This document shows, piece by piece, positions 1 through 64,000 of a stretch of DNA of 64,000 nt. Origin of the DNA: Paragemmobacter ruber (GTDB lineage: Bacteria; Pseudomonadota; Alphaproteobacteria; Rhodobacterales; Rhodobacteraceae). Below the pieces are notes generated by a model. The model was not told the origin of the DNA, searched no databases, and saw only the letters and a list, made by a program, of their open reading frames with translations. The stretch covers positions 1,302,001-1,366,000 of the forward strand of contig NZ_JAAATW010000001.1 of NCBI RefSeq assembly GCF_009908315.1, written 5' to 3'. A program made the translations under genes and the position numbers. Numbering within the stretch: the stretch's first letter is position 1; every line of letters starts with the position of its first letter.

Positions 1-1112
1 TGGGCCAGGCCGCGGATCTGCCCCATCCAGGCGTCGATCAGCCGGGGATCATGCGGCGCGGCGTGCACGCCTGCCGGAATTTCGCGCGCAAGCACCGATT
101 CGACCGCCATCGACACCGGCACCGACACCAGCCGCGCCATCGCCGTGCCGCGCGCGTCGCCCCAGGCATCCATCGCCCATTCCTCGTGCCAGACCACCCG
201 CCCGTCACGCTCTGCCTTCAGCGCAACGAAAAGAACCACGCGATCGGGTTCGCCTTCGTCATAGGAGTTTTCGGCCCAGAACTGCGCCGCCATCTCGGCC
301 AGGCGGGCATCGCCTGCGGGGCCTTCCAGCGTTTCGATCTCGCGGAACACCGGCCCCCACGCCTCGGCCCAGCCGTTCAGGCGGATCGTGCCGCGCACGA
401 AATCGCGCACCTGCCAATCGGGATCAAAGCGGTAATCCGCCATGAAGGGATAGCTGTCGCGGTTGGGATAGACCTCAAAACTTTCAGGGGTGGGCAGCGG
501 CGCGTCATAGGCGGTGATCGCGTCCCATGGCCGGTTGACCCGCAATTCGCTGAAATTCCGCAAGCTGCGCGACGGCGAGCGCAGCGCCTTGAGCACACCC
601 AGCGGCGACCAGCTGAACTTGTAGCGGAAGGCGTTCGGGATCTTTGGCACCCCGCCGCAATAGGAGGTGAAGGAAAGCACATTCTTCGCGTCATAGGCCG
701 CGGCAGCGCGGTAGCGGGCCACAAGATCATGCGCCATCAGATGGTCGATGCCGGGGTCAAGGCCCACTTCATTGACCGAACACAGGCCCTTTTCGCGAAA
801 CTCCCCATCCAGCGCCCGCATCTCCGGCGCGATGTAGGAGGAAGAGACGAAATGCGCCCCCCGCGACAGGCAGGCCTTGGCGATACCCACATGCTGATCG
901 GCAGGCAGCATGGAGATGGCCAGATCGCCGGGTTCCAGCGCGGCGGTCAGCGCCTCAAGGCTGTAGGGGCGGATGTCCTGCGTCAGATCGCCCACCGCCT
1001 CGCGCGCCTTCTCGACCGTGCGGTTCCACACCACCACCTTTTGGCCGCCCTCGATCAGCCGCCGCAGGCCGGGAACCGAGGAAAGCCCTGTGCCGCACCA
1101 ATGGATCGTCAT
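1..1112 (-). CDS. Saccharopine dehydrogenase family protein (LYS9-like), partial at window edge
   Basis: NAD(P)-dependent oxidoreductase of the saccharopine dehydrogenase family. By its pairing with the LYS1-like gene upstream, it is inferred to be the glutamate-forming half of the saccharopine route of lysine breakdown, in the cytoplasm. The ATG at 1112 follows a strong AGGAGG Shine-Dalgarno on the minus strand. The N-terminus reads MTIHWCGTGLSSVPGLRR, a Rossmann-type nucleotide-binding start, then VVVWNRTVEKA and SMLPADQHVGIAK. Further on are VNEVGLDPGIDHLMAHDL and FTSYCGGVPKIP, both typical of LYS9-type proteins. The reading frame stays open to base 1, about 370 codons, so the C-terminus lies outside the window. 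It is second in an operon with the gene ending at 1201. A carboxynorspermidine or homospermidine synthase role is less likely because of the neighbour. Confidence 0.82.
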   Translation of the reverse strand, partial: MTIHWCGTGLSSVPGLRRLIEGGQKVVVWNRTVEKAREAVGDLTQDIRPYSLEALTAALEPGDLAISMLPADQHVGIAKACLSRGAHFVSSSYIAPEMRALDGEFREKGLCSVNEVGLDPGIDHLMAHDLVARYRAAAAYDAKNVLSFTSYCGGVPKIPNAFRYKFSWSPLGVLKALRSPSRSLRNFSELRVNRPWDAITAYDAPLPTPESFEVYPNRDSYPFMADYRFDPDWQVRDFVRGTIRLNGWAEAWGPVFREIETLEGPAGDARLAEMAAQFWAENSYDEGEPDRVVLFVALKAERDGRVVWHEEWAMDAWGDARGTAMARLVSVPVSMAVESVLAREIPAGVHAAPHDPRLIDAWMGQIRGLA

Positions 1113-1128
1113 CTCTTCACCCTCCTGC

Positions 1129-1189
1129 GCGGGGCGCCTGCCCCGCAAAAATCTTCAAAGATTTTTGCAAATTCCTTGAACGGAATTTG
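1129..1189. repeat. Three consecutive perfect hairpins between the saccharopine genes
   Basis: Three back-to-back inverted repeats fill the 88-nt gap between the two genes. Hairpin 1 has arms GCGGGGC at 1129-1135 and 1140-1146 with a 4-nt loop. Hairpin 2 has arms CAAAAATCTT at 1146-1155 and AAGATTTTTG at 1158-1167 with a 2-nt loop. Hairpin 3 has arms CAAATTCC at 1168-1175 and GGAATTTG at 1182-1189 with a 6-nt loop. Two of the three are AT-rich, unlike the surrounding DNA. They could be a dispersed intergenic palindrome family or an RNA processing or stability element that uncouples expression of the two genes. No T-run follows in the direction of transcription, so a simple rho-independent terminator is unlikely. 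Confidence 0.8.
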
Positions 1190-1200
1190 TTCCCCAAGCG

Positions 1201-2250
1201 TCACAGCCCCGCGCTGTGCCGGTCGTATTCGGCCTTTGCCCGCCCCCAGACGCCCGCCGACAGGTCGGTCAGCGTCCGAAGGCTGGGCAAAAGCTGGCCT
1301 GCGTAATCCTCGCTGCTTTCCACCGGCAGGAGCGAGGGCAGGTTGTCGATGGCCGTCACATCCAGCGGCGGGTTGTCGGCCACGCGCAGGGCGGGCGCCG
1401 CCCAATCCGTGGCGCGGTCATACACCTTGATGGGCGAGAAGTCCGACGTCGGATCGCAGGCGATATCCCCGATCACGGTCAGCTTGCGCGGGGCGGTCTT
1501 GGCGGTTGCGGGCACGAAGACCGGGCAACCGGGGCGCGCAAGGATGCAGTTGAGGAAAATCTCATGCTCCAGCACCTGCGGGAACGGGCCGCCGCTGGCG
1601 GTTTCGGCCATGTCCCATTTCGTCACCGCGACACCCATCTGGGTGCAGAGGTCCGCCGCCCCCGTCCCCACGCGCCCCAAGGCACCGATGACGATGGCGC
1701 GTGGCCGCGCCATGCCCGCCAATTCCTGCGTCAGATCGGCGATCAGCGCCGCGCGGCCAGGATATTTGGCAACCGGCCCGGCGATGCCGCCCCGCTGCTG
1801 CGCCGCCCAGCATTTCAGGCTGACCGCCGCCCCCGCGAACCCCGCCCAATAGCCAAAGGCCGCCACGCGCCGCCCATTTTCATCGACCAGATATTCCAGA
1901 TCATACAGCGTGCCGCCCCCGGCCTTGAACCGCTTCAGCAGTTCACGCCCCGCGGGCTGCCCCTTGTAGGCGTGGCCGAACATGATGTGGCGATGGGTCA
2001 GGGGCGTGCCATCCTCGGGCAGTTCCTTCAGGCCGAAGATGATGGCATCGGCAGGGGCGTAGGGCCACAGGTTTTCGGCCACGATATCGCAACCGGCCGC
2101 ACGGTAGCCGTCAATCGCGATGGCGCGCACCGATGACTGCTCGACCGTCACGCGGATGCCCGCCCGGATCAGCGCCGCCGCACCATCCGGCGTCAGGCCC
2201 ACCCGTTCTTCATTCGGGCGCTGTTCCGCCCGGACCCAGAGATGTGTCAT
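1201..2250 (-). CDS. Saccharopine dehydrogenase (NAD+, L-lysine-forming type), LYS1-like
   Basis: 349-residue member of the alanine dehydrogenase/PNT-like saccharopine dehydrogenase family (EC 1.5.1.7 type), which interconverts saccharopine with lysine and 2-oxoglutarate using NAD. The N-terminus MTHLWVRAEQRPNEER is a hallmark of LYS1 proteins, followed by ERVGLTPDGAAALIRAG and the lid segment IIFGLKELPEDG, then HIMFGHAYKGQ. The nucleotide-binding domain carries AIVIGALGRVGTGA around residue 190. Full length for the family. The ATG at 2250 follows AGGCAGGAC. It is the first gene of a two-gene operon with the LYS9-like gene starting at 1112. In bacteria with this pair the genes are known in lysine catabolism; the direction here is inferred. 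Confidence 0.87.
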   Translation of the reverse strand: MTHLWVRAEQRPNEERVGLTPDGAAALIRAGIRVTVEQSSVRAIAIDGYRAAGCDIVAENLWPYAPADAIIFGLKELPEDGTPLTHRHIMFGHAYKGQPAGRELLKRFKAGGGTLYDLEYLVDENGRRVAAFGYWAGFAGAAVSLKCWAAQQRGGIAGPVAKYPGRAALIADLTQELAGMARPRAIVIGALGRVGTGAADLCTQMGVAVTKWDMAETASGGPFPQVLEHEIFLNCILARPGCPVFVPATAKTAPRKLTVIGDIACDPTSDFSPIKVYDRATDWAAPALRVADNPPLDVTAIDNLPSLLPVESSEDYAGQLLPSLRTLTDLSAGVWGRAKAEYDRHSAGL

Positions 2251-2289
2251 GTCCTGCCTTTCGTCTTCTGGCGGACAGCCCTATCAGAC

Positions 2290-2324
2290 TGGGCCGCCGG
2301 GAAAAGATGGGCCGCCGGGAAAAG
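2290..2324. repeat. Perfect 17-nt direct repeat, 18-nt period, two copies
   Basis: TGGGCCGCCGGGAAAAG occurs at 2290-2306 and again at 2308-2324 with one intervening base. It lies in the short gap between the start of the LYS1-like gene (2250) and the stop of xthA (2329). It probably arose by replication slippage. Its position in the untranslated stretch upstream of the saccharopine operon could affect that promoter, but nothing else supports a function. Confidence 0.85.
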
Positions 2325-2328
2325 CGCG

Positions 2329-3117
2329 TCAGAGATCGAAGGTCGCAAAGACCGGCACATGATCGGACGGCTGATCCCACCCCCTGCAGGGGCGCAGGAT
2401 GCGGCTGCCATGGCCTGCGCTCGCGATGTCGGGCGTGGCCCAGATGTGATCAAGCCGCCGCCCCTTGTCGGCCGCATCCCAATCCGCCGCGCGATAGGAC
2501 CACCAAGAATAAAGCAGGCCCTGCGGGATGTCCTGCCGGGTGATATCCACCCAGCGTCCCGCCTCTTGCGTCTGGGCAAGATGCTCCACCTCGATCGGCG
2601 TATGGCTGACGATCTTCAAAAGCTGCTTGTGCGACCACACGTCATCTTCGCGCGGGGCGATGTTCAGATCGCCCACAAGGATGGATCGCTCTGGCCTGTC
2701 GGCGTGGAACCTGTCGCGCATGTGCGTCAGGAAATCGAGCTTCTGGCCAAACTTCTCATTCTCGGTGCGGTCCGGAATGTCACCGCCCGCGGGGACATAG
2801 CAGTTGTGGATCACCACCCCGTTCTCCAGCCGCGCCGCCACATGCCGGGCATGGCCCAGACCCGCGAAATCGTCCGACCCCGCATCGGTGATCGGCAGCT
2901 TCGACAGGATCGCCACGCCGTTATAGCCCTTCTGCCCGCGCGCAACCATGTGCGTGTAGCCCAGCGCCTGAAACTGTTCGAAGGGGATCTTCTCGACCGG
3001 GCTCTTGCACTCTTGCAGGCAGAGGATATCCGGCCCCTCTTCGCGCATCAGCCGTGCGACCAGCCCCTCGCGCAGGCGGACCGAGTTGATGTTCCAGGTG
3101 GCGAGGGTGAAGGGCAT
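2329..3117 (-). CDS. xthA: Exodeoxyribonuclease III (AP endonuclease)
   Basis: 262-residue Exo III of the endonuclease/exonuclease/phosphatase fold, a DNA repair enzyme that cleaves 5' to abasic sites and removes 3' blocking groups. Visible motifs are the N-terminal TLATWNINSVRLR (the Asn metal ligand), LCLQECKS (catalytic Glu), VGDLNIAPREDDVW (Asp/Asn pair) and the C-terminal SDHVPVFATFDL (Asp-His). Length and motif order match the family. The ATG at 3117 lies about 70 nt from the stop of the small secreted protein gene at 3187, on the same strand, so co-transcription is possible. Confidence 0.93.
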   Translation of the reverse strand: MPFTLATWNINSVRLREGLVARLMREEGPDILCLQECKSPVEKIPFEQFQALGYTHMVARGQKGYNGVAILSKLPITDAGSDDFAGLGHARHVAARLENGVVIHNCYVPAGGDIPDRTENEKFGQKLDFLTHMRDRFHADRPERSILVGDLNIAPREDDVWSHKQLLKIVSHTPIEVEHLAQTQEAGRWVDITRQDIPQGLLYSWWSYRAADWDAADKGRRLDHIWATPDIASAGHGSRILRPCRGWDQPSDHVPVFATFDL

Positions 3118-3186
3118 GGCGGGCTCCGGCTTTTGGGACGGCAGACCCTAGGGCCGACCGTCCCAAGGCTCAAGTCCGCAATCGGA

Positions 3187-3498
3187 TCAATCGCTGATCG
3201 TGAAGGTGTTGATCTCGCACAGGTTCTGCGACTTGCTGGCTTCGGTGCCATCATCCGCCACGAACCGCAGATCATAGTCGCAGACGTCCAGCCCGTCCGC
3301 GATGGTGACGTCGCCCGACATGCCCGGTTCCACCGCATCGACCGTCAGGATGTTTTCACCCCAAAGCTCTTCATCGACGGGCGAGACGTTCATTTCCACG
3401 ATGGTGTAGGAGCTGTCATTGACAAGGGTGAACACAAGATCTTCCGCAAGGGCAGGCGTGGCGACAAGGGTCGCAAAAGCCAGTAGTCCGATACGCAT
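3187..3498 (-). CDS. Small secreted hypothetical protein
   Basis: 103-residue protein with a clear Sec signal peptide: MRIGLLAFATLVATPALA followed by EDLVFTLVNDSSYTI, with likely cleavage after ALA at about residue 19. The mature part is acidic, beta-rich by appearance, and has two cysteines (VCDYD and LCEIN) that could form a disulfide in the periplasm. I recognise no enzymatic motif. The start at 3498 is preceded by CGGAG on the minus strand. The 5' leader at 3526-3546 can fold into a hairpin (GCCGCAC/GTGCGGC arms). Function unknown. Confidence 0.75.
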   Translation of the reverse strand: MRIGLLAFATLVATPALAEDLVFTLVNDSSYTIVEMNVSPVDEELWGENILTVDAVEPGMSGDVTIADGLDVCDYDLRFVADDGTEASKSQNLCEINTFTISD

Positions 3499-3636
3499 GA
3501 GGCACTCCGGTTACATGCAGCCGCACCCTCCGTGCGGCCTGCAAGCCATAGCGCAAGTTATGGCCGGAAATGTGTCTTGTTTTGCGATACGAACGTATAG
3601 GATTGCCCGTCATGCGCGGGCGGAAGAAGGACGGGT

Positions 3637-3664
3637 AAAAAAAGGCCGGGCGCAAGGCCCGGCC
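3637..3664 (-). terminator. Rho-independent terminator of the response regulator transcript
   Basis: Arms GGCCGGGC at 3644-3651 and GCCCGGCC at 3657-3664 with a 5-nt loop. On the minus strand the stem is followed by seven consecutive T (the A-run at 3637-3643). This is the strongest canonical terminator in the window. It ends transcription coming from the response regulator gene. Confidence 0.9.
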
Positions 3665-3779
3665 AAGTCCAACAGGGAGGATGCCGTGCCATAACCCCGA
3701 CACGGCAAGGGGAACCTTGGGTGAGACAAACGTCTCACATCAGCCTGAATAGAACATGAATCAGGCCAATTTTTGAAGA
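3665..3779 (-). ncRNA. Structured 3' UTR, candidate 3'-UTR-derived small RNA
   Basis: Between the response regulator stop (3780) and its terminator, the minus-strand transcript holds three further hairpins. Their arms are GCCTGA/TCAGGC (3743-3748 and 3761-3766), GTGAGAC/GTCTCAC (3721-3727 and 3732-3738, 4-nt loop) and TGCCGTG/CACGGCA (3682-3688 and 3701-3707). The transcript then has an unpaired CCTCCC (complement of 3675-3680), which is an anti-Shine-Dalgarno sequence, just before the terminator. This architecture is known from sRNAs processed out of mRNA 3' ends. Whether it is processed is inference. It could simply be a stabilised 3' end. Confidence 0.4.
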
Positions 3780-4466
3780 TCACGCGACCAATCTGTAACC
3801 ACCGCTTTCCGTCACCAGCAGGCGGGCATTCGACGGATCGGGTTCGATTTTCTGCCGCAGCCGGTAGATGTGGGTTTCCAGCGTGTGGGTTGTGACCCCC
3901 GCATTGTAACCCCACACCTCGTGCAGCAGCACGTCGCGTGCGACCACGCCCTGCTGCGCGCGGTACAAGTATTTGAGAATATTGGTTTCTTTTTCGGTGA
4001 GACGAATCTTCTTTTCCTTTTCGTCCACCAGCATCTTCTGGGCGGGCTTGAAGGTGTAGGGGCCAAGCTGGAAGATCGCGTCTTCGGACTGTTCATGCTG
4101 GCGCAGTTGCGCCCTGATGCGCGCAAGCAACACCGGGAACTTGAATGGCTTGGTCACATAGTCATTCGCCCCCGCATCCAGCCCGAGGATGGTGTCGGCA
4201 TCCGAATCATGCCCCGTCAGCATGAGCACGGGGCATTTGACCCCTGCCTTGCGCATCCGGCGGCACAGTTCCCGCCCGTCCGTATCCGGCAGACCCACGT
4301 CGAGGATCACCAGATCGTAAAGGCCGACCTTTGCCTTTTCCATTCCTTCGGCACCCGTGCGGGCCTCGAAGACATCGAAGTCTTCGGTCATCACCAGCTG
4401 TTCGCTCAGCGCCTCGCGCAGATCGTCATCATCATCGACCAGCAGGATCTTTCGCAGGGTGCCCAT
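3780..4466 (-). CDS. OmpR-family response regulator (CenR-like)
   Basis: 228-residue two-component response regulator. The receiver domain (residues 1-120) opens with KILLVDDDDDLREALSEQL (acidic pocket), has the phospho-acceptor Asp in YDLVILDVGLPDTDG and the conserved Lys in DYVTKPFKF. The C-terminal winged helix (about 130-228) has LTEKETNILKYLYRA and VTTHTLETHIYRLRQKIE. No histidine kinase gene is adjacent, so it is an orphan locus. The sequence character resembles the envelope regulator CenR of alphaproteobacteria, but the symbol is not assigned without a search. The start at 4466 gives MGTLRKILLVDDD. It is divergent from ribA (4614). A structured 3' UTR and a strong terminator follow. 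Confidence 0.88.
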   Translation of the reverse strand: MGTLRKILLVDDDDDLREALSEQLVMTEDFDVFEARTGAEGMEKAKVGLYDLVILDVGLPDTDGRELCRRMRKAGVKCPVLMLTGHDSDADTILGLDAGANDYVTKPFKFPVLLARIRAQLRQHEQSEDAIFQLGPYTFKPAQKMLVDEKEKKIRLTEKETNILKYLYRAQQGVVARDVLLHEVWGYNAGVTTHTLETHIYRLRQKIEPDPSNARLLVTESGGYRLVA

Positions 4467-4613
4467 GGAAGCCTCCGTATTCGTCTTCTGCGGTCCACAT
4501 GCGCCCCGGTCGCGGCGGCGACAAGAATTGCAACGCGGATTTCACGCGGTCGTGTCGCCCTGTGTGGGAATGTTTCAATTTTCTGCGCTTAGGCCTAGAT
4601 AGGGGCAGAGGAC

Positions 4614-5720
4614 ATGATGAACACCACCCGCCCCACCCTTGCGCCCACCATCGTCGAACGCCTGTCGCGGGCGCGGGGCGACCTGCGCATGGGCGTGCCC
4701 GTGGTGATGACGGGGGATGGCCGCGCCATGCTGGTGGTGGCGGTCGAGGCGCTGGATACCGCCCGGCTGACGGCGCTGCGCGGCCTTGGTCAGCCGGAAC
4801 TGGCGCTGACGGCGCGGCGGGCCGAAACGCTCAAGACCCCGGCCTATGACGGCGACATCGCCCGCATCCTGGTGCCCGAAGGCATGGGGGTGGATTGGCT
4901 GCGCGCGCTGGCCGATCCGGCGGATGATCTGCGCATGCCATTGAAAGGGCCGCTGCGCGCGCTGCGGGACGGATCGTCGGCGCTGCACCGCGCGGCGCTG
5001 CAGCTGGTGAAATCGGCGCATCTTCTGCCTGCCGCGTTGCTGGTGCCTGTGACCCACGGCCTGACGCTGGCCGAGGAAAACGCCCTGACCCTGCTGCCGC
5101 TGGCCGAGATCGCGCCGGAACTGGCGCGCATGTCGCCGCTGCATCCCGTCGTAAATGCCCGCCTGCCCATGCAGGCGGCGCAGGCGGGGCGCGTGCATAT
5201 CTTCCGCCCCGAGGATGGCGCCGAGGAACATTACGCCATAGAGATCGGCAAGCCTGACCGCAGCCAACCCGTGCTGGCGCGGCTCCATTCGGCCTGTTTC
5301 ACCGGCGATGTGCTGGGCAGCCTGAAATGCGACTGCGGCCCGCAGCTGCGCGCCGCACTGGCGCAGATGGGCGAGGAAGGGGCGGGCGTTCTGCTCTACC
5401 TCAACCAAGAGGGGCGCGGGATCGGGCTGGCCAACAAGATGCGCGCCTATTCGTTGCAGGATCAGGGTTTCGACACGGTCGAGGCAAACCACCGCTTGGG
5501 CTTTGAAGATGACGAACGCGATTTCCGCATCGGCGCGGGCCTTCTGCGCAGGATGGGGTTTTCAGCGGTGCGGCTGTTGACGAACAACCCGCGCAAGATC
5601 GCGATGATGGAATCCTGCGGTGTCGCGGTGGCCGAGCGGGTGCCGCTGAAAGTGGGCAAGACGCGCGAGAACGCCGCCTATCTGGCGACCAAGGCCGCGA
5701 AGTCCGGGCATCTGCTGTGA
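4614..5720 (+). CDS. ribA: GTP cyclohydrolase II
   Basis: 368-residue riboflavin biosynthesis enzyme that opens GTP to 2,5-diamino-6-ribosylamino-pyrimidinone phosphate. The C-terminal catalytic domain (about residues 170-368) shows the zinc motif HSACFTGDVLGSLKCDCGPQ, then YLNQEGRGIGLANKMRAY and LLTNNPRKIAMMESCG. The N-terminal 160 residues are an extension seen in alphaproteobacterial RibA; it resembles a degenerate RibB-type domain rather than an active DHBP synthase. The start is ATG at 4614 (an ATG at 4617 is the alternative). The gene overlaps the L,D-transpeptidase start by 4 nt (GTGA), so the two are translationally coupled. Confidence 0.92.
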   Translation: MMNTTRPTLAPTIVERLSRARGDLRMGVPVVMTGDGRAMLVVAVEALDTARLTALRGLGQPELALTARRAETLKTPAYDGDIARILVPEGMGVDWLRALADPADDLRMPLKGPLRALRDGSSALHRAALQLVKSAHLLPAALLVPVTHGLTLAEENALTLLPLAEIAPELARMSPLHPVVNARLPMQAAQAGRVHIFRPEDGAEEHYAIEIGKPDRSQPVLARLHSACFTGDVLGSLKCDCGPQLRAALAQMGEEGAGVLLYLNQEGRGIGLANKMRAYSLQDQGFDTVEANHRLGFEDDERDFRIGAGLLRRMGFSAVRLLTNNPRKIAMMESCGVAVAERVPLKVGKTRENAAYLATKAAKSGHLL

Positions 5721-6226
5721 AGCCGTCCGATCTCGTTGTCACGCGCTGGGGCGCGCGCTTCATGGGGCGAAGGTTTCCCTGCTCCATCGGCAGGGGCGGC
5801 ATCCTGCCCGCCCGGGCAAAGCGCGAGGGCGACGGTGCGACGCCCACCGGGGTGCATCGGTTCGTGGGCATGCTCTACCGTCCTGACCGGCTATCGCAGA
5901 CGCAGCTGCCCGACTGGGCGCTGCCCTTCGGCCCCTCCGACCTGTGGTCGGATGACCCGCGCGATCCCGATTACAACCTGATGGTCCGCGCGCCGCATGG
6001 CTGGTCGCATGAACGGCTGACCCGGCCCGATCCGATGTATGACCTGATCCTCCTGACAGACTGGAACTGGCCGCAGGCCGAACCGGGGCGCGGATCGGCG
6101 ATCTTTGTCCACACCTGGCGGCGCCCCCGGCACGCCACGGCGGGTTGCGTGGGCTTTTCGCGGGCCGATCTCCTGTGGATTGCAAACCGCATAAGGCATG
6201 AAAGCCGGTTGATCATCCGCGCCTGA
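5717..6226 (+). CDS. L,D-transpeptidase (YkuD) family protein
   Basis: 169-residue protein made almost entirely of a YkuD-type L,D-transpeptidase domain, the fold that forms 3-3 peptidoglycan cross-links or anchors lipoproteins. The catalytic signature is visible: IFVHTWRR (His) and ATAGCVGFSRADL with the nucleophile Cys at residue 144. The early GRGGILPARAKREGDGATPTG matches the G-[K/E]-GDG-x-TP-x-G entrance motif of this family. No signal peptide is visible, which is usual for this short subfamily. The GTG start at 5717 overlaps the ribA stop. Why a riboflavin gene is coupled to a cell-wall enzyme is not clear. Confidence 0.85.
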   Translation: MKPSDLVVTRWGARFMGRRFPCSIGRGGILPARAKREGDGATPTGVHRFVGMLYRPDRLSQTQLPDWALPFGPSDLWSDDPRDPDYNLMVRAPHGWSHERLTRPDPMYDLILLTDWNWPQAEPGRGSAIFVHTWRRPRHATAGCVGFSRADLLWIANRIRHESRLIIRA

Positions 6227-6286
6227 ACAGGCTTTCCAAAACGCTTTGGAAGACCTAATCTCCCCTCGGACCGCGGGGAGGGGATC

Positions 6287-8170
6287 ATGGTGCGCAAGCC
6301 ATCGCCGGATGACGACATCTTTGATCTGCGCCTCGCCCGCAGTGCGCCCGACCTCTGGCCGATGCTAACGGCGCTGTATTCCGGCCACCCCGGCTATGCC
6401 GCCTTTTGCACGGCGCTGGAAAAGGCGATGCGCAAGGCCTGGGCCGACCGCGCGCCCGATCTGAAACGGTTGGATCTGAAGCGCGATCTGGAACCCGACT
6501 GGTTCCAGCGCCCCGATATGGCGGGCTATGTCTTCTACATCGACCGCTTTGCCGGCACCCTGCCCAAGGTTCTGGAAAAGCTGGATTATCTGGAAGAACT
6601 GGGCATCAGCTACGTGCATTTCATGCCCTGCCTGAAGCCCCGCCCGGGCGACAGCGACGGCGGCTATTCGGTGATGGACTACCGCGCCATCAACCCCGCC
6701 TACGGCACCATGGCGGATTTCGAGACGGTCACCGCAGAACTGCGCAAGCGCGGCATTTCTGTCTGCATCGACCTTGTCCTGAACCACACCGCCAAAGAGC
6801 ACGCCTGGGCGAAGAAGGCCGCGAAGGGCGATCCGACCTATCAGGATTACTACCTGATGTTCGACAGCCCCGATCTTCCAAAGCGCTATGAGGAAACGTT
6901 GGTCGAGGTTTTCCCCGATAACGCGCCCGGCAATTTCACCCATTACCCCGCTTTCGGGAAATGGGTCTGGACCACCTTCAACGAACATCAGTGGGATCTG
7001 AACTGGGCCAATCCGCAGGTGTTTCTGGAGATCGCGGAGATCATGCTCTTCCTCGCCAATCGCGGCGTGGATGTGCTGCGGCTGGATGCGGTGGCCTTCA
7101 TGTGGAAGCGGATGGGCACCCGCTGCCAGTCGGAGCCCGAGGTCCACATGCTGCTGCAGGCCCTGCGGGCCGTGTGCCGGATCGCCTGCCCTGCCGTGAT
7201 CCATCTGGCCGAGGCCATCGTCGCGCCCGCCGAGATGCTGCCCTATCTGGGGCGCGGGCGGCATGATGGCAAGGAAGGGAACCTTGCCTATCACAACAGC
7301 CTCATGGTGCAGTTCTGGTCCGCGCTCGCCACCCGCGACACGCGGCTGATGACCCATGTGATGGGCACCCATTTCCCCGACCGGCTGACGAACGCGACCT
7401 ATGCCACCTATATCCGCTGCCATGACGATATCGGCTGGGCCGTGACGGATGAGGATGCGGCGGCGCAGGGGCTGTCTGGGCCCGCGCACCGGGCCTTCCT
7501 GTCGGATTTCTACGACGGCACCTTCCCCGGCAGCTTCGCCCGTGGCGCGCTGTTTCAGGAGAACCCGGCCACCGGGGACAAGCGGATATCGGGCAGTTTC
7601 GCCAGCCTCGCCGGGCTGGAAAAGGCCATCGCCGAAGGCGATCCGGCAGGGGCGGATCTGGCCGTGCAGCGCATCCTGATGGGCCACGCGCTGATCGCCG
7701 CTTGGGGCGGCATCCCGCTTGTCTATATGGGCGATGAACTGGCCCTGCTGAACGATCACGGCTATCGCGATGTGGCCGAACATGCCCATGACAGCCGCTG
7801 GATCCACCGCCCGCGCATGGATTGGCAGGCGGCAGAGGGGCGGCATGACGGGCAGACACCCGCCGCCCGCGTCTGGCGGGGGCTGCGCCACATCCTGGCC
7901 CGGCGCCGCGCCATCCCCGCCCTTCACGCCGCGCATCCCATCCGCGTCGTGCCGTGCGAGGTGCCACAGCTGTTCGCCTTCCGGCGCGACGCGCCGACAG
8001 GCACGGTGCTCTGCCTGTTCAACTTCGCCGAAAGCTGGGCCCATCTGCCCGAGGGTTTCGCGCGCGCACAAGGTGCCGCGCGGCTGCATGATCTTCTGTC
8101 AGATAACCCGGTGGAGGCGCATCACGGCAACATCGCCCTGCCGCCCTATGGGCGGGTCTGGCTGGCGTAG
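6287..8170 (+). CDS. Amylosucrase (GH13 family)
   Basis: 627 residues, about the length of Neisseria amylosucrase (628). The family makes alpha-glucan from sucrose, releasing fructose, usually without nucleotide sugars. A helical N-terminal segment (about 1-80) is followed by the TIM barrel. Motifs: YVFYIDRFAG, GGYSVMDYRAINPAYG, VCIDLVLNHTAKEH, GVDVLRLDAVAFMWKRMGT with the nucleophile Asp267, HLAEAIVAP with the acid/base Glu309, and IRCHDDIGW with His379/Asp380. The WKRMGT and HDDIGW stretches favour amylosucrase or sucrose hydrolase over a general alpha-amylase. The ATG at 6287 follows GAGGGGATC. The stop codon lies inside the palindrome at 8166-8193. No sucrose transporter or glycogen genes are adjacent. 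Confidence 0.83.
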   Translation: MVRKPSPDDDIFDLRLARSAPDLWPMLTALYSGHPGYAAFCTALEKAMRKAWADRAPDLKRLDLKRDLEPDWFQRPDMAGYVFYIDRFAGTLPKVLEKLDYLEELGISYVHFMPCLKPRPGDSDGGYSVMDYRAINPAYGTMADFETVTAELRKRGISVCIDLVLNHTAKEHAWAKKAAKGDPTYQDYYLMFDSPDLPKRYEETLVEVFPDNAPGNFTHYPAFGKWVWTTFNEHQWDLNWANPQVFLEIAEIMLFLANRGVDVLRLDAVAFMWKRMGTRCQSEPEVHMLLQALRAVCRIACPAVIHLAEAIVAPAEMLPYLGRGRHDGKEGNLAYHNSLMVQFWSALATRDTRLMTHVMGTHFPDRLTNATYATYIRCHDDIGWAVTDEDAAAQGLSGPAHRAFLSDFYDGTFPGSFARGALFQENPATGDKRISGSFASLAGLEKAIAEGDPAGADLAVQRILMGHALIAAWGGIPLVYMGDELALLNDHGYRDVAEHAHDSRWIHRPRMDWQAAEGRHDGQTPAARVWRGLRHILARRRAIPALHAAHPIRVVPCEVPQLFAFRRDAPTGTVLCLFNFAESWAHLPEGFARAQGAARLHDLLSDNPVEAHHGNIALPPYGRVWLA

Positions 8171-8193
8171 GATGGGCAGCATTGCCCATCCTA
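8166..8193. repeat. Perfect 12-bp inverted repeat between convergent genes
   Basis: Arms GTAGGATGGGCA (8166-8177) and TGCCCATCCTAC (8182-8193) with loop GCAT. The amylosucrase stop codon TAG (8168-8170) is inside the left arm. The yggS stop follows at 8198. It probably acts as a bidirectional terminator, although no T-run follows. The sequence resembles dispersed REP-like palindromes of Rhodobacteraceae genomes, but no second copy was seen in this window. Confidence 0.75.
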
Positions 8194-8197
8194 CCGG

Positions 8198-8851
8198 TCA
8201 GCCATAATTCCGCGCGCCAAAGATCGCCGAACCCACCCGCACATGGGTGGCCCCTGCCGCGATCGCCGCTTCGAAATCCCCGCTCATCCCCATCGAGAGG
8301 CCGGTCAAACCGTTCCGCGCCGCCATTTCGGCCAGCGTGGCGAAATGCGGGGTGCTGTCGTCGCCCTCGGGCGGGATGCACATCAGGCCCCGGATGGGCA
8401 GGTCCATCGCGATGCAGCTCGCCAGAAACCCATCCACATCCCCCGGCAGGACGCCCGCCTTCTGCGGCTCCTCCCCTGTGTTGACCTGCACGAACAATGC
8501 GGGGCAGCGTCCCCGATCCTGTGCCAGACGGGCCAGCTTTTCCGCCAGCGAGGGGCGGTCCACCGTGTGGATCGCATCGAAAAGATCCACAGCCACCTTC
8601 GCCTTGTTCGTCTGCAACGGGCCGATCATGTGCACCTCCACCGCCCCGAACCGCGCGCGCAGGTCGGGCCATTTGCCCGCCGCTTCCTGCACGTAGTTTT
8701 CGCCAAAGATGCGGTGGCCCGCCTCGAGCACCGCGACCACCCGTTCCAGCGGCTGCACCTTGGATACGGCGATCAGCGTGACCGATCCTTCGGCCCGCCC
8801 TGCCGCGCGCTCTGCCGCGCTGATCCGCGCGCTGATCTCTGCCAGTGCCAT
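8198..8851 (-). CDS. YggS/PLPBP family pyridoxal phosphate homeostasis protein
   Basis: 217-residue PLP-binding protein with an alanine-racemase-like N-terminal barrel fold and no known catalytic activity, involved in cellular vitamin B6 and amino-acid homeostasis. Motifs: VTLIAVSKVQP (the PLP-binding Lys), IFGENYVQEAAGKW, HMIGPLQTNKAK, LFVQVNTGEEPQKAG, GLMCIPP, LSMGMSGDFEAAIAAGATHVRVGSAIFG. Full length and unremarkable. It is convergent with the amylosucrase gene and stands alone on its strand. Confidence 0.93.
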   Translation of the reverse strand: MALAEISARISAAERAAGRAEGSVTLIAVSKVQPLERVVAVLEAGHRIFGENYVQEAAGKWPDLRARFGAVEVHMIGPLQTNKAKVAVDLFDAIHTVDRPSLAEKLARLAQDRGRCPALFVQVNTGEEPQKAGVLPGDVDGFLASCIAMDLPIRGLMCIPPEGDDSTPHFATLAEMAARNGLTGLSMGMSGDFEAAIAAGATHVRVGSAIFGARNYG

Positions 8852-8998
8852 GAAACCCTCCGTGCCTTTGTCGCATCTGGATCATAGCGCCGCGCGGAAG
8901 GGAAGCGAGGATGCGGCCCGCGGGGCAGATGATCCGGGCCGTCGCGCCATCACGGGGGCGCCGACCGACAGGCTGTCGCGCAGGCATCGCCGCACGTG

Positions 8999-9026
8999 AA
9001 AAGAGCGGGCTTTCGCCCGCTCTTTT
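8999..9026. terminator. Bidirectional terminator downstream of porin 1
   Basis: Perfect 12-bp arms 8999-9010 and 9015-9026 around a TTTC loop, with A4 at the outer left and T4 at the outer right. It therefore functions on either strand. It lies 22 nt beyond the porin 1 stop and belongs to that minus-strand gene. A near-copy (same core GAGCGGGC-TTTC-GCCCGCTC) ends porin 2 at 10486-10511. Confidence 0.88.
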
Positions 9027-9047
9027 ACATGGGCCAAAGGGGCCGGA

Positions 9048-9974
9048 TCAGAAGTTGAAGCGGACGCCCAGGTCGGCAGCGGTGTTGCCGTTGAAGTCGC
9101 CCTGGATCGAACCCGACAGACGGGCGCCTTCACCCAGCGCATAGTCGGCACCGATGCCGTAGGCGGTGTCCGGGTCGTTTTCACGATCCGACAGGTAGGC
9201 GCGCACGGTGGTCGCCCCGAAGGTGTAGTTCCCGTAGATGGTCGCCTGGTTGCCACGGTCAACGCCACCGGCCGTGGTGCCGTTGTCGTAGTAGTTCAGG
9301 CCGACATTGGCCGCATCGTTGATCGCATAGGCCGCGCCGATGAAGGCGATGTCGTTGCCGACGATGCCCGCCGCGTCCGAGGTGAAGGCAGCAGCCACGG
9401 TGAACTGGCCAGCGGTGTAGTCAGCCGCGATGCCGATTTCTTCCGAAATGCCTACCGGCAGCGTCGAAACGGTCTGGTCGGGGTTCACGTACGAGAAGTA
9501 CAGGTTCGCGCCGCCGAAGGAGTAGGTCGCCGACACGCCCATATAGTTAGCCGGGCCAACCTTGCTGTTATAGGCAAAGAAGGCGGCTTCGCTGTCGCCG
9601 AAGGACGAGTCCTGATAGCCCATTTCCGAGTTGTAGGTCAGCGCGACCGAGTCGAACGCGGTGTCGACGTTGCCGACCGAGACCGTGAAGCCCGAGAAGC
9701 TGGCGCTGAAGCGGGCGTTGTTGCCGACCGTGGCGACGTCGCCGTCATCGTTCTGGAACCGCAGGCGGGCGCCGAAGGTCACGCCGGCATCGGTTTCGGT
9801 CGTGGCGTCGATGTTGAAGCGCAGACGCGACGAGATGATGGTGTCGGACAGGCCGGCGCCACGGTTTTCAACATACTCGGCACCGAAACGGCCGTAGCCC
9901 GAGATGGTCACTTCGGCGGCGGCGGCCGATGCACCGGCGACGAACATCGTCGTCGCAAGCAGCACTTTTTTCAT
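9048..9974 (-). CDS. Outer-membrane porin (Rhodobacter type), copy 1
   Basis: 308-residue trimeric-type general porin. The ATG at 9974 is chosen because it follows AAGGAG and begins a clean signal peptide, MKKVLLATTMFVAGASAAAA before EVTISGYG; the frame is open further upstream, but that stretch is the untranslated leader. The mature protein begins with the beta-strand VTISGYGRFGAEY and ends with LGVRFNF, the C-terminal Phe signature for Bam recognition. Alternating beta strands fill the length. It is paralogous to the porin at 10534-11466, with a 72-nt stretch (9633-9704) identical to 11125-11196. Each gene has its own terminator, so they are separate units. Confidence 0.92.
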   Translation of the reverse strand: MKKVLLATTMFVAGASAAAAEVTISGYGRFGAEYVENRGAGLSDTIISSRLRFNIDATTETDAGVTFGARLRFQNDDGDVATVGNNARFSASFSGFTVSVGNVDTAFDSVALTYNSEMGYQDSSFGDSEAAFFAYNSKVGPANYMGVSATYSFGGANLYFSYVNPDQTVSTLPVGISEEIGIAADYTAGQFTVAAAFTSDAAGIVGNDIAFIGAAYAINDAANVGLNYYDNGTTAGGVDRGNQATIYGNYTFGATTVRAYLSDRENDPDTAYGIGADYALGEGARLSGSIQGDFNGNTAADLGVRFNF

Positions 9975-10485
9975 TGGTATTCTCCTTACTAGGTAATGAA
10001 GCGATGGGGGGAACCTACTCTTGCTTGGCTGGAATGATAAAGCGTTATGGATCGGACTGTGTTGATTAACAATTGTTAACGATGCATTCCCGCCACAGTG
10101 TTGCCACAGGACAGGGGGCAGAACGGCCTCTCTGCAGCGGGGAAACACTGGATTCATGTCGTTATTTCAATGCCTTGCCGGTTTCCGGGCTGGGTGGCCG
10201 GCCTGATGCCGGCGCACCCTGCCCCGGACGATCCGCCCGCGGTCAGGGTGCTGGCCCAGGTCACAGATACGCAGATCCCGTGATCCTGCGGATGATTCCC
10301 GTCATGATTGCATGTCGTGCAGAATGATTGCGCGTGAAGGGGGCAGATCGCGGGCGCCCGTCCCGAGATGCGCCCGCCCATGACACGCCCGCGACGGGGC
10401 TGACGCCACCACTGCGCCGCCACTTGCCGGCCAAAGCCTGTGCGATGCCAGCGTACCCCTCCCCGAAAGCAGGGGCAGAAATGCA
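9975..10485 (-). promoter_or_regulatory. 510-nt intergenic leader of porin 1 with a 14-bp palindrome
   Basis: No gene is seen here; ORFs on either strand lack a ribosome site and coding character. The minus strand carries the porin 1 promoter region and AAGGAG at about 9982-9987. A perfect 14-bp palindrome TTAACAATTGTTAA sits at 10066-10079, about 92-105 nt upstream of the start codon. Porin 2 has a half-copy (TTAACAATT on the minus strand, 11524-11532) about 60 nt upstream of its start. A shared regulator of both porins is inferred. The remainder, 10080-10485, holds nothing I can name. Confidence 0.45.
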
Positions 10486-10511
10486 GAAGAGCGGGCTTTC
10501 GCCCGCTCTTC
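10486..10511 (-). terminator. Terminator downstream of porin 2
   Basis: Perfect 11-bp arms GAAGAGCGGGC (10486-10496) and GCCCGCTCTTC (10501-10511) with loop TTTC. The core matches the porin 1 terminator at 8999-9026, as expected if the whole porin unit was duplicated. The T-tract on the minus strand is interrupted, so termination may be weaker than for copy 1. Confidence 0.78.
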
Positions 10512-10533
10512 AAACTTGGCCTAGGCCATCAAC

Positions 10534-11466
10534 TCAGAAGTTGAAGCGCACGCCCAGGTCGGCAACGGTTTCGCTGGCGAAGCCCGACTGGATCGAGCCC
10601 GACAGACGGGTGCCTTCGCCCAGCGCGTAGTCAGCGCCGATGCCGAACGCGGTGTTCGAAGCGCCTTCCAGATCCGACGCGTAAGCGCGGACGGTGGTCG
10701 CACCGAAGGTGTAGTTGCCGTACAGGGTGACCTGGTCGCCAACGTCAACGCCAGCGATCGTGCCGTTGTCGTAGTAGTTCAGGCCGACGTTCGCCACGTC
10801 GCTGATCGCGTAGGCAGCGCCGAGGAAGGCGATGTCGTTGTCAGCGATGCCAGCCGCGTCAGCGGTGTAGGCAGCAGCGATCTTGAACTGGCCGACGCTG
10901 TAGTCGAAAGCCAGACCGACTTCTTCGTTGGTGCCGACGGGCAGCGTCGAAACGCGCTGATCCGGGTTCACGTACGAGAAGTAGAAGTTCGCATCGCCGA
11001 AGGAGTAGGTCGCGGCAACGCCCATGTAGCCAGCGGCACCAGCCGGGATCGCCTTCGACGCATAGGCGAAGAACGACGCTTGGCTATCACCGAAGGACGA
11101 ATCTTCGTAGCCCATTTCCGAGTCGTAGGTCAGCGCGACCGAGTCGAACGCGGTGTCGACGTTGCCGACCGAGACCGTGAAGCCCGAGAAGCTGGCCGAG
11201 AACTTGGCGTTGTTGCCAACGGTCTGGGTGTCGCCGTCATCGTTCTGGAAACGCAGACGGGCGCCGAAGGTCACGCCGGCATCGGTTTCGGTCGTGGCAT
11301 CGACGTTGAAGCGCAGACGCGACGAGATGATGGTGTCGGACAGGCCGACGCCACGGTCTTCAACGTATTGCGCACCGAAACGGCCGTAGCCCGAGATGGT
11401 CACTTCGGCGGCGGCGACGCCGGCGGTGGCGACCAGCATCGTGGTAGCGATCAGAGTCTTTTTCAT
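10534..11466 (-). CDS. Outer-membrane porin (Rhodobacter type), copy 2
   Basis: 310-residue porin, paralogue of the preceding one. The ATG at 11466 follows GAGGG and starts the signal peptide MKKTLIATTMLVATAGVAAA before EVTISGYGRFGAQY. It ends LGVRFNF. The two copies differ mostly in loop regions. Copy 2 has a small insertion, ASKAIPAGAAGYMGV against copy 1 NSKVGPANYMGV. Differential loops suggest different pore selectivity or phage/antibody exposure. Its leader (11467-11560) includes an AATTGTTAA element shared with copy 1. Confidence 0.92.
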   Translation of the reverse strand: MKKTLIATTMLVATAGVAAAEVTISGYGRFGAQYVEDRGVGLSDTIISSRLRFNVDATTETDAGVTFGARLRFQNDDGDTQTVGNNAKFSASFSGFTVSVGNVDTAFDSVALTYDSEMGYEDSSFGDSQASFFAYASKAIPAGAAGYMGVAATYSFGDANFYFSYVNPDQRVSTLPVGTNEEVGLAFDYSVGQFKIAAAYTADAAGIADNDIAFLGAAYAISDVANVGLNYYDNGTIAGVDVGDQVTLYGNYTFGATTVRAYASDLEGASNTAFGIGADYALGEGTRLSGSIQSGFASETVADLGVRFNF

Positions 11467-11828
11467 CGTTTTCCCTCGTTGACTTAAGGAATGCCCAACC
11501 AAGGGGAATCCGGGTTGGGGATGAATTGTTAATCATTCCTAAAGCCCCCGATTGCAACGACAGACGCTTTACGAAAGTTAATCCCAAGTTTCGTGGTGCA
11601 GTCTTGCCACAGTGTATTTCACGGTACACCGTGCCGCCCGGCCCGCCCTGCCGGACCGGGCGTAGGGGGCCTTTTGGGGCCACTTCGCGCGTTTGCGCGC
11701 GCGGCATCCCCTTTTGCGCGCGCAAACTGTGGCGGCGCAGCGGGTGCGCGGCGCGCAGTTTCGGGGAAAGGCCTTGGCACACCCGTGGCGGTGGGCTAGA
11801 CAACGACCAAGGGCATACGGGGGCATAT
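11467..11828. promoter_or_regulatory. Divergent intergenic region between porin 2 and the DUF3576 gene
   Basis: 362 nt without a gene. On the minus strand, TTAACAATT (complement of 11524-11532) lies about 60 nt upstream of porin 2. At about 11622-11635 is an inverted repeat with arms CACGGT and ACCGTG. On the plus strand a weak sigma-70-like pair TTGGCA (11774-11779) and TAGACA (11797-11802), 17-nt spacer, precedes the DUF3576 start by about 27 nt. Low-complexity GC-rich sequence lies between. Confidence 0.4.
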
Positions 11829-12383
11829 ATGAACGTGCATCGTTTGGCAGGGTTGGCGCTGGCCGGTGTCGTGGCGGTTTCGCTGTCCGCGTGCGGCAGC
11901 GGCATCGCCAGTGGCGACAGCGGGCTTTTCCGGCGCAACGCAGCCGCGGCTCCGGCGCAGGAAACGGCCGAGACGCGCCAGCGCGCCGCATCGCAGCGCG
12001 CCGCGCAGGATCGCACGGTGCGCGGACAGACGGACAGTTCTTCGATCTTCAACCTGTTCCGCAACGGCGACAATCCGAACACCACGGTCGAGGTGAACAA
12101 GTACCTCTGGGTTGCCGCGCAGGATGTGCTGAACTTCCTGCCCATCGAATCGGTCGATCCCTTCACCGGCGTCATCGTCACCGGCTTTGGCACGCCCCCG
12201 GGCGGTGGCCGCGCCTACCGTGCGACGATCTATGTGCAGGACCCGGCGCTGGATGCGCGCAGCCTGAAGGTGGCGCTGCAAAGCTCGGGCGGTGGTGCGG
12301 TTGATCCCGGCACCGTGCGAGCGATCGAGGATGCGATCCTGACCCGCGCGCGCCAGCTGCGGATTCAGGACGCCAACCTGTAA
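11829..12383 (+). CDS. DUF3576 domain lipoprotein
   Basis: 184-residue predicted lipoprotein. The ATG at 11829 begins [20 protein letters not shown] followed by the lipobox SACGSG, so the mature protein would start at Cys and be anchored in the envelope. A low-complexity Ala/Gln/Arg linker (about 30-70) precedes the conserved DUF3576 part: [32 protein letters not shown] and [19 protein letters not shown]3576 genes next to leuS and lptE are a conserved alphaproteobacterial arrangement, which hints at an outer-membrane assembly role, but no function is established. The frame is open upstream, but only this start gives a signal peptide. Confidence 0.87.
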
Positions 12384-12402
12384 GCCGCCCTCCCGCGATC
12401 AC

Positions 12403-12430
12403 TGGACCTTGGCGGCGCGCCTTGTATAAC
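12403..12430 (+). promoter_or_regulatory. Candidate sigma-70 promoter of leuS
   Basis: TGGACC (12403-12408) and TATAAC (12425-12430) separated by 16 nt. The -10 box ends 30 nt before the leuS ATG at 12461. The -10 is a close match to consensus, which is uncommon in DNA this GC-rich. Confidence 0.5.
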
Positions 12431-12460
12431 GGCGCGCAGCCAGAAGTCTGGGGATCACCA

Positions 12461-15016
12461 ATGTCGCGCTACGAACCCGCCGTCACCGAACCGAAATGGC
12501 AATCCGCCTGGGATCAGGCCGGGGCCTTCACGGCGCGGCGCGATCCGGCCAAGCCCAAATATTACGTGCTGGAGATGTTCCCCTATCCGTCGGGGCGCAT
12601 CCACATGGGCCATGTGCGCAACTACACGATGGGCGATGTGGTGGCGCGGCAGAAGGCGGCGGCGGGGTATTCCGTGCTGCATCCGATGGGCTGGGATGCC
12701 TTCGGGATGCCTGCCGAGAACGCCGCGATGGAACGCGGCGGCCACCCCAAGGACTGGACCTATTCCAACATCGCCGACATGCGCGCGCAGATGAAACCGC
12801 TGGGCCTGTCCATCGACTGGAGCCGCGAATTCGCCACCTGCGACCCGGAATATTACGGCCAGCAGCAGGCCATGTTCATCGACATGATGGAAGCCGGGCT
12901 GATTTACCGCAAGAACGCGGTGGTGAACTGGGACCCGGTCGATATGACGGTGCTCGCCAACGAACAGGTGATCGACGGCAAGGGCTGGCGGTCCGGCGCG
13001 GCGGTGGAGCGGCGCGAACTCACCCAGTGGTTCTTCAAGATCTCCGACTATTCCGAAGAGCTGCTCACCGCGCTGGATGGCCTGACCGACTGGCCCGAGA
13101 AGGTGCGGCTGATGCAGGCCAACTGGATCGGCAAGTCGCGCGGGCTGCAATTCGGCTTTGAAACCGTGGGCGCGCCCGCGGGCTTTGACCGGCTTGAGGT
13201 TTACACCACCCGCCCCGATACGCTGATGGGCGCGTCCTTCGCCGCCATCAGCCCGGACCACCCGCTGGCCAAGGCGCTGGAACATGACCCCAAGGTCGCA
13301 GCCTTCGTCGCCGAATGTCGCAAGGGCGGCACCAGCGCGGAAGAGATCGAGACGGCGGAAAAGATCGGCTATGACACGGGCATCCGGGTGAAGCACCCGC
13401 TCGACCCGGCATGGGAACTGCCGGTCTGGATCGCCAACTTCATCCTGATGGATTACGGCACCGGCGCCATCTTCGGCTGTCCCGCCCATGACCAGCGCGA
13501 TTTCGATTTCGCCACCAAGTACGGCCTGCCGATCAAGGCCGTCTTCGTCACCGAAGGCACGCCGGACACCCCCCTAGCCGAGGCGTTCGTGCCGATGAAA
13601 TCCGAACGGGTTTCCTACGTCCGCGGCTTTGCGGGCAGCGAAACCCAAACCGGCGAAGAGGCGATTGCTGCCGCCATTTCCCACGCCGAAACAAACGGTT
13701 ACGGTAAGGGCGTGACAAAGTATCGCCTGCGCGACTGGGGCATCTCGCGCCAGCGCTATTGGGGCTGCCCGATCCCGGTGATCCATTGCGCCACCTGCGG
13801 CGTGGTGCCAGAGCGGAAAGAGAACCTACCCGTCACCCTGCCCGATGACGTGACCTTCGATCAGCCGGGCAATCCGCTGGATCGCCACCCCACATGGCGC
13901 GATTGCACCTGCCCGAAATGCGGCGCGGCCGCCCGGCGCGAAACGGACACGATGGATACCTTCGTGGATTCAAGCTGGTATTACGCCCGCTTCACCGCGC
14001 CGCGCGCCACCACGCCGACCGTGGCGGAAGATGCCGATTACTGGATGAACGTCGATCAGTATATCGGCGGCATCGAACACGCGATCCTGCACCTGCTCTA
14101 TTCCCGCTTCTTCGCCCGCGCGATGGCCAAGACCGGCCATCTGCCGCCCAAGGCGGTGGAGCCGTTCAACGCGCTGTTCACCCAAGGCATGGTGACGCAT
14201 GAGATCTACCTCACGCGCGATGCCGCAGGGCGGCCCGTCTACCACCTGCCCGAGGACGTGATCCGCAGCGAGGCGGGCGCCACGCTGAAGGACGGCACGG
14301 CGGTCGAGATCATCCCTTCGGCCAAGATGTCCAAGTCGAAGAAGAACGTCGTCGATCCCATGAACATCATCGCCCAGTTCGGCGCCGATACCGCGCGCTG
14401 GTTCGTGATGTCCGACAGCCCGCCCGAACGCGATGTGGAATGGACGGCATCGGGGGCCGAAGCCGCCTACAAACACCTCAACCGCGTCTGGCGCATCGCC
14501 GATGAGATCGCCCGCAGCGATGCCCCGGCCAACACGGCCGAGGATGCAGCGCTGGCCCGCGCCACCGCCCGCGCGGTGGATGAGGTGACGAAGGGGATCG
14601 AAGGCTTTGCCTTCAACAAGGCCATCGCCAAGCTTTACGAATTCACCAACGCCCTGCAACGCTCGCAGGCGGGTGCCGCCGCCAAGTGCGATGCGATGCG
14701 CGTGCTGGCGCAGCTCATGCAACCCATGACACCCCATCTGGCCGAAGAGGTCTGGTCGATGCTGGGCGGGGCAGGTCTGGTGACCCAGACCGCGTGGCCC
14801 AAGGCGGACCCTGCCCTTCTGGTGGATGACAGCGTCACCCTGCCCATCCAGATCAACGGCAAGCGGCGGGCGGAAATCACCGTTCCCAAGGACATGGCCG
14901 CCGCAGAGGTTGAAAAGATCGCGCTCGCGGATGATGCTGTGATCAAGTTCCTCGCCGGGCAGCCGGTGAAGAAGATCATCGTGGTTCCGGGGCGCATCAT
15001 CAATGTCGTGGTCTGA
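12461..15016 (+). CDS. leuS: Leucyl-tRNA synthetase
   Basis: 851-residue class I aminoacyl-tRNA synthetase that charges tRNA-Leu. The ATP-binding HIGH-type motif is [16 protein letters not shown] near residue 45. The editing (CP1) domain includes [14 protein letters not shown] and the conserved [16 protein letters not shown]. Two Cys pairs (CATCG and CPKCG, about residues 445-487) form the zinc insertion, and [14 protein letters not shown] is the KMSKS loop. The start at 12461 gives [14 protein letters not shown], which fits the family; 13 extra in-frame codons upstream have no support. The stop overlaps the lptE start by 14 nt. Confidence 0.96.
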
Positions 15017-15515
15017 CCAACACTCGCTGCCCGGCCGCCGCCTGTTTCTGATGGGCCTTGCCGCCCTGCCGCTGGCCGCCTGCGGCTTTACCCCGGCCTA
15101 TGGGCCGGGCGGTGGCGCAGGGGCCTTGCGAGGCCGGGTCGCGGTGCAGGCGCCAGTGACGAAGGCGGATTTCGATTTCGTCGCCCGCCTCGAATCCCGG
15201 CTCGGCCGTGGCGAGGCCCCGGCTTACGATCTGGGCTACGCCATTTCGGCCACGCGCCAATCGGGCGGGATCACCGCCGATAACGAGACCACCCGCTACA
15301 CCCTGCGCGGCACCGCGACATGGACACTGACCGACCGCGCCACCGCAACCCGCGTGGCGGGCGGCGAGGTCAGCGCCTTCACCTCATGGTCTGCCACAGG
15401 GACCACGGTCGCCGGCCTGTCGGCCGAAGATGACGCCGCGCGCCGCCTGTCGGTCATGCTGGCCGATCAGGTGATGATCCGCCTTCTCGCCGCCGCAGCC
15501 ACGCTGGCGCGATGA
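15003..15515 (+). CDS. lptE: LPS-assembly lipoprotein LptE
   Basis: 170-residue outer-membrane lipoprotein partner of LptD in LPS insertion. The N-terminal [20 protein letters not shown] is a lipoprotein signal with lipobox LAAC, followed by FTPAYG, the usual start of mature LptE. The rest is a small alpha/beta domain ([32 protein letters not shown]). It overlaps leuS upstream and holA downstream (start at 15512), matching the conserved leuS-lptE-holA order of many proteobacteria, which supports the identification more than sequence alone. Confidence 0.88.
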
Positions 15516-16528
15516 TCCTCAAGGGCATCGAGGCCACGCGCTATTTTGCGCGCCCCGATCCGGGCAAGGCGGGACTGCTGATCTTCGGCGCCGATACGAT
15601 GCGCGTGGCCCTGCGGCGGCAAGAGGTGATCGCCGCCCTGATCGGCCCAGAGGGCGAGGCCGAGATGCGCCTAACCCGCATCCCCGCCGCCGACCTGCGC
15701 AAGGATGGCGCGCTGCTTCTGGATGCGATCAAGGCGCAGGGCTTCTTCCCCGGCCCCCGGGTCGCCTTTGTCGAAGACGCGGCCGATGGCCTGACCCCCA
15801 CCATCACCACGGCGCTGGCCGAATGGCGGCCGGGCGATGCGCAGATCATCGTCACCGCAGGCGGGCTGACGGGCAAATCCGCGCTGAAAACCCTGTTCGA
15901 AAAGCACCCCGCCGCCTATGCCATCGGCCTTTACGATGATCCCCCCTCGCGTGAGGAAATCGAAGACGCCCTGAAACGCGCGGGCCTCACCGCCATCGAC
16001 CGCGAGGCGCTGACCGATCTGAACGCCTTGGGCCGCGCGCTGGATCCAGGCGATTTCCGCCAGACGGTGGAAAAGATCGCGCTCTACAAGTTCGGGGATG
16101 CCACACCGCTGACGCCTGCGGAAATCGCGGCCCTCGCCCCTTCGACGGTCGAGGCAGAGGTGGACGATCTGGTTGTCGCCGTCGCCGACCGCAAGGCGCA
16201 GGAGATCGGCCCGCTGCTGCGCAGGCTGGAAGGGCAGGGCACACTGCCGGTGACCCTGTGCATCCAGACGATGCGCCACTTCCGCGCCCTGCACATGGCC
16301 GTCAGCGAACCGGGCGGCGCGGCGGCGGCCATCGGCCGGATGCGCGGCATCCCCTTCAAGGCGCGCGACACCCTGATCCGGCAGGCGCAGAACTGGTCAC
16401 GCGACCGTCTGGAAGAGGCGATCGCCCATCTTCTAGAAACCGATCTGACGCTGCGATCCGCGTCGCGCGCGCCGGGGATGGCCGTGATGGAACGCGCCTT
16501 GATCCGGCTGGCCATGATGCGCGGCTAG
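15512..16528 (+). CDS. holA: DNA polymerase III subunit delta
   Basis: 338-residue clamp-loader delta subunit, which opens the beta sliding clamp at the replication fork. The N-terminal domain includes LIFGADTMRVALRRQEVIAAL in place of a working P-loop, as expected for delta. FPGPRVAFVEDAADGL, AQIIVTAGGLTGKSALKTLFE and the C-terminal collar region LPVTLCIQTMRHFRALHMA are visible. The ATGA overlap with lptE indicates translational coupling. It ends the leuS-lptE-holA run; the next gene is on the opposite strand. Confidence 0.93.
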   Translation: MILKGIEATRYFARPDPGKAGLLIFGADTMRVALRRQEVIAALIGPEGEAEMRLTRIPAADLRKDGALLLDAIKAQGFFPGPRVAFVEDAADGLTPTITTALAEWRPGDAQIIVTAGGLTGKSALKTLFEKHPAAYAIGLYDDPPSREEIEDALKRAGLTAIDREALTDLNALGRALDPGDFRQTVEKIALYKFGDATPLTPAEIAALAPSTVEAEVDDLVVAVADRKAQEIGPLLRRLEGQGTLPVTLCIQTMRHFRALHMAVSEPGGAAAAIGRMRGIPFKARDTLIRQAQNWSRDRLEEAIAHLLETDLTLRSASRAPGMAVMERALIRLAMMRG

Positions 16529-16579
16529 CCCGGGCATTGCCCGCGATCCCTGTCCTGTCGCACCCACGCTTTCGCGGCG

Positions 16580-17620
16580 CTACCTGCCACGCCCATTCGC
16601 GCGCAGCACCCTGCGCACCAGCGGCGCGCCCACGATCACGGTCACAATGCGCACCAGATGGTGCAGGATCACAAAGCCCAGATCTGCCCCCGCCACCAGC
16701 GCCAGAACCGTCATTTCCGCCTGCCCACCGGGCGCAAAGGCCAAGAACCCCTCGACCGGCGCGGCCAGCCCGCTCAGGACCGCGATCTCGGTGAACAGCG
16801 CCGCCAGCACGGCCAGCACCGCCACAAAGGCCAGCCCCGACAGCACATAGCCCCGCAACTCGCGCAGCGTCACACCCACATACTGCACCCCCACACCCAG
16901 CCCGATGAACAGTTGCGCCACCAGAATGGCCTCTGTCGGCGGGCGCGCATGGATCAGCCCTGTCAGGGAAAGCACCGCCGCCGCGATCATCGGCCCAAGG
17001 ATCGCCGCCCCGAACAGACCCGCCCGCTCGGCCCCTTTCCAGCCGACGACCGCCGCCACCCCCATCAACGCCAGTTCCGACAGGGGGATGTCCCGCGCCG
17101 GTTCACCGATGGCCCCGCTCAGGCTGGCGCCATAGAGAAACACAAGGATCAGGGGGGCCAAGGTCACGATCATCAGCACCCGCGTGGCATGGATCAAGGC
17201 CAAGGCGCGGACATCGCCCCCCGCTTCCTGCCCGAAGGCCAGCATGTCCGACAGCCCGCCCGGCATCGCCGCGAACCATGCGGTGGCCGGATCATGGCCC
17301 AGACGTCGGAAGAAGGGATATCCCACCGCCCCGATGGCGGCGACATAGACCGGCACCAGCGCCACGCTGCCCGCCATCTGCGGGATGCGCTCCACCACCT
17401 CGGGCGTGATGGACGCGCCGACCGCCACGCCAAGGATTGTCCGCGCCGCCTTTGACAGGGGCCCCATCCCGCGCAGTGGCGCCCCCATCAGCGCCACCAG
17501 AAGACAGGCCAGCATCGGCCCGAACAGGAACGGCAGCGGCAACCCCGCCAGATGGAACAGCCCAGCGCCCAGCAGGGCAATCCCAAGGGTCATCCCGCGG
17601 CGGGCCAATTGATCGGGCAC
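16580..17620 (-). CDS. AbrB family permease-like membrane protein
   Basis: 346-residue integral membrane protein of the AbrB/COG3180 family, often labelled 'putative ammonia monooxygenase' without evidence. The GTG at 17620 follows AAGGAG at ideal spacing and is preferred; the frame is open upstream through the divergent GntR gene. About ten hydrophobic segments in two internally repeated halves, each with a GLP/PGG-type turn: FAAMPGGLSDMLAFGQEAGG in the first half and FAPGGQAEMTVLALVAGADL in the second. This duplication is the family signature. It is divergent from gntR-tcuA-tcuB and likely shares its operator, so transport of a related carboxylate is plausible but inferred. Confidence 0.82.
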   Translation of the reverse strand: MPDQLARRGMTLGIALLGAGLFHLAGLPLPFLFGPMLACLLVALMGAPLRGMGPLSKAARTILGVAVGASITPEVVERIPQMAGSVALVPVYVAAIGAVGYPFFRRLGHDPATAWFAAMPGGLSDMLAFGQEAGGDVRALALIHATRVLMIVTLAPLILVFLYGASLSGAIGEPARDIPLSELALMGVAAVVGWKGAERAGLFGAAILGPMIAAAVLSLTGLIHARPPTEAILVAQLFIGLGVGVQYVGVTLRELRGYVLSGLAFVAVLAVLAALFTEIAVLSGLAAPVEGFLAFAPGGQAEMTVLALVAGADLGFVILHHLVRIVTVIVGAPLVRRVLRANGRGR

Positions 17621-17652
17621 GATCACACTCCTTGCCCTGATATGTATCCAAC

Positions 17653-17660
17653 TGTATACA
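17653..17660. promoter_or_regulatory. Candidate GntR operator TGTATACA
   Basis: An 8-bp perfect palindrome lies in the 72-nt gap between the divergent AbrB-like gene (start 17620) and gntR-tcuAB (start 17693), with a related GTATCC immediately upstream. FCD-type GntR regulators commonly bind palindromes of the TTGTATACAA kind, so autoregulation with control of both directions is likely. Confidence 0.5.
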
Positions 17661-17692
17661 CATGGACACACCGCAATCAAGCGAGTCGTCTG

Positions 17693-18361
17693 ATGCGCGA
17701 ACCCATCGAAGGACCACAGGGCCAGGGCGCCTATCGCCGCCTGCTGGACGACATTCGCGACGGCCGTCTTCTGCCCGGCACTCGCCTGCGCGAAACCGAT
17801 CTGGCCGATCGGCTGGGCATCAGCCGCACCCCGGTGCGCGAGGCGATCCGCCAGCTTGAAGCCGATGGTCTGGTCATCCACCTGCCCCGGCAGGGGGCCA
17901 CCATCCGCAGCCTCGACTATGCCGAGGTGATCGAGCTTTACGAGATGCGCGCCGTGCTGGAGGGCACCGCCGCCCGGCTTGCCGCCCGGGTCGCGTCAGA
18001 GGTGGAGCTTGCCGAACTGACATCGCTCAACACGGCGTTGGCCAGCGATCCCGCCGGGCCAGAGGCCCAGCAGATCAACCGCCAGTTCCACCGCACGCTT
18101 CTCGATGCCGCGCGCAACCGGTTTCTGGTGAAATCCATGAACGCCCTGCGCAAGACGATGATGATCCTCGGCCCCACCACCCTGTCCGATCCCGCCCGCG
18201 CCGCAGAGGCCGTGGCAGAACACGCCACTCTCCTTGCCGCCCTTCAGGCCCGCGATGCCGCCGGGGCCGAGGCCGCCATGCGCACCCATGTCGAACACGC
18301 CCTCTCTGCCCGCATCCGGGGGATGCGCGGGCGCGAACTGCCCGATGAGGATGACACATGA
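17693..18361 (+). CDS. GntR family transcriptional regulator (FCD type)
   Basis: 222 residues. N-terminal winged helix-turn-helix (about 10-80): LLDDIRDGRLLPGTRLRETD, DRLGISRTPVREAIRQLEA and GLVIHLPRQGATIRSL. C-terminal all-helical FCD ligand domain (about 90-215) with the metal/ligand pattern EMRAVLEGTAARLAA, NRQFHRTLLDAARN and EHATLLAALQARDAAGAEA. Such domains bind carboxylate effectors, often through a metal. The stop overlaps the tcuA start by 4 nt, so it is the first gene of the tcu operon and presumably its repressor. Confidence 0.9.
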   Translation: MREPIEGPQGQGAYRRLLDDIRDGRLLPGTRLRETDLADRLGISRTPVREAIRQLEADGLVIHLPRQGATIRSLDYAEVIELYEMRAVLEGTAARLAARVASEVELAELTSLNTALASDPAGPEAQQINRQFHRTLLDAARNRFLVKSMNALRKTMMILGPTTLSDPARAAEAVAEHATLLAALQARDAAGAEAAMRTHVEHALSARIRGMRGRELPDEDDT

Positions 18362-19749
18362 CGCGCTGGCCCGAAGTCTTTGATCTGGCCGTCGTGGGGG
18401 GCGGCAATGCCGCCCTTTGCGCCGCCATAACGGCGGCCGAGGCCGGGGCAAAGGTGCTGATCCTTGAAGGGGCGCCCTTGGCCTATCGCGGCGGCAATTC
18501 CCGCCACACCCGGAATTTCCGCTGCATGCACAGGGGGCCGATGTTCCCCCTGACCGGCGCCTATGAGGAAGAGGAGTATTTCAACGACCTACTCCTCGTG
18601 ACCAAGGGCAAGACCGACGAACACCTCGCCCGCATGGTGATACGCGCCTCCGAGGAATGCCTGCCGTGGATGCAATCCCACGGCGTGCGCTTTCAGCCGT
18701 CGCTGTCCGGCACGCTCAGCCTGTCGCGGACCAATGCCTTCTTCCTTGGTGGCGGCAAGGCGCTGGTGAACGCCTATTACCGCACCGCCGCCGATCTTGG
18801 CATCGCCATCGCCTATGAGGCGCAGGTCATCCATGTGCATCGCGACGGCGACCGCATCACCCATCTGGAAACCGAAATCGCGGGCCAGCCCACCACCGTG
18901 CGCGCGCGGGCCTTCGTCCTTGCCTCGGGTGGCTTTCAGGCCGATCTCGACTGGCTCGCCCGCGCTTGGGGGCCCGCCGCGCGCAATTTCCTGATCCGCG
19001 GCACCCCCTACAATCGCGGCGTGGTCCTGCGCGACATGCTGGATCAGGGGGCCGAATCCGTGGGCGACCCCACCCAATGCCACGCCGTCGCCATCGACGG
19101 CCGCGCCCCGAAATATGACGGCGGCATCGTCACCCGGCTGGATTGCGTGCCCTTCTCCATCGTCGTGAACCGCGACGGCGACCGCTTCTATGACGAGGGC
19201 GAGGATGTCTGGCCCAAACGCTATGCCATCTGGGGCCGCCTGGTGGCCGCCCAGCCCGATCAGGTGGGCTATGCGATCATCGACCACAAATCCATCGACC
19301 TGTTCATGCCTTCGGTCTTTCCACCCGTAAAGGCCGACACGATCGAAGGCCTGGCCACCCAGATGGGCCTTGACCCCACCGCCCTGCGCCGCACGGTGGA
19401 TGGCTTCAACGCCGCCTGCCAGCCCGGCCCCTTCCACCCCACCGAACTGGACGGTCTGCGCACCCAAGGGCTGAACGTGCCCAAAACCAACTGGGCGCGG
19501 CCCATCGACACCGCCCCCTTCTACGGCTACCAGCTTCGCCCCGGCGTGACCTTCACCTATCTGGGGCTGAAGGTGGACACCCGCGCGCAGGTCCATGCTG
19601 CAGAAGGCCCGATCCGCAATCTCTGGGCGGCGGGCGAGATCATGGCCGGCTCCATCCTCGGGCAAGGCTATCTTGCCGGTTTCGGCATGACCATCGGCAC
19701 CGTTTTCGGCCGCATCGCAGGACAGGAGGCCGCCGCCCATGTCGCTTGA
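18358..19749 (+). CDS. tcuA: FAD-dependent tricarballylate dehydrogenase TcuA
   Basis: 463-residue flavoprotein of the fumarate reductase/succinate dehydrogenase family. The TcuA type oxidises tricarballylate to cis-aconitate. The N-terminal FAD site is DLAVVGGGNAALCAAITAAE. The substrate region includes YRGGNSRHTRNFRCMHRGP, and the C-terminal flavin-contact stretch is NLWAAGEIMAGSILGQGYLA. RHTRNFR and GGGKALVNAYY fit TcuA rather than SdhA or aspartate oxidase. The gene sits between gntR and tcuB with overlaps on both sides, the same order as in the characterised Salmonella tcu locus, although no tcuC transporter follows here; the tct genes nearby may serve. Confidence 0.9.
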   Translation: MTRWPEVFDLAVVGGGNAALCAAITAAEAGAKVLILEGAPLAYRGGNSRHTRNFRCMHRGPMFPLTGAYEEEEYFNDLLLVTKGKTDEHLARMVIRASEECLPWMQSHGVRFQPSLSGTLSLSRTNAFFLGGGKALVNAYYRTAADLGIAIAYEAQVIHVHRDGDRITHLETEIAGQPTTVRARAFVLASGGFQADLDWLARAWGPAARNFLIRGTPYNRGVVLRDMLDQGAESVGDPTQCHAVAIDGRAPKYDGGIVTRLDCVPFSIVVNRDGDRFYDEGEDVWPKRYAIWGRLVAAQPDQVGYAIIDHKSIDLFMPSVFPPVKADTIEGLATQMGLDPTALRRTVDGFNAACQPGPFHPTELDGLRTQGLNVPKTNWARPIDTAPFYGYQLRPGVTFTYLGLKVDTRAQVHAAEGPIRNLWAAGEIMAGSILGQGYLAGFGMTIGTVFGRIAGQEAAAHVA

Positions 19750-20836
19750 CATGCCCCCCAAAATTGCACCGCAGGCCGAGGCGCGCCGCCAGATGGAAAT
19801 CTGCAACGCCTGCCGCTATTGCGAAGGCTTCTGCGCCGTCTTCCCCGCCATGACGCGGCAAAAGGCCTTTGCAGATGGCGACCTCACCCATCTGGCGAAC
19901 CTCTGCCACAACTGCCGGGGGTGCTATTACGCCTGCCAGTATACCGAACCGCATGAATTCGCCCTGAACATCCCCGCCGCGCTGGCCGAGGTGCGGGCGG
20001 ACAGCTGGGAACGCCTCGCCCGCCCCCGCGCGCTTGCCCGGCTGTTCCAGACCCACGGCACCGCCATGGCCGCGCTGGCCGTCGTGGCGCTGGCCTTCTT
20101 CTTCTGGGCGCTTGCGGCGCTGCGGCCCGCGGAGGGCGCGGGCTTTTACGCCCATCTCGCCCACAACACGATGATCGCCATCTTCATCCCGGCCTTCCTT
20201 GCCCCCCTTGCCCTGATCGCGCTGTCGCTGCGCGACTACTGGCATGAGGTGGGCGGCGGCCGCATCCGCCTGTCCCACCTGTTCCAAGCCCTCCACGCCG
20301 CCGCCCGGATGAAGAACCTCTCGGGCGGACATGGAGAGGGGTGCAATTTCGAAGACGCCGACCGCTTCTCCGACCGCCGCCGCCAGTTCCATCACCTGAT
20401 GATGTACGGCTTCCTGCTGTGCTTCGCCTCCACCGCCAGCGGCACGGTGATGCACTACGCCTTTGCGTGGGAAGCCCCCTATCCCCTCTGGTCCCCGCCC
20501 AAGCTGCTGGGCATCCCCGGCGGTCTCATGATGGTGGCAGGCGCCGCCGGTCTGGCCTGGCTCAAGACCAAGGCCGATCCCGCCCTCGGTGCCGCCCGCG
20601 TCTGGGGGGGCGAGATGGCCTTCATCCTGCTGCTGGGATCCGTCGCCCTTACCGGCCTTGCGCTCTATGCCGCCACCGGGACGGGCCTAGTCGGCCCGCT
20701 TCTGGCCATCCATCTGGCGACGGTGCTGGTCCTGTTCCTGCTGATGCCGTTTTCCAAGATGGTCCACGGCTTCTATCGCCTTGCCGCCCTGGTGGCCGAG
20801 GCGGGCAAACCCGCCCCTGCAGGCGGCGGCGAATAG
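19739..20836 (+). CDS. tcuB: Tricarballylate utilisation protein TcuB (Fe-S, membrane)
   Basis: 365 residues. TcuB passes electrons from TcuA to the quinone pool. Two cysteine clusters typical of 4Fe-4S binding are near the N-terminus: CNACRYCEGFCAVFP and CHNCRGCYYACQY. About six hydrophobic segments follow (for example TAMAALAVVALAFFFWALAA and GEMAFILLLGSVALTGLALY), with several membrane histidines that could ligate haem (FHHLMMYGF, AIHLATVLVLF, KMVHGFY). It overlaps tcuA by 11 nt. It is convergent with the small gene at 20843. Confidence 0.9.
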   Translation: MSLDMPPKIAPQAEARRQMEICNACRYCEGFCAVFPAMTRQKAFADGDLTHLANLCHNCRGCYYACQYTEPHEFALNIPAALAEVRADSWERLARPRALARLFQTHGTAMAALAVVALAFFFWALAALRPAEGAGFYAHLAHNTMIAIFIPAFLAPLALIALSLRDYWHEVGGGRIRLSHLFQALHAAARMKNLSGGHGEGCNFEDADRFSDRRRQFHHLMMYGFLLCFASTASGTVMHYAFAWEAPYPLWSPPKLLGIPGGLMMVAGAAGLAWLKTKADPALGAARVWGGEMAFILLLGSVALTGLALYAATGTGLVGPLLAIHLATVLVLFLLMPFSKMVHGFYRLAALVAEAGKPAPAGGGE

Positions 20837-20842
20837 CGGCGG

Positions 20843-21028
20843 TCAAGCCGCCATGGCCCCGGTCGCCGGCGCCGCTGCCACCGGCAGGCGCGCCTCACCC
20901 GCCATCAACGCCTCGACTGCGCGCAGCTGCTGCGCCGGGGTCAGGCACCCCTCTTCGATCCGCGCCGACAGCGCCGCCGCACGGGCGCGAAAGGCCCAAA
21001 GATCAGACAGATAACGGATAACGGACAT
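20843..21028 (-). CDS. Small hypothetical protein (61 aa)
   Basis: Starts MSVIRYLSDLWAFRARAAA and contains IEEGCLTPAQQLRAVEALMAG, a predicted two-helix amphipathic protein with an Ala-rich tail. No signal peptide and no recognised domain. The ATG at 21028 follows AGGGA at reasonable spacing; five codons upstream are also open. A 6-bp hairpin (CCTGCA/TGCAGG, 21038-21054) lies in the leader. Convergent with tcuB, 6 nt between stops. A real gene is likely but not certain. Confidence 0.5.
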   Translation of the reverse strand: MSVIRYLSDLWAFRARAAALSARIEEGCLTPAQQLRAVEALMAGEARLPVAAAPATGAMAA

Positions 21029-21138
21029 GGCTGTTCCCTGCATCGCTTGCAGGAAACAGCCCTAAGCCCGACGCAAGATTTCTGCAACTGCGAGGGGCGC
21101 ATAGCTGCATTGCAGCAACGCCCACCCTCGCAGGCTTG

Positions 21139-22566
21139 TCACGGCAGGAGCGACACCATCCGCGTGCCATCCGCATCGTCAGTGATGCCCCAGATCGCCG
21201 CGATCAGCCGGTCCTGTCCCGCAGTGTCGATCACACCCTCGCAGCAGGAGCGCAGCTTCGCCTCCACCTCGGCGTCGCTCATCGGATTGTCGGGGCCACC
21301 GCGATAGCGCTCATCCGCCCAGCCCGACACTTCCGTCCCGTCCTTGCGCCGGATGGTGATGCGCGACCGCACCTTGTCGAACCCCATCGCCTCGATCGCC
21401 GGATCGTGCTCTGTCCGCACCCGGCGCTGCATCGCCTGCATCTCGTCGGATGCGACAAAGGCATCCGAGAACTCGCGCTTGCCCGCCGCCCGCACCAGCG
21501 CGATCATCGACACTTCGGCAGGAAGCGAGAATTTCGCCTCCAGATGGTTCGACGCGATGGGATAGCGGATCGGCTTCAGGATGTTCGTCCCGGCATGAAT
21601 GGTGATCGTGTCGATCTCCTGCGGCTTCACATCCGCCTCTGTCACCAGCCGCAGCATCAGATCCATCGTCGGATGCGTCAGGATCCCGCAGGGATAGGGC
21701 TTGATCGACACGCCCGGATCGGTGATCGACCACGTCTTTCCAAACCCCTGCGCCATCTTTTCGGGCGTCACCCCGCCGCCCATCACGGCCATGAACCCCC
21801 ACGGCCCGTCAAGCGCTGCCGGATCGGCACCGAACCCCCGCTTGGCCAGCAGCGCCGCCGTCACCCCGTTCTCGCTGGCGCGGCCCACATGCAGGGGCTT
21901 GGTCATCGTCCCGAAGTTGCAGCGGATGCCTGCCGCAAGGCTGGCCGCGATGCCGAAGCCCTGCCGCAGCTCTGCCCCGCGCAGCCCCAAAAGCCAGGCC
22001 GCCGCGGCAAAGGCCCCGAAGGTGCCCACCGTGCCCGAGGAATGTTTGCCGCTCAGATAATGCTGCGGCAGCATCCATTCCGATATCTTGCTCTCCACCT
22101 CGACACCCACCTGAAACGCCGTCATCAGCGCCCGCCCGTCGATCCCGCCCAGCATCTGCCCCACACACAGCGCCGCCGTCAGCGGCGGGATGGTCGGATG
22201 GGTAAGCAGCCCGTAAACATGCGCCGGATCGACCGACACCTGCGTGTCGTCCCAGTCATGCGCATGACCTGCCGTCCCCAGCACCCGCGCCGCGATCCCG
22301 ACCGGCACCCGGATCCCGTCACCACCCAAGAGCCGCGCATCGCCGCGCCCGCCCGTCTCGCGCGCCTCGTCAATCAGGATATGGACGGAATGTTCCTCGC
22401 TGCCCGCCGCATAAAGCCCCGCCGCATCCAGCATGCAGCGCCGCCCGATCTGCAACGCGTCGGCCGGAATGTCCCCGTAGCGGGTCGCCTCGATAAAGCT
22501 GGCCGCATCCTCGGTGATCGTCATCCCCTCGGGAATACGGGCGAAATCGTTATTGGTCACGGCCAT
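21139..22566 (-). CDS. MmgE/PrpD family protein (PrpD-A)
   Basis: 475-residue member of the MmgE/PrpD superfamily, whose known members include 2-methylcitrate dehydratase, cis-aconitate decarboxylase and iminodisuccinate epimerase. Positions equivalent to the known active site appear intact: HDWDDTQ (Asp/Thr), LLTHPTIPPL (His), SGKHSSGTVG (His), TMTKPLHVGRASENG (Lys) and SIKPYPCGILTHPTMD (Lys). The ATG at 22566 follows CAGGAG. It is last in the six-gene tctC-tctB-tctA-PrpD-B-rhodanese-PrpD-A operon and overlaps the rhodanese stop by 10 nt. The substrate cannot be told from sequence. Confidence 0.9.
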   Translation of the reverse strand: MAVTNNDFARIPEGMTITEDAASFIEATRYGDIPADALQIGRRCMLDAAGLYAAGSEEHSVHILIDEARETGGRGDARLLGGDGIRVPVGIAARVLGTAGHAHDWDDTQVSVDPAHVYGLLTHPTIPPLTAALCVGQMLGGIDGRALMTAFQVGVEVESKISEWMLPQHYLSGKHSSGTVGTFGAFAAAAWLLGLRGAELRQGFGIAASLAAGIRCNFGTMTKPLHVGRASENGVTAALLAKRGFGADPAALDGPWGFMAVMGGGVTPEKMAQGFGKTWSITDPGVSIKPYPCGILTHPTMDLMLRLVTEADVKPQEIDTITIHAGTNILKPIRYPIASNHLEAKFSLPAEVSMIALVRAAGKREFSDAFVASDEMQAMQRRVRTEHDPAIEAMGFDKVRSRITIRRKDGTEVSGWADERYRGGPDNPMSDAEVEAKLRSCCEGVIDTAGQDRLIAAIWGITDDADGTRMVSLLP

Positions 22567-24167
22567 GCTCGGGCTCCTGCGGTCTTGCTGTGAAAAGTCG
22601 GATCGGCGGGCCAAGGGTTCAGCCCCGCTTCGGAAAGTCGGTCCAGAAGCCCGGTCTCCCAGGCCAGATAGGCGCGGGCGTCATCAAGGTTGCCCCGATG
22701 CCGCCCGGCGCAGAAACGCACCACATCAATGTCACGCGCCGGGTCATCCTGCGCCTCGGTGGCCAGCGGCAGCCCTGCCATCCGCCAGGCCTCGGGTCCG
22801 TCCCGGTTCACGCCAAGGACCGACACCCCCATCCCATGCAGGTCCGTCGCCGCTGCACCGGCCAGCGCCGCATCCCCCGCGATCAGCGCCACCCGCGCCC
22901 CGCGTGCCAGGCCGATCCTGTCCAGCCTCGGGCGCAGGGCGCGGATCGCCCCCGCCACATGCCCGGCGCGAAACGCCGATGCCGAGCGCAGGTCCAGCAG
23001 AACCGCCCCCCCGGCCCGCGCCTGCGCAAGGGCCGGGGCCGCGATGACGGGCGGCTCTGCCACCGCGATCCGACGGGCGGCAGGCGCGATCTCCGGCGGC
23101 GCCTCGCGCAGCACATGCGCATCAATCCCCATCCGGCAAAGCCACAGCGCGGCAAAGGCCGCCCGCACCAGATCGGGGTCCCACAGCACCACGCGCGCGC
23201 CGCGCACCGCGATGAAACGGTCGGTCTGCTGCACCAGCACCGTGCCGGGTGCGCGCTGGAATCCGGGCGGGGTTTCGCCCTCGTCCTCTGGCCTTGGATC
23301 GAAAAGATAGGTCGTCAGCCCGTCATCCCGCAGCCAGCGCCCCAGCGTGGACGCCGCCACTTCGGGGATGCCGTATCGCGCCATCACCGCCTGCGCCCGC
23401 GCCCTGCCCGCCGCGCGCGCCGCCGCATCCACCGCCGCATCCAACAGGGGCGCCGCGCGGGCCGCCCCCATCTCGCGCGCGCGTCCCGAAAGCTCCCACC
23501 CTTGGGTTCCGTCGCGCAGCGCCATCACCTGCGTCGCCAGACCGAAATCCCGCACCGACTGCGCACCGATGATCGACCGGGTCCGCCCGGCGCAATGCAC
23601 CACCACGCTCTGCCCGGCCTGCACCATACCGGGCAGGCGCAGCCCAAGCTCGGCATTGGGGCAATTCACCGCCCCGGGCAGGGTAAAGGCGCAATGCTCG
23701 GTCCAGGGCCTGCCGTCGATCAGCGCGACGGATGACCCTTCCTGCATCCGGGCCGCCAGCGCCTCTGGCCCGATCTGCGGCACCTCAAAGGCGTGCTCGA
23801 CCCATTCGCCAAAGGCTTTGGAGAAGCTGTGCTCTCCCTTGAACAGGGGCAGGCCCGCCGACACCCAGCCGGGCGCACCGCCCGCCACGATGGCCACATC
23901 GCCCCAGCCCGCACCCGCCATCCGCGCCGCCGCACGCGCAGCGACACCATCCCCGGCATCTAAAAGCACGACCTCCACGCCCCGGCGCGGCAACAGCGCA
24001 GGCAGCCGCGCCTCCAGCTGACTGTAGGGCAGGTTGACCGAACCGAAGGGATGCCCCTCTGCGGCTTCGCCCGCCTCGCGCAGGTCGAGAAAGGCCCATT
24101 CCCCCGGCCCCCCTCCGCCCCGCAGGCGCTGCATCACCGCAAGAGGCGGGATCTGCGCTGCACTCAT
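22557..24167 (-). CDS. Multi-domain rhodanese-like protein
   Basis: 536 residues built from about four rhodanese-like units. Domain 1 (about 5-110): AFLDLREAGEAAEGHPFGSVNLPY, but the active loop reads LLDAGDGVAARAA with no Cys. Domain 2 (about 130-225): ALIDGRPWTEHCAFTLPGAVN with an intact loop HCAGRTRS, Cys192. Domain 3 (about 300-355) is degenerate. Domain 4 (about 385-470): LLDLRSASAFRAGHVAGAI with loop IAGDAALAG, no Cys. A C-terminal tail contains FCAGRHRGN. Only domain 2 looks able to form a persulfide. It is translationally coupled on both sides to MmgE/PrpD genes, an unusual partnership. Sulfur transfer for the pathway or for an Fe-S partner is inferred. Confidence 0.85.
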   Translation of the reverse strand: MSAAQIPPLAVMQRLRGGGGPGEWAFLDLREAGEAAEGHPFGSVNLPYSQLEARLPALLPRRGVEVVLLDAGDGVAARAAARMAGAGWGDVAIVAGGAPGWVSAGLPLFKGEHSFSKAFGEWVEHAFEVPQIGPEALAARMQEGSSVALIDGRPWTEHCAFTLPGAVNCPNAELGLRLPGMVQAGQSVVVHCAGRTRSIIGAQSVRDFGLATQVMALRDGTQGWELSGRAREMGAARAAPLLDAAVDAAARAAGRARAQAVMARYGIPEVAASTLGRWLRDDGLTTYLFDPRPEDEGETPPGFQRAPGTVLVQQTDRFIAVRGARVVLWDPDLVRAAFAALWLCRMGIDAHVLREAPPEIAPAARRIAVAEPPVIAAPALAQARAGGAVLLDLRSASAFRAGHVAGAIRALRPRLDRIGLARGARVALIAGDAALAGAAATDLHGMGVSVLGVNRDGPEAWRMAGLPLATEAQDDPARDIDVVRFCAGRHRGNLDDARAYLAWETGLLDRLSEAGLNPWPADPTFHSKTAGARAWP

Positions 24168-25675
24168 CCCCGCACCTGCTCGAACAGGCCGGCAGGCCCC
24201 GGCACGATCGGCATCAGGTCGGCCTCGATCCCCAGATCCGCCAAAGCCACCGCCGACAACCCCATCAGCCCGTCCGCCGCCGCAAGAAAAGCCTCCCCCG
24301 CCGCAGGGGACACCAGCCCCTCGCTCAGGGTGCGGAACTTGGCGCGATAGTCCTCACCCCCCCACGGGGCCGCGCCGCGCGGATGCGAATCCGCGACCGC
24401 CAGCTCCTGCTCGATGATCCGGCCCCCCGCCAACTGGATCACCGCCCGCGCGCCATGCGCCTTGTCAAGCGGGAGCGCCGCATCGAACCGGCGGTTCCAT
24501 CCGGCATCCTCAACCGTCTGCACCTTGCGCCAGAACGTGACAAAGGCAGGATCGGCGATGCGAACCGGGTCATAGCTCCGGTCGTGATGCCACCACCCAT
24601 CCACCAGGGCGCGCGCGAACTGGAACGGGGCGGAATGATCCAGCGTCTCGCGCGAGGCTGCGGGATCCCATTTGTCGGGATCGCCCGACCCCGATCCCAT
24701 CACCATATGGGTCATCCGCTTGGTGTAGAGTTGCACCGACACGACATCGCCCACGTCCCCCACCAGACCGTGCAACCGCAGCGCAAGGTCGATGATCGCC
24801 TGCCCGTGATACCCCGCCGAATGGGCCTTTGGCAGGGTGTCGAGGATCGCCCTGCAGGGCTGATCCGGCGCGGGCAGGGTGACCTCGCCGCCCTGGCCCT
24901 TCAGAAGCACGGCCAGAATTCCGTAATCCCCTTCATAGATCGGGGATGGCGCGCTTTCACCGCGCATCGCGCGATCCACCGCCTCGATGGCGGTCTTGCC
25001 GATATGGCCCGGCGCCGCGGCCTTCCATGTTGAAATCCGCCCCTTGCGGATCTGCCGCGTGGACAGCGACAGATGCGCGGCAAGGTTCACCGCCTCGTAG
25101 ATCACCGCCACGGGCAGGTGCAGCATCGCCCCCAGCCCCGCCGCCACGGCAGGCCCAAGATGCGCCACATGGTCGATGCGATGGGCCTGCAGGGGCAGCG
25201 CCCGCACCAGCGCGGTCTGCACCTCGTAGGCGGTGACGATCCCCCGCACCAGATCGGCCCCGCTGCGCCCCACCTGCTGCGCCACCGCCAGAAGCGGCAT
25301 GATGCAATCGGCCGGATGGCTTGAATCCAGCGCGAAATAGCTGTCGTGGAAATCCAGTTCCCGCACCGCCGTCGCGTTGGCCATCGCGGCCCATGTGCAA
25401 TCCACCTGCACCGCTGGCGGCAGCCCGATCACCCGCGCGCCCCCCGCACGCGGGAAACACAGCGCCTGCGCCCGTGCCGCCGCCACCGGCGCGCGGTTCA
25501 GCGACGCCACGGCCACCGCCATGTTGTCGATCAGCCGCCAGGCGGCCAGATCGGCCGCCGCAGGGTCCACGGGCCGCGCCGCCGCCGCCAGTTCCGCCAG
25601 CTTCCACGCCAGCTGATCCTGCGCGGCGGGCCGCGCCTCGGGGCGGCAGACGCGGACCGGGAAGGTCAGGCTCAT
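24164..25675 (-). CDS. MmgE/PrpD family protein, 2-methylcitrate dehydratase-like (PrpD-B)
   Basis: 503 residues, the longest of the five homologues here and the one closest in character to genuine PrpD: ELDFHDSYFALDSSHPADC, HRIDHVAHLGPAVAAGLG, STWKAAAPGHIGK, KAHSAGYHGQAIIDLALRL and PDKWDPAASRETLDHSAPF. The active-site Asp, two His and two Lys are in place. It could dehydrate a citrate-like hydroxy-tricarboxylate. No prpB or prpC (methylcitrate lyase/synthase) is nearby, so a propionate role is not supported. It overlaps the rhodanese start and the tctA stop by 4 nt each (ATGA), so it is coupled to the transporter. Confidence 0.9.
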   Translation of the reverse strand: MSLTFPVRVCRPEARPAAQDQLAWKLAELAAAARPVDPAAADLAAWRLIDNMAVAVASLNRAPVAAARAQALCFPRAGGARVIGLPPAVQVDCTWAAMANATAVRELDFHDSYFALDSSHPADCIMPLLAVAQQVGRSGADLVRGIVTAYEVQTALVRALPLQAHRIDHVAHLGPAVAAGLGAMLHLPVAVIYEAVNLAAHLSLSTRQIRKGRISTWKAAAPGHIGKTAIEAVDRAMRGESAPSPIYEGDYGILAVLLKGQGGEVTLPAPDQPCRAILDTLPKAHSAGYHGQAIIDLALRLHGLVGDVGDVVSVQLYTKRMTHMVMGSGSGDPDKWDPAASRETLDHSAPFQFARALVDGWWHHDRSYDPVRIADPAFVTFWRKVQTVEDAGWNRRFDAALPLDKAHGARAVIQLAGGRIIEQELAVADSHPRGAAPWGGEDYRAKFRTLSEGLVSPAAGEAFLAAADGLMGLSAVALADLGIEADLMPIVPGPAGLFEQVRG

Positions 25676-27180
25676 CCCTGCGCCCCTTCCGCGACCTTCT
25701 TCGCCGCCTTGCGCGCCACAAGGATATCGCGCACCGCCGACCCGACCAGGAACAACACTGCCGCACTCAGCAGCCCGAGCGAGATCGGGGTCTCCCAGAA
25801 GATGCGGTGATCGCCCGCCGTCAGTTCCAGCGACCGGCGATAATTCGCCTCGACCAGATAGCCCAGCACAAGTCCGAGGACCAAAGGCAGGAACGGAAAG
25901 CCGAACACCCGCAAGAGATAGCCAACCACCCCGAACAGAAGGACCAGATACAGGTCATAGGTGGAATTGTGGATCGAATAGATCCCCGAAAACACCAGCG
26001 CAAAGATCGCCGCCATCAGATAGGGCTTTGGCCGGTTCACCAGCCACAGCGCCGGGGTCATCATCAGGATGCCAAGGAAAAGCTGCGAGATATTGGCCAC
26101 CGCAAGCCCGCCGAACAGGCCATAGACGAATTCGGGTTCCTTCTGGAACAGCATCGGCCCCGGCGTCAGCCCATGGATCAGCATCCCCCCCATCAGAATG
26201 GCGGCCGAGTTCGACCCCGGGATGCCAAAGCTCAGCACCGGCACCAGCGCCGTGCAGGCAACGGCGTTGTTCGCCGCCTCGGGCGCGGCGATGCCCTCTT
26301 CCGACCCCTTGCCGAATTTTTCGGGCTCTGACGACCAGCGCTTCGCCTCGTTATAGGACATGAAGGCCGCGATGGATCCGCCAGCGCCCGGCATGACGCC
26401 TTCAAAGATGCCGACGCCGCTGCCGATCCCCTGCGCCTTCCAAAGCTTGCGCCATGTCTTGAAGCTGGGCAGCTTGATCCGCGTCTGCTTGCCGTCGGTC
26501 TTGCCCCAATCGGGCGTGTTCGCCGTCATCATCAGTTCTGACATGGCGAACACGCCGACCATCACGATCACATATTCGATCCCGGTCAGCAGTTCCGGCT
26601 CGCCAAAGGTGAAGCGGGTCACACCCGACAGGGGATCGGTCCCGATGGTGGCGATCATCAGCCCCAGCGTGGCCGCCATCATGCCCTTGATCAGCGACCC
26701 GTTCGACAGCGACACGATCACCGACAGCCCAAGGATGCCCAGCGCGAAATAGGCCGGGAAGTTGAAGGCCAGCGCCACGCGCGACAGGGGTTCGGTGAAC
26801 ACGATCAGGAAGATCAGCCCGATCAACCCGCCGATCACCCCCGATTGCAGCGAAATGCCCAAGGCCTCGCCGCCCCGCCCCTCGCGGTGCATGTAGTAGC
26901 CGTCCACCACCGTCGCCGCCGCCGCATTGGTGCCGGGCGTGTTGATCAGGATGGCCGGGATCGACCCGCCATATTCCGCCCCCACATAGGTGGCCCCCAG
27001 CAGAACGATGGCCGTGATCGGATCCATCCCATAGGTGAAGGGCAGCAGAAGCGCCAGCGCGATGGACGGGGAAATCCCCGGCAGCGCGCCCCCGATGATG
27101 CCCCAGGCCACCCCGCCGATCGCGGCAAAGATCGCCGGCGTCGTCGTAAGCACGTTGAAGGCGGTGGAAATACCGTCCAT
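25672..27180 (-). CDS. tctA: Tripartite tricarboxylate transporter permease TctA
   Basis: 502-residue large membrane subunit of a TTT-family secondary transporter. Family signatures: GVAWGIIGGALPGISPSIAL near residue 25 and GVMPGAGGSIAAFMSYNEAKR near residue 265, the two ALPG/GxxPGxGG loops of the duplicated fold, plus SFGIPGSNSAAILMGGM. About 10-12 hydrophobic segments. It works with TctB and the periplasmic TctC to import carboxylates with H+ or Na+. It is followed directly, with overlap, by PrpD-B. Confidence 0.95.
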   Translation of the reverse strand: MDGISTAFNVLTTTPAIFAAIGGVAWGIIGGALPGISPSIALALLLPFTYGMDPITAIVLLGATYVGAEYGGSIPAILINTPGTNAAAATVVDGYYMHREGRGGEALGISLQSGVIGGLIGLIFLIVFTEPLSRVALAFNFPAYFALGILGLSVIVSLSNGSLIKGMMAATLGLMIATIGTDPLSGVTRFTFGEPELLTGIEYVIVMVGVFAMSELMMTANTPDWGKTDGKQTRIKLPSFKTWRKLWKAQGIGSGVGIFEGVMPGAGGSIAAFMSYNEAKRWSSEPEKFGKGSEEGIAAPEAANNAVACTALVPVLSFGIPGSNSAAILMGGMLIHGLTPGPMLFQKEPEFVYGLFGGLAVANISQLFLGILMMTPALWLVNRPKPYLMAAIFALVFSGIYSIHNSTYDLYLVLLFGVVGYLLRVFGFPFLPLVLGLVLGYLVEANYRRSLELTAGDHRIFWETPISLGLLSAAVLFLVGSAVRDILVARKAAKKVAEGAQG

Positions 27181-27213
27181 GTCGTCAGACCTTTTCAGAT
27201 TGGGGAAAGGGGA

Positions 27214-27756
27214 TCAGCCCAGAAGCGAAGGCCAGAGCCCCGCAGGCAGCGGGATCGCCAGAAGCTTTACGAACAGCAGGTAGTAAACCAAGGCCACAAC
27301 CACGGCCACGCCCAGCGTGTAAAGCCCGGCCCGCGCGCCGATATAGACCGCCGTTCCCGCCACCAGCAGCGTGGCGCTCAGCACATAGCCCAGCCACGGC
27401 AGGATCAGCAGGTAGACGATGCCGATCACCACAACGCCCGCCGCCTTCAGATGCTCTTGGCGGGTGAAGCGGATGCCCTCTTCCTCGGGGCGTTCGGGCG
27501 CGACCGTGGCCGCCGCCCTGCGCGCGGCCCGCAGGAACATCGCCTCGATCAACAGCGCGCGCAGGATAAGCAGGACGCTGAAGAGGATCATGGCAACGGC
27601 CAGCATCCGCGGCAGGGCGGCGGCGTTCACCACCCCGTCCAGCGGACTGATCGGAATGTCGCCGGCGGCCCGCCAGTACCACACGCCCAAAGCCAGGGCC
27701 GCAAGCCCGATCCACACATCGCGCGGAATACGGAAACGGATCGCCGACGACTGCAT
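27214..27756 (-). CDS. tctB: Tripartite tricarboxylate transporter small membrane subunit TctB
   Basis: 180 residues with four hydrophobic segments (WIGLAALALGVWYW, AVAMILFSVLLILRALL, AGVVVIGIVYLLILPWLGYV and LGVAVVVALVYYLLFVKLL), the TctB arrangement. The ATG at 27756 follows GGAGGG at ideal spacing; a GTG one codon upstream is the alternative. The C-terminal KLLAIPLPAGLWP is typical of the family. Lies between tctC (15-nt gap) and tctA (33-nt gap). Confidence 0.92.
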   Translation of the reverse strand: MQSSAIRFRIPRDVWIGLAALALGVWYWRAAGDIPISPLDGVVNAAALPRMLAVAMILFSVLLILRALLIEAMFLRAARRAAATVAPERPEEEGIRFTRQEHLKAAGVVVIGIVYLLILPWLGYVLSATLLVAGTAVYIGARAGLYTLGVAVVVALVYYLLFVKLLAIPLPAGLWPSLLG

Positions 27757-27771
27757 CACATATCCCTCCGC

Positions 27772-28746
27772 TTACTGTTGCAGGATGCCGTACTGGATCA
27801 GGAAGGCCTTCTGCTCTTCGGCAAAGGCGGCGAGGAACGGCTCATACTCGGCAGCGGGCATCAGCCGGGGGATCAGGCTCTGCTCCATGTACCAGGCCTT
27901 GAAATCGGGGTCCTCCAGCACCTTTGCGATACCCGCAGCCCAGAGATCCTTCACCTCTTGCGGCAACCCTTTCGGCCCGGCGATCCCACGGAATTTCGTC
28001 ACCACCAGATCGACGCCCTGTTCGCGCGCCGTCTGCAGGTCGGGCAGGTTCGGCAGGCGCTCTTCGGTATAGGACGCCAGCAGGCGGATTTCCCCGGCCT
28101 CGATCTGCGGGCCCAGTTCCTGGATCTCGCCGATCGCCACCGCCACCGTGCCGTTCAGCACGGAGATCAGCAGTTCACCGCCGCCGTCATGCGTGATCAC
28201 GGGCGAGGTCACGCCGGTGATCTCCTTGAACTGCTCCATCACCTGCCGGTCCAGCGATCCGGGCGTCGTCACGCCAAACGGCACCGACGTCGGGTCGGCC
28301 TTGGCCGCCTCGATCAGGTCGGCCAGCGTCTGATAGGGGCTGTCGGCCTTCACGAACACGATCTGCGGATCAAGGAACACGTTCACCACGCCTTCCATGT
28401 CGGTGAAGTCATATTCCGGGTTCGAAAGCAGCGACGTGTTGATGTAGGTGGGCGTCGTGCCATAGAAGATCGACCCGTCCGCAGGCGAAGTGGCCAGCTT
28501 CGCCATGGCATTGGCACCCGAACCCCCGGTCACGTTCTCGACCACGAAGTTCACGCCCATCGCCTTGCCCAGAAAACCCGACATCTCGCGCAGGAACACA
28601 TCGGTCCCGCCGCCCGCCGACGAATGGGTGACCAGCGTCACCGTGTCATGCGGATAGTCCTGCGCGGAAACCGCCCCCGCCACACCGAACGACAGTCCGG
28701 CGGACAGGATCGCGGCACCCGCGATTCGCCCCAATTCAAAACGCAT
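27772..28746 (-). CDS. tctC: Tripartite tricarboxylate transporter substrate-binding protein TctC
   Basis: 324-residue periplasmic binding protein of the Bug/TctC family. The ATG at 28746 follows GGAGGAG and starts a signal peptide that ends AVSAQDYP, cleaved about residue 27. The hallmark GGGTDVFLREMSGFLG and VVENVTGGSGANAMAKLA are the two carboxylate-binding loops, with PSLDRQ-type GVTTPGSLDRQVM further on. First gene of the six-gene operon. The divergent PrpD-C start is 152 nt away with a GntR-like site between them. Homologues bind citrate, tricarballylate, dicarboxylates or nicotinate-like acids, so the ligand is open. Confidence 0.93.
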   Translation of the reverse strand: MRFELGRIAGAAILSAGLSFGVAGAVSAQDYPHDTVTLVTHSSAGGGTDVFLREMSGFLGKAMGVNFVVENVTGGSGANAMAKLATSPADGSIFYGTTPTYINTSLLSNPEYDFTDMEGVVNVFLDPQIVFVKADSPYQTLADLIEAAKADPTSVPFGVTTPGSLDRQVMEQFKEITGVTSPVITHDGGGELLISVLNGTVAVAIGEIQELGPQIEAGEIRLLASYTEERLPNLPDLQTAREQGVDLVVTKFRGIAGPKGLPQEVKDLWAAGIAKVLEDPDFKAWYMEQSLIPRLMPAAEYEPFLAAFAEEQKAFLIQYGILQQ

Positions 28747-28856
28747 CTTCTCTCCTCCCATGCCGAAACCTACAGCCCCACTCCGCTGCCCATTCCGGAC
28801 AGTCCCCCACGGACAACGGTGGCTGTTGCGCTTCATCCTGCACCGATCTATCAAAA

Positions 28857-28873
28857 TGTCAATCGTAGACAAT
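28857..28873. promoter_or_regulatory. Candidate GntR operator between tctC and PrpD-C
   Basis: TGTC (28857-28860) and GACA (28868-28871) form a short dyad containing GTAGACAAT at 28865-28873. This matches, with one change, GTTGACAAT at 31135-31143 in front of the second GntR gene. It lies in the divergent gap between tctC (28746) and PrpD-C (28899). It suggests that the same regulator controls both divergent units. Confidence 0.45.
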
Positions 28874-28898
28874 CTGCGATCTGCAAAAGAGGCCCCGC

Positions 28899-30260
28899 AT
28901 GTCCTGCCCACAGACCGCCCGCGTCGCCGATCACATCGCCACCGCCCTTGCCACCCCCCTCCCGCCCGAGGTGGAGGAAAAGGCAAGGCTCCACCTTCTC
29001 GACACGCTGGCCGCCATCCTGTCGGGCGGGCATCTGCCCGCAGGCATCGCCGGGGCGCGCCTCGCCCGGCGTCTGGGTGGCCCGGCCGAGGCGCTGGTGA
29101 TCGGCTCCGACACCCTTGCCGGGGCTCCGCAGGCGGCGCTGGCCAATGCCATGGCCGCCCATGCCGACGAAACCGATGACAGCCATGTCGGCGGCCGCTT
29201 TCACCCCGGTTGCGCCATCGTCCCTGCCGCGCTGGCCATGGCCGAAACGCAAGGCGCAGGCGGCACCGCGCTGTTGCGCGCGATCACGCTTGGCTACGAT
29301 ATCGGGGCCCGCGCCGTCATGGCGCTGGGCGTCCGCTCGGCCGATACCGCGCGCTTTTCCACCCATACGATCGGCGGCAATTTCGGCGCCACCGCCGCCG
29401 CCGCCGCCCTTGCCGGGCTGGGCACACGCGGGGTGATGCACGCCCTTTCTTACGCCGTGCAACAGACCTCGGGCGTCCCCTACTGGCGGCGCGACGCCGA
29501 CCATATCGAAAAGGCGTTCGATTTCGGCGGCCTTGGCGCGCGCAACGGCGTGATGGCCGCGCTGATGGTGCAGGAAGGCTGGACCGCCGTCGAAGGCGTG
29601 CTGACCGGCACGCCCTCCTACCTTTCTGCCTTCGCCGAAATGCCGCAACCTGACGCGCTGACCGATGGCCTCGGCACCCGCTACGAAATCATGGGGGCTG
29701 CGATCAAGAAATGGTGCGTCGGCTCCCCCATCCAGGCCGCGCTCGATTCGGTCATCGCCCTGATCGAGGCGCACGCGCTGACCGCCGATGACGTGGCCGA
29801 ACTGCGCGCCATCATGCCCGATGACCGCCTGCACATCGTCGATAACCGCGACATGCCCGATGTCTGCCTGCAGCATCTTCTGGCCATCGCCCTGATCGAC
29901 GGCACGGTGGGCTTTGCCGCCGCTCATGACCGCGCGCGCATGGCCGATCCCGCCATCCTCGCCCTGCGCAGCCGCATGAAAGCCATTCCAAGCAAGGACT
30001 TGACAGAAGCAAGACCACCCCGGCAGGCGATCATCGAGATCGACACGAAGGATGGACGCAGCCTGCGCCATCACACCCGCGCGGTGCTTGGCACGCCCGC
30101 CAATCCGATGACCCGCGCGCAGGTCGTGGCGAAGGCGCGCGATCTGATCGAACCCGATCTCGGCCCCGCGCTGACCGGCGCCCTGATCGACGCCATCCTC
30201 CAGATCGACCGCCTGCCCGACATCCGCGCCCTGCGCCCGCTCCTGGGCGCTGCCGGCTAA
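28899..30260 (+). CDS. MmgE/PrpD family protein (PrpD-C)
   Basis: 453 residues. Superfamily core: HADETDDSHVGGRFHPGCAIVP (Asp and His), RFSTHTIGGNFGATAAAAAL (His), DHIEKAFDFGGLGARNG (Lys) and MGAAIKKWCVGSPIQAALD (Lys). It looks catalytically complete. It is more distant from the other four than PrpD-D and PrpD-E are from each other. Single gene, divergent from tctC and convergent with the SDR gene at 30296; the GC-rich hairpin at 30263-30288 separates them. Start ATG at 28899, with AGAGG upstream. Confidence 0.9.
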   Translation: MSCPQTARVADHIATALATPLPPEVEEKARLHLLDTLAAILSGGHLPAGIAGARLARRLGGPAEALVIGSDTLAGAPQAALANAMAAHADETDDSHVGGRFHPGCAIVPAALAMAETQGAGGTALLRAITLGYDIGARAVMALGVRSADTARFSTHTIGGNFGATAAAAALAGLGTRGVMHALSYAVQQTSGVPYWRRDADHIEKAFDFGGLGARNGVMAALMVQEGWTAVEGVLTGTPSYLSAFAEMPQPDALTDGLGTRYEIMGAAIKKWCVGSPIQAALDSVIALIEAHALTADDVAELRAIMPDDRLHIVDNRDMPDVCLQHLLAIALIDGTVGFAAAHDRARMADPAILALRSRMKAIPSKDLTEARPPRQAIIEIDTKDGRSLRHHTRAVLGTPANPMTRAQVVAKARDLIEPDLGPALTGALIDAILQIDRLPDIRALRPLLGAAG

Positions 30261-30262
30261 GG

Positions 30263-30288
30263 GCGGGGGGGGCAACAGCCCCCCCCGC
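30263..30288. terminator. GC-rich hairpin between convergent PrpD-C and SDR genes
   Basis: Perfect 10-bp arms (GC followed by eight G at 30263-30272; eight C then GC at 30279-30288) with a 6-nt loop. Bidirectional position between stops at 30260 and 30296. No T-run, so termination efficiency is uncertain. Confidence 0.65.
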
Positions 30289-30295
30289 ACCCCCC

Positions 30296-31057
30296 TCAGG
30301 GCATATACATCCCGCCGCTCACATGCACCGTCTGCCCGGTCATGAACCGCGCCTCCGGCATGCAGAGCGACAGGATGACAAAGGCCGCCTCGTCAATCTC
30401 GCCCTCACGCCCCAGGATCGGGCCGCCCGATCCCATCTCGGGCGAGGCGCCCGATGTGGCCGACCGCTTGCCGCCAATCTTGCCCGGCGCCACGCAATTG
30501 GCGGTGATGTTGCGGTCCGCGAATTCCACCGCGATGGATTTCGTCAGCCCGATCAGCCCCGCCTTCCCCGCCGCCACATGCGCCCGCCGCTTGGCGCCCA
30601 CATGGGCCGACACGCCACCCAGATTGATCACCGTGCCGCCGCCACGCTCCACCATGCTACGCAGCGCCTCGCGGCTGCACAGAAAGGCCCCGTCCATGAT
30701 CACCGAATTGGTCTGCCGCCACTCCTCCAGCGTCATCTCCAGAAACGGCTTCTCGCCCCGGATGGCGGCGTTGTTGATCAGGATGTCCACCCCGCCAAAC
30801 GCCTTGCGCGCCACATCGAACACGGCCATCACCTCGGCCTCGACGGTGACATCCCCCAGCGCCACGGCGGCGCGCCCGCCCATGGCGCGGATCTCTGCCG
30901 CCACCGCCTCCACCTCGTCCCGCGATTGCCGCGCATGGACGACGACATCCGCCCCCGCCTGCGCCAGGCCCAGCGCCACGGCCCGCCCGATCCGGCGCGA
31001 TGCCCCCGTGACCATGGCCACCTTGCCCTGCAACGGCCTGTCGGTCCTGTTCAACAT
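30296..31057 (-). CDS. SDR family oxidoreductase without the catalytic Tyr
   Basis: 253-residue short-chain dehydrogenase/reductase. The Rossmann glycine motif VTGASRRIGRAVALG is near residue 15, LINNAAIRGEKPF follows, and the end is RFMTGQTVHVSGGMYMP. The start at 31057 follows AGGGAGG. In the active-site stretch GGVSAHVGAKRRAHVAAGKAGL, the Ser and Lys are present but the YxxxK Tyr position is Val, with His next to it. This is seen in a subset of SDRs, but it makes ordinary NAD(P)-dependent carbonyl reduction doubtful. Divergent from the second GntR regulator, with the operator-like dyad 31125-31150 between them. Confidence 0.88.
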   Translation of the reverse strand: MLNRTDRPLQGKVAMVTGASRRIGRAVALGLAQAGADVVVHARQSRDEVEAVAAEIRAMGGRAAVALGDVTVEAEVMAVFDVARKAFGGVDILINNAAIRGEKPFLEMTLEEWRQTNSVIMDGAFLCSREALRSMVERGGGTVINLGGVSAHVGAKRRAHVAAGKAGLIGLTKSIAVEFADRNITANCVAPGKIGGKRSATSGASPEMGSGGPILGREGEIDEAAFVILSLCMPEARFMTGQTVHVSGGMYMP

Positions 31058-31124
31058 TCCCATCCTCCCTGATGCCCGGCGCGCCACATCCCGCGCGCGA
31101 TCCGTCACCTTTCACTTGCGCATC

Positions 31125-31150
31125 ATTGCCAATTGTTGACAATAGGCAAT
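31125..31150. promoter_or_regulatory. 26-bp near-perfect dyad, likely GntR operator
   Basis: Outer arms ATTGCC (31125-31130) and GGCAAT (31145-31150) flank inner arms ATTGT (31132-31136) and ACAAT (31139-31143) around a TG centre. Only the centre and one symmetric pair break the symmetry. It lies between the divergent SDR (start 31057) and GntR (start 31202) genes. The inner GTTGACAAT nearly repeats at 28865-28873. Confidence 0.65.
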
Positions 31151-31201
31151 AACAAGGCACGGCAAGGCAAGGCAGCCGGCACAGAGTTTCGGAGAAAAGG
31201 T

Positions 31202-31909
31202 ATGGCAATGATCGCGCGCGGTTCCCTCGACACATCCGAAGCCCTCGACGTGCTTCGCACGTCATCCCTCACCCGCGTGGTGCAAGAGGAAATCGAACGC
31301 ATCATCCTCTCCGGTGCCTATGCGCCGGGCGAGAAGCTGAACGAAAAGACCCTCGCCGATCAGCTCGGCGTCAGCCGCGGCCCGGTGCGCGAGGCGTTTC
31401 AGGCGCTTCACGTGCGCGGTCTGGTCGAGATGATCCCCAATCGCGGCGTCTTCGTGCAGCGCATCTCGCGCCATGACGCGGTGGCGATCTACGATGTGCG
31501 CGCTGGCCTCTTCGGCACCGCCTGCCGCCTTCTGGCCGAACGCATTACGACAGCCCAGAGCGCAGAACTCCACGCCCTGATCGCCCAGATGGACGTGGCC
31601 GGAAAGAAGCGCGACCTTGATGCCTATTTCCCGCTGAACATCGCCTTTCACACGGCCATCGTTACCGGCACCGACAACCGGATCCTGTCGGAAACCTATT
31701 TCGGCCTTGTCTCGCGGCTGCAGCTGTTCCGTGCGCGCGGCCTTGTCCATGGCGGCGGGTTCGAATCCTCCAACATCGAACACCGCGCCATCGTGACCGC
31801 GCTGGATGATCGCAACCCGCATGCCGCCTTCGAGGCGGGCTTCGCCCATGTGCAGGCCGGCAAGGCGCGCATCCTCGCTTCGGGCGATCCGCAACAGGGC
31901 CGGACATGA
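31202..31909 (+). CDS. GntR family transcriptional regulator (FCD type), second copy
   Basis: 235 residues. Winged helix about 20-90: VQEEIERIILSGAYAPGEKL, DQLGVSRGPVREAFQALHVR and MIPNRGVFVQRIS. FCD domain about 100-225: AIYDVRAGLFGTACRLLAER, NIAFHTAIVTGTDN and EHRAIVTALDDRNPHAAFE. The ATG at 31202 is preceded by GGAGAAAAGGT. It overlaps the PrpD-D start by 4 nt and so leads the operon GntR-PrpD-D-PrpD-E-TauE. It differs clearly from the GntR at 17693. Confidence 0.9.
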   Translation: MAMIARGSLDTSEALDVLRTSSLTRVVQEEIERIILSGAYAPGEKLNEKTLADQLGVSRGPVREAFQALHVRGLVEMIPNRGVFVQRISRHDAVAIYDVRAGLFGTACRLLAERITTAQSAELHALIAQMDVAGKKRDLDAYFPLNIAFHTAIVTGTDNRILSETYFGLVSRLQLFRARGLVHGGGFESSNIEHRAIVTALDDRNPHAAFEAGFAHVQAGKARILASGDPQQGRT

Positions 31910-33291
31910 CGGCCCACCCGCCCCCGCCCGGCGGCGCGCTGGCCGAAACCTACGCCGCCTGGCTCTGTAACCTCACGCTCTCCGACATCCCCGCCGCCAT
32001 GCAACAGGTCGCCACGCTCGACCTGATCGACGCTGCGGGCCTGTGCATCGCCGCGCGGGGCGAGCCCTACATGGCACAGGCCACCGCCGGCTGGGATACG
32101 GATGGTCCGTGCACCGCGCTCGGCCATACCCGCCGCCTCGATGCCGCGGGCGCGGCCTTCGCCAACGGCATCGCCATCCATGGCGAGGATTTCGACGACA
32201 CGCTCGAAGGCGCGCCGATCCGCGTGGGCGCCATGACGATCCCTGCCGCGCTTGCCGCCGCGGAACGCTTCAACCTGCCCGGCGAACGCGCCACGCTGGG
32301 CATCATCGCGGGGCTGGAAACCGTCTGCCGCCTGAACCACATCGCCCCCGGCGCGATCCATCGCGCGGGCTTCCACCCCGTCGGCGTGATCGGCGCCCTC
32401 GGCGCGGCAGCGGCGGCGGGCAAGACGCTGGGCCTTGACGCCGCCCAGCAGGCCGCCGCCTTTGGCATCGCGGGCAGCATGGCATCGGGCATCCTCGAAT
32501 ACCTGTCCGAAGGGGCGTGGACCAAACGCCTCCACCCCGGCTGGGCCGCCCAATCGGGCCTGCGCGCCGCCCTGCTGGCCCGCACGGGCTTTTTCGCCCC
32601 GCGCACCGTGCTCGATGGCGCGCACGGCTTTTTCCACGCCTTCGCCCCCACCGCCACGCCCGATTTCACCCACCTGACCCGCGATCTGGGGCAGGATTGG
32701 TATGCCCAGCGCATCGCCTTCAAACCCTATGCCTGCGGCACGATGATCCACCCCTATATCGACTGCATGATCCGCCTCGCCGCCACCGGCATCCGGGCCG
32801 ATCAGATCCGCGCGATCACCTGCCCCACCGGCGAAGGCCTCGTCCACCGCCTGTGGGAGCCACTGCCCGCCAAGCACCGCCCGCCCTCGGGCTATGCCGC
32901 GAAATTCTCGATGCCCTTCTGCATGGCCGTGGGCTTTTTCGATGGCGATGCGGGGCTGGCCCAATTCACCGATGCCCGCGCCGCCGACCCGGCCGTCCTG
33001 TCTCTGGCAGCAAAGATCACCTATGTCATTGATCCCGCGAACGAATACCCGCGCAACTATTCCGGCCATATCCGCGTGGACACCACCGATGGCCGCCACA
33101 TCGCGCTGGATCAGCCGCATATGCGCGGCGGCGTCCGCGAACCGCTGACCGACAGCGACATCCGCGCCAAGGCGCTGGCCAACTGCCGCCACGGCGGCTG
33201 GTCCGACGCGCAGGCGCACCGCCTGATCGACTGGGCCGCCACCCTCGCCACCCAGCCCGACATGACCAGCCTTTCGGCCTTTGCCAGCTAA
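31906..33291 (+). CDS. MmgE/PrpD family protein (PrpD-D), altered active-site position
   Basis: 461 residues. Core motifs: HGEDFDDTLEGAPIRVGAMT, HRAGFHPVGVIGALGAA, WTKRLHPGWAAQSGLR and FKPYACGTMIHPYID. The Asp/Thr, second His and both Lys positions are present. Where PrpD-E has the first His (CPVHSG), this protein has Arg (APIRVG). That position corresponds to a catalytic His of cis-aconitate decarboxylase-type enzymes, so it may have a changed activity. It overlaps the GntR stop (ATGA) and is followed 15 nt later by PrpD-E, its closest relative here; they look like a tandem duplication. Confidence 0.9.
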   Translation: MTAHPPPPGGALAETYAAWLCNLTLSDIPAAMQQVATLDLIDAAGLCIAARGEPYMAQATAGWDTDGPCTALGHTRRLDAAGAAFANGIAIHGEDFDDTLEGAPIRVGAMTIPAALAAAERFNLPGERATLGIIAGLETVCRLNHIAPGAIHRAGFHPVGVIGALGAAAAAGKTLGLDAAQQAAAFGIAGSMASGILEYLSEGAWTKRLHPGWAAQSGLRAALLARTGFFAPRTVLDGAHGFFHAFAPTATPDFTHLTRDLGQDWYAQRIAFKPYACGTMIHPYIDCMIRLAATGIRADQIRAITCPTGEGLVHRLWEPLPAKHRPPSGYAAKFSMPFCMAVGFFDGDAGLAQFTDARAADPAVLSLAAKITYVIDPANEYPRNYSGHIRVDTTDGRHIALDQPHMRGGVREPLTDSDIRAKALANCRHGGWSDAQAHRLIDWAATLATQPDMTSLSAFAS

Positions 33292-33306
33292 TCCACGGGA
33301 ATACAG

Positions 33307-34674
33307 ATGACCGATCTCACCGTCTCCGAACGCCTCGCCGACTGGCTGGCCGATTTCGACCTTTCCACCGTCCCCGCCGCCGCCCGCCGCGCCGCCGCCG
33401 ACACCATCCTCGATACCGTCTGCCTGACCGTCGCCGCGCTGGAAACCGATTACGGCCGGTCCGTCCGCGCGGCCTTTCCCGATCCCGGCCCCGCCACCGT
33501 CTGGGGCCTGCCCGAGGGCCGCGCCCCCGAAGCCGCCGCCGTGATCAACGGCACCTGCGGCCATGGCGAGGATTACGACAACACCTTCGAAGGCTGCCCC
33601 GTCCATTCCGGCGTGGTCATCATTCCCGCCCTCCTCGCCGCCGCCGAACGCTACGGCCTTTCGGCCACCGACACCGCCCGCGGCATCGTCGCGGGGATCG
33701 AGGTGATGTGCCGCCTCGGCCTTGTCGCCGACAAGGCGGTCCACAAGGCAGGCTTCCACCCCACCGCCGTCCTCGGCGCCATGTCCGCCGCCGCGGGCGT
33801 GGCCACCGCCCTGCGGCTGGATCGCACCGCCATCCGCAACGCGCTTGGCGTGGCGGGCTCCACCGCCTCGGGCATCATCGAATATCTCGCCGATGGCAGT
33901 TCCACCAAACGCCTGCACGCCGGATGGGCGGCACAGGCCGGGATGCGCGCCGCCGCACTGGGGGCGGCAGGCTTCACCGGCCCCACGACCGTGTTCGAAG
34001 GCGATCATGGCTTCTTCTACGCCTTCTCCACCCCCCGCGCGACCGACTTCGCCCCGCTGGTGGATGACCTCGGCACCCGCTGGGAAGCCGCCCGCCTCGC
34101 CTTCAAACCCTTCGCCTGCGGGACCATGACCCAACCTTACGTCGATGCCGCCATCGCACTGGCCCGCCGCGGCATCCGGCCCGAAGATGTGGTCCGCATC
34201 ACCTGCGACGTGGGCGAAGGCACCGTCCACCGCCTGTGGGAACCGCTCGCCCTGAAACAGCAGCCACCCACCCCCTATGCCGCCAAATTCTCCGGCCCCT
34301 ACTGCCTTGCCGCTGGATGGGTCTGGGGCGATGCGGGGCTTGCGCAGTTCACCGAAACCTCCGTCCGCGATCCCCGCGTCCTGTCGCTGGCGGCCAAGGT
34401 CAATTTCCGCATCGACCCGGCCAACGAATACCCCGCCAATTACACCGGCCATATCAAGGCCGAACTGGCCGACGGCACCATCGCCGAATCCTTCATCCCC
34501 TGCCTGCGCGGCGGCGCCCGCGCGCCCATGACGCGCGAGGACCTCTTGGTCAAGGCCCGCGCCAACCTCGCCTTCGCGGGCCGCGACAGCGCTGCCGCCG
34601 ACCGCCTCGCCAGCTGGGCCGACGCGCTGATGGAGGGCACAGGCACCCCCACGTCGGGCCTCTTGCGGTGCTGA
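33307..34674 (+). CDS. MmgE/PrpD family protein (PrpD-E)
   Basis: 455 residues, tandem paralogue of PrpD-D. Motifs: HGEDYDNTFEGCPVHSGVVI (Asp and His), HKAGFHPTAVLGAMSAA (His), STKRLHAGWAAQAGMR (Lys), FKPFACGTMTQPYVD (Lys) and NEYPANYTGHIKAEL near the end. The active-site set seems complete. Start ATG at 33307, 15 nt after the PrpD-D stop. It overlaps the TauE/SafE gene start by a few bases. The pair may act as a heteromer or on two successive acids. Confidence 0.9.
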   Translation: MTDLTVSERLADWLADFDLSTVPAAARRAAADTILDTVCLTVAALETDYGRSVRAAFPDPGPATVWGLPEGRAPEAAAVINGTCGHGEDYDNTFEGCPVHSGVVIIPALLAAAERYGLSATDTARGIVAGIEVMCRLGLVADKAVHKAGFHPTAVLGAMSAAAGVATALRLDRTAIRNALGVAGSTASGIIEYLADGSSTKRLHAGWAAQAGMRAAALGAAGFTGPTTVFEGDHGFFYAFSTPRATDFAPLVDDLGTRWEAARLAFKPFACGTMTQPYVDAAIALARRGIRPEDVVRITCDVGEGTVHRLWEPLALKQQPPTPYAAKFSGPYCLAAGWVWGDAGLAQFTETSVRDPRVLSLAAKVNFRIDPANEYPANYTGHIKAELADGTIAESFIPCLRGGARAPMTREDLLVKARANLAFAGRDSAAADRLASWADALMEGTGTPTSGLLRC

Positions 34675-35429
34675 CCGAGGCGCAACTTCTCGCCGGCCAG
34701 ATCACCCCCGCCATCGCGCTCGCCGGGATGGTCGTCTGCTTCTTCGCGGGTATGCTGGGGGGGTTGTCGGGCTATGGCGCGGGGTTGCTGGTCACGCTTT
34801 TCATCGCCCCCATCGTCGGGCCAAAGGCGCTGATCCCGATGATGTCGGTCCTCATGCTCGTGAACAACGCCAGCCGCGTGTGGTTCTATCGCCACGCGCT
34901 CGACCTGCCCACCGTCGCCAAGATTTCCGCCATCGCCATGCCCATGTCCTGGCTGGGGGCCGAGCTTTACGTCCGCCTCGAGTCCGAGATAATCCAGACG
35001 ATCCTCGGCATCGTGCTGATCCTGTCGGTGCCGCTGCGCCGCTGGATCGACCGGGCCCAGATCAAACCCGGCCCCGTCGCCGTCTACGGCATCGGCGCGA
35101 CCTATGGCTTCCTCGCCTCGCTCATTGTCGGCGCGGGCATGCTGATCGTGCCCATGCTCATGGGCATCGGCTTTGCGGGGCCTGCGCTTCTTGCCACCGA
35201 TGCTGCCATCGCGGTGGTGACCAACCTCTTCAAATCCGTGGTCTTCGGCGCGCTCGACGCGCTGTCGCTGGCGCATTTCGTGCTCGCCCTGATCCTCGGC
35301 CTCTGCACCATTCCCGGCACGGCCTGCGCCGCGTGGATCGTGCGCCGCACCAGCCTCAGGCTGCACACCTTCCTGATCGAAGGGCTGATCCTCGCAGGCG
35401 GCATCGCCATGGTCGCGGGCCTGATCTGA
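34668..35429 (+). CDS. TauE/SafE family membrane transporter
   Basis: 253-residue member of the sulfite exporter TauE/SafE family (also known for sulfoacetate and other organic-anion export). About eight hydrophobic segments. The N-terminal half-repeat shows FFAGMLGGLSGYGAGLLVTL; the second shows GATYGFLASLIVGAGMLIVP. The GTG at 34668 overlaps the PrpD-E stop; its ribosome site is weak and an internal ATG at 34728 is an alternative, but that would remove the first membrane segment. Last gene of the GntR-PrpD-D-PrpD-E operon, so it may export a product or by-product of that pathway. Confidence 0.82.
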   Translation: MLTEAQLLAGQITPAIALAGMVVCFFAGMLGGLSGYGAGLLVTLFIAPIVGPKALIPMMSVLMLVNNASRVWFYRHALDLPTVAKISAIAMPMSWLGAELYVRLESEIIQTILGIVLILSVPLRRWIDRAQIKPGPVAVYGIGATYGFLASLIVGAGMLIVPMLMGIGFAGPALLATDAAIAVVTNLFKSVVFGALDALSLAHFVLALILGLCTIPGTACAAWIVRRTSLRLHTFLIEGLILAGGIAMVAGLI

Positions 35430-35553
35430 CACCCGCCGCCGCGATCCGCCCCGACCCACATAATCGCGCCTGCCCCGACCGATCCGTGATCCGCGGCCCG
35501 ACCCATGCCTCGCCGCCCTAGACAGGGACGCCCGCGCATGGCGTTATGGCGCC

Positions 35554-35994
35554 ATGTCCGATGTCTTTCTCGCCCTGCAACAGGCCTGCACCGCGCTCGG
35601 GACGCGGCTCTTCACCATCACAACCCATGACCTGCCCCAGGCGCTCTTCCGCCGCGCCCACAGTTCGCACCCGGTGGAATATCCCACTCACGGGACCAAG
35701 CCGCTTCTCCGCGACGCGTGGTATGACCTCTGCATCCTTCAGGCGCGCCCCTTCATCGCCAATACGCCTCAGGCTTTCGCAACCGTCTTCTTCGATCACG
35801 CCCTGATCACATCCATGGGCCTCGGCTCGGCCGCCAACCTGCCCGTCGTCGCCGCCGGTGGCACCGTCCCCGGCACTGTCAACCTGCTGGCCGAAGCCCA
35901 GCACTTCACCCCCGCCCGCCTTGCCGCTTACACCACCCTTGTCGAACGGCATCGCCCCGCCCTTCTGTCCGACCCGTCCTTCATCTTGGCCTGA
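35554..35994 (+). CDS. Small GAF-domain-like protein
   Basis: 146 residues. The C-terminal half DHALITSMGLGSAANLPVV and GTVPGTVNLLAEAQHFTPARL resembles the end of a GAF sensor domain (N-[IV]P-V followed by G-[TV]-[LV]-N-[LV]-L). The first half has ALFRRAHSSHPVEYPTHG, which would hold the ligand. No effector domain, signal peptide or membrane segment. It stands alone between the PrpD cluster and the LysR regulator, and its last codons form the left end of a dispersed repeat (35977-36031). Family call tentative; ligand unknown. Confidence 0.6.
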   Translation: MSDVFLALQQACTALGTRLFTITTHDLPQALFRRAHSSHPVEYPTHGTKPLLRDAWYDLCILQARPFIANTPQAFATVFFDHALITSMGLGSAANLPVVAAGGTVPGTVNLLAEAQHFTPARLAAYTTLVERHRPALLSDPSFILA

Positions 35995-36031
35995 AATACC
36001 CCGCGTGGGTCCGGGGGCGCGCAGCCCCCGG
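35977..36031. repeat. Dispersed intergenic palindromic repeat, copy 1
   Basis: Begins TCCTTCATCTTGG (35977-35989, inside the end of the GAF-like gene), then AAATACCCCG, GGGTCC and a hairpin with arms CCGGGGGC (36011-36018) and GCCCCCGG (36024-36031). The same series of blocks recurs at 42703-42752. This is a REP-like family. The stop codon of the upstream gene lies inside the element. Confidence 0.75.
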
Positions 36032-36070
36032 GGGCCCGCCACCCCAAGGCAACGCCGCAGTCCGATCACC

Positions 36071-36973
36071 ATGGCCTTCACCCTCCGCCAGTTGCAGTTC
36101 TTCGTCGCCGCCGCCGAGGCGGGCAGCGTCTCGGGCGCGGCGCGCGCCCTGTCCATCTCGCAATCCTCGGTGACCGAGGCCATCCGCACGCTCGAAGATG
36201 ATCTGGGTGTCATCCTCTTCGACCGTCAGGCGCGCGGCCTTCTGATCACCCACAAGGGATCGGCCTTCCTGCGCCACGCCCGTCAGATTCTTGCCGATGT
36301 CGCCACCGCCCGCACCGCCTTCCGTGACGAATCCGAGGCCGCCACAGGACGGCTGTCGCTGGGCGTCACCTCGCTGGTGGCGGGCTATGTCCTGTCCGAT
36401 ATCCTGTCGCGCTTTCGCCGCGCCTTCCCGCAGGTCGATCTGAACGTGATCGAAGATAACGGCGACTACCTCCAGCACCTGCTGATCGGCGGGGAGCTTG
36501 ATGTGGCCGTCCTGCTGACATCCTCGGTCAAGGATCGAATGGCGCTGCAGGTGGAAACCCTGCTCGTCTCGCCCTATCGGCTCTGGCTGCCGCTCGGCCA
36601 TGCGCTTGCCCAGCAAGAGGCGATCGCGCTGGAGGAACTGGCCGGGTTGCCGCTGATCCAGTTGATGGTGGACGAGATCGAGGAAAGCACCCGCCGCCTG
36701 ACCGCCGCCCTGCCCGTGAAGCCCGAGATTGCCTTCCGCACCCGTTCCGTCGAAGCCGTGCGCAGCCTTGTCGCCACGGGCGCCGGGTTGGCCATCCTGC
36801 CCAGCCTCGTCTACCGCCCCTGGTCGCTGGAAGGCGACCGGATCGAAATTCGCGATGTCGGCGGCGATCTGCCCACCGTGCAGGTGGGCCTCGCCTGGCG
36901 TCGTGGCGCCCCGCTCAGCGCGCCTGCGCTGAACTTCGTCCGCTCGGCCCAGACCAGCGTGCCCAACCGCTAG
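36071..36973 (+). CDS. LysR family transcriptional regulator
   Basis: 300 residues. N-terminal winged HTH: MAFTLRQLQFFVAAAEAGSV, AARALSISQSSVTEAIRTLE and LFDRQARGLLITHKG. The effector-binding domain follows from about residue 90, with LSLGVTSLVAGYVLSDILSR, LPLIQLMVDEIEES and ATGAGLAILPSLVYRPW. It is 238 nt upstream of the polyamine transporter operon on the same strand, so it is likely its regulator. Start ATG at 36071. It is preceded by the GC-rich hairpin of the dispersed repeat, which may isolate it from upstream transcription. Confidence 0.92.
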   Translation: MAFTLRQLQFFVAAAEAGSVSGAARALSISQSSVTEAIRTLEDDLGVILFDRQARGLLITHKGSAFLRHARQILADVATARTAFRDESEAATGRLSLGVTSLVAGYVLSDILSRFRRAFPQVDLNVIEDNGDYLQHLLIGGELDVAVLLTSSVKDRMALQVETLLVSPYRLWLPLGHALAQQEAIALEELAGLPLIQLMVDEIEESTRRLTAALPVKPEIAFRTRSVEAVRSLVATGAGLAILPSLVYRPWSLEGDRIEIRDVGGDLPTVQVGLAWRRGAPLSAPALNFVRSAQTSVPNR

Positions 36974-37029
36974 ACCCTGCCAATCGGTAAAGGAAATCCC
37001 GCACCAGCGCCCGCTGCGTGCATACACTT

Positions 37030-37062
37030 TGCTGCACTACGCTGCTGCACCCGCTGCTGCAC
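37030..37062. promoter_or_regulatory. Three direct repeats TGCTGCAC upstream of the polyamine operon
   Basis: TGCTGCAC at 37030-37037, 37043-37050 and 37055-37062, spaced 13 and 12 nt, about one helical turn apart. They lie in the 238-nt gap between the LysR gene and the binding-protein gene (37212). Helically phased direct repeats are a usual pattern for cooperative regulator binding. A hairpin CGGCCC/GGGCCG follows at about 37062-37077. The rest of the gap shows nothing clear. Confidence 0.45.
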
Positions 37063-37211
37063 GGCCCTTGCGGGCCGCCAGCCATCGGAAAAACCGAATG
37101 CACCCATCAGCGTTTTGATATTGCGATTTATCGGCAGGGGCATACCGTTCACGACCATGACCGGAAAACCGGCTGACCGCGCCTGCGGTGCTCTCACAGG
37201 GAGACTTCTGG

Positions 37212-38375
37212 ATGCTACTGAAAACGATGAAACTGACCGCCACCACCGCCCTCGGCCTGATCGTCGGCCTCACCCCTGCCCTTGCCCAGATGACCGAGGT
37301 CGGCGCGGGCGAAGGCGAACTCTCCATCGTCGCCTGGGCGGGCTATATCGAGCGCGGCGAAACCGATCCCGGCTTTGATTGGGTCACAAAGTTCGAAGAA
37401 TCAACAGGTTGCAAGGTCAGCGTCAAGACGGCCAACACCTCGGATGAGATGGTCGCCCTGATGAACGAAGGCGGTTTCGACCTTGTCACCGCCTCGGGCG
37501 ATGCGTCGCTGCGGCTGATCGCGGGTGGCCGGGTGCAGGAAATCAACAAGGACCTGATCCCGTCCTGGTCCACTATCGACCCGCGCCTTCAGGATGCCCC
37601 GTGGCACACCGTGGACGGCAAGCATTACGGCGTACCCTATATGTGGGGGCCGAACGTCCTGATGTACAACACTGAGGTGTTCAAGGAACCGCCCACCTCG
37701 TGGAACGTGGTCTTCGAAGAACAGACCCTTCCCGACGGCCAGTCGAACAAGGGCCGGGTGCAGGCTTATGATGGCCCGATCCACGTCGCCGATGCCGCGC
37801 AATACCTGATGTTCCACAAGCCGGAACTGGGCATCACCTCGCCCTACGAGTTGAACGAAGATCAGTACAAGGCCGCGCTCGACCTTTTGCGCGGCCAGCG
37901 CGAACTGGTCAGCCGCTACTGGCATGACGCCTTCATCCAGATCGACGATTTCAAGAACGAAGGCGTGGTCGCCTCCGGCTCCTGGCCGTTCCAGGTGAAC
38001 CTGCTCAAGGCGGGCGGGGCGCCCGTCGCCTCGACCATCCCGCAGGAAGGTGCCACGGGCTGGGCCGATACGACGATGCTGCATGTCGATTCGGAACATC
38101 CGAACTGCGCCTATATGTGGTTCGAACATCAGCTGGCATCGAACCTGCAATCCGACCTGTCGGTCTGGTTCGGGGCGAACCCCTCGGTTCCCGCCGCCTG
38201 CACCGACGGGCGCGGCAAGCAGACCGCCGAGGGCTGCACCACCAACGGCATGGACGACTTTGAAAAGATCCGCTTCTGGACCACCCCGGTCGCTGACTGC
38301 GCGCAGGGCGAAGATACCTGCGTGCCCTATTATCGCTGGGTGTCCGACTATATCGGCGTTATCGGCGGCCGCTGA
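37212..38375 (+). CDS. Polyamine ABC transporter substrate-binding protein (PotD/PotF-like)
   Basis: 387 residues. The start at 37212 follows AGGGAG; the signal peptide MKLTATTALGLIVGLTPALA precedes QMTEV. The mature part reads LSIVAWAGYIERG, then FDLVTASGDASLRLIAGGRV, VPYMWGPNVLMYNTEVF and NEGVVASGSWPFQVNLL, the pattern of the spermidine/putrescine binding family. A near-C-terminal segment CTDGRGKQTAEGC could form a disulfide. First gene of a five-gene operon with ATPase, two permeases and an aldehyde dehydrogenase. Confidence 0.9.
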   Translation: MLLKTMKLTATTALGLIVGLTPALAQMTEVGAGEGELSIVAWAGYIERGETDPGFDWVTKFEESTGCKVSVKTANTSDEMVALMNEGGFDLVTASGDASLRLIAGGRVQEINKDLIPSWSTIDPRLQDAPWHTVDGKHYGVPYMWGPNVLMYNTEVFKEPPTSWNVVFEEQTLPDGQSNKGRVQAYDGPIHVADAAQYLMFHKPELGITSPYELNEDQYKAALDLLRGQRELVSRYWHDAFIQIDDFKNEGVVASGSWPFQVNLLKAGGAPVASTIPQEGATGWADTTMLHVDSEHPNCAYMWFEHQLASNLQSDLSVWFGANPSVPAACTDGRGKQTAEGCTTNGMDDFEKIRFWTTPVADCAQGEDTCVPYYRWVSDYIGVIGGR

Positions 38376-38397
38376 CCGGCCCCTTCCCGACCAAGCA

Positions 38398-38421
38398 GGG
38401 TGCGCGCCCTTGCGCGCACCC
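38398..38421 (+). terminator. Intra-operon hairpin after the binding-protein gene
   Basis: Perfect 10-bp arms GGGTGCGCGC (38398-38407) and GCGCGCACCC (38412-38421), loop CCTT, no T-run. Its place between the binding protein and the ATPase gene matches the stabilising or attenuating stem-loops that give excess binding protein in ABC operons. Confidence 0.75.
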
Positions 38422-38456
38422 TTCCCCTGCCTTTGCCTGTCGGAGCCCTCCCCTCC

Positions 38457-39464
38457 ATGACCGCCGCTGTCGAATTCCTGAATGTTTCCCGCCATTTCGG
38501 CCCCGCCTCCGCCCCGGTAAAGGCGGTGGATGGCGTCGATCTGACCATCGCGGAAGGATCGTTCTTCGCCATGCTCGGCCCCTCTGGCTCTGGCAAGACA
38601 ACCTGCCTGCGCCTGATTTCGGGGTTTGAAAAACCCACCGGCGGCACGATCCGCATCTTCGGGCAAGATGTGGGCGATATCCCCCCGAACCGGCGCAACG
38701 TGAACACGGTCTTTCAGGATTACGCGCTGTTTCCGCACATGAACGTGCGCGACAACGTGGGCTACGGCCTGATGGTCAAAGGCGTGGACCGCCGCACCCG
38801 CGATGCCCGCGCCGAAGAGATGCTGGCGCTGGTAAAGCTCGAAGGCTATGGCGACCGCAAACCCGCACAGCTTTCGGGCGGCCAGCGGCAGCGTGTGGCG
38901 CTGGCACGCGCCCTGGTGAACGAACCCAAGGTGCTGCTCCTCGACGAACCGCTCGGCGCGCTGGACCTGAAACTGCGCGAGGCGATGCAGGACGAACTCA
39001 AGGCCCTGCAATCCCGCCTCGGCATCACCTTCGTCTTCGTCACGCATGATCAGGGTGAGGCGCTCAGCATGGCCGACAGCCTTGCCGTCTTCAACGAAGG
39101 CCGCATTGCCCAGATCGGCACCCCGGCCGCAGTCTATGCCCACCCCCGCACCCGTTTCGTGGCCGATTTCGTGGGATCCTCCAACGTCCTGCCGCCCGAG
39201 GTGACGCGCGCATTCGGCGGGCCGATGAAATGGGCCTCGCTCCGCCCTGAAATGCTGCGCGTGACCGCCGCCGATGGCGTGGCGCTGGCAGGCACTGTGA
39301 CCGGCATCCGCTACCTTGGCGCAGGCTCGCGCCTCTCCGTCGCGCTGAACGGCACGGAAGTGGCGGCCCTTCTGCCCGCGGGCCAGCCCGTGCCGGAACC
39401 GGGCGCGACCGTCGGCCTCGCCTTCGACCCTGCCGCGCTGCATGTGATGGAGGGCGAGGGATGA
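38457..39464 (+). CDS. Polyamine ABC transporter ATP-binding protein (PotA/PotG-like)
   Basis: 335 residues. Walker A GPSGSGKTTCLRLISG near residue 40, Q-loop NTVFQDYALFPHM, signature LSGGQRQRVALARAL, Walker B VLLLDEPLGALD and the switch His FVFVTHDQGEAL. A C-terminal TOBE region starts about 270 (ASLRPEMLRVTAADG). Hydrolyses ATP at the inner face of the membrane. The start is ATG 38457 (MTAAVEFLNVSRHFG); the open frame upstream runs through the hairpin and is not used. Confidence 0.93.
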   Translation: MTAAVEFLNVSRHFGPASAPVKAVDGVDLTIAEGSFFAMLGPSGSGKTTCLRLISGFEKPTGGTIRIFGQDVGDIPPNRRNVNTVFQDYALFPHMNVRDNVGYGLMVKGVDRRTRDARAEEMLALVKLEGYGDRKPAQLSGGQRQRVALARALVNEPKVLLLDEPLGALDLKLREAMQDELKALQSRLGITFVFVTHDQGEALSMADSLAVFNEGRIAQIGTPAAVYAHPRTRFVADFVGSSNVLPPEVTRAFGGPMKWASLRPEMLRVTAADGVALAGTVTGIRYLGAGSRLSVALNGTEVAALLPAGQPVPEPGATVGLAFDPAALHVMEGEG

Positions 39465-40405
39465 CCTCCCCCACCCCCGCCATCCTGCCCGAACGCGGGC
39501 TGGCCGACCGGCTGACCGCGCTGTTCTGGCGGCACCCGCGCCTGTTGCTGGCCGTCCTCCTGACCCCGCCGCTCCTCTGGCTGGGGGTGGTCTATCTCGG
39601 CTCGCTTTTCGCGCTGCTGCTGCAATCCTTCTATTCGATCGACGAATTTTCCGGCGTGGTGAAAGAGGAATTCACGCTCAAGACCTATGCCGAGCTCTTC
39701 CGCGCCCAGAACCTCGACATCATCATCCGCACGCTGGTCATGTCCGCCGCCGTCACCATCGGCTGCGCGCTGATCGCCTTCCCCATCGCCTATTACGCCG
39801 CCCGCTTCGCGCGGGGGAAATGGAAGGCCGTCTTCTACCTTGGCGTCATGCTGCCGCTCTGGTCCTCCTACCTAGTCAAGGTCTATGCGTGGAAACTGAT
39901 CCTTGCGAAGGAAGGGATCATCACCTGGGCCGCCGAAGGCGTGGGCCTGTCGATGATCCTGAACGCCATCCTCGCCATCCCGGGCATCGGCGGGAACAGC
40001 CTTTCCACCAGCCCGCTCGGCACCTTCATCGTCTTCGTCTATGTATGGCTGCCCTACATGATCCTGCCCATGCAGGCCGCGCTGGAACGCGTGCCCACCT
40101 CGATGCTGGAGGCGTCTGCCGACCTTGGCGCATCGCGGGCACAGACCTTCCGCACGGTGATCCTGCCCCTTGCCATGCCGGGCGTCATTGCCGGGTCGAT
40201 CTTCACCTTCTCGCTGACGATGGGCGATTACATCATCCCGCAGATCGTCGGCACCTCGGCCCGTTTCATCGGGCTGGCGGTCTATCAGTTGCAGGGAACC
40301 GCCGGGAACATCCCGCTGGCCGCCGCCTTCGCCGTGGTCCCCATCGTGATCATGCTGATCTATCTGACCATCGCGAAACGGAAGGGGGCCTTCGATGCAC
40401 TCTGA
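39461..40405 (+). CDS. Polyamine ABC transporter permease (PotB/PotH-like)
   Basis: 314 residues with about six membrane segments and the inner-membrane permease EAA loop: [20 protein letters not shown] followed by LPLAMPGVIAGSIF. Membrane segments include LLLAVLLTPPLLWLGVVYL and TFIVFVYVWLPYMILPMQAAL. It overlaps the ATPase stop by 4 nt and the second permease start by 11 nt. It forms the channel with that second permease. Confidence 0.92.
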   Translation: MTSPTPAILPERGLADRLTALFWRHPRLLLAVLLTPPLLWLGVVYLGSLFALLLQSFYSIDEFSGVVKEEFTLKTYAELFRAQNLDIIIRTLVMSAAVTIGCALIAFPIAYYAARFARGKWKAVFYLGVMLPLWSSYLVKVYAWKLILAKEGIITWAAEGVGLSMILNAILAIPGIGGNSLSTSPLGTFIVFVYVWLPYMILPMQAALERVPTSMLEASADLGASRAQTFRTVILPLAMPGVIAGSIFTFSLTMGDYIIPQIVGTSARFIGLAVYQLQGTAGNIPLAAAFAVVPIVIMLIYLTIAKRKGAFDAL

Positions 40406-41201
40406 CCGCGCCTCGCTGGGATTGAAGATCGCAGCCGTCGGGGGCCTTCTCTTCCTGCACCTGCCGATCCTTCTGATCTTCCTCTACGCCTTCACGACCG
40501 AGGACAAATCCTATCAGTTCCCGCCCCCCGGCCTGACCACAGAGTGGTTCGGCGTGGCCTGGAACCGCGAGGATATCTGGCCGCCCCTGTACCTGTCGCT
40601 CTGGGTCGCCACGATTGCCACCTTCCTCGCCATGATCCTCGGCACGCTGGTTTCTGCCGCCATGGCGCGCGCCTCCTTTTTCGGGCGCGAACAGATCAGC
40701 CTGCTGATCATCCTGCCCATCGCCCTGCCCGGCGTCATCACCGGCATGTCGCTGCGGTCGGCCTTCTCGATCATGGACATACCGTTTTCGACATGGACCA
40801 TCATCCTCGGCCACGCGACCTTCTGCATCGTCATCGTCTATAACAACGCCGTCGCCCGCTTCCGCCGCCTGTCTGGCGGGATATTGGAGGCCTCTGCCGA
40901 CCTTGGCGCCAACAGCTTCCAGACCTTCCGCTACGTTCTGCTGCCGAACCTCGGCACCGCCCTTCTGGCAGGCGGGATGCTCGCCTTCGCGCTGTCGTTT
41001 GACGAGGTGATCGTCACCACCTTCACCGCGGGCCAGCAAAGCACCCTGCCCATCTGGATGCTTCAGGAACTGGTCCGTCCGCGGCAGCGGCCTGTGACCA
41101 ATGTGGTGGCCATCGTCGTCTTCACGGCCACCTTCGTTCCCATCCTCATCGCCTATTACCTGACCCGCGGCGGGTCCGAGACCGCCGGTGCGGGCAAATG
41201 A
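40395..41201 (+). CDS. Polyamine ABC transporter permease (PotC/PotI-like)
   Basis: 268 residues, about six membrane segments, and the EAA loop [20 protein letters not shown] with [14 protein letters not shown]. The conserved [13 protein letters not shown] is the PotC-type signature. Second half of the permease heterodimer. Overlaps the PotB-like gene upstream; the aldehyde dehydrogenase starts 16 nt after its stop. Confidence 0.92.
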
Positions 41202-41217
41202 CCAAAGGGAGGTCCCT

Positions 41218-42663
41218 ATGGACAGTGCACTCATGACCATCGACACCCATCTCCTGATCGGGTCCAGCTTCGAAGCCGGGCAGGAGGCCAAGGAACAGAT
41301 CCTCAACCCCCGCACCGGCGGCCTGATCCTTGAGGTGCCCGAAGCCTCCACGGCACAGGTGGACCGCGCCGTCGCCGCCGCCCGCAAGGCGTTCGAGACG
41401 TGGTCCCGCACCACCCCCGCCGAACGCGCCGCCGCCCTGCTGCGCATCGCCGACCGGGTGGAGGCCGAGGCAGACAGCTTCGCCGCGCTGGAGGCGCTGA
41501 ACTGCGGCAAACCCATCAACGCCGCCCGCAATGACGAAATTCCCGCCATCGTGGATTGCTACCGCTTCTTTGCAGGCGCGGTGCGCTGCCAGCATGGCGC
41601 AGTGGCGGGCGAATACCTGTCCGGCCACACCTCCATGATCCGCCGCGATGCGATCGGCGTCATCGCCTCTATCGCGCCGTGGAACTATCCGCTGATGATG
41701 ATGGCCTGGAAACTCGGCCCCGCCATCGGCGGCGGGAACACCGTGGTGTTCAAGCCCTCGGAACAAACCCCGCTGACCGCACTGAAGATGGCGCGGATCC
41801 TGGCGGAAGAATTGCCCGAAGGCGTGGTGAACATCGTCACCGGGCGCGGCCAGACCGTCGGCAACTACCTCATCAATCACCCGCAGGTGGACATGATCTC
41901 GCTCACCGGCGATGTGGCCACGGGCAGGAAGATGCTGGATGCCGCCGCCAAGACGGTGAAACGCACCCATCTGGAACTGGGCGGCAAGGCCCCTGTCATC
42001 GTCTTTGATGATGCCGATGTGGGCGAGGTGGTCGATGGCCTGCGCGCCTTTGGTTACTACAACGCCGGGCAGGACTGCACCGCCGCCTGCCGCATCTACG
42101 CCGGGAAAAAGGTCTATGACCGTCTGGTCGCCGACCTGACCTCGGCCGTCTCCACCATCGCCCTGGGCAACGAGGATGACAGCACCAACGAAATCGGCCC
42201 CCTGATTTCCCTCCGCCAGCGCGACCGCGTCGCCTCCTTCGTCAACCGCGCGCGCGAGGTGAACCATATCGAGATCACCACAGGGGGCGAAGTGATGGAT
42301 CAGGGCTTCTACTACCGCCCCACCGTCATCGCCGGCGCGAAACAGGAAGACGAGATCGTCCGGCGCGAGGTCTTTGGTCCCGTCGTCTCCATCACCCCCT
42401 TCTCCGATGTGGATATGGCGGTGAACTGGGCCAATGACAGCGATTATGGCCTCGCCTCCTCGGTCTGGACCCGGGATGTGGGCCGTGCGATGGCGACCGC
42501 CGCGCGGCTGCGCTACGGCTGCACCTGGATCAACACGCATTTCATGCTGACCAACGAAATGCCCCATGGCGGGCTGAAACAGTCCGGCTATGGCAAGGAC
42601 ATGTCGGCCTATGCGCTGGAGGATTACACCGTCGTCCGCCATGTCATGATCAAGCACGGCTGA
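41218..42663 (+). CDS. Gamma-aminobutyraldehyde dehydrogenase-like protein
   Basis: 481-residue aldehyde dehydrogenase superfamily enzyme. Motifs: [33 protein letters not shown] (cofactor Lys), [12 protein letters not shown], the general base in [18 protein letters not shown] and the nucleophile Cys in [22 protein letters not shown] and the neighbouring transporter favour 4-aminobutyraldehyde (PatD/Prr type) or a similar omega-aminoaldehyde, converting putrescine breakdown products to GABA. The ATG at 41218 follows AAGGGAGG. Last gene of the operon; no aminotransferase or oxidase for the first step is in the cluster. Confidence 0.88.
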
Positions 42664-42702
42664 TCGCAAGCTACGGGTTTCCGGGCCGTGATGAAGGCCG
42701 CC

Positions 42703-42752
42703 TCCTTCATCTTGGTGCCAAATACCCCGGGGGTCCGGGGGCTGGCCCCCGG
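42703..42752. repeat. Dispersed intergenic palindromic repeat, copy 2
   Basis: Starts TCCTTCATCTTGG (42703-42715), then AAATACCCCG, GGGTCC and a hairpin with arms CCGGGGGC (42735-42742) and GCCCCCGG (42745-42752). Block order is the same as in copy 1 at 35977-36031. Here it lies between convergent genes and probably acts as a bidirectional transcription end. Confidence 0.75.
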
Positions 42753-42760
42753 CCGACGGT

Positions 42761-43903
42761 TCAGCCGCGTGCTGCCGCCCGCCCGGCCCAGCGCCCGGTC
42801 GCCCAGCAGGCGGTCAGCAGATAGCCCCCTGTCGGCGCCTCCCAGTCCAGCATCTCGCCGCAGGCAAAGACGCCGGGCAGGGCGCGCAGTTCCAGATCCT
42901 CGGTCAACGCGGCGCGGGTGATGCCGCCCGCGACCGAGATCGCCTCGTCCAGCGGACGGGGGCCGGTCAGCGGGATGGGCAGGGCCTTGATCGCTTCGCT
43001 GGTCGGAAGACCCCGCCCGAATTCCATCACCAGCGCGCTGGCCACGGGGGAAAGACCCAGCTTGCGCAGGCGATTGGACAAGGTTTCGGCGGGTTTCAGG
43101 CGGGCAAGGCGGGCCGCCAGGTCCGGCGCTGTGACATCTGGCATCAGGTCCAGCCGCAGGGATGCGCCGTCCCGCAGGTCACGGCTGACGGCATAGATGC
43201 CGCCGCCTTCCACACCCCTTTCGGACAGGACGAACTCCGCCCTGACCCGCCGATCCCCCACGATCAGCGCCGCGCCCTTCACGGGCTGGCCGAAGTGCCG
43301 GGGCATATGCGCCGACCACGCGACGCCAAAGCCCATATTGGCGGGCTTGAAGGGCGCGATTTCCACACCCCTGCCGCGCAGCCAGGGCACCCAGGCGGCA
43401 TCCGACCCCAGCCGCGCCCAGCTTGCCCCGCCAAGCGCCAGAACCACCATGCGGGGGGACAGGGTGACAGGCCCGTCCGGCGTGTCAAAGCGCCAGCCCC
43501 CTTCTGCTAACCCGGTCCAGCGCCAGCGCAATCGCAGATCGACACCCGCCGCGCCCAGCCGCGCCAGCCAGGCGCGCAGCAGGGGCGAGGCCTTCATCAC
43601 CGTGGGAAAGACCCGGCCGGATGTGCCGGTAAACACCTCCTGCCCCAAGGCGCGGCACCAGTCCTGCACCTGCGCGGGGCCGAATTCGGCCAGCATCGGC
43701 GCCAGCCAACCCGCGTCATAGGCGCGGGCGAAGATGTCGGCCGGTTCATCCTTGGTCACGTTCAGGCCGGACTTCCCGGCCATCAGGAACTTGCGCCCCG
43801 CCGTGGGCTTTGCCTCGCAGATCACGACATGGCGGCCAGCCGCGGCCAGTTCCTCTGCCGCCATCAACCCCGCAGGTCCGGCACCGATCACCAGCGCATC
43901 CAT
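42761..43903 (-). CDS. TIGR03862 family FAD-dependent oxidoreductase (HI0933-like)
   Basis: 380-residue flavoprotein. FAD-binding motif MDALVIGAGPAGLMAAEELA at the N-terminus, then AKPTAGRKFLMAGKSGLNVT, the family signature, followed by LALGGASWARLGSDAAW. The C-terminal flavin-contact segment is GVFACGEMLDWEAPTGGYLL. The TIGR03862 branch is a short version of the HI0933/BaiN family; substrate and role are not known. Single gene, divergent from the HNH protein gene at 43960. Confidence 0.87.
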   Translation of the reverse strand: MDALVIGAGPAGLMAAEELAAAGRHVVICEAKPTAGRKFLMAGKSGLNVTKDEPADIFARAYDAGWLAPMLAEFGPAQVQDWCRALGQEVFTGTSGRVFPTVMKASPLLRAWLARLGAAGVDLRLRWRWTGLAEGGWRFDTPDGPVTLSPRMVVLALGGASWARLGSDAAWVPWLRGRGVEIAPFKPANMGFGVAWSAHMPRHFGQPVKGAALIVGDRRVRAEFVLSERGVEGGGIYAVSRDLRDGASLRLDLMPDVTAPDLAARLARLKPAETLSNRLRKLGLSPVASALVMEFGRGLPTSEAIKALPIPLTGPRPLDEAISVAGGITRAALTEDLELRALPGVFACGEMLDWEAPTGGYLLTACWATGRWAGRAAARG

Positions 43904-43959
43904 CTTGCCCCCGTCATCCCTTGCGCCATCCTTTGCCCGGAAAGCCGCGACAGGACAAC

Positions 43960-44250
43960 ATGGACCCGATCTGCCCGATCTGCCTGCGACCGATCCCGCC
44001 CGATGTGCCGCAGAGCCTGCACCACCTTGTGCCGAAGCTGAAAGGCGGGAAAGGCGGGCCGACGGTGATGGCCCACCACATCTGCCACAAAGAGATACAC
44101 GCCCGCTTCACGGAAACCGAGCTTGCCCGGCAGTTCAACACCCCCGATGCGATCCGCGCCGATCCGCGGATGGAGGCGTTCCTGCGCTGGATCGCGAAGC
44201 GGCCACTGGGTTTCCTGTCCCGCGTGCCGGGCGGGCACCGCAAACGCTAG
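43960..44250 (+). CDS. Small HNH-type protein
   Basis: 96 residues. It begins MDPICPICLRPIPP (a CxxC pair) followed by SLHHLVPKLKGGKGG and MAHHICHKEIHARF, which together fit a compact HNH/treble-clef zinc fold with the first His in the HH pair. Homologues are annotated as HNH endonuclease or restriction-like; a nuclease activity is not proven. The ATG at 43960 follows AGGACAAC. No restriction or toxin partner adjacent. Convergent with the enoyl-CoA hydratase gene, 3 nt between stops. Confidence 0.78.
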   Translation: MDPICPICLRPIPPDVPQSLHHLVPKLKGGKGGPTVMAHHICHKEIHARFTETELARQFNTPDAIRADPRMEAFLRWIAKRPLGFLSRVPGGHRKR

Positions 44251-44253
44251 GGG

Positions 44254-44859
44254 TCAGAACATCGCCTTCATCCGGCGCACATGGCGCGGATCCGCGCCCA
44301 GCGCATCGGCGGCAAGGGCAAGCGCGCCGTCCACCGCATCTTCGGCAATCTGGTCGATCAGACCCCATTCAAGGGCGGTTTGCGCGCCGATGCGCTGCCC
44401 CGCCAGCAGGATCATCCTTGCCAGCGACGGGCCGATGAGCGCCGTCAGACGGGCGGGGTCCGACGGTTGCGGCAGGTAGCCGCGCTTCATCACCGGATAG
44501 AAGAATTCCGCCCCCGGCACCGCCACCCGCAGGTCGCAGGCCAGCGCCATGCCAAAGGCGCCGCCGGCCAGCGTGCCGTTCAGCGCGGCGATGGTCAGGC
44601 CGGGATAGGCCGCGATCCGGCGCGACAGGATCTCCCATTCCGGGGCATGGCCCAGACCCTGCGCCATGCCATCCAGATCCGCCCCGGCGGAAAAGACGCG
44701 GCCATGCGCTGTGATCACCAGCACCGCCACGCCGTCGGCGGCGGCTTGGGCCACCGCGCCATCCAGCATGGCCAGCATCTCCTGCGTCAGGGCGTTTGCT
44801 TTGTCGGCGCGGTCCAGCACCAGAAGACGCGCGCCACCCTGTTCCCGAACCGCGATCAT
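44254..44859 (-). CDS. Enoyl-CoA hydratase/isomerase family protein
   Basis: 201 residues, shorter than the usual 255-260 of crotonases. The oxyanion-hole regions are present: HGRVFSAGADLDGMA and ALNGTLAGGAFGMALACDLR. The Glu pair of classical enoyl-CoA hydratases is not evident; the stretch AVPGAEFFYPVMKRGYLP has a Tyr/Pro-rich loop. The C-terminal trimerisation helices are trimmed. It overlaps the preceding SDR stop by 4 nt (ATGA). Together they could serve a short beta-oxidation-like or aromatic acid branch. Substrate unknown. Confidence 0.85.
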   Translation of the reverse strand: MIAVREQGGARLLVLDRADKANALTQEMLAMLDGAVAQAAADGVAVLVITAHGRVFSAGADLDGMAQGLGHAPEWEILSRRIAAYPGLTIAALNGTLAGGAFGMALACDLRVAVPGAEFFYPVMKRGYLPQPSDPARLTALIGPSLARMILLAGQRIGAQTALEWGLIDQIAEDAVDGALALAADALGADPRHVRRMKAMF

Positions 44860-45602
44860 GGGATCAGCCCGACCGCGCGGCGCACCGTTTCGTCGCGCAG
44901 GGAAATGTCGCGGCCCAGCCAGTCATCCGCCGCGGGGCCGCACATCCAGACCAGCGCGCGGGCCGGCCAATCAGCCGGGATATGGGTGGCAAAGTCGATC
45001 TGGCTGACAGGATTCACCCCGGATGCCTTGATCTTCACCTGCATGTCGGTGGCCACCGTCCCCGGCGATAGGCCAAGCACGCGGATGCCATGCGGCCCCT
45101 CTTCCAGATGGGCGGCCCGGGTCAGCATCAGGGCGCCCGCCTTTCCGGCGCAATAGGCGCTCCACCCTTCCAGCGGGTTGGTGGCCGCGCCGGAAGAGAC
45201 GGTGATGATCGTGCCACCCCCTTGCGCCCGCATCACGGGCAGGACGGCGCGCATCCCGTGAAACACGCCCTTGAGGTTGATGTCGATGCTCTTGCCCCAT
45301 GCATCCACATCCGCATCGGCCAGCCGGGCGATGGGTTCGATCACGCCGGCATTGTTCACCAGCACGTCAATGCGGCCAAAGCGGGCCTGCACCGTGCCGA
45401 CCGCGGCCTGAACCGCGGCTGCATTCGCCACATCGCAGCCCAGCGCCATCACCTCCGGCCCCAGTTCATCGGCCAGGGCCGCGACTTGCGCCTCGGTCCG
45501 CGCCAAGGCGGCCACGCGCGCCCCTGCGGCGACGAAGGCCCGCACGGCAGCGGCGCCTATACCGCGGCTGGCCCCGGTGACGATGACAACCTTGCCATCC
45601 AT
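44856..45602 (-). CDS. SDR family oxidoreductase
   Basis: 248-residue classical short-chain dehydrogenase. Gly motif VTGASRRGI-type VIVTGASRGIGAAAVRAF, NNAGV segment VLVNNAGVIEPIARL, and active site TVSSGAATNPLEGWSAYCAGKAG with Ser, Tyr and Lys in place. The ATG at 45602 follows AAGGGAG at good spacing. Co-transcribed with the enoyl-CoA hydratase-like gene. The C-terminal region includes a WMCGPAADDWLGRDISLRDE stretch found in several YciK-like members; the substrate is open. Confidence 0.88.
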   Translation of the reverse strand: MDGKVVIVTGASRGIGAAAVRAFVAAGARVAALARTEAQVAALADELGPEVMALGCDVANAAAVQAAVGTVQARFGRIDVLVNNAGVIEPIARLADADVDAWGKSIDINLKGVFHGMRAVLPVMRAQGGGTIITVSSGAATNPLEGWSAYCAGKAGALMLTRAAHLEEGPHGIRVLGLSPGTVATDMQVKIKASGVNPVSQIDFATHIPADWPARALVWMCGPAADDWLGRDISLRDETVRRAVGLIP

Positions 45603-45703
45603 CGAACTTCTCCCTTTCACAATTCCGGTCCGCGCAAAGGATCTGTGCGGCCTTCACAGTTTCGCCACTGTCTTAACGCATGCCAAGGCGGCGTTGGAAA
45701 CCC

Positions 45704-45732
45704 TTGACCCCGCCCCACCGGGGGAGGATGCT
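45704..45732 (+). promoter_or_regulatory. Candidate sigma-70 promoter of the DUF2125 gene
   Basis: TTGACC at 45704-45709 and GATGCT at 45727-45732 separated by 17 nt, about 40 nt upstream of the ATG at 45773. The CTTGAC-type -35 is typical of this bacterial family; the -10 is a weak match. Confidence 0.4.
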
Positions 45733-45772
45733 CTTGGCGCAAAGATTTATTCGCATCTGAACGAGGTTGATT

Positions 45773-47320
45773 ATGATCAGTCGCAGGCTGGCGGGCAGCA
45801 CCGCCCTTGTCATGCTGTTGTCCACGCCGGCCCTTGCCGAGGTGACACCCGAGCAGGTTTGGGAAAACTGGCTGGCCTTCGCGAATGGCAGCGGCCAGAC
45901 CGTGACCACTGAAAGCGTCGAACGCGACGGGGATACGCTGGTCGTCACCGGAATGACGATTGCGATTGACCAAGAGGGTGTCGTCGGTGGCGGGTCGATC
46001 GACGAGGTGCGCTTCCGCGACAATGGCGATGGCACCGTCGAGGTGACGATGTCCGAGACATATCCCTTCGAGATGACCTTCGACCCGCCCGAGGAAGATG
46101 GCGATCCGACCACGCTGACGATGGAAATCCGTCAGCCCGGGATGGTGATCACCGCCAGCGGGGATGCGGCGGAAACCGCCTATGATTACACCGCGCCCGA
46201 AATGACGGTGGCCCTGACCAGCATCGAAGGCGTGGAGGCCGAGGCCGTGGATGTGACGGCCGAAATCGCGCTGACCAACCTTACGGGCACATATCTGATG
46301 GCAGCCGCTGAAGGCGAACAGTCGCGCCTGACCTCGAACTTTGCTGCCGACAGTCTGACGCTCACGGCGGAAGGCACCGATCCCGACCCGTCGCCCGCCG
46401 AGGGTGAGGGCGGGCCGACCGGCCCTTCGACGCTGAAGCTGAACCTGACGATGGCCGATCTGACCGGCACGGGCAAAGGGACCTTCCTCGATTCGATGAT
46501 GATGGCCGACATGTCCGCCGCGCTGAAAGCCGGATTTGCCAGCGAAGGCACCTTCAACAGCGGCGCGCTGACCTATGACATGGAGATCACGGATGCGACC
46601 GGCCTGACCAAGATCACCGGCGCGGGGGAAAGCAACACGCTGGTCTTTGCGATGGATGCCACCAAGCTTGCCTATTCGGGCGGGGCGACGGGCTTTAGCA
46701 TGGCGATGTCGGCGCCGACCATTCCCTTCCCCGAGATGAAGCTGGCCTATCAGGAAGCATCCTTCGGGTTCCTGATGCCGGTCAGCGTGACGGAAGAGCC
46801 GCAGGATTTCTCGTTCCTGACTCGCATCGTCGATCTGACCGTGTCGGATGAGATCTGGGCGATGTTCGACCCGACCAATCAACTGCCCCGTGATCCGGCC
46901 ACGCTGGTGATCGACACCAAGGGCAAGGCGAAGCTGCTGGTCGATATCATGGATCCGGCAGCGGTCGAGGCAGCGGGCGAGGCCCCGCCGGCCGAGTTGC
47001 ACGCGCTCGACATTACCGCGTTGCAGGCCAAGATCGCGGGTGCGGAACTGACCGGCAATGGCGCGCTGACCTTCGACAACAGCGATCTAGTCACCTATGG
47101 CGGGATGCCTGCGCCCACGGGCAAGGTGGACCTGAAGCTGGTGGGTGGCAACACGCTGATGGACAAGCTGGTGGCGATGGGTCTGTTGCCGGAAGATCAG
47201 GTGATGGGCTTCCGCATGATGCTGTCGATGTTCGCCAATGCGACGGGCGAGGATGAGCTGACATCTACGCTGGAGTTCAAGGACGGCGGGTTCTTTGCCA
47301 ACGGCCAGCAGTTGCAGTAA
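45773..47320 (+). CDS. DUF2125 domain-containing secreted protein
   Basis: 515 residues. The start is ATG at 45773, after GAGG; a TTG two codons upstream is not needed. Signal peptide MISRRLAGSTALVMLLSTPALA then EVTPEQVWENW. The mature protein is acidic and beta-rich, with several repeating strands containing DGTVEV, TLTMEI and LTSNF. The C-terminal part has GNGALTFDNSDLVTYGGMP and KVDLKLVGGNTLMDKLVAMG, the most conserved DUF2125 region. The fold recalls AsmA-like/DUF2125 envelope proteins; function unknown. It has its own promoter candidate and a strong terminator. Confidence 0.88.
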   Translation: MISRRLAGSTALVMLLSTPALAEVTPEQVWENWLAFANGSGQTVTTESVERDGDTLVVTGMTIAIDQEGVVGGGSIDEVRFRDNGDGTVEVTMSETYPFEMTFDPPEEDGDPTTLTMEIRQPGMVITASGDAAETAYDYTAPEMTVALTSIEGVEAEAVDVTAEIALTNLTGTYLMAAAEGEQSRLTSNFAADSLTLTAEGTDPDPSPAEGEGGPTGPSTLKLNLTMADLTGTGKGTFLDSMMMADMSAALKAGFASEGTFNSGALTYDMEITDATGLTKITGAGESNTLVFAMDATKLAYSGGATGFSMAMSAPTIPFPEMKLAYQEASFGFLMPVSVTEEPQDFSFLTRIVDLTVSDEIWAMFDPTNQLPRDPATLVIDTKGKAKLLVDIMDPAAVEAAGEAPPAELHALDITALQAKIAGAELTGNGALTFDNSDLVTYGGMPAPTGKVDLKLVGGNTLMDKLVAMGLLPEDQVMGFRMMLSMFANATGEDELTSTLEFKDGGFFANGQQLQ

Positions 47321-47345
47321 CGCCTGCGGATCATGAACAGATAGC

Positions 47346-47373
47346 AAGGCCCCCGCTCCGGCGGGGGCCTTTT
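47346..47373 (+). terminator. Rho-independent terminator after the DUF2125 gene
   Basis: 9-bp arms GGCCCCCGC (47348-47356) and GCGGGGGCC (47361-47369), loop TCCG, followed by TTTT and preceded by AA. Standard terminator for the plus-strand gene. Confidence 0.88.
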
Positions 47374-47475
47374 GCTTGGGGCGCGCGGGCCTGCGGCCCG
47401 GCGCGGGCGCCCTCTGCGCTTGCACTGACGGCTGCAGCGGACTACCTGCACAGGGCACCTGCCAGAGGACCGGCC

Positions 47476-48819
47476 ATGACAGATATGCTTTCCAACCTGA
47501 CCGACCGACTGCTCGACGCCGCCCGCAAGGCGGGGGCAGAGGCTGCGGATGCGCTGGCAGTGTCTGGCACGTCGCTGACGATCGACGTCCGGCAGGGCAA
47601 GCTGGAACAGGCCGAACGGGCAGAAGGCACCGAGATCGGGCTGCGCGTCCTGTTCGGGGGGCGGCAGGCCTGTGTTTCGGCCTCAGATATCTCGGACCGC
47701 ACGATCACCGCATTGGCCGAGCGGGCCGTCGCCATGGCGCGCGAGGCACCCGATGACCCCTATGCCGGGCTGGCCGATCCGTCGCAGATTGCCCGCGACT
47801 GGGATCTTGCCGCGCTCGATCTGGCCGATCCGGCGCCGGAACCCGATGCCGCCGCGCTGGAGGCAGATTGCCGCGCGGTGGAGGCGGCGGCGCTGGCCGC
47901 ACGCGGGATCACGCAGGTAGAGGCATCGGCGGGATATTCCCGCCGTGCCATGCATCTGGCCGCGACCAATGGCTTTTCGGGCGGCTATGCGCGCACCTCG
48001 CGATCGGTATCGGCGGTGGCCTTCACCGGCGAAGGCACGGGGATGGAGCGGGATTGGGCGGGCGAGGCGCGCACCTATCAATCCGATCTGCCGGGGGCCG
48101 AGGGGATCGGTGCGCTGGCCGCCGAACGGGCGCTGGCGCGGGCCGGGGCGGTAAAGCCGGTGACGGGCACCTATCCGGTGCTGTTCGATGAACGGGTGGC
48201 ATCCTCGCTGATCGGGCATCTTCTGTCGGCCGTGAACGGGGCGGCGATTGCCCGGGGGGCAAGCTGGCTGCGCGATGCGATGGGGCAGCAGGTGCTGCCT
48301 GCCGGGCTGTCGGTGATCGAGGACCCGCACCGCGCGCGCATCTCATCGTCGCGCCCCTTCGATGGCGAAGGCCTGCCGACGCGGCGGCGGGCGATTGTCG
48401 AGGATGGCATCCTGACGGGCTGGACGCTGGACCTTGCCACTGCGCGCAAGCTGGGGCTGGCCAGCACGGGAAATGCCGCGCGGGGGACCAGTTCGCCCCC
48501 ATCGCCCAGCACATCGAACATTGACCTGACGCAAGGGGCGGTCAGCCGCGCGGACCTGATCCGCGACATGGGGACAGGGCTTTACGTCACCTCGATGATC
48601 GGATCGACGATCAACCCGACGACGGGGGATTATTCGCGGGGTGCGGCGGGGTTCTGGGTGCAGAACGGCGTGATCTCGCATCCCGTGAACGAATGTACCA
48701 TCGCGGGCAATCTGCGCGACATGCTGCTGCGTCTGGTGCCTGCGAATGACGCGCGGGCGCATCTGTCCACGCGGGTGCCGTCCTGCCTGATCGACGGGCT
48801 GACCCTTGCCGGTGCCTGA
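47476..48819 (+). CDS. pmbA: PmbA/TldE family metallopeptidase subunit
   Basis: 447 residues. TldD and PmbA/TldE together form a Zn peptidase that cleaves unfolded or modified peptides, known from microcin and quinohaemoprotein maturation. Motifs: NLTDRLLDAARKAGAEAADA, VRQGKLEQAERAEGTEIGLR, RAMHLAATNGFSGGYARTS and the C-terminal GLYVTSMIGSTINPTTGDYS with NGVISHPVNECTIAGNL. The HExxxH zinc motif of TldD is absent, as expected for the TldE partner. tldD is not in this window. The CysQ-like gene overlaps its end. Confidence 0.9.
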   Translation: MTDMLSNLTDRLLDAARKAGAEAADALAVSGTSLTIDVRQGKLEQAERAEGTEIGLRVLFGGRQACVSASDISDRTITALAERAVAMAREAPDDPYAGLADPSQIARDWDLAALDLADPAPEPDAAALEADCRAVEAAALAARGITQVEASAGYSRRAMHLAATNGFSGGYARTSRSVSAVAFTGEGTGMERDWAGEARTYQSDLPGAEGIGALAAERALARAGAVKPVTGTYPVLFDERVASSLIGHLLSAVNGAAIARGASWLRDAMGQQVLPAGLSVIEDPHRARISSSRPFDGEGLPTRRRAIVEDGILTGWTLDLATARKLGLASTGNAARGTSSPPSPSTSNIDLTQGAVSRADLIRDMGTGLYVTSMIGSTINPTTGDYSRGAAGFWVQNGVISHPVNECTIAGNLRDMLLRLVPANDARAHLSTRVPSCLIDGLTLAGA

Positions 48820-49606
48820 TGCCGTGCCAGAGGATGACCTTGCCCTGCTGATCCGCGCGGCGCGCGAGGCCGGGCGGATCGCGCTGCGCTATTGGAAGCG
48901 GAACCCCCGGGTCTGGGACAAGGGCGACGAAGGGCCGGTGACCGAGGCGGATCATGCGGTGAATGACGCGCTGATCCGCACCCTGCGCGCGGCGCGGCCC
49001 GGCTATGGCTGGCTGTCGGAAGAGACGCCCGATGATGCAGACCGGCTGTCGCGCGAGGCGGTGTTCATCCTCGACCCGATCGACGGGACCCGCGCCTTCA
49101 TCGCCGGTGAGGACAGTTTCAGCCATTCCTTGGCCGTGGCCCATCGGGGGCGGGTGACGGCGGGGGTGGTTTTCCTGCCCGCGCTGGACCGCATGTTTGC
49201 CGCCACGGCGGATGGTGCCGCCACGCTGAACGGGGCAGGGCTGCAGGCCAGCGCCATCGGCGGAACCGAAGGCGCCAATATCCTGACCCCCGCTGCCAAC
49301 ATGAAGCCCGAGTTCTGGCCCGGTGGCGTGCCCGAGGTGAAGCGCAGTTTCCGTGCCTCGGTCGCCTATCGGCTGGCGCTGGTGGGGCAAGGGCGGTTCG
49401 ACGGGATGCTGAGCTTTCGGCAAGGCTGGGAATGGGACATCGCCGCGGGCAGTCTGATCGCCGCGCGGGCGGGGGCCGCGGTGACGGACCGGCATGGAAA
49501 GGCCCTGCGCTTCAACGCGCCGGTGCCAAAGGCGGATGGGCTGATCGCCGCCGCCCCGGCGCTGCACCGCGCGCTGCTGGACCGGCTGACGCCCCCTGCG
49601 GCATGA
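48812..49606 (+). CDS. Inositol monophosphatase family / CysQ-like 3'(2'),5'-bisphosphate nucleotidase
   Basis: 264 residues counted from a GTG at 48812; the start is uncertain because no good ribosome site is visible (TTG 48806 or GTG 48824 are also possible). The metal and phosphate sites are clear: GPVTEADHAVNDALI, LSEETPD, FILDPIDGTRAFIAGEDSF and the C-terminal WEWDIAAGSLIAARAGAAVTD. Enzymes of this class hydrolyse PAP to AMP or inositol phosphates. CysQ is favoured by overall form, but the split within the family needs a tree. Confidence 0.85.
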   Translation: MPDAVPEDDLALLIRAAREAGRIALRYWKRNPRVWDKGDEGPVTEADHAVNDALIRTLRAARPGYGWLSEETPDDADRLSREAVFILDPIDGTRAFIAGEDSFSHSLAVAHRGRVTAGVVFLPALDRMFAATADGAATLNGAGLQASAIGGTEGANILTPAANMKPEFWPGGVPEVKRSFRASVAYRLALVGQGRFDGMLSFRQGWEWDIAAGSLIAARAGAAVTDRHGKALRFNAPVPKADGLIAAAPALHRALLDRLTPPAA

Positions 49607-49610
49607 AGAA

Positions 49611-49632
49611 GGGCCGCCCCGGCGGGCGGCCC
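49611..49632. terminator. Hairpin between convergent cysQ-like and DEAD-box genes
   Basis: 9-bp arms GGGCCGCCC (49611-49619) and GGGCGGCCC (49624-49632) with loop CGGC. Placed between stops at 49606 and 49655, so it can serve both genes. T-runs are poor on both sides. Confidence 0.7.
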
Positions 49633-49654
49633 ATCGACATGGTTTGGCAAGCGT

Positions 49655-52084
49655 TCACTTCTTCTTCGGCGGAACGAAACGCTTTGACGTGTCCTTCGGA
49701 TCACCCTTGGGCGCGGCAGGTTTGGCACGCGCCGCGGGCTTTGCACCGCCACCGGGCTTGGCCCGGAAGGGGCGCTGTTCCGCGCCCTCTGCAGCGCGTG
49801 GCTTGTAGGCGGGTTTGCCGTCGCCCTTGGCCTTCCAGTCAGGCTTGGCCCCTGCCGCGCGCGGCGCGCGGGCGGGGGCATCGCCTTCGGCGCGCGGCTT
49901 GCGCGGGGCCCAGTCACCCTTGGGCTTGGCATCACCCTGCGCCGCGCCGTGCGACTTGAACCCTGCGGCGCGGGCGGGACGATCCGCCCCGGCATCGCCA
50001 CCGTGGCTCTTGTAGCCGGCCGCGCGTGACGGGCGGTCGGGGCTGCCGCCGTGGGATTTGTAGCCCGCCGATTTCGGCGCCCCTTCCGCCTTCCAGCGCG
50101 GTTTGCGTTCTTCGGCGGGGCGATCCTCACGCGGGGCGTAGGGCTTGCGTTCACCGTCACCGCGCGGGGCATAGGGTTTGCGGGGGCCATCCTCGCGGGC
50201 GGCATAGGGCTTGCGGTCGCCGTCGCCGCGCGGGGCGTAGGGCTTGCGCGGGCCGTCTTCGCGGGCGGCATAGGGTTTGCGTGGGCGTTCCTCACGCGCG
50301 GCGGGGATGGGGGCAGAGGCATCGAGCGGCGACCATGCCGGTGCAGCCTCGGCGTCATCCTCGACCACGCGGGGCGGTTTGCCGGAATAGCTGGGCCGTT
50401 CGGCGCGCTCTTCGCGCACCGGTTTCGGCGTCACCCGACGCTCGGGCCGCTCGGCGCGGGCCGGGCGTTCGGGGCGGGCGGGACGTTCGGGGCGTTCCAG
50501 CGAGGGTTCGCCCTCCAGCCGTTCCATTATCAGGCCCGGTTCGATTTCCACCATCGCGCCAAAGCGCCCGGCCAGCGGTTCGGCGATCTGCACCAGCGTA
50601 TGGTCCTGCTGCACCCGGATCGCGCCGATCCCATCCTTCGAGATGGAGCCGGTTTCGCAGATCTTGGGCAGAAGCCAGCGGGCCTCGGCCCGGCCGGTAT
50701 GGCCGACCGAAAGGCGATACCAGACCGAGGGGCCGAACGCGCCCTTTTCGCGCTGCGGCAGGGCGGCGGGCGGCGGCAGGCTGTCGGACAGAACCTCAGG
50801 CGCGGAGCGGCCTTCGCGCCACAGCCGGATGAAGGCTGCGGCCACCTGTTCGGCGCCATACTGGCCCAGCAGGGTGGCGGCCATCTCGGCCTCGTCGCCC
50901 GGTTGCTGCGCAAGGGCGGGGTGTTCCATCAGGCGCAGGTCATCCTTGGCCTGCACCTCTTCGGCGCTGGGGGCCTTGCCCCATTCGGCCACAACCTTGG
51001 CGCCCTGCAGCAGGCGCTGTGCCTTGCGGAATTCGGCAGGCGGGACGACCAGCGCAGACACGCCCTTGCGCCCGGCGCGGCCCGTGCGGCCCGACCGGTG
51101 CAGCAGGGTTTCGGAGTTTGACGGCAGATCAGCATGGACCACCAGTTCCAGACCCGGCAGATCGATCCCGCGCGCGGCCACATCGGTGGCGATACAGACC
51201 CGCGCCCGACCATCGCGCAGGGCTTGCAGGGCGTGCATGCGTTCCTGCTGGCTGAGTTCACCCGAAAGCGCCACGGCCTGAAAGCCGCGGTTCGCCATGC
51301 GGGCGTAGAGGTGGTTCACATTCGCCCGCGTCTTGCAGAAGACGATGGCGGTCTGCGCCTCGTAGAACCGCAGGACGTTGAAGATCGCGTGTTCCTTGTC
51401 GCGCGCCTGCACCGACAGGGCGCGGTATTCGATATCGACATGCTGCTTCGCCTCGCCCTGCGCGGCGATGCGGAGGGCGTCCTTCTGGAAGGTGCCGGCC
51501 AGCTTTTCGATTTCCTTCGGCACGGTGGCCGAAAACATCAGCGTGCGCCGATCCTCGGCCGCGGCGGCGAGGATGAATTCCAGATCCTCGGCAAAGCCGA
51601 GATCCAGCATCTCGTCAGCCTCATCCAGCACCACGGCCTTGATGCCGGACAGATCGAGCGAGCCGCGTTCGATATGATCGCGCAGGCGGCCCGGGGTGCC
51701 CACCACGATATGCGCCCCCCGCTCCAGCGCGCGGCGTTCGTTGCGGTAATCCATGCCGCCCACGCAAGAGGCGAGGATGGCCCCCGCTTCGGCGTAGAGC
51801 CATTCGAATTCGCGCTGCACCTGTTGCGCCAGTTCCCGCGTGGGCGCCACGATCAGCGCAATCGGACGGTCGGCAAAGAGCAGGCGGTCATTGCCCGCCA
51901 GCACATCGGGCGCGATGGCAATGCCGAAGGCCACGGTCTTGCCCGAACCCGTCTGGGCCGAGACGAGAAGATCGCGTCCCGCGACCTCTTCGCTCAGCAT
52001 GGCGGTCTGGACGGCCGTAAGGGTTTCATAGCCCTTGGCCGAAAGGGCCGCGGCCAGAGGCGCGGCAATCGTCGTATCGGTCAT
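49655..52084 (-). CDS. DEAD-box RNA helicase with long repetitive basic tail
   Basis: 809 residues, much longer than a minimal DEAD-box protein. The ATG at 52084 gives MTDTTIAAPLAAALSAKGYE. Helicase core: Q-motif ALSAKGYETLTAVQ, motif I SAQTGSGKT, VAPTRELAQQV, motif II VLDEADEMLDLGF, motif III MFSATV, and motif VI HRSGRTGRAGRKG. A DbpA-type RNA-binding fold follows (about 470-560: VWYRLSVGHTGRAEARWLLP). The remaining 240 residues are low-complexity: about six units of the type RKPYA-x-RE/GDGP, three GYKSHGG-like units, and an Arg/Lys/Pro/Ala tail ending KRFVPPKKK. The tail probably binds RNA and may promote condensation in the cold-stress or ribosome-assembly role usual for CsdA/DeaD. Single-gene unit. 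Confidence 0.92.
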   Translation of the reverse strand: MTDTTIAAPLAAALSAKGYETLTAVQTAMLSEEVAGRDLLVSAQTGSGKTVAFGIAIAPDVLAGNDRLLFADRPIALIVAPTRELAQQVQREFEWLYAEAGAILASCVGGMDYRNERRALERGAHIVVGTPGRLRDHIERGSLDLSGIKAVVLDEADEMLDLGFAEDLEFILAAAAEDRRTLMFSATVPKEIEKLAGTFQKDALRIAAQGEAKQHVDIEYRALSVQARDKEHAIFNVLRFYEAQTAIVFCKTRANVNHLYARMANRGFQAVALSGELSQQERMHALQALRDGRARVCIATDVAARGIDLPGLELVVHADLPSNSETLLHRSGRTGRAGRKGVSALVVPPAEFRKAQRLLQGAKVVAEWGKAPSAEEVQAKDDLRLMEHPALAQQPGDEAEMAATLLGQYGAEQVAAAFIRLWREGRSAPEVLSDSLPPPAALPQREKGAFGPSVWYRLSVGHTGRAEARWLLPKICETGSISKDGIGAIRVQQDHTLVQIAEPLAGRFGAMVEIEPGLIMERLEGEPSLERPERPARPERPARAERPERRVTPKPVREERAERPSYSGKPPRVVEDDAEAAPAWSPLDASAPIPAAREERPRKPYAAREDGPRKPYAPRGDGDRKPYAAREDGPRKPYAPRGDGERKPYAPREDRPAEERKPRWKAEGAPKSAGYKSHGGSPDRPSRAAGYKSHGGDAGADRPARAAGFKSHGAAQGDAKPKGDWAPRKPRAEGDAPARAPRAAGAKPDWKAKGDGKPAYKPRAAEGAEQRPFRAKPGGGAKPAARAKPAAPKGDPKDTSKRFVPPKKK
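49750..50430 (-). repeat. Coding repeats in the helicase tail
   Basis: Within the DEAD-box gene, the DNA coding the RKPYA[A/P]R[E/G]DG units repeats with a period of about 39 nt around 50110-50300. The (F/Y)KSHGG units repeat around 49950-50065. In-frame periodic repeats of this kind expand and contract by slippage, so length variation among strains is expected. Confidence 0.7.
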
Positions 52085-52281
52085 GTCATATCCTGAAGGG
52101 GCGGCGTGTTGCGCCCGTGAAGTACCTTGTGCCGGCACCTCATTCCCCTTCGCAGGACCGGCCTCCCAAAACCGCCGCCTGCCCCGGAATCGTCGGGCCG
52201 TAGGGCGGGGCATAGGGGAAAAGCGACCGGATGTATAGCAATGCTTTGCGGCAGCGCGCCAAAGACCCTGGCGGCGGTCCC

Positions 52282-52309
52282 TTGACCCGGCGGCCTGCGT
52301 CGCTACCCT
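52282..52309 (+). promoter_or_regulatory. Candidate sigma-70 promoter of the DUF4170-waaA-lpxK operon
   Basis: TTGACC at 52282-52287 and TACCCT at 52304-52309, 16-nt spacer, 43 nt upstream of the ATG at 52352. The remainder of the 267-nt gap between the divergent DEAD-box and DUF4170 genes shows nothing else clear. Confidence 0.5.
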
Positions 52310-52351
52310 GCGCGCGACTTTCACGACTCGCACCGATCGGAGCGGAGATCC

Positions 52352-52597
52352 ATGACGCAGCGCCTGCACCTCGTCTTCGGTGGCGAACTGGTGACACCCG
52401 AGAAGAACGTCTTCCGGGATGTCAGCAAGATCCACATCGTCGGCATGTTCCCCGATTACGCCACGGCCTTCGCCGCCTGGAAGGCCGAGGCGCAGCGGAC
52501 CGTGGACAATGCCCATATGCGCTATTTCATCGCGCATATTCACCGGCTGCGGGATGAGGAACAGGCCGGTTCCGCGACGGAAGCGCTGGGTCACTAA
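52352..52597 (+). CDS. DUF4170 domain-containing protein
   Basis: 81 residues covering the whole domain: LHLVFGGELVTPEKNVFRD, DVSKIHIVGMFPDYATAFAA and AWKAEAQRTVDNAHMRYFI, ending near IHRLRDEE. A small cytoplasmic protein of unknown function, conserved in alphaproteobacteria next to Kdo-transferase and lpxK genes, as here. The next gene starts 15 nt after the stop. The link to lipid A synthesis is by context only. Confidence 0.87.
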   Translation: MTQRLHLVFGGELVTPEKNVFRDVSKIHIVGMFPDYATAFAAWKAEAQRTVDNAHMRYFIAHIHRLRDEEQAGSATEALGH

Positions 52598-52611
52598 GCC
52601 CAAGCCAAAGA

Positions 52612-53808
52612 ATGGCCTATTCCCTCGGCCTTACGCTTTACAATCTTGCGCACCGGCGCGAACCCGGGGCGGCGGTGGACCGGCCACCGCGCCCGGCAGG
52701 GCGGCTGGTGTGGCTGCATGCGCCGGGGCGCGATGCGGCGCGGTCGCTGTTGGAACTGGCCCGGCGGCTGGTTGAGGAAGACGCGGTTTCGGTCGTGCTG
52801 ACCTGCCCTGATGCGCTGGCACCACGGCCGGGGGTGTTCATCCAGAAGCCACCCGCCGAGATGCCGCTGGAGGCGGCGGCGTTCCTCGATCACTGGCGGC
52901 CCGAACTGGCGGTGATGTCCGAAGGCGAATTGCGCCCCGCCCTGCTGCATGAAGCGGTGGAGCGCAAGCTGCCCCTTTTGATGGTGGGCGGGCGGAACCC
53001 CGGTTTCCTGAAGGAACGCGACGGGTGGTATCCCGGGCTGATGCGCGGGCTTCTCGGGGCCTTCCGCGCCGTGCTGACGCTGGACGAGGCATCGGCCCGG
53101 GCCTTCCGCAAGGCGGGCGCCCCGCCTTCGGTGGTGGAGGTGACGGGCAAGCTGGAAGAGGAAAGCGCCGCCCTGCCCTGCCTCGAGGCCGAGCGCGATG
53201 CCATGGCGCGGCAATTCGCGACACGCCCCGTCTGGCTTGCCGCGGCGCTGCCCGAGGCGGAAGAGGCCGCCGTGATCGCGGCGCATCGGGCGGCGCTGCG
53301 GCTGGCGCATCGGCTGTTGCTGATCGTGGTGCCGCAGGATCCGGCGCGCATCGCCCCCTTGGCCCATCGGATGGAAAAGGAAGAAGGCTGGACCGTGGCC
53401 CGCCGCGCCGAAGAGGAAGAGCCGGATGCCGAGACCGAGGTCTACATCGCAGATGCAGGGAACGAATACGGGCTTTGGTACCGGCTGGCGCCGATCACCT
53501 TCATGGGGGGCAGCCTGGCCGGGAACGGCTGTCTGCGTGATCCGCTGGAGGCGGCGGCGCTAGGATCGGCGATCCTGTACGGGCCACGACCGGGCGATTA
53601 TGGCGTGACCTTCGGGCGGCTGGGCGCGGCGCGGGCGGCGCGGGCGGTTGGGTCGGCCACCGATCTGGCCGAAGCGCTGGCGGATCTGTTGTCGCCGGAC
53701 CGGGCGGCGCGGCTGGCGCAGGCGGCTTGGGCCGTGGCGTCGGACGGGGCGGAAGTGACGGATCGCGTGATGGGCATGATCCGCCGCATCATGGATGGAG
53801 AAGGCTGA
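52612..53808 (+). CDS. WaaA-like (3-deoxy-D-manno-octulosonic acid transferase-like) glycosyltransferase
   Basis: 398 residues of the GT30 type. Recognisable regions: [47 protein letters not shown] and [20 protein letters not shown], the last matching the GGSLxxxGGHNPLEP donor-site loop in altered form. In the usual N-terminal HAVSVGE segment, which holds the catalytic Glu, this protein reads [12 protein letters not shown] with no Glu. It lies between DUF4170 and lpxK, a lipid A context. It may be a diverged paralogue with another role or a working variant. It ends in the TGATG overlap with lpxK. Confidence 0.78.
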
Positions 53809-54797
53809 TGCGGGCGCCGGGGTTCTGGTTCACGCCGCCCGACCGGCCTGCGCTAGCAGCGCGGCTGCTGGCGCCTCTGGGGGCCGTCTATGCGGCGGGA
53901 ACGGCGCGGCGGCTGCGGGCGGCGGGGTATCGGGCGGGTGTCCCGGTGATCTGTGTGGGCAACCTGAATGTGGGCGGGACGGGCAAGACACCCACGGTGA
54001 TCGCGCTGATCGAGAGGCTGGCCGCGCGTGGCGTGGCGGCGCATGTCGTGTCGCGCGGGCATGGCGGGCGGCTGGAGGGGCCGGTGCGGGTGGACGAACG
54101 CCGGCACGGGGCGGCGGAAGTGGGGGATGAGCCCCTGCTGCTGGCGGCCTTTGCGCCGGTCTGGGTGGCCAAGAACCGCGCGGCGGGCGCTCAGGCCGCC
54201 GAGGCGGCAGGGGCGCGGGTGATCCTGCTGGATGACGGGTTTCAGAACCCGTCGGTGCAAAAGGACCTGAGCCTGATCGTGGTGGATTCGCGGCAGGGGT
54301 TCGGGAACGGGCGCTGTTTGCCCGCAGGGCCACTGCGGGAACCGGTGGCGGTGGGCATGGCGCGGGCCGATCTTGTGCTGTCGATCGGGGATGCGGCGGC
54401 GCAGGCGGCGTTTACGGCGCAATGGGGGGCGACGGTCCGGGTGCCGCATCTTTCGGGGCAATTGATGCCGCTTCGGATGGGGATGGATTGGCAGGGACTG
54501 CGGGTGATCGCCTTTGCAGGGATCGGGCAACCCGAGAAGTTCTTTGCCACGCTGCGCGGCGAAGGGGCCGAGGTGATCCGCACCGTTCCGCTGGATGATC
54601 ACCAGCCCCTGACCGATGCGCTGATGGCGCGGCTGGAGATCGAGGCGCGGGCCTTCAGCGCGCAACTGGTGACGACGGAGAAGGATGCCGTCCGCCTGCC
54701 TGCGGCGTTTCGGATGAAGGTGCTGACCCTGCCGGTCAGGCTGCGCCTTGCCGACCCGGCGCCGCTGGATGCGGCGCTGGCGCGGATCGGGGTTTAG
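53808..54797 (+). CDS. lpxK: Tetraacyldisaccharide 4'-kinase
   Basis: 329-residue inner-membrane-associated kinase that adds the 4' phosphate of lipid A. Start ATG at 53808 (TGATG overlap with the WaaA-like gene). A hydrophobic N-terminal helix ([20 protein letters not shown]), then the Walker [41 protein letters not shown], and [19 protein letters not shown]. All family motifs are present. The stop (TAG 54795-54797) overlaps the stop of the convergent CoA-transferase gene (54794-54796). Confidence 0.95.
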
Positions 54798-55921
54798 CCC
54801 AGCACCTCGTCCTGATGTTCGCCCAGTTTCGGGGCGGGGCGATCCAGCGACAGGTCGGCATCGGAAAAGGTGAAGGGCGACCGCACGCCGGGGATGCCGC
54901 CCAGATCAAGCTGCATCTGGCGGGCGATGATCTGCGGATCGGCGAAAACCTCGGCCAGGTTGTTGATGGGGCCTGCGGGAACGCCGTTGTCTTCGCAGGC
55001 CTGCAGGAGATCGGCCTTCTTCCAGCGCAGGGTCGCGGCGGTGATCGCGGCGGTCAGCGGCACGCGGTTGCGGACGCGGTCCGCATTGGTCAGGTAATCG
55101 GGATGTTCGGCCATGCCATCAAGGCCAAGGATCGCGCAGAGCTTGCGGTATTGGCCATCGTTGCCGGTGGCAAGGATGATCCAGCCATCGGCGCAATCGA
55201 ACACGGCATAGGGGGCAAGGTTGGGGTGGGCATTGCCCATCTTGGCCGGGGCCGTGCCGGTGGTGAGGTAGTTCATGTTCTGGTTGGCCATGATGGCGGT
55301 GGCCACATCCATAAGCGCCATGTCGATCTGCTGGCCTCGCCCTGTGACGCCGCGCTGGACCAGTGCGGCAAGGATGGCGGTGGCGGCATAGACGCCGGTG
55401 AACACATCGGTGACGGCGACACCCACCTTTTGCGGCTGGCCGTCGGGTTCGCCCGTCACGCTCATCAGCCCGGCAATGCCTTGGATGATGAAATCATAGC
55501 CCGCGCGGTGGGCATAGGGGCCGGTCTGGCCAAAGCCCGTGATAGAGCAATAGATCAGGCGGGGATTGATGGCCTGCAGGGACGGCCAGTCGAGGCCATA
55601 CTTGGCCAGACCGCCCACCTTGAAATTCTCGATCACCACATCGGCATCGGCGATCAGGCGGCGCACCACCGCCTGCCCTTCGGCCGTGCGGAAATCGCAG
55701 GTGATGGATCGCTTGCCGCGATTGGTGGCGTGGAAATAGGCGGCAGAACGGTCGCCGTCCCGGTCGATGAAGGGGGGGCCCCAGCGGCGGGTGTCATCGC
55801 CTTCGGGCGCCTCGACCTTGATCACGTCGGCGCCCAGATCGGCCAGCGTCTGACCGGCCCAGGGGCCGGCCAGGATGCGCGCCAGTTCGATGACCCTGAT
55901 GCCCTGAAGCGGCGCGGTCAT
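54794..55921 (-). CDS. CaiB/BaiF family CoA transferase
   Basis: 375 residues counted from the ATG at 55921; a TTG four codons upstream is an alternative. Family III CoA-transferase motifs: [85 protein letters not shown] and [11 protein letters not shown]. The catalytic Asp is in the [10 protein letters not shown] region. It moves CoA between carboxylic acids; the donor/acceptor pair is unknown. It follows the DsbA-like gene on the same strand with the start one base beyond that stop, though the functions look unrelated. Confidence 0.9.
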
Positions 55922-55922
55922 C

Positions 55923-56576
55923 TTATTCGGCAAGCTGCGCGTCGATGATCGCCTTCATGTCATCGTAGGACATGTTGGAGTGCTTTTCGCCGTTGATGAT
56001 GAAGGTGGGCGTGCCTTCGACCTGATCCGCGGCCATGTTCGCCTCGAAATGCGCGACCATGGCTTCGGCCTTGGCGCCGTCCTGCAGGCAGGCGTCCAGC
56101 GTGGCGTCATCCAGACCGGCAGTCTTGGCGATGGTGCGCAGGTTGCCGATCACCACATTCGGATCATCCGACGCGGCCCATTCCTGCTGCTGGTCAAAGA
56201 TCATGTCGACGATGCCGAAATAGCGCATCTCGCCCCCGCAGCGGGCAACCATGGCGGCCCACAGACCGTAGCGGTCGAAATAGACCTCGCGATAGGTGAA
56301 GCGGACTTTGCCGGTATCGACATAATCGGCCTTGAGCTGCGGCCAGACATTGGCGTGGAAGGTCGCGCAATGGGGGCAGGTGAAGGAGGCGTATTCGGTG
56401 ATCTGCACCTTGGCATCCGCCGGGCCGAGCGAGAAATCGGTGATCTCGACCGCAGTGGTCGTTTCCGGGGTGGTCGTTTCAGCCTCTTGGGCGGCGGCCG
56501 ACAGCGGGAGAAGCCCGGCAAGGGCGATGGAGGCGGCTGCGGCGAGTGTCTTCAGCATCGGAATCTGCCTTTTCAT
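55923..56576 (-). CDS. DsbA-like periplasmic thiol-disulfide oxidoreductase
   Basis: 217 residues. Signal peptide with LAAAASIALAGLLPLSAAAQ; cleavage likely after AAA at about 28. Thioredoxin-fold catalytic motif CPHC in TEYASFTCPHCATFH, cis-Pro loop EGTPTFIINGE. Two further Cys (ARCGGE and DACLQDG) lie in the helical insertion as in DsbA-like family members with a second disulfide. The ATG at 56576 overlaps the DUF721 stop by 4 nt, which supports this start over the internal ATG at 56558. Confidence 0.92.
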   Translation of the reverse strand: MKRQIPMLKTLAAAASIALAGLLPLSAAAQEAETTTPETTTAVEITDFSLGPADAKVQITEYASFTCPHCATFHANVWPQLKADYVDTGKVRFTYREVYFDRYGLWAAMVARCGGEMRYFGIVDMIFDQQQEWAASDDPNVVIGNLRTIAKTAGLDDATLDACLQDGAKAEAMVAHFEANMAADQVEGTPTFIINGEKHSNMSYDDMKAIIDAQLAE

Positions 56577-57097
56577 GTTTTGCGGCGAGTTAAGATATTC
56601 TGGGCGAGGGCTTCAAGGGCGGCCTTGAGGCCCGGGTCGGCAATCGGCGCGGCGGAATCGCGCGCCTTGGCCATGACGTCGGGGCTGGGCGGGGGCGCGA
56701 CCTTGGGCGCGGGGATGAATTCGGCCTGCCCTTCGGCAAAGCCGGTGGCGGCGGTCTGCGTCAGGCTGATGCGCGAGATGGCGCGATAGCCGTAGATGGC
56801 ATTCACCTTTTCGATGATGCGGGGCAGTTGCATCTGCACCATCGGGGCATGGGCGGACGCGACAAGCAGCGTCAGCGTGGCGCCCATCCCTTCGCGGGTG
56901 TGGCCCATCTTTACCGGCCGGGTCATGCGGGCCAACTCCTCGCCCACCACATCGGGCCAGTGGGTCAGCAGGCGCGCCACGGCAAAGCCGCGGCTTTCGG
57001 TGGCGTTGCGGATGGGATCGCGCAGGAAGCCGGCGGCCGCCTCGAACCCGCGCATGCGGCGGGCAGGATCAGGAGGGGGGAGCGGCTTGCGGGTCAT
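56573..57097 (-). CDS. DUF721 (DciA-like) protein
   Basis: 174 residues with the DUF721 core at about 15-115: GFEAAAGFLRDPIRNATESR, LLTHWPDVVGEELARMTRPV, GATLTLLVASAHAPMVQMQL and IIEKVNAIYGYRAISRI. The family includes DciA, the replicative helicase (DnaB) loading factor of bacteria lacking DnaC. The C-terminal Ala/Pro tail is low in complexity. First gene of the DciA-DsbA-CoA transferase run, divergent from mutY; this order is common in Rhodobacteraceae. Confidence 0.85.
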   Translation of the reverse strand: MTRKPLPPPDPARRMRGFEAAAGFLRDPIRNATESRGFAVARLLTHWPDVVGEELARMTRPVKMGHTREGMGATLTLLVASAHAPMVQMQLPRIIEKVNAIYGYRAISRISLTQTAATGFAEGQAEFIPAPKVAPPPSPDVMAKARDSAAPIADPGLKAALEALAQNILTRRKT

Positions 57098-57176
57098 CTG
57101 GTCCTTCCGGCGTTGGCCGCTATTCTAGCCATGCGGGGCAGCGGTGCAAACCTGGGCGGAACAAAAGGCGTAAAGA

Positions 57177-58238
57177 ATGCGTGACAGCGGTGAGAGCGAC
57201 CTCTCAACCATCCTGCTGAACTGGTACGACCGTCACGCCCGGATCATGCCATGGCGCGTGCCCCCTGACCGCAAGCAGGCCGGGGAGCGGCCTGATCCCT
57301 ATCGCGTCTGGCTGTCGGAGGTGATGCTGCAGCAGACCACGGTGGCGGCGGTGCGGGCCTATTTCCAGCGCTTCACGGATCGCTGGCCGACCGTGGCCGA
57401 TCTGGCGGCGGCGGCGGATGGCGATGTGATGGGGGAATGGGCGGGACTGGGATACTATGCCCGGGCGCGGAACCTGCTGGCCTGTGCGCGGGCGGTGGTG
57501 CGCGATCATGGCGGGGTGTTTCCCGCAAACCGTGCAGGCCTGCTGGAGCTGCCGGGGATCGGCCCTTACACCGCGTCGGCCATTGCGGCGATTGCCTATG
57601 ACGAGCCTGCCGTCGTGGTGGATGGCAATGTGGAACGGGTGATGGCGCGGCTGTGGCGGGTGGAGGAGCCGCTGCCCGGCGCCAAGACGGAACTGACGCG
57701 GCTTGCCGCTGTGCTGACACCCGTGGCGCGGCCGGGCGATTACGCGCAGGCGGTGATGGATCTGGGGGCAACGATCTGCACCCCGCGCAACCCCGCCTGC
57801 GGCATTTGCCCTTGGCGCGATCCGTGCCGGGCGCGGGCCGACGGCGTGCAGGCAACGCTGCCGCGCAAGGCCGAGAAGGCCGCCAAACCCGTGCGGCAGG
57901 GCGTGATCTGGGTGGCGCGGCGGGCGGATGGGGCGTGGCTGGCCGAGCGGCGGGCGGAACGGGGCCTGCTGGGCGGGATGCTGGGTTTTCCGGGCTCGGA
58001 TTGGGACGGGGCCGGGGGCGCGGCGCCCCTGGCAGCCAACTGGGCCGAAGTGGGGGATGTGCGCCACACCTTCACCCATTTTCACCTGATCCTTCAGGTT
58101 CAGGTAACATCCGTGGCGCAGGATGCCGTTGCCTTGCGCGGCGAATTTCTTGCGCCCGCCGCCTTTCGGCCTGCGGACCTGCCGACGGTGATGCGCAAGG
58201 CGTTCGATCTGGCGAACAGCGCCCTTGCGCCGCCTTGA
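57177..58238 (+). CDS. mutY: A/G-specific adenine DNA glycosylase
   Basis: 353-residue repair glycosylase that removes A mispaired with 8-oxoG. HhH-GPD domain: LSEVMLQQTTVAAVRAYF (catalytic Glu), WAGLGYYARARNL, ELPGIGPYTASAIAAIAY and VVDGNVERVMARLW (catalytic Asp). The 4Fe-4S Cys set is CTPRNPACGICPWRDPC. The C-terminal NUDIX-like domain (about 235-350) recognises 8-oxoG. Divergent from the DUF721 gene. The alkB gene downstream begins a few bases after, or within, its end depending on the chosen start. Confidence 0.95.
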   Translation: MRDSGESDLSTILLNWYDRHARIMPWRVPPDRKQAGERPDPYRVWLSEVMLQQTTVAAVRAYFQRFTDRWPTVADLAAAADGDVMGEWAGLGYYARARNLLACARAVVRDHGGVFPANRAGLLELPGIGPYTASAIAAIAYDEPAVVVDGNVERVMARLWRVEEPLPGAKTELTRLAAVLTPVARPGDYAQAVMDLGATICTPRNPACGICPWRDPCRARADGVQATLPRKAEKAAKPVRQGVIWVARRADGAWLAERRAERGLLGGMLGFPGSDWDGAGGAAPLAANWAEVGDVRHTFTHFHLILQVQVTSVAQDAVALRGEFLAPAAFRPADLPTVMRKAFDLANSALAPP

Positions 58239-58260
58239 GGCGACTTGTCAGAAGGGTATG

Positions 58261-59433
58261 ATGCAAGGGCGTATTGGTGATCTGGGTGAAGGAATGACGG
58301 CTGCGGCCATGACCATGACCAACCTTGTGCCGGCGCTGCCATTCTGGCTGTCGCTGGGGCTGGTGCCGATTGTCATCCTGGCCGCGCTCTGGGGCGGGTG
58401 GAGCCTGCTTCTGGTTCCGGCGGCCACGTGGTGGCTGTTCACCGTGCTGGACCGGCTGACCGGCAAGGAAGAACGCAACGCCGATCCGGCCACGCCCGAG
58501 GGGAGGCTGGGCTGGTACAAGGCCATCACGCTGATCTGGTTTCCGGTGCAGTTCGGGCTGCTGTGCTGGCTGCTGTGGTATGTCCCACGCGCCGCGCATC
58601 TGGGCGGGTTGGAGCGGATCGGGGTGTTCTTCGGGATGGGCGTCATCTCGGGCGCGGTGGGGATCAACTACAGCCATGAGCTGATGCACCAAAAATCACG
58701 GCTGGAACGCTGGCTGGCCGATCTGTTGCTGGCAAGCGTGATGTACAGCCATTTCCGATCCGAACATCTGCGGGTTCACCATATCTGGGTCGGCACGCCG
58801 CGCGACCCGGTGACAGCGCGGTATAATGAAGGATTCCACCGCTTTTTCCCGCGCGTTCTGGTGCAGTGCTTCCGTTCCGCGTGGAAGGCAGAGGTGGCGA
58901 TGCTAGCCCGGCGCGGACGACCGTGGTGGGACCGGGCCAATCCCTATTGGCGCTATGCGGCGTTGCAGGGTGGGATGCTGCTGCTGGCGCTGATCTTGGG
59001 CGGCTGGACGGGGCTTGGGCTGTTCGTCGTGCAGGCCTTTGTGGCGATCTGGCAGCTGGAGCTGGTGAATTACATCGAACATTACGGCCTGACACGGCGG
59101 CATCTGGGCGACGGGCGGTATGAGCATGTGCTGCCGCGCCATTCGTGGAATGCGACCTACAAGGCTTCGAACTGGCTGCTGATCAACCTGCAGCGCCACT
59201 CCGACCACCATTACAAACCCGACCGCCGCTTTCCCCTGCTCCAGACCTACACCGAGGAAGAGGCGCCGCAATTGCCGATGGGCTATCCGGTGATGACGAT
59301 CGCCGCCATGATCCCGCCTGTCTGGAAGCGGATCATGAACCCGCGGGTGAAAGCGTGGCGGCGGCGGTTCTATCCCGACATCACCGATTGGCACGCCTAT
59401 AACAAGGCGTTGAACCCCACCCCGGGGCATTAA
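58261..59433 (+). CDS. alkB: AlkB-type alkane 1-monooxygenase
   Basis: About 390-residue integral-membrane non-haem diiron hydroxylase that oxidises terminal carbons of alkanes. The histidine boxes are all present: NYSHELMHQ, HLRVHHIWVGT, LQRHSDHHYKP, and the AlkB-specific NYIEHYGLTR. Four to six membrane helices precede and follow. No fused rubredoxin, so a separate electron donor is needed; none is in the window. The start is uncertain: ATG 58261 (after AGAAGG) is used, with 58258, 58294 and 58309 possible. It is convergent with a TetR regulator. Confidence 0.9.
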   Translation: MQGRIGDLGEGMTAAAMTMTNLVPALPFWLSLGLVPIVILAALWGGWSLLLVPAATWWLFTVLDRLTGKEERNADPATPEGRLGWYKAITLIWFPVQFGLLCWLLWYVPRAAHLGGLERIGVFFGMGVISGAVGINYSHELMHQKSRLERWLADLLLASVMYSHFRSEHLRVHHIWVGTPRDPVTARYNEGFHRFFPRVLVQCFRSAWKAEVAMLARRGRPWWDRANPYWRYAALQGGMLLLALILGGWTGLGLFVVQAFVAIWQLELVNYIEHYGLTRRHLGDGRYEHVLPRHSWNATYKASNWLLINLQRHSDHHYKPDRRFPLLQTYTEEEAPQLPMGYPVMTIAAMIPPVWKRIMNPRVKAWRRRFYPDITDWHAYNKALNPTPGH

Positions 59434-59448
59434 CCGCGAGAAGCGGTG

Positions 59449-60072
59449 TCACGCGTCGGGGGCGTTCGCCTTGAGGAAAAGGCGCACGGCGCGGATGACA
59501 TGGCGGCTGATCGTCTGGTCATCGGGCAGGGTGCCGCCGCAGAAGCGCCGCTCGATCGCATGGAAACCAAGCCAGAGCGCGAGAAGATCTTCGGCGGCAC
59601 ATTCAGGATCGTCCAGCGCGATCACGCCCTTCTCCTGTGCCTGCGACAAAAGTTGGGTGAGCATCGTGCGCACCTGCCCGGGCCCTGCTTCAAAGAAGCG
59701 CCGGCCGATATCGGGGTTGCGCTGCGCCTCGAGGCTTACGGCGCGGTCGAGGGCGAGGTGGCAGGGCTGGGTCAGCATGTCGATCAGGGCCATGCCGAAC
59801 CGGGTGAGCGTGTCTTCCAGCCCGCTGCCGCTGGGCGCCTGGCAGAGCGATTGCTTCAGACGTTCGGTTTCGCGCTGGACGATGGAATCGAAGATCGTCG
59901 CCTTGTCGCCGAAATGGCCATAGACGGTGACCTTGGAGACGCCTGAACGCGCGGCGATCGCCTCGATGGGCACACCGTCGACGCCACGCTCTGCGAAAAG
60001 GGCCTGAGCGGCGTCGAGGATGGCCTCGCGCTTTTCAAGATCCTTGGGTCGGCCTGGCGACCGGAGCGTCAT
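59449..60072 (-). CDS. TetR family transcriptional regulator
   Basis: 207 residues. N-terminal HTH: KREAILDAAQALFAERGVDG and IEAIAARSGVSKVTVYGHFG (recognition helix). The C-terminal ligand domain fits the TetR_C AefR/YcdC-like type (VRTMLTQLLSQAQEKG, DLLALWLGFHAIERRF). The ATG at 60072 has GGGGA upstream; the longer open frame is not used. Convergent with alkB, 15 nt between the stops. Control of alkB or of membrane-lipid genes is inferred from position only. Confidence 0.9.
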   Translation of the reverse strand: MTLRSPGRPKDLEKREAILDAAQALFAERGVDGVPIEAIAARSGVSKVTVYGHFGDKATIFDSIVQRETERLKQSLCQAPSGSGLEDTLTRFGMALIDMLTQPCHLALDRAVSLEAQRNPDIGRRFFEAGPGQVRTMLTQLLSQAQEKGVIALDDPECAAEDLLALWLGFHAIERRFCGGTLPDDQTISRHVIRAVRLFLKANAPDA

Positions 60073-60215
60073 GTCAGCATCCCCGCACGGCTTGGGTTCC
60101 GTAGGGCAGGAAGCTACGCGGGGAACGATCCCTTCACAAGGGACCGACGGCGGCCCTTTCGTGCGGGGTGAGGGTGCGGGCGCCGTGGCCCGTGCTGCGC
60201 CTGAAAAGGAAAAGA

Positions 60216-60240
60216 CCCCGCCATGACAAGCATGGCGGGG
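60216..60240 (-). terminator. Rho-independent terminator of ccrM
   Basis: Perfect 10-bp arms CCCCGCCATG (60216-60225) and CATGGCGGGG (60231-60240), 5-nt loop. On the minus strand it is followed by a T-rich TCTTTTCCTTTT. It lies 58 nt beyond the ccrM stop. Confidence 0.85.
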
Positions 60241-60297
60241 CAGTGGCACCGCGGGCGGACCACGGTGCAGGCGTAACCTTTGGCGATGCGGGTGGGA

Positions 60298-61510
<1,213 letters not shown>

Positions 61511-61539
<29 letters not shown>

Positions 61540-62152
61540 AGATGTTGTGGACGGGCCGGAATGAACGCCTATGGTGTGGGGTAATTCCAAAATCTAGAAG
61601 CGCCTGCAGATGCGCCGGAGTTGGGTAACCCGCGTTAACATTCCAGCCGTAGCCGGGGTATTGTTGCGCCAAATCCACCATGATCCGGTCGCGCGTGACC
61701 TTGGCCACGATGGAGGCGGCGGCGATCGACAGGCAGCGGGCATCGCCTTTGACCACCGCTTCGGCGCTGCAACGCAGACCTTTCGGGATCATGTTGCCGT
61801 CGATGAGAGCATGGTCGGGAAAGGTGACCAGTCCGCTAACGGCGCGTTCCATGGCGAGATGGCTGGCGCGCAGGATGTTGAGGCTGTCGATTTCTTCCAC
61901 CGTGGCATGGGCGATGCTGACCTCGGCGCTGTCCATGATTGCGGTGAACAGCGCGTCGCGCCGGGCGGGGGTGAGCGCCTTGGAATCCGCCAGGCCTTCG
62001 GGGATGCGCGCGGGATCAAGCCGGACGGCGGCGGCGGTGACAGGGCCGGCGAGGGGGCCGCGGCCCACCTCATCCACGCCCACGACGACCGACAGGCCGC
62101 GGGCTTGGGCGGCGGTCTCGAACGTGAAATCGGGGCGGGTTTTCGTGGCCAT
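61511..62152 (-). CDS. rnhB: Ribonuclease HII
   Basis: 213 residues. Removes RNA from RNA-DNA hybrids. Active site: [21 protein letters not shown] (the Asp-Glu pair), [28 protein letters not shown] (Asp) and [17 protein letters not shown] with the final acidic residue in the following [13 protein letters not shown]-terminal HHRRSFRPV is typical. Directly upstream of ccrM on the same strand; the ccrM promoter region begins inside its 3' end. Confidence 0.95.
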
Positions 62153-62294
62153 GACCTTGGCCTAGCGGAAGGGTTGGCCGCGGGAAAGCGGGAAAAAGGG
62201 TGGGGATGGAGGCTGCTCACCCCTCCACCCCCGAAGTGGGCGCGGTCAGGGCAGACCGCCGCGCCCGAACGGGCCCCCTTGATCGCTACTGCGA

Positions 62295-62840
62295 TCAGTA
62301 GCGGGCGCCCGCCACCCGGAAGCCTGCATCGCGCAGGCATTGATCCGAGTAGATGCGATCATTGCGCCCGTAGATGCGGGCGGTGCGGGCGCAGTATTCC
62401 GGCAGGCGGAAGTTGAAGCCCTGTTCGCGCAGGCAGCTTTCGCCATAGACGGTGGCAGTGCCGGAATTGCCCGCAATTTCAATGGCGCAGACCGAAGGCA
62501 CGCGCGGGTGGCGCGTGGGTTGGGGTTGATGGTGGGGATAGGGATAGGGATCGTGATAGTGCTGCGCGCGGGCGCGTTCGCGTTCGCGTTTCTGCTTTGC
62601 CTCGTTCGCGATGATGCCCACGATGGCCAAGGCGGCCAAGGCCTTGGCCAGATCATCGCCATCGGCCCGGGCCGGCACGGCGGTCGAGGCCAGAAGGCCC
62701 AGCGCCGTGGCCCCGGCGGCGACGATGGCCACGAGGCGGCGGCTGATGCTGCGGGCGTCGCGCCCGCTGGCGCGGGGCAGGTTGCGGGTGATGACCATGG
62801 TTTCGGCCAGTGTTTCAGAGCGGTGCCCGGTGCTTGGCAT
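62295..62840 (-). CDS. Secreted hypothetical protein with Cys-rich C-terminal half
   Basis: 181 residues from the ATG at 62840, which follows a perfect AGGAGG. A hydrophobic segment LVAIVAAGATALGLLASTAV about residues 36-55, ending ARADG, works as a late signal peptide after an Arg-rich N-terminus. A basic, charged stretch KQKRERERARAQHYHD and a His/Pro-rich linker follow. The C-terminal half has four Cys (VCAIEI, SCLREQG, YCARTA and QCLRDAG), with two paired motifs x-C-L-R-x-x-G-F-x, suggesting a duplicated small disulfide domain. I do not recognise the family. Confidence 0.65.
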   Translation of the reverse strand: MPSTGHRSETLAETMVITRNLPRASGRDARSISRRLVAIVAAGATALGLLASTAVPARADGDDLAKALAALAIVGIIANEAKQKRERERARAQHYHDPYPYPHHQPQPTRHPRVPSVCAIEIAGNSGTATVYGESCLREQGFNFRLPEYCARTARIYGRNDRIYSDQCLRDAGFRVAGARY

Positions 62841-63084
62841 GGTGGCCTCCTGTCAGGGTTTGGTCGCAGTCTTGGGTGTTTCTGCTGTGATTCTGTGGGG
62901 TTGGCCGGGATGTGCATCCATGGCCCGTTCACTGCGGACAGGGTGCCAGGACGGGGGGTGGACAGGCAATAACGCGGGTTTGTTATCGGATATCAGCGCT
63001 TTCGCGCGGGGCGTCGGGGCCAATGTCATTGCCTAGCGCGCGGGGGGCGGGCAATGTGCGGGGCGTGAACGAAGGGGACATTCG

Positions 63085-63375
63085 ATGACACGCCTATTCC
63101 TTGCTGCGGCGCTGCTGCTGGCCCTGGGCGGGCAGGCCTTTGCCGAATGCTATGCCGATTACAAGGCGAAGCAGGACGATCCCCTGCGCCTGCATTATGG
63201 CGTGGCGCAGGTCAGCGATGCGGCCTGTGCGGGCGGGCCGGGGGCAGCGGCGGGCGAGTTGGCGCCGCGCCTTGCATCGGGCGGATGGACGCTGTTGAAC
63301 GTGCTTTCGGTGTTCGGGCCGGAGGGATTGGGCGAAAGGAGATCGAGTGCAGGAGAATACTTCCTCCGCTTCTGA
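63085..63375 (+). CDS. Small secreted hypothetical protein
   Basis: 96 residues with a clear signal peptide, MTRLFLAAALLLALGGQAFA, then ECYADYKAKQDDPLRLHYGV. Two Cys (ECYAD and DAACAGG) remain in the mature part. AAAGELAPRLASGGWTLLNV is conserved-looking. The start follows AAGGGGACATTCG. Its last codons overlap the start of the following membrane protein gene (63347) by 29 nt, so the pair is coupled. Function unknown. Confidence 0.7.
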   Translation: MTRLFLAAALLLALGGQAFAECYADYKAKQDDPLRLHYGVAQVSDAACAGGPGAAAGELAPRLASGGWTLLNVLSVFGPEGLGERRSSAGEYFLRF

Positions 63376-64000
63376 CAGCCTGAGGGCGGGCAACCGGGTG
63401 GTTGCCGGGGGGATCGCGGCCATCGTGCTGATCCTGCTGGCGGCGGCGGTGTTTCTGTTCGTGAACCTGCCGGATGCCAATGCGTTCAACGCCAAGGTGG
63501 AACGGCTGTTCGTCGAGAATGACGACCTGACCAGTTTCGCCGACATCAAGCTGTTGGAAATACTGGCACAATCGGGGACGGCCTTTTCCGAGGTGCTGGC
63601 GTCCTATCGCATGGTGATCTTTGTGCTGCTGGTGTTTGCGACGGCGCTTCTGCTGGCGGCGCTGGTGTTTCTGGTGACGATCATCGCGTTGAACCGGCGC
63701 ATTTCGGCGATCCAGCGGTCGGGGATACAGGTGGCGAGCCTGCTGATCAGCCGCGAGGGGCGGGCGGTGTATATCAACGACATGGAGTTCCAGCTGACCG
63801 AAGCCGCGCTGGAAACCATGGCGGTTCTGGCCGAGGCGCGGATGGATGACGAGGTGCTGACCGGCGCGCAGATCGAGGCGGTGATTTCGGGCCGGAACGA
63901 AGCCGATTGCGACGAAGCCGCCGGGGCGACGCGGGTGAAGCGGTTGCGCGATGCGCTGGGCAACCAGCTGGTGAGCGAATTGCTGGTCAAGACGATCGCG
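63347..64000 (+). CDS. Two-helix membrane protein with C-terminal winged-helix-like domain, partial
   Basis: GTG start at 63347 after AAAGGAG; 218 codons to the window edge, and the frame stays open. First membrane helix GGIAAIVLILLAAAVFLFVN (about 22-41), a periplasmic loop of about 45 residues, then a second helix MVIFVLLVFATALLLAALVF (about 86-105). The cytoplasmic part shows YINDMEFQLTEAALETMAVL, TGAQIEAVISG and TRVKRLRDALGNQLVSELLV, which matches the layout of an OmpR-type winged helix: a beta start, L-T-x-x-E-like helix, recognition helix with xRxxLRxxLG, then a wing. Membrane-integrated regulators usually have the domain at the N-terminus; here it is at the C-terminus. The end lies outside the window. 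Confidence 0.7.
   Translation, partial: MQENTSSASDSLRAGNRVVAGGIAAIVLILLAAAVFLFVNLPDANAFNAKVERLFVENDDLTSFADIKLLEILAQSGTAFSEVLASYRMVIFVLLVFATALLLAALVFLVTIIALNRRISAIQRSGIQVASLLISREGRAVYINDMEFQLTEAALETMAVLAEARMDDEVLTGAQIEAVISGRNEADCDEAAGATRVKRLRDALGNQLVSELLVKTIA

Follow-up and report, generated by a model that had tools for sequence, protein, structure and literature searches.

Five MmgE/PrpD genes, together with genes for the TctCBA transporter, an SDR, a GntR regulator and a TauE permease, form a unit that is conserved, in rearranged form, in other Alphaproteobacteria. The unit lies in the window, the whole 64,000-nucleotide stretch of Paragemmobacter ruber DNA that was analysed, and positions 21139-35429 probably constitute one GntR2-controlled catabolic regulon, fed by TctCBA and acting on a substituted succinate or tricarboxylate, with reactions, direction and substrate all predicted. 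As a jointly regulated gene set it is apparently undescribed; a description of the cluster was not found among the papers listed by searches of open-licence PMC papers. The initial annotation had proposed a carboxylate catabolic system here, which agrees with a real conserved unit whose neighbourhood is kept across genomes. The cluster gives five proteins of a mostly uncharacterised family, MmgE/PrpD, a transporter, a regulator, an operator-like box and partner enzymes in common, which makes TctC ligand screening a way to look for their substrates without guessing.

Gene content and conservation

The five MmgE/PrpD genes occupy 13.5 kb (21139-34674), at the places given in the initial annotation, and all five proteins exceed the Pfam gathering cut-off for both MmgE_PrpD_N and MmgE_PrpD_C. 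The TctC, TctB, TctA, AbrB, TauE, rhodanese and two FCD-GntR proteins named at the same time also exceed their Pfam cut-offs, TctA, TctB and TctC making a complete TTT transporter set; the proposed "multi-rhodanese" is a rhodanese, with just two Pfam stretches. The core unit is made up as follows.

21139..22566, minus strand: PrpA, MmgE/PrpD with isomerase-type active site (His/Tyr two-base set), by Pfam, residues and closest solved relative 2hp0; ATG 22566 was chosen as start, and the ORF could begin at TTG 22614
22557..24167, minus strand: multi-domain rhodanese, two Pfam stretches (Pfam)
24164..25675, minus strand: PrpB, MmgE/PrpD of 2-methylcitrate-dehydratase-like type (NCBIfam score, residues)
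25672..27180, minus strand: TctA, large permease subunit of the TTT importer (Pfam TctA, 478 bits)
27214..27759, minus strand: TctB, small permease subunit (Pfam TctB, 62.8 bits)
27772..28746, minus strand: TctC, periplasmic binding protein (Pfam TctC, 107 bits on ORF 27772-28986), its probable start placed at the signal-peptide Met
28857..28880, plus strand: operator-like box, site 1, tctC/prpC divergent promoter (motif search)
28899..30260, plus strand: PrpC, divergent MmgE/PrpD clade (Pfam, tree, residues)
30296..31108, minus strand: SDR without catalytic Ser and Tyr (GG...HVxxxK; alignment)
31127..31150, plus strand: operator-like box, site 2, SDR/gntR2 divergent promoter (motif search)
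31133..31909, plus strand: GntR2, FCD-type GntR regulator (Pfam); the listed TTG start lies inside the box, and ATG 31202 or 31208 is the probable real start
31906..33291, plus strand: PrpD, MmgE/PrpD with catalytic His99 changed to Arg (LEGAPIRVGAM; Pfam, residues, tree)
33307..34674, plus strand: PrpE, sister of PrpD, His99 kept, Tyr145 changed to His (Pfam, residues, tree)
34668..35429, plus strand: TauE/SafE-type permease overlapping the prpE end (Pfam TauE, 77 bits on ORF 34236-35429), with a probable GTG start

PF03972 matches in this 3.96-Mb genome number five, all in the cluster. The domain is present in 80 of 120 family genomes, 66 of the 80 holding one to three copies, and at least five matches on one contig within less than 30 kb occur in at least 5 of the 120 among the matches listed (G000, G104, G014, G074, G050). 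According to a passage of PMC12290011, MmgE/PrpD homologues are found in 19.2% of the species searched there and are mostly of unknown function; a passage of PMC11578231 refers to mmgE/prpD carried by Paracoccus yeei plasmids and attributes it to propionate catabolism.

The cassette TauE-PrpE-PrpD-GntR2/SDR/PrpC/TctCBA-PrpB-(Rho)-PrpA is conserved in genomes G104, G383 and G384, and the core PrpE-PrpD/SDR/PrpC/TctCBA-PrpB in G014 and G074. In 4 of 25 loci (L066, L067, L068, L081), PrpA (60-64%) has PrpD/PrpE homologues on one or both sides, and TauE adjoins PrpE in relatives. Among 35 other genomes with PrpD/E-clade genes, the same fetched region holds TctA (at least 30% identity) in 28 and the SDR (at least 38% identity) in 29, TctA not being found in 7 and the SDR in 6 of these regions, some of which end at contig ends; rhodanese is found in 6 and TauE in 8. 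This survey misses PrpA, PrpB or TcuA where a genome has its genes in two loci: second loci do hold PrpB in G383, G074 and G014, PrpA in G383 and TcuA in G014; a PrpD-like row just below the 44% cut (G735, printed as 44%) is uncounted. Chance clustering was rejected on the basis of gene neighbourhoods, box sites and co-occurrence in relatives.

Many minimal TctCBA-PrpD-SDR loci lack PrpA, PrpB and PrpC, and rhodanese was not found in the G383 cluster; the five proteins therefore need not form one linear pathway. It is unlikely that small, mutually independent salvage routes have simply been gathered in the cluster, each MmgE/PrpD protein acting on its own acid with importer and regulator in common. 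Such an aggregate is consistent with the placement of the five proteins in four different clades and with the many loci that consist of just TctCBA-PrpD-SDR, PrpC, PrpA and PrpB coming and going, but it sits poorly with operons that are tight and overlapping and with the joint presence of PrpA, PrpD, PrpE and SDR in another gene order in L067 and L068.

The cysteine of the rhodanese CAGRTR motif is kept in 5/5 proteins looked at, the window's included, and the rhodanese is absent from the Gemmobacter aestuarii cluster. A sulfur-containing polycarboxylate of the thio- or sulfo-succinate type, from which rhodanese and TauE would deal with released sulfur, is a very unlikely substrate: the occurrence of these two genes in 6/35 and 8/35 PrpD/E genomes, ComA-family genes in some related loci, and TctC proteins given in PMC8102459 as thiodipropionate transport candidates in Variovorax are weighed against the missing rhodanese in G383, the missing TauE in 27/35, and the scanned window proteins, in which neither a thiol dioxygenase nor an enzyme for handling sulfite was found. 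Other genes recur in related loci (MR_MLE, Iso_dh/tartrate dehydrogenase, TauD, ComA, OCD, hydantoinase) and indicate no single substrate.

Active sites and the proposed pathway

A quick tree with SH-aLRT support only, computed without two partial G104 PrpD rows, places the five proteins in four clades with differing active sites, PrpD and PrpE being sister paralogues; the long branches of E. coli PrpD, IRG1 and iminodisuccinate (IDS) epimerase may join falsely. The pattern named in advance as speaking against a system combined unrelated clades with a neighbourhood not kept in other genomes; only the first half is seen, since the proteins do fall into four clades but the neighbourhood is conserved.

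PrpA keeps the His/Tyr two-base isomerase residue set of the IDS epimerase and methylsuccinate isomerase type, with His99, Tyr145 (IDS numbering) and both Lys present in 17/17 rows (PrpA and 16 related), and a corresponding activity is predicted. Alignment of the window proteins finds Tyr145 in none of PrpB, PrpC, PrpD and PrpE, and His99 missing in PrpD, where Arg replaces the catalytic His in 10/10 rows. PrpB resembles 2-methylcitrate dehydratase: it shares Arg78 and Ala203 with E. coli PrpD and scores 583 bits against NF042438 (2-methylcitrate dehydratase PrpD), yet below the curated cut-off of 950, and because of possible false long-branch joining the tie is drawn from residues and NCBIfam score, not from the tree. 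PrpC has Glu in place of Asp81; its Lys column differs by one position between two alignments, so that loss of this Lys is not claimed.

The iminodisuccinate epimerase of Agrobacterium tumefaciens BY6 (PDB 2hp0/2hp3) is the best solved relative of PrpA, PrpC, PrpD and PrpE, but no C-N lyase was found among the window proteins scanned, and only PrpA of these four has its Tyr. Cis-aconitate decarboxylase (IRG1/CAD) shares the fold family and most carboxylate-binding residues; its His277/Tyr318 are in 0/5 window proteins, where the 277 column holds Gly and the 318 column lacks Tyr, and the decarboxylation that the initial annotation held open is for this reason disfavoured. The methylcitrate cycle was rejected, since the genome has a single citrate-synthase-family (PF00285) protein and no second one to serve it, in line with the earlier statement that prpB and prpC of that cycle are absent. 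In passages of PMC12290011 and PMC9875883, the Pseudomonas/Cupriavidus itaconate/methylsuccinate cluster has one MmgE/PrpD protein, an (S)-(R)-methylsuccinate isomerase with the His/Tyr set that PrpA keeps and that acts on the free dicarboxylate before catabolism, along with CoA transferase, acyl-CoA dehydrogenase, hydratase and lyase. The cluster here differs in its five MmgE/PrpD proteins, lack of CoA enzymes, TTT importer and Tyr-less SDR.

The SDR named in the initial annotation is present, with a TGASRRIG cofactor motif (TGxxxGIG type) and NNAA (NNA motif), but the catalytic Ser and Tyr of the SDR family are not: Gly and Val stand at these places in 30/30 rows of the subfamily (29 genes), aligned also to FabG 4dml, the alignment covering SDR genes outside ORFs of at least 420 aa. 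Eight further, uncounted rows from other subfamilies (25-37% identity) keep the Tyr in 3 and not in 5. With the best 7 first-look candidates scored per genome, the subfamily accompanies PrpD/E in 17/19 whole genomes versus 18/367 class genomes without a PrpD/E match (Fisher p=3.8e-18), or 16/18 versus 18/367 (p=3.8e-17) minus the window's own genome. Ten neighbouring ORFs looked at in the 18 are of mixed kinds; in G538, where no PrpD/E match was counted, a PrpD-like gene (46%) adjoins the SDR.

The best reading of these features is a TTT-fed pathway of epimerisation and (de)hydration. TctCBA would import the substituted succinate or tricarboxylate, and the MmgE/PrpD enzymes would handle it as a free acid rather than as a CoA ester, each generating the C2 enolate of a 1,4-dicarboxylate core, a proposal drawn from the family mechanism in a passage of PMC12290011. 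PrpA may invert a stereocentre by its two-base His/Tyr, and PrpB may hydrate or dehydrate a citrate-like centre. The core step would fall to PrpD and PrpE, possibly as a pair with His from PrpE and Arg from PrpD, together with the Tyr-less SDR, and PrpC may add another isomerisation or dehydration. The pathway would need no CoA ligase or lyase, since its product may feed straight into the TCA cycle at the level of fumarate, malate or aconitate. The cluster would double as a marker of biodegradation should its substrate prove to be a detergent builder, a plant acid or an environmental chelant.

The invariant PrpD His-to-Arg change and the Tyr-less SDR are sharp departures from accepted mechanisms, and since both proteins have lost the usual catalytic residues they may reveal new enzyme chemistry. 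In a bolder and rather doubtful form of the proposal, PrpD and PrpE would be a hetero-oligomer in which the invariant Arg and His replace the His/Tyr pair and which feeds the Tyr-less, His-bearing SDR in a pathway for a polycarboxylate not degraded by any known route, with chemistry new to both superfamilies.

Regulation and the adjoining tcuAB cassette

One operator-like box stands at both divergent promoters of the core unit (tctC/prpC and SDR/gntR2), and a whole-genome search at up to two mismatches gives two sites, both in the core unit, with 0 for the reversed-pattern control; the pattern was built from these sites and then found, so that its absence elsewhere is the sole independent evidence. 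GntR2 is the putative binding protein. The box was not found in the G014 cluster or in any of the 5 distant loci to which the search was extended (L029, L066, L067, L068, L071), and G104 has one further site elsewhere in its genome. Next to the unit, at lower coordinates, lies the tcuAB cassette.

16580..17881, minus strand: AbrB-type permease, ORF with true start downstream (Pfam)
17643..17670, no strand assigned: candidate palindromic operator, 81% complementary (palindrome search and by-eye comparison of 5 promoters)
17552..18361, plus strand: GntR1, FCD-GntR, ORF with true start probably about 17693 (Pfam)
18358..19749, plus strand: TcuA, FAD tricarballylate dehydrogenase (NF006130, 683 bits, cut-off 369)
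19739..20836, plus strand: TcuB, 4Fe-4S electron carrier partner (TIGR02484, 343 bits versus 247; NF011607, 376 versus 524, not reached)

TcuAB had been recognised correctly, TcuB passing TIGR02484 but not NF011607. The grouping of abrB-gntR1-tcuAB with the five genes, however, gives way to a separate adjoining regulon with its own promoter palindrome. Compared with TcuABC tricarballylate utilisation, tcuAB is next door, but with an AbrB permease, GntR1 and a separate palindrome, and it is as a rule located apart from the conserved five-gene unit: in relatives with the core, TcuA is more than 1.4 Mb away (G104) or on another contig (G383, G384, G074). It is beside its own gntR1 in G104, G383 and G074, abrB being seen in G104, and G016, which has no MmgE/PrpD gene, has tcuAB with abrB and another GntR. 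The GntR2 box was not found at up to five mismatches in the tcuAB cassettes of G104, G383, G074 and G016, which have a different palindrome.

These distances and separate controls, and the view that AbrB is the likelier tricarballylate permease, make it improbable that TctABC imports tricarballylate or a close relative for conversion to aconitate by TcuAB and processing by all five MmgE/PrpD enzymes. Such a single pathway does draw on G014, the fifth relative with the core, where TcuA (72%) and TcuB (60-61%) directly follow TctA-PrpB in one operon, and on TcuA orthologues less than 10 kb from MmgE/PrpD in at least 3/24 family genomes (G000, G014, G040; 0.26 expected, p=0.0025), or at least 2/23 (p=0.024) minus the window's own genome; TcuA-like flavoproteins (33-40%) are also near MmgE/PrpD in L029, L032, L071, L102 and L105. 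The earlier suggestion that TcuAB oxidises a CH2-CH2 bond and passes the product on is favoured by the G014 operon and is otherwise unsupported as stated; with no common operator and TcuA distant in 4/5 core relatives, it is kept as a possibility. In the preferred GntR2 regulon reading, the cassette would be a tricarballylate pathway in its own right and may supply cis-aconitate.

On the other side of the unit, a LysR-YdcS-ABC-aldehyde dehydrogenase operon (about 36.07-42.66 kb) was rejected as a part of the system, being a polyamine operon; it is also seen near the G074 cluster.

The five MmgE/PrpD genes and their operons

The initial annotation had placed five MmgE/PrpD genes beside a TTT importer (TctCBA), tcuAB and accessory genes, and all of those named are present in the window by ORF, Pfam and NCBIfam analysis. 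A whole-genome search returned exactly these five MmgE/PrpD genes, each product having both MmgE/PrpD Pfam domains above cut-off (PrpD here is not E. coli PrpD, the 2-methylcitrate dehydratase):

21139-22566, minus strand, PrpA
24164-25675, minus strand, PrpB
28899-30260, plus strand, PrpC
31906-33291, plus strand, PrpD
33307-34674, plus strand, PrpE

MmgE/PrpD genes occur in 80 of 120 family genomes, 66 of which have one to three copies. tctA-prpB-rhodanese-prpA are joined by overlapping ends with tctC-tctB just upstream, forming one apparent operon; gntR2 (an FCD-GntR regulator gene), prpD and prpE (and tauE), likewise overlapping, form a second; prpC and the SDR gene are each solitary and face the promoters of their neighbours. 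Every component comes from a known family, and the two real oddities are an arginine in PrpD and an SDR lacking its tyrosine. Searches of an open-licence library turned up no description of such a TTT/multi-MmgE/PrpD regulon.

A 918-codon open frame antisense to prpD/prpE (31696-34452, minus strand) looks like a high-GC shadow frame. The stretch 36070-42663 is a polyamine uptake/oxidation operon (LysR, YdcS-like binding protein, ABC ATPase, two permeases, aminobutyraldehyde dehydrogenase), also found at 66-84% near the cluster of one relative, G074.

Active-site residues of the MmgE/PrpD proteins and the SDR

The proteins were aligned with iminodisuccinate (IDS) epimerase, whose numbering is used for His99 and Tyr145, human and B. 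subtilis IRG1 (cis-aconitate decarboxylase) and E. coli PrpD; residue roles follow the mechanism in PMC12290011 and PMC7347537. The tree divides the five proteins among four clades, and within the PrpD/E clade PrpD makes up one subclade. All residues of the isomerase set, His99 and Tyr145 among them, are conserved in PrpA and in 16 related rows (17/17). PrpB and its 10 relatives share with E. coli PrpD the replacement of His78 by Arg (11/11) and of His203 by Ala (10/11). In PrpC and 12 relatives Asp81 is changed to Glu and Tyr145 is absent (13/13). Throughout the PrpD/E clade His replaces Tyr145 (47/47 rows with a letter at that column), and in PrpD itself all 10 rows, that of the window among them, carry Arg instead of His99. 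The remaining 94 rows have His at this column in 93 cases and a gap in one, a fragment of PrpD from G104. The Arg lies in the context LEG[AT]PIRVGAM, which extends to Sodalis, and its invariance down to 60% identity argues for function rather than decay. In nine of the 10 Arg-PrpD genomes the cluster also contains a His-bearing PrpD/E relative, either next to the Arg-PrpD gene or no more than 2 kb from it; in Sodalis none lies within 12 kb on either side.

The SDR is FabG-like, falling below the cut-off of each family among the 25 listed of 194 matched. Compared with FabG 4dml, its catalytic Ser is Gly and its catalytic Tyr is Val; the NAD motif is retained. GG and HVxxxK are found in 30/30 subfamily rows (29 genes, 38-100% identity). 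Another set of 30 rows, which overlaps the first, lacks Tyr throughout and has HV in 28, with SG instead of GG in nine and Arg instead of Lys in one. A histidine serves in malate dehydrogenase, and by analogy His may stand in for the catalytic Tyr of the SDR.

Conservation of the unit in relatives

Relatives were fetched with PrpB (four loci), with the rhodanese in the family (4/120 genomes) and with PrpD in the order (4/292), class (19/386) and phylum (8/397), own genome included in each genome count, and in plasmids (nine records, six of them examined). The complete cassette TauE-PrpE-PrpD-GntR2|SDR|PrpC|TctCBA-PrpB-(rhodanese)-PrpA is found also in G104 (same genus), G383 (Gemmobacter aestuarii, without the rhodanese) and G384 (a Rhodobacteraceae MAG). 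G014 has an unbroken rhodanese-PrpE-PrpD|SDR|PrpC|TctCBA-PrpB-TcuA-TcuB, and G074 the same core with extra MmgE/PrpD genes, which brings them to seven in 27 kb. More distant Alphaproteobacteria have the genes in a different order and retain the partners: PrpD-PrpA-PrpE-SDR in L067 and L068, PrpA adjoining PrpE in L066 and L081, and PrpC adjoining the SDR in L113-L116. A PrpD/E-clade gene is present in 35 other genomes, where the same fetched region holds an SDR (at least 38% identity) in 29, TctA (at least 30%) in 28, GntR2-like in 15, PrpC in 11, TauE in 8, PrpA and AbrB in 7 each, rhodanese in 6, PrpB in 4 and TcuA in 2, some counts being too low because genomes are split over loci. Across the 386 class genomes the SDR, scored as presence in the genome and not always adjacent, occurs in 17/19 with PrpD/E vs 18/367 without (Fisher p=3.8e-18), or 16/18 vs 18/367 with the own genome excluded (p=3.8e-17).

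Several other clusters were observed. In G074 (L016/L024/L025) mandelate-racemase-family and rhodanese genes are interspersed among the seven MmgE/PrpD genes. Plasmid pDY25-A of Pacificitalea manganoxidans (L036) has five MmgE/PrpD genes within ~19 kb, together with TctCBA, SDR, AbrB, tartrate dehydrogenase, PdxA and isocitrate/isopropylmalate dehydrogenase. Five clustered MmgE/PrpD genes in G050 (L102-L103) and three in G048 (L105), with TctA and TcuA-like flavoproteins, are only distantly related to the window's (29-36%).

Regulation, the tcuAB cassette and proposed chemistry

Multi-genome promoter alignment revealed one conserved box at each of the two divergent promoters, tctC/prpC and SDR/gntR2, in the window, G104, G383 and G384. 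Merging the boxes gave the pattern TGYCAATYGTWGACAATNNGCRAT, which has two mismatch-free matches in the window, at 28857 and 31127, and fits the reverse strand of the 31127 site with three mismatches; 100 shuffles yielded 0 matches. The pattern was derived from these very sites, so that the informative part is its absence elsewhere. With up to two mismatches, a shorter form has two sites in the window's whole genome, both in this unit, two each in G383 and G384, all within their clusters, two in the cluster and one elsewhere in G104, and one, in the cluster, in G074; it is absent from the G014 cluster, both G014 sites lying elsewhere. The pattern read backwards gave no site in any of the six genomes. 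At up to five mismatches weaker boxes occur in Pacificitalea, Neorhizobium, Rhizobium and G074 loci (no shuffle control), and none in L017, L024, L025, L026, L029, L066, L067, L068 or L071. We infer that GntR2 binds the box.

The initial annotation had joined TcuAB to the MmgE/PrpD genes in one system, a claim that is not supported in that form; a closer link is seen in G014, and perhaps in G040. With up to five mismatches allowed, neither the window's tcuAB promoter nor L108-L111 showed the GntR2-type box; the five tcuAB promoters concerned have in common another palindrome, approximately TGTATCCAnnTGTATACAnnTGGATACA as read by eye, whose window copy was also found by palindrome search. Five relatives have the core, and only in G014 does the cluster include TcuA; in G104 more than 1.4 Mb separates the two, and G383, G384 and G074 have TcuA on a different contig. 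A free-standing gntR1-tcuAB is found in G104 (with abrB), G383 and G074. Therefore two regulons abut in the window, the five-gene unit and the tcuAB cassette. TcuA orthologues occur in 24/120 family genomes, and G016, without any MmgE/PrpD gene, has tcuAB with abrB and a different GntR. The abrB-gntR1-tcuAB cassette, with its own promoter palindrome, occupies 16580-20836; tricarballylate may be imported here by the AbrB permease in place of TcuC.

According to PMC12290011, MmgE/PrpD substrates share a 1,4-dicarboxylate core, reaction via a C2 enolate is proposed, and the substrate used by methylsuccinate isomerase was the free acid and not its CoA ester. The importer is of the TTT type, the cluster lacks CoA enzymes, and its products could lie a single step from the TCA cycle; most simply, then, the unit would process a substituted succinate or tricarboxylate by stereochemical and (de)hydration steps. 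PrpA would be an epimerase and PrpB a (de)hydratase, PrpD/E with the SDR would carry out the core step, and PrpC would be an add-on. Hydroxylated acids are consistent with the tartrate-dehydrogenase-like and acid-sugar-dehydratase-like genes present in sister clusters.

Genes of the ComA (phosphosulfolactate synthase) family adjoin MmgE/PrpD clusters in L032 and L068, and the one in L032 has a TcuA-like flavoprotein gene as its neighbour.
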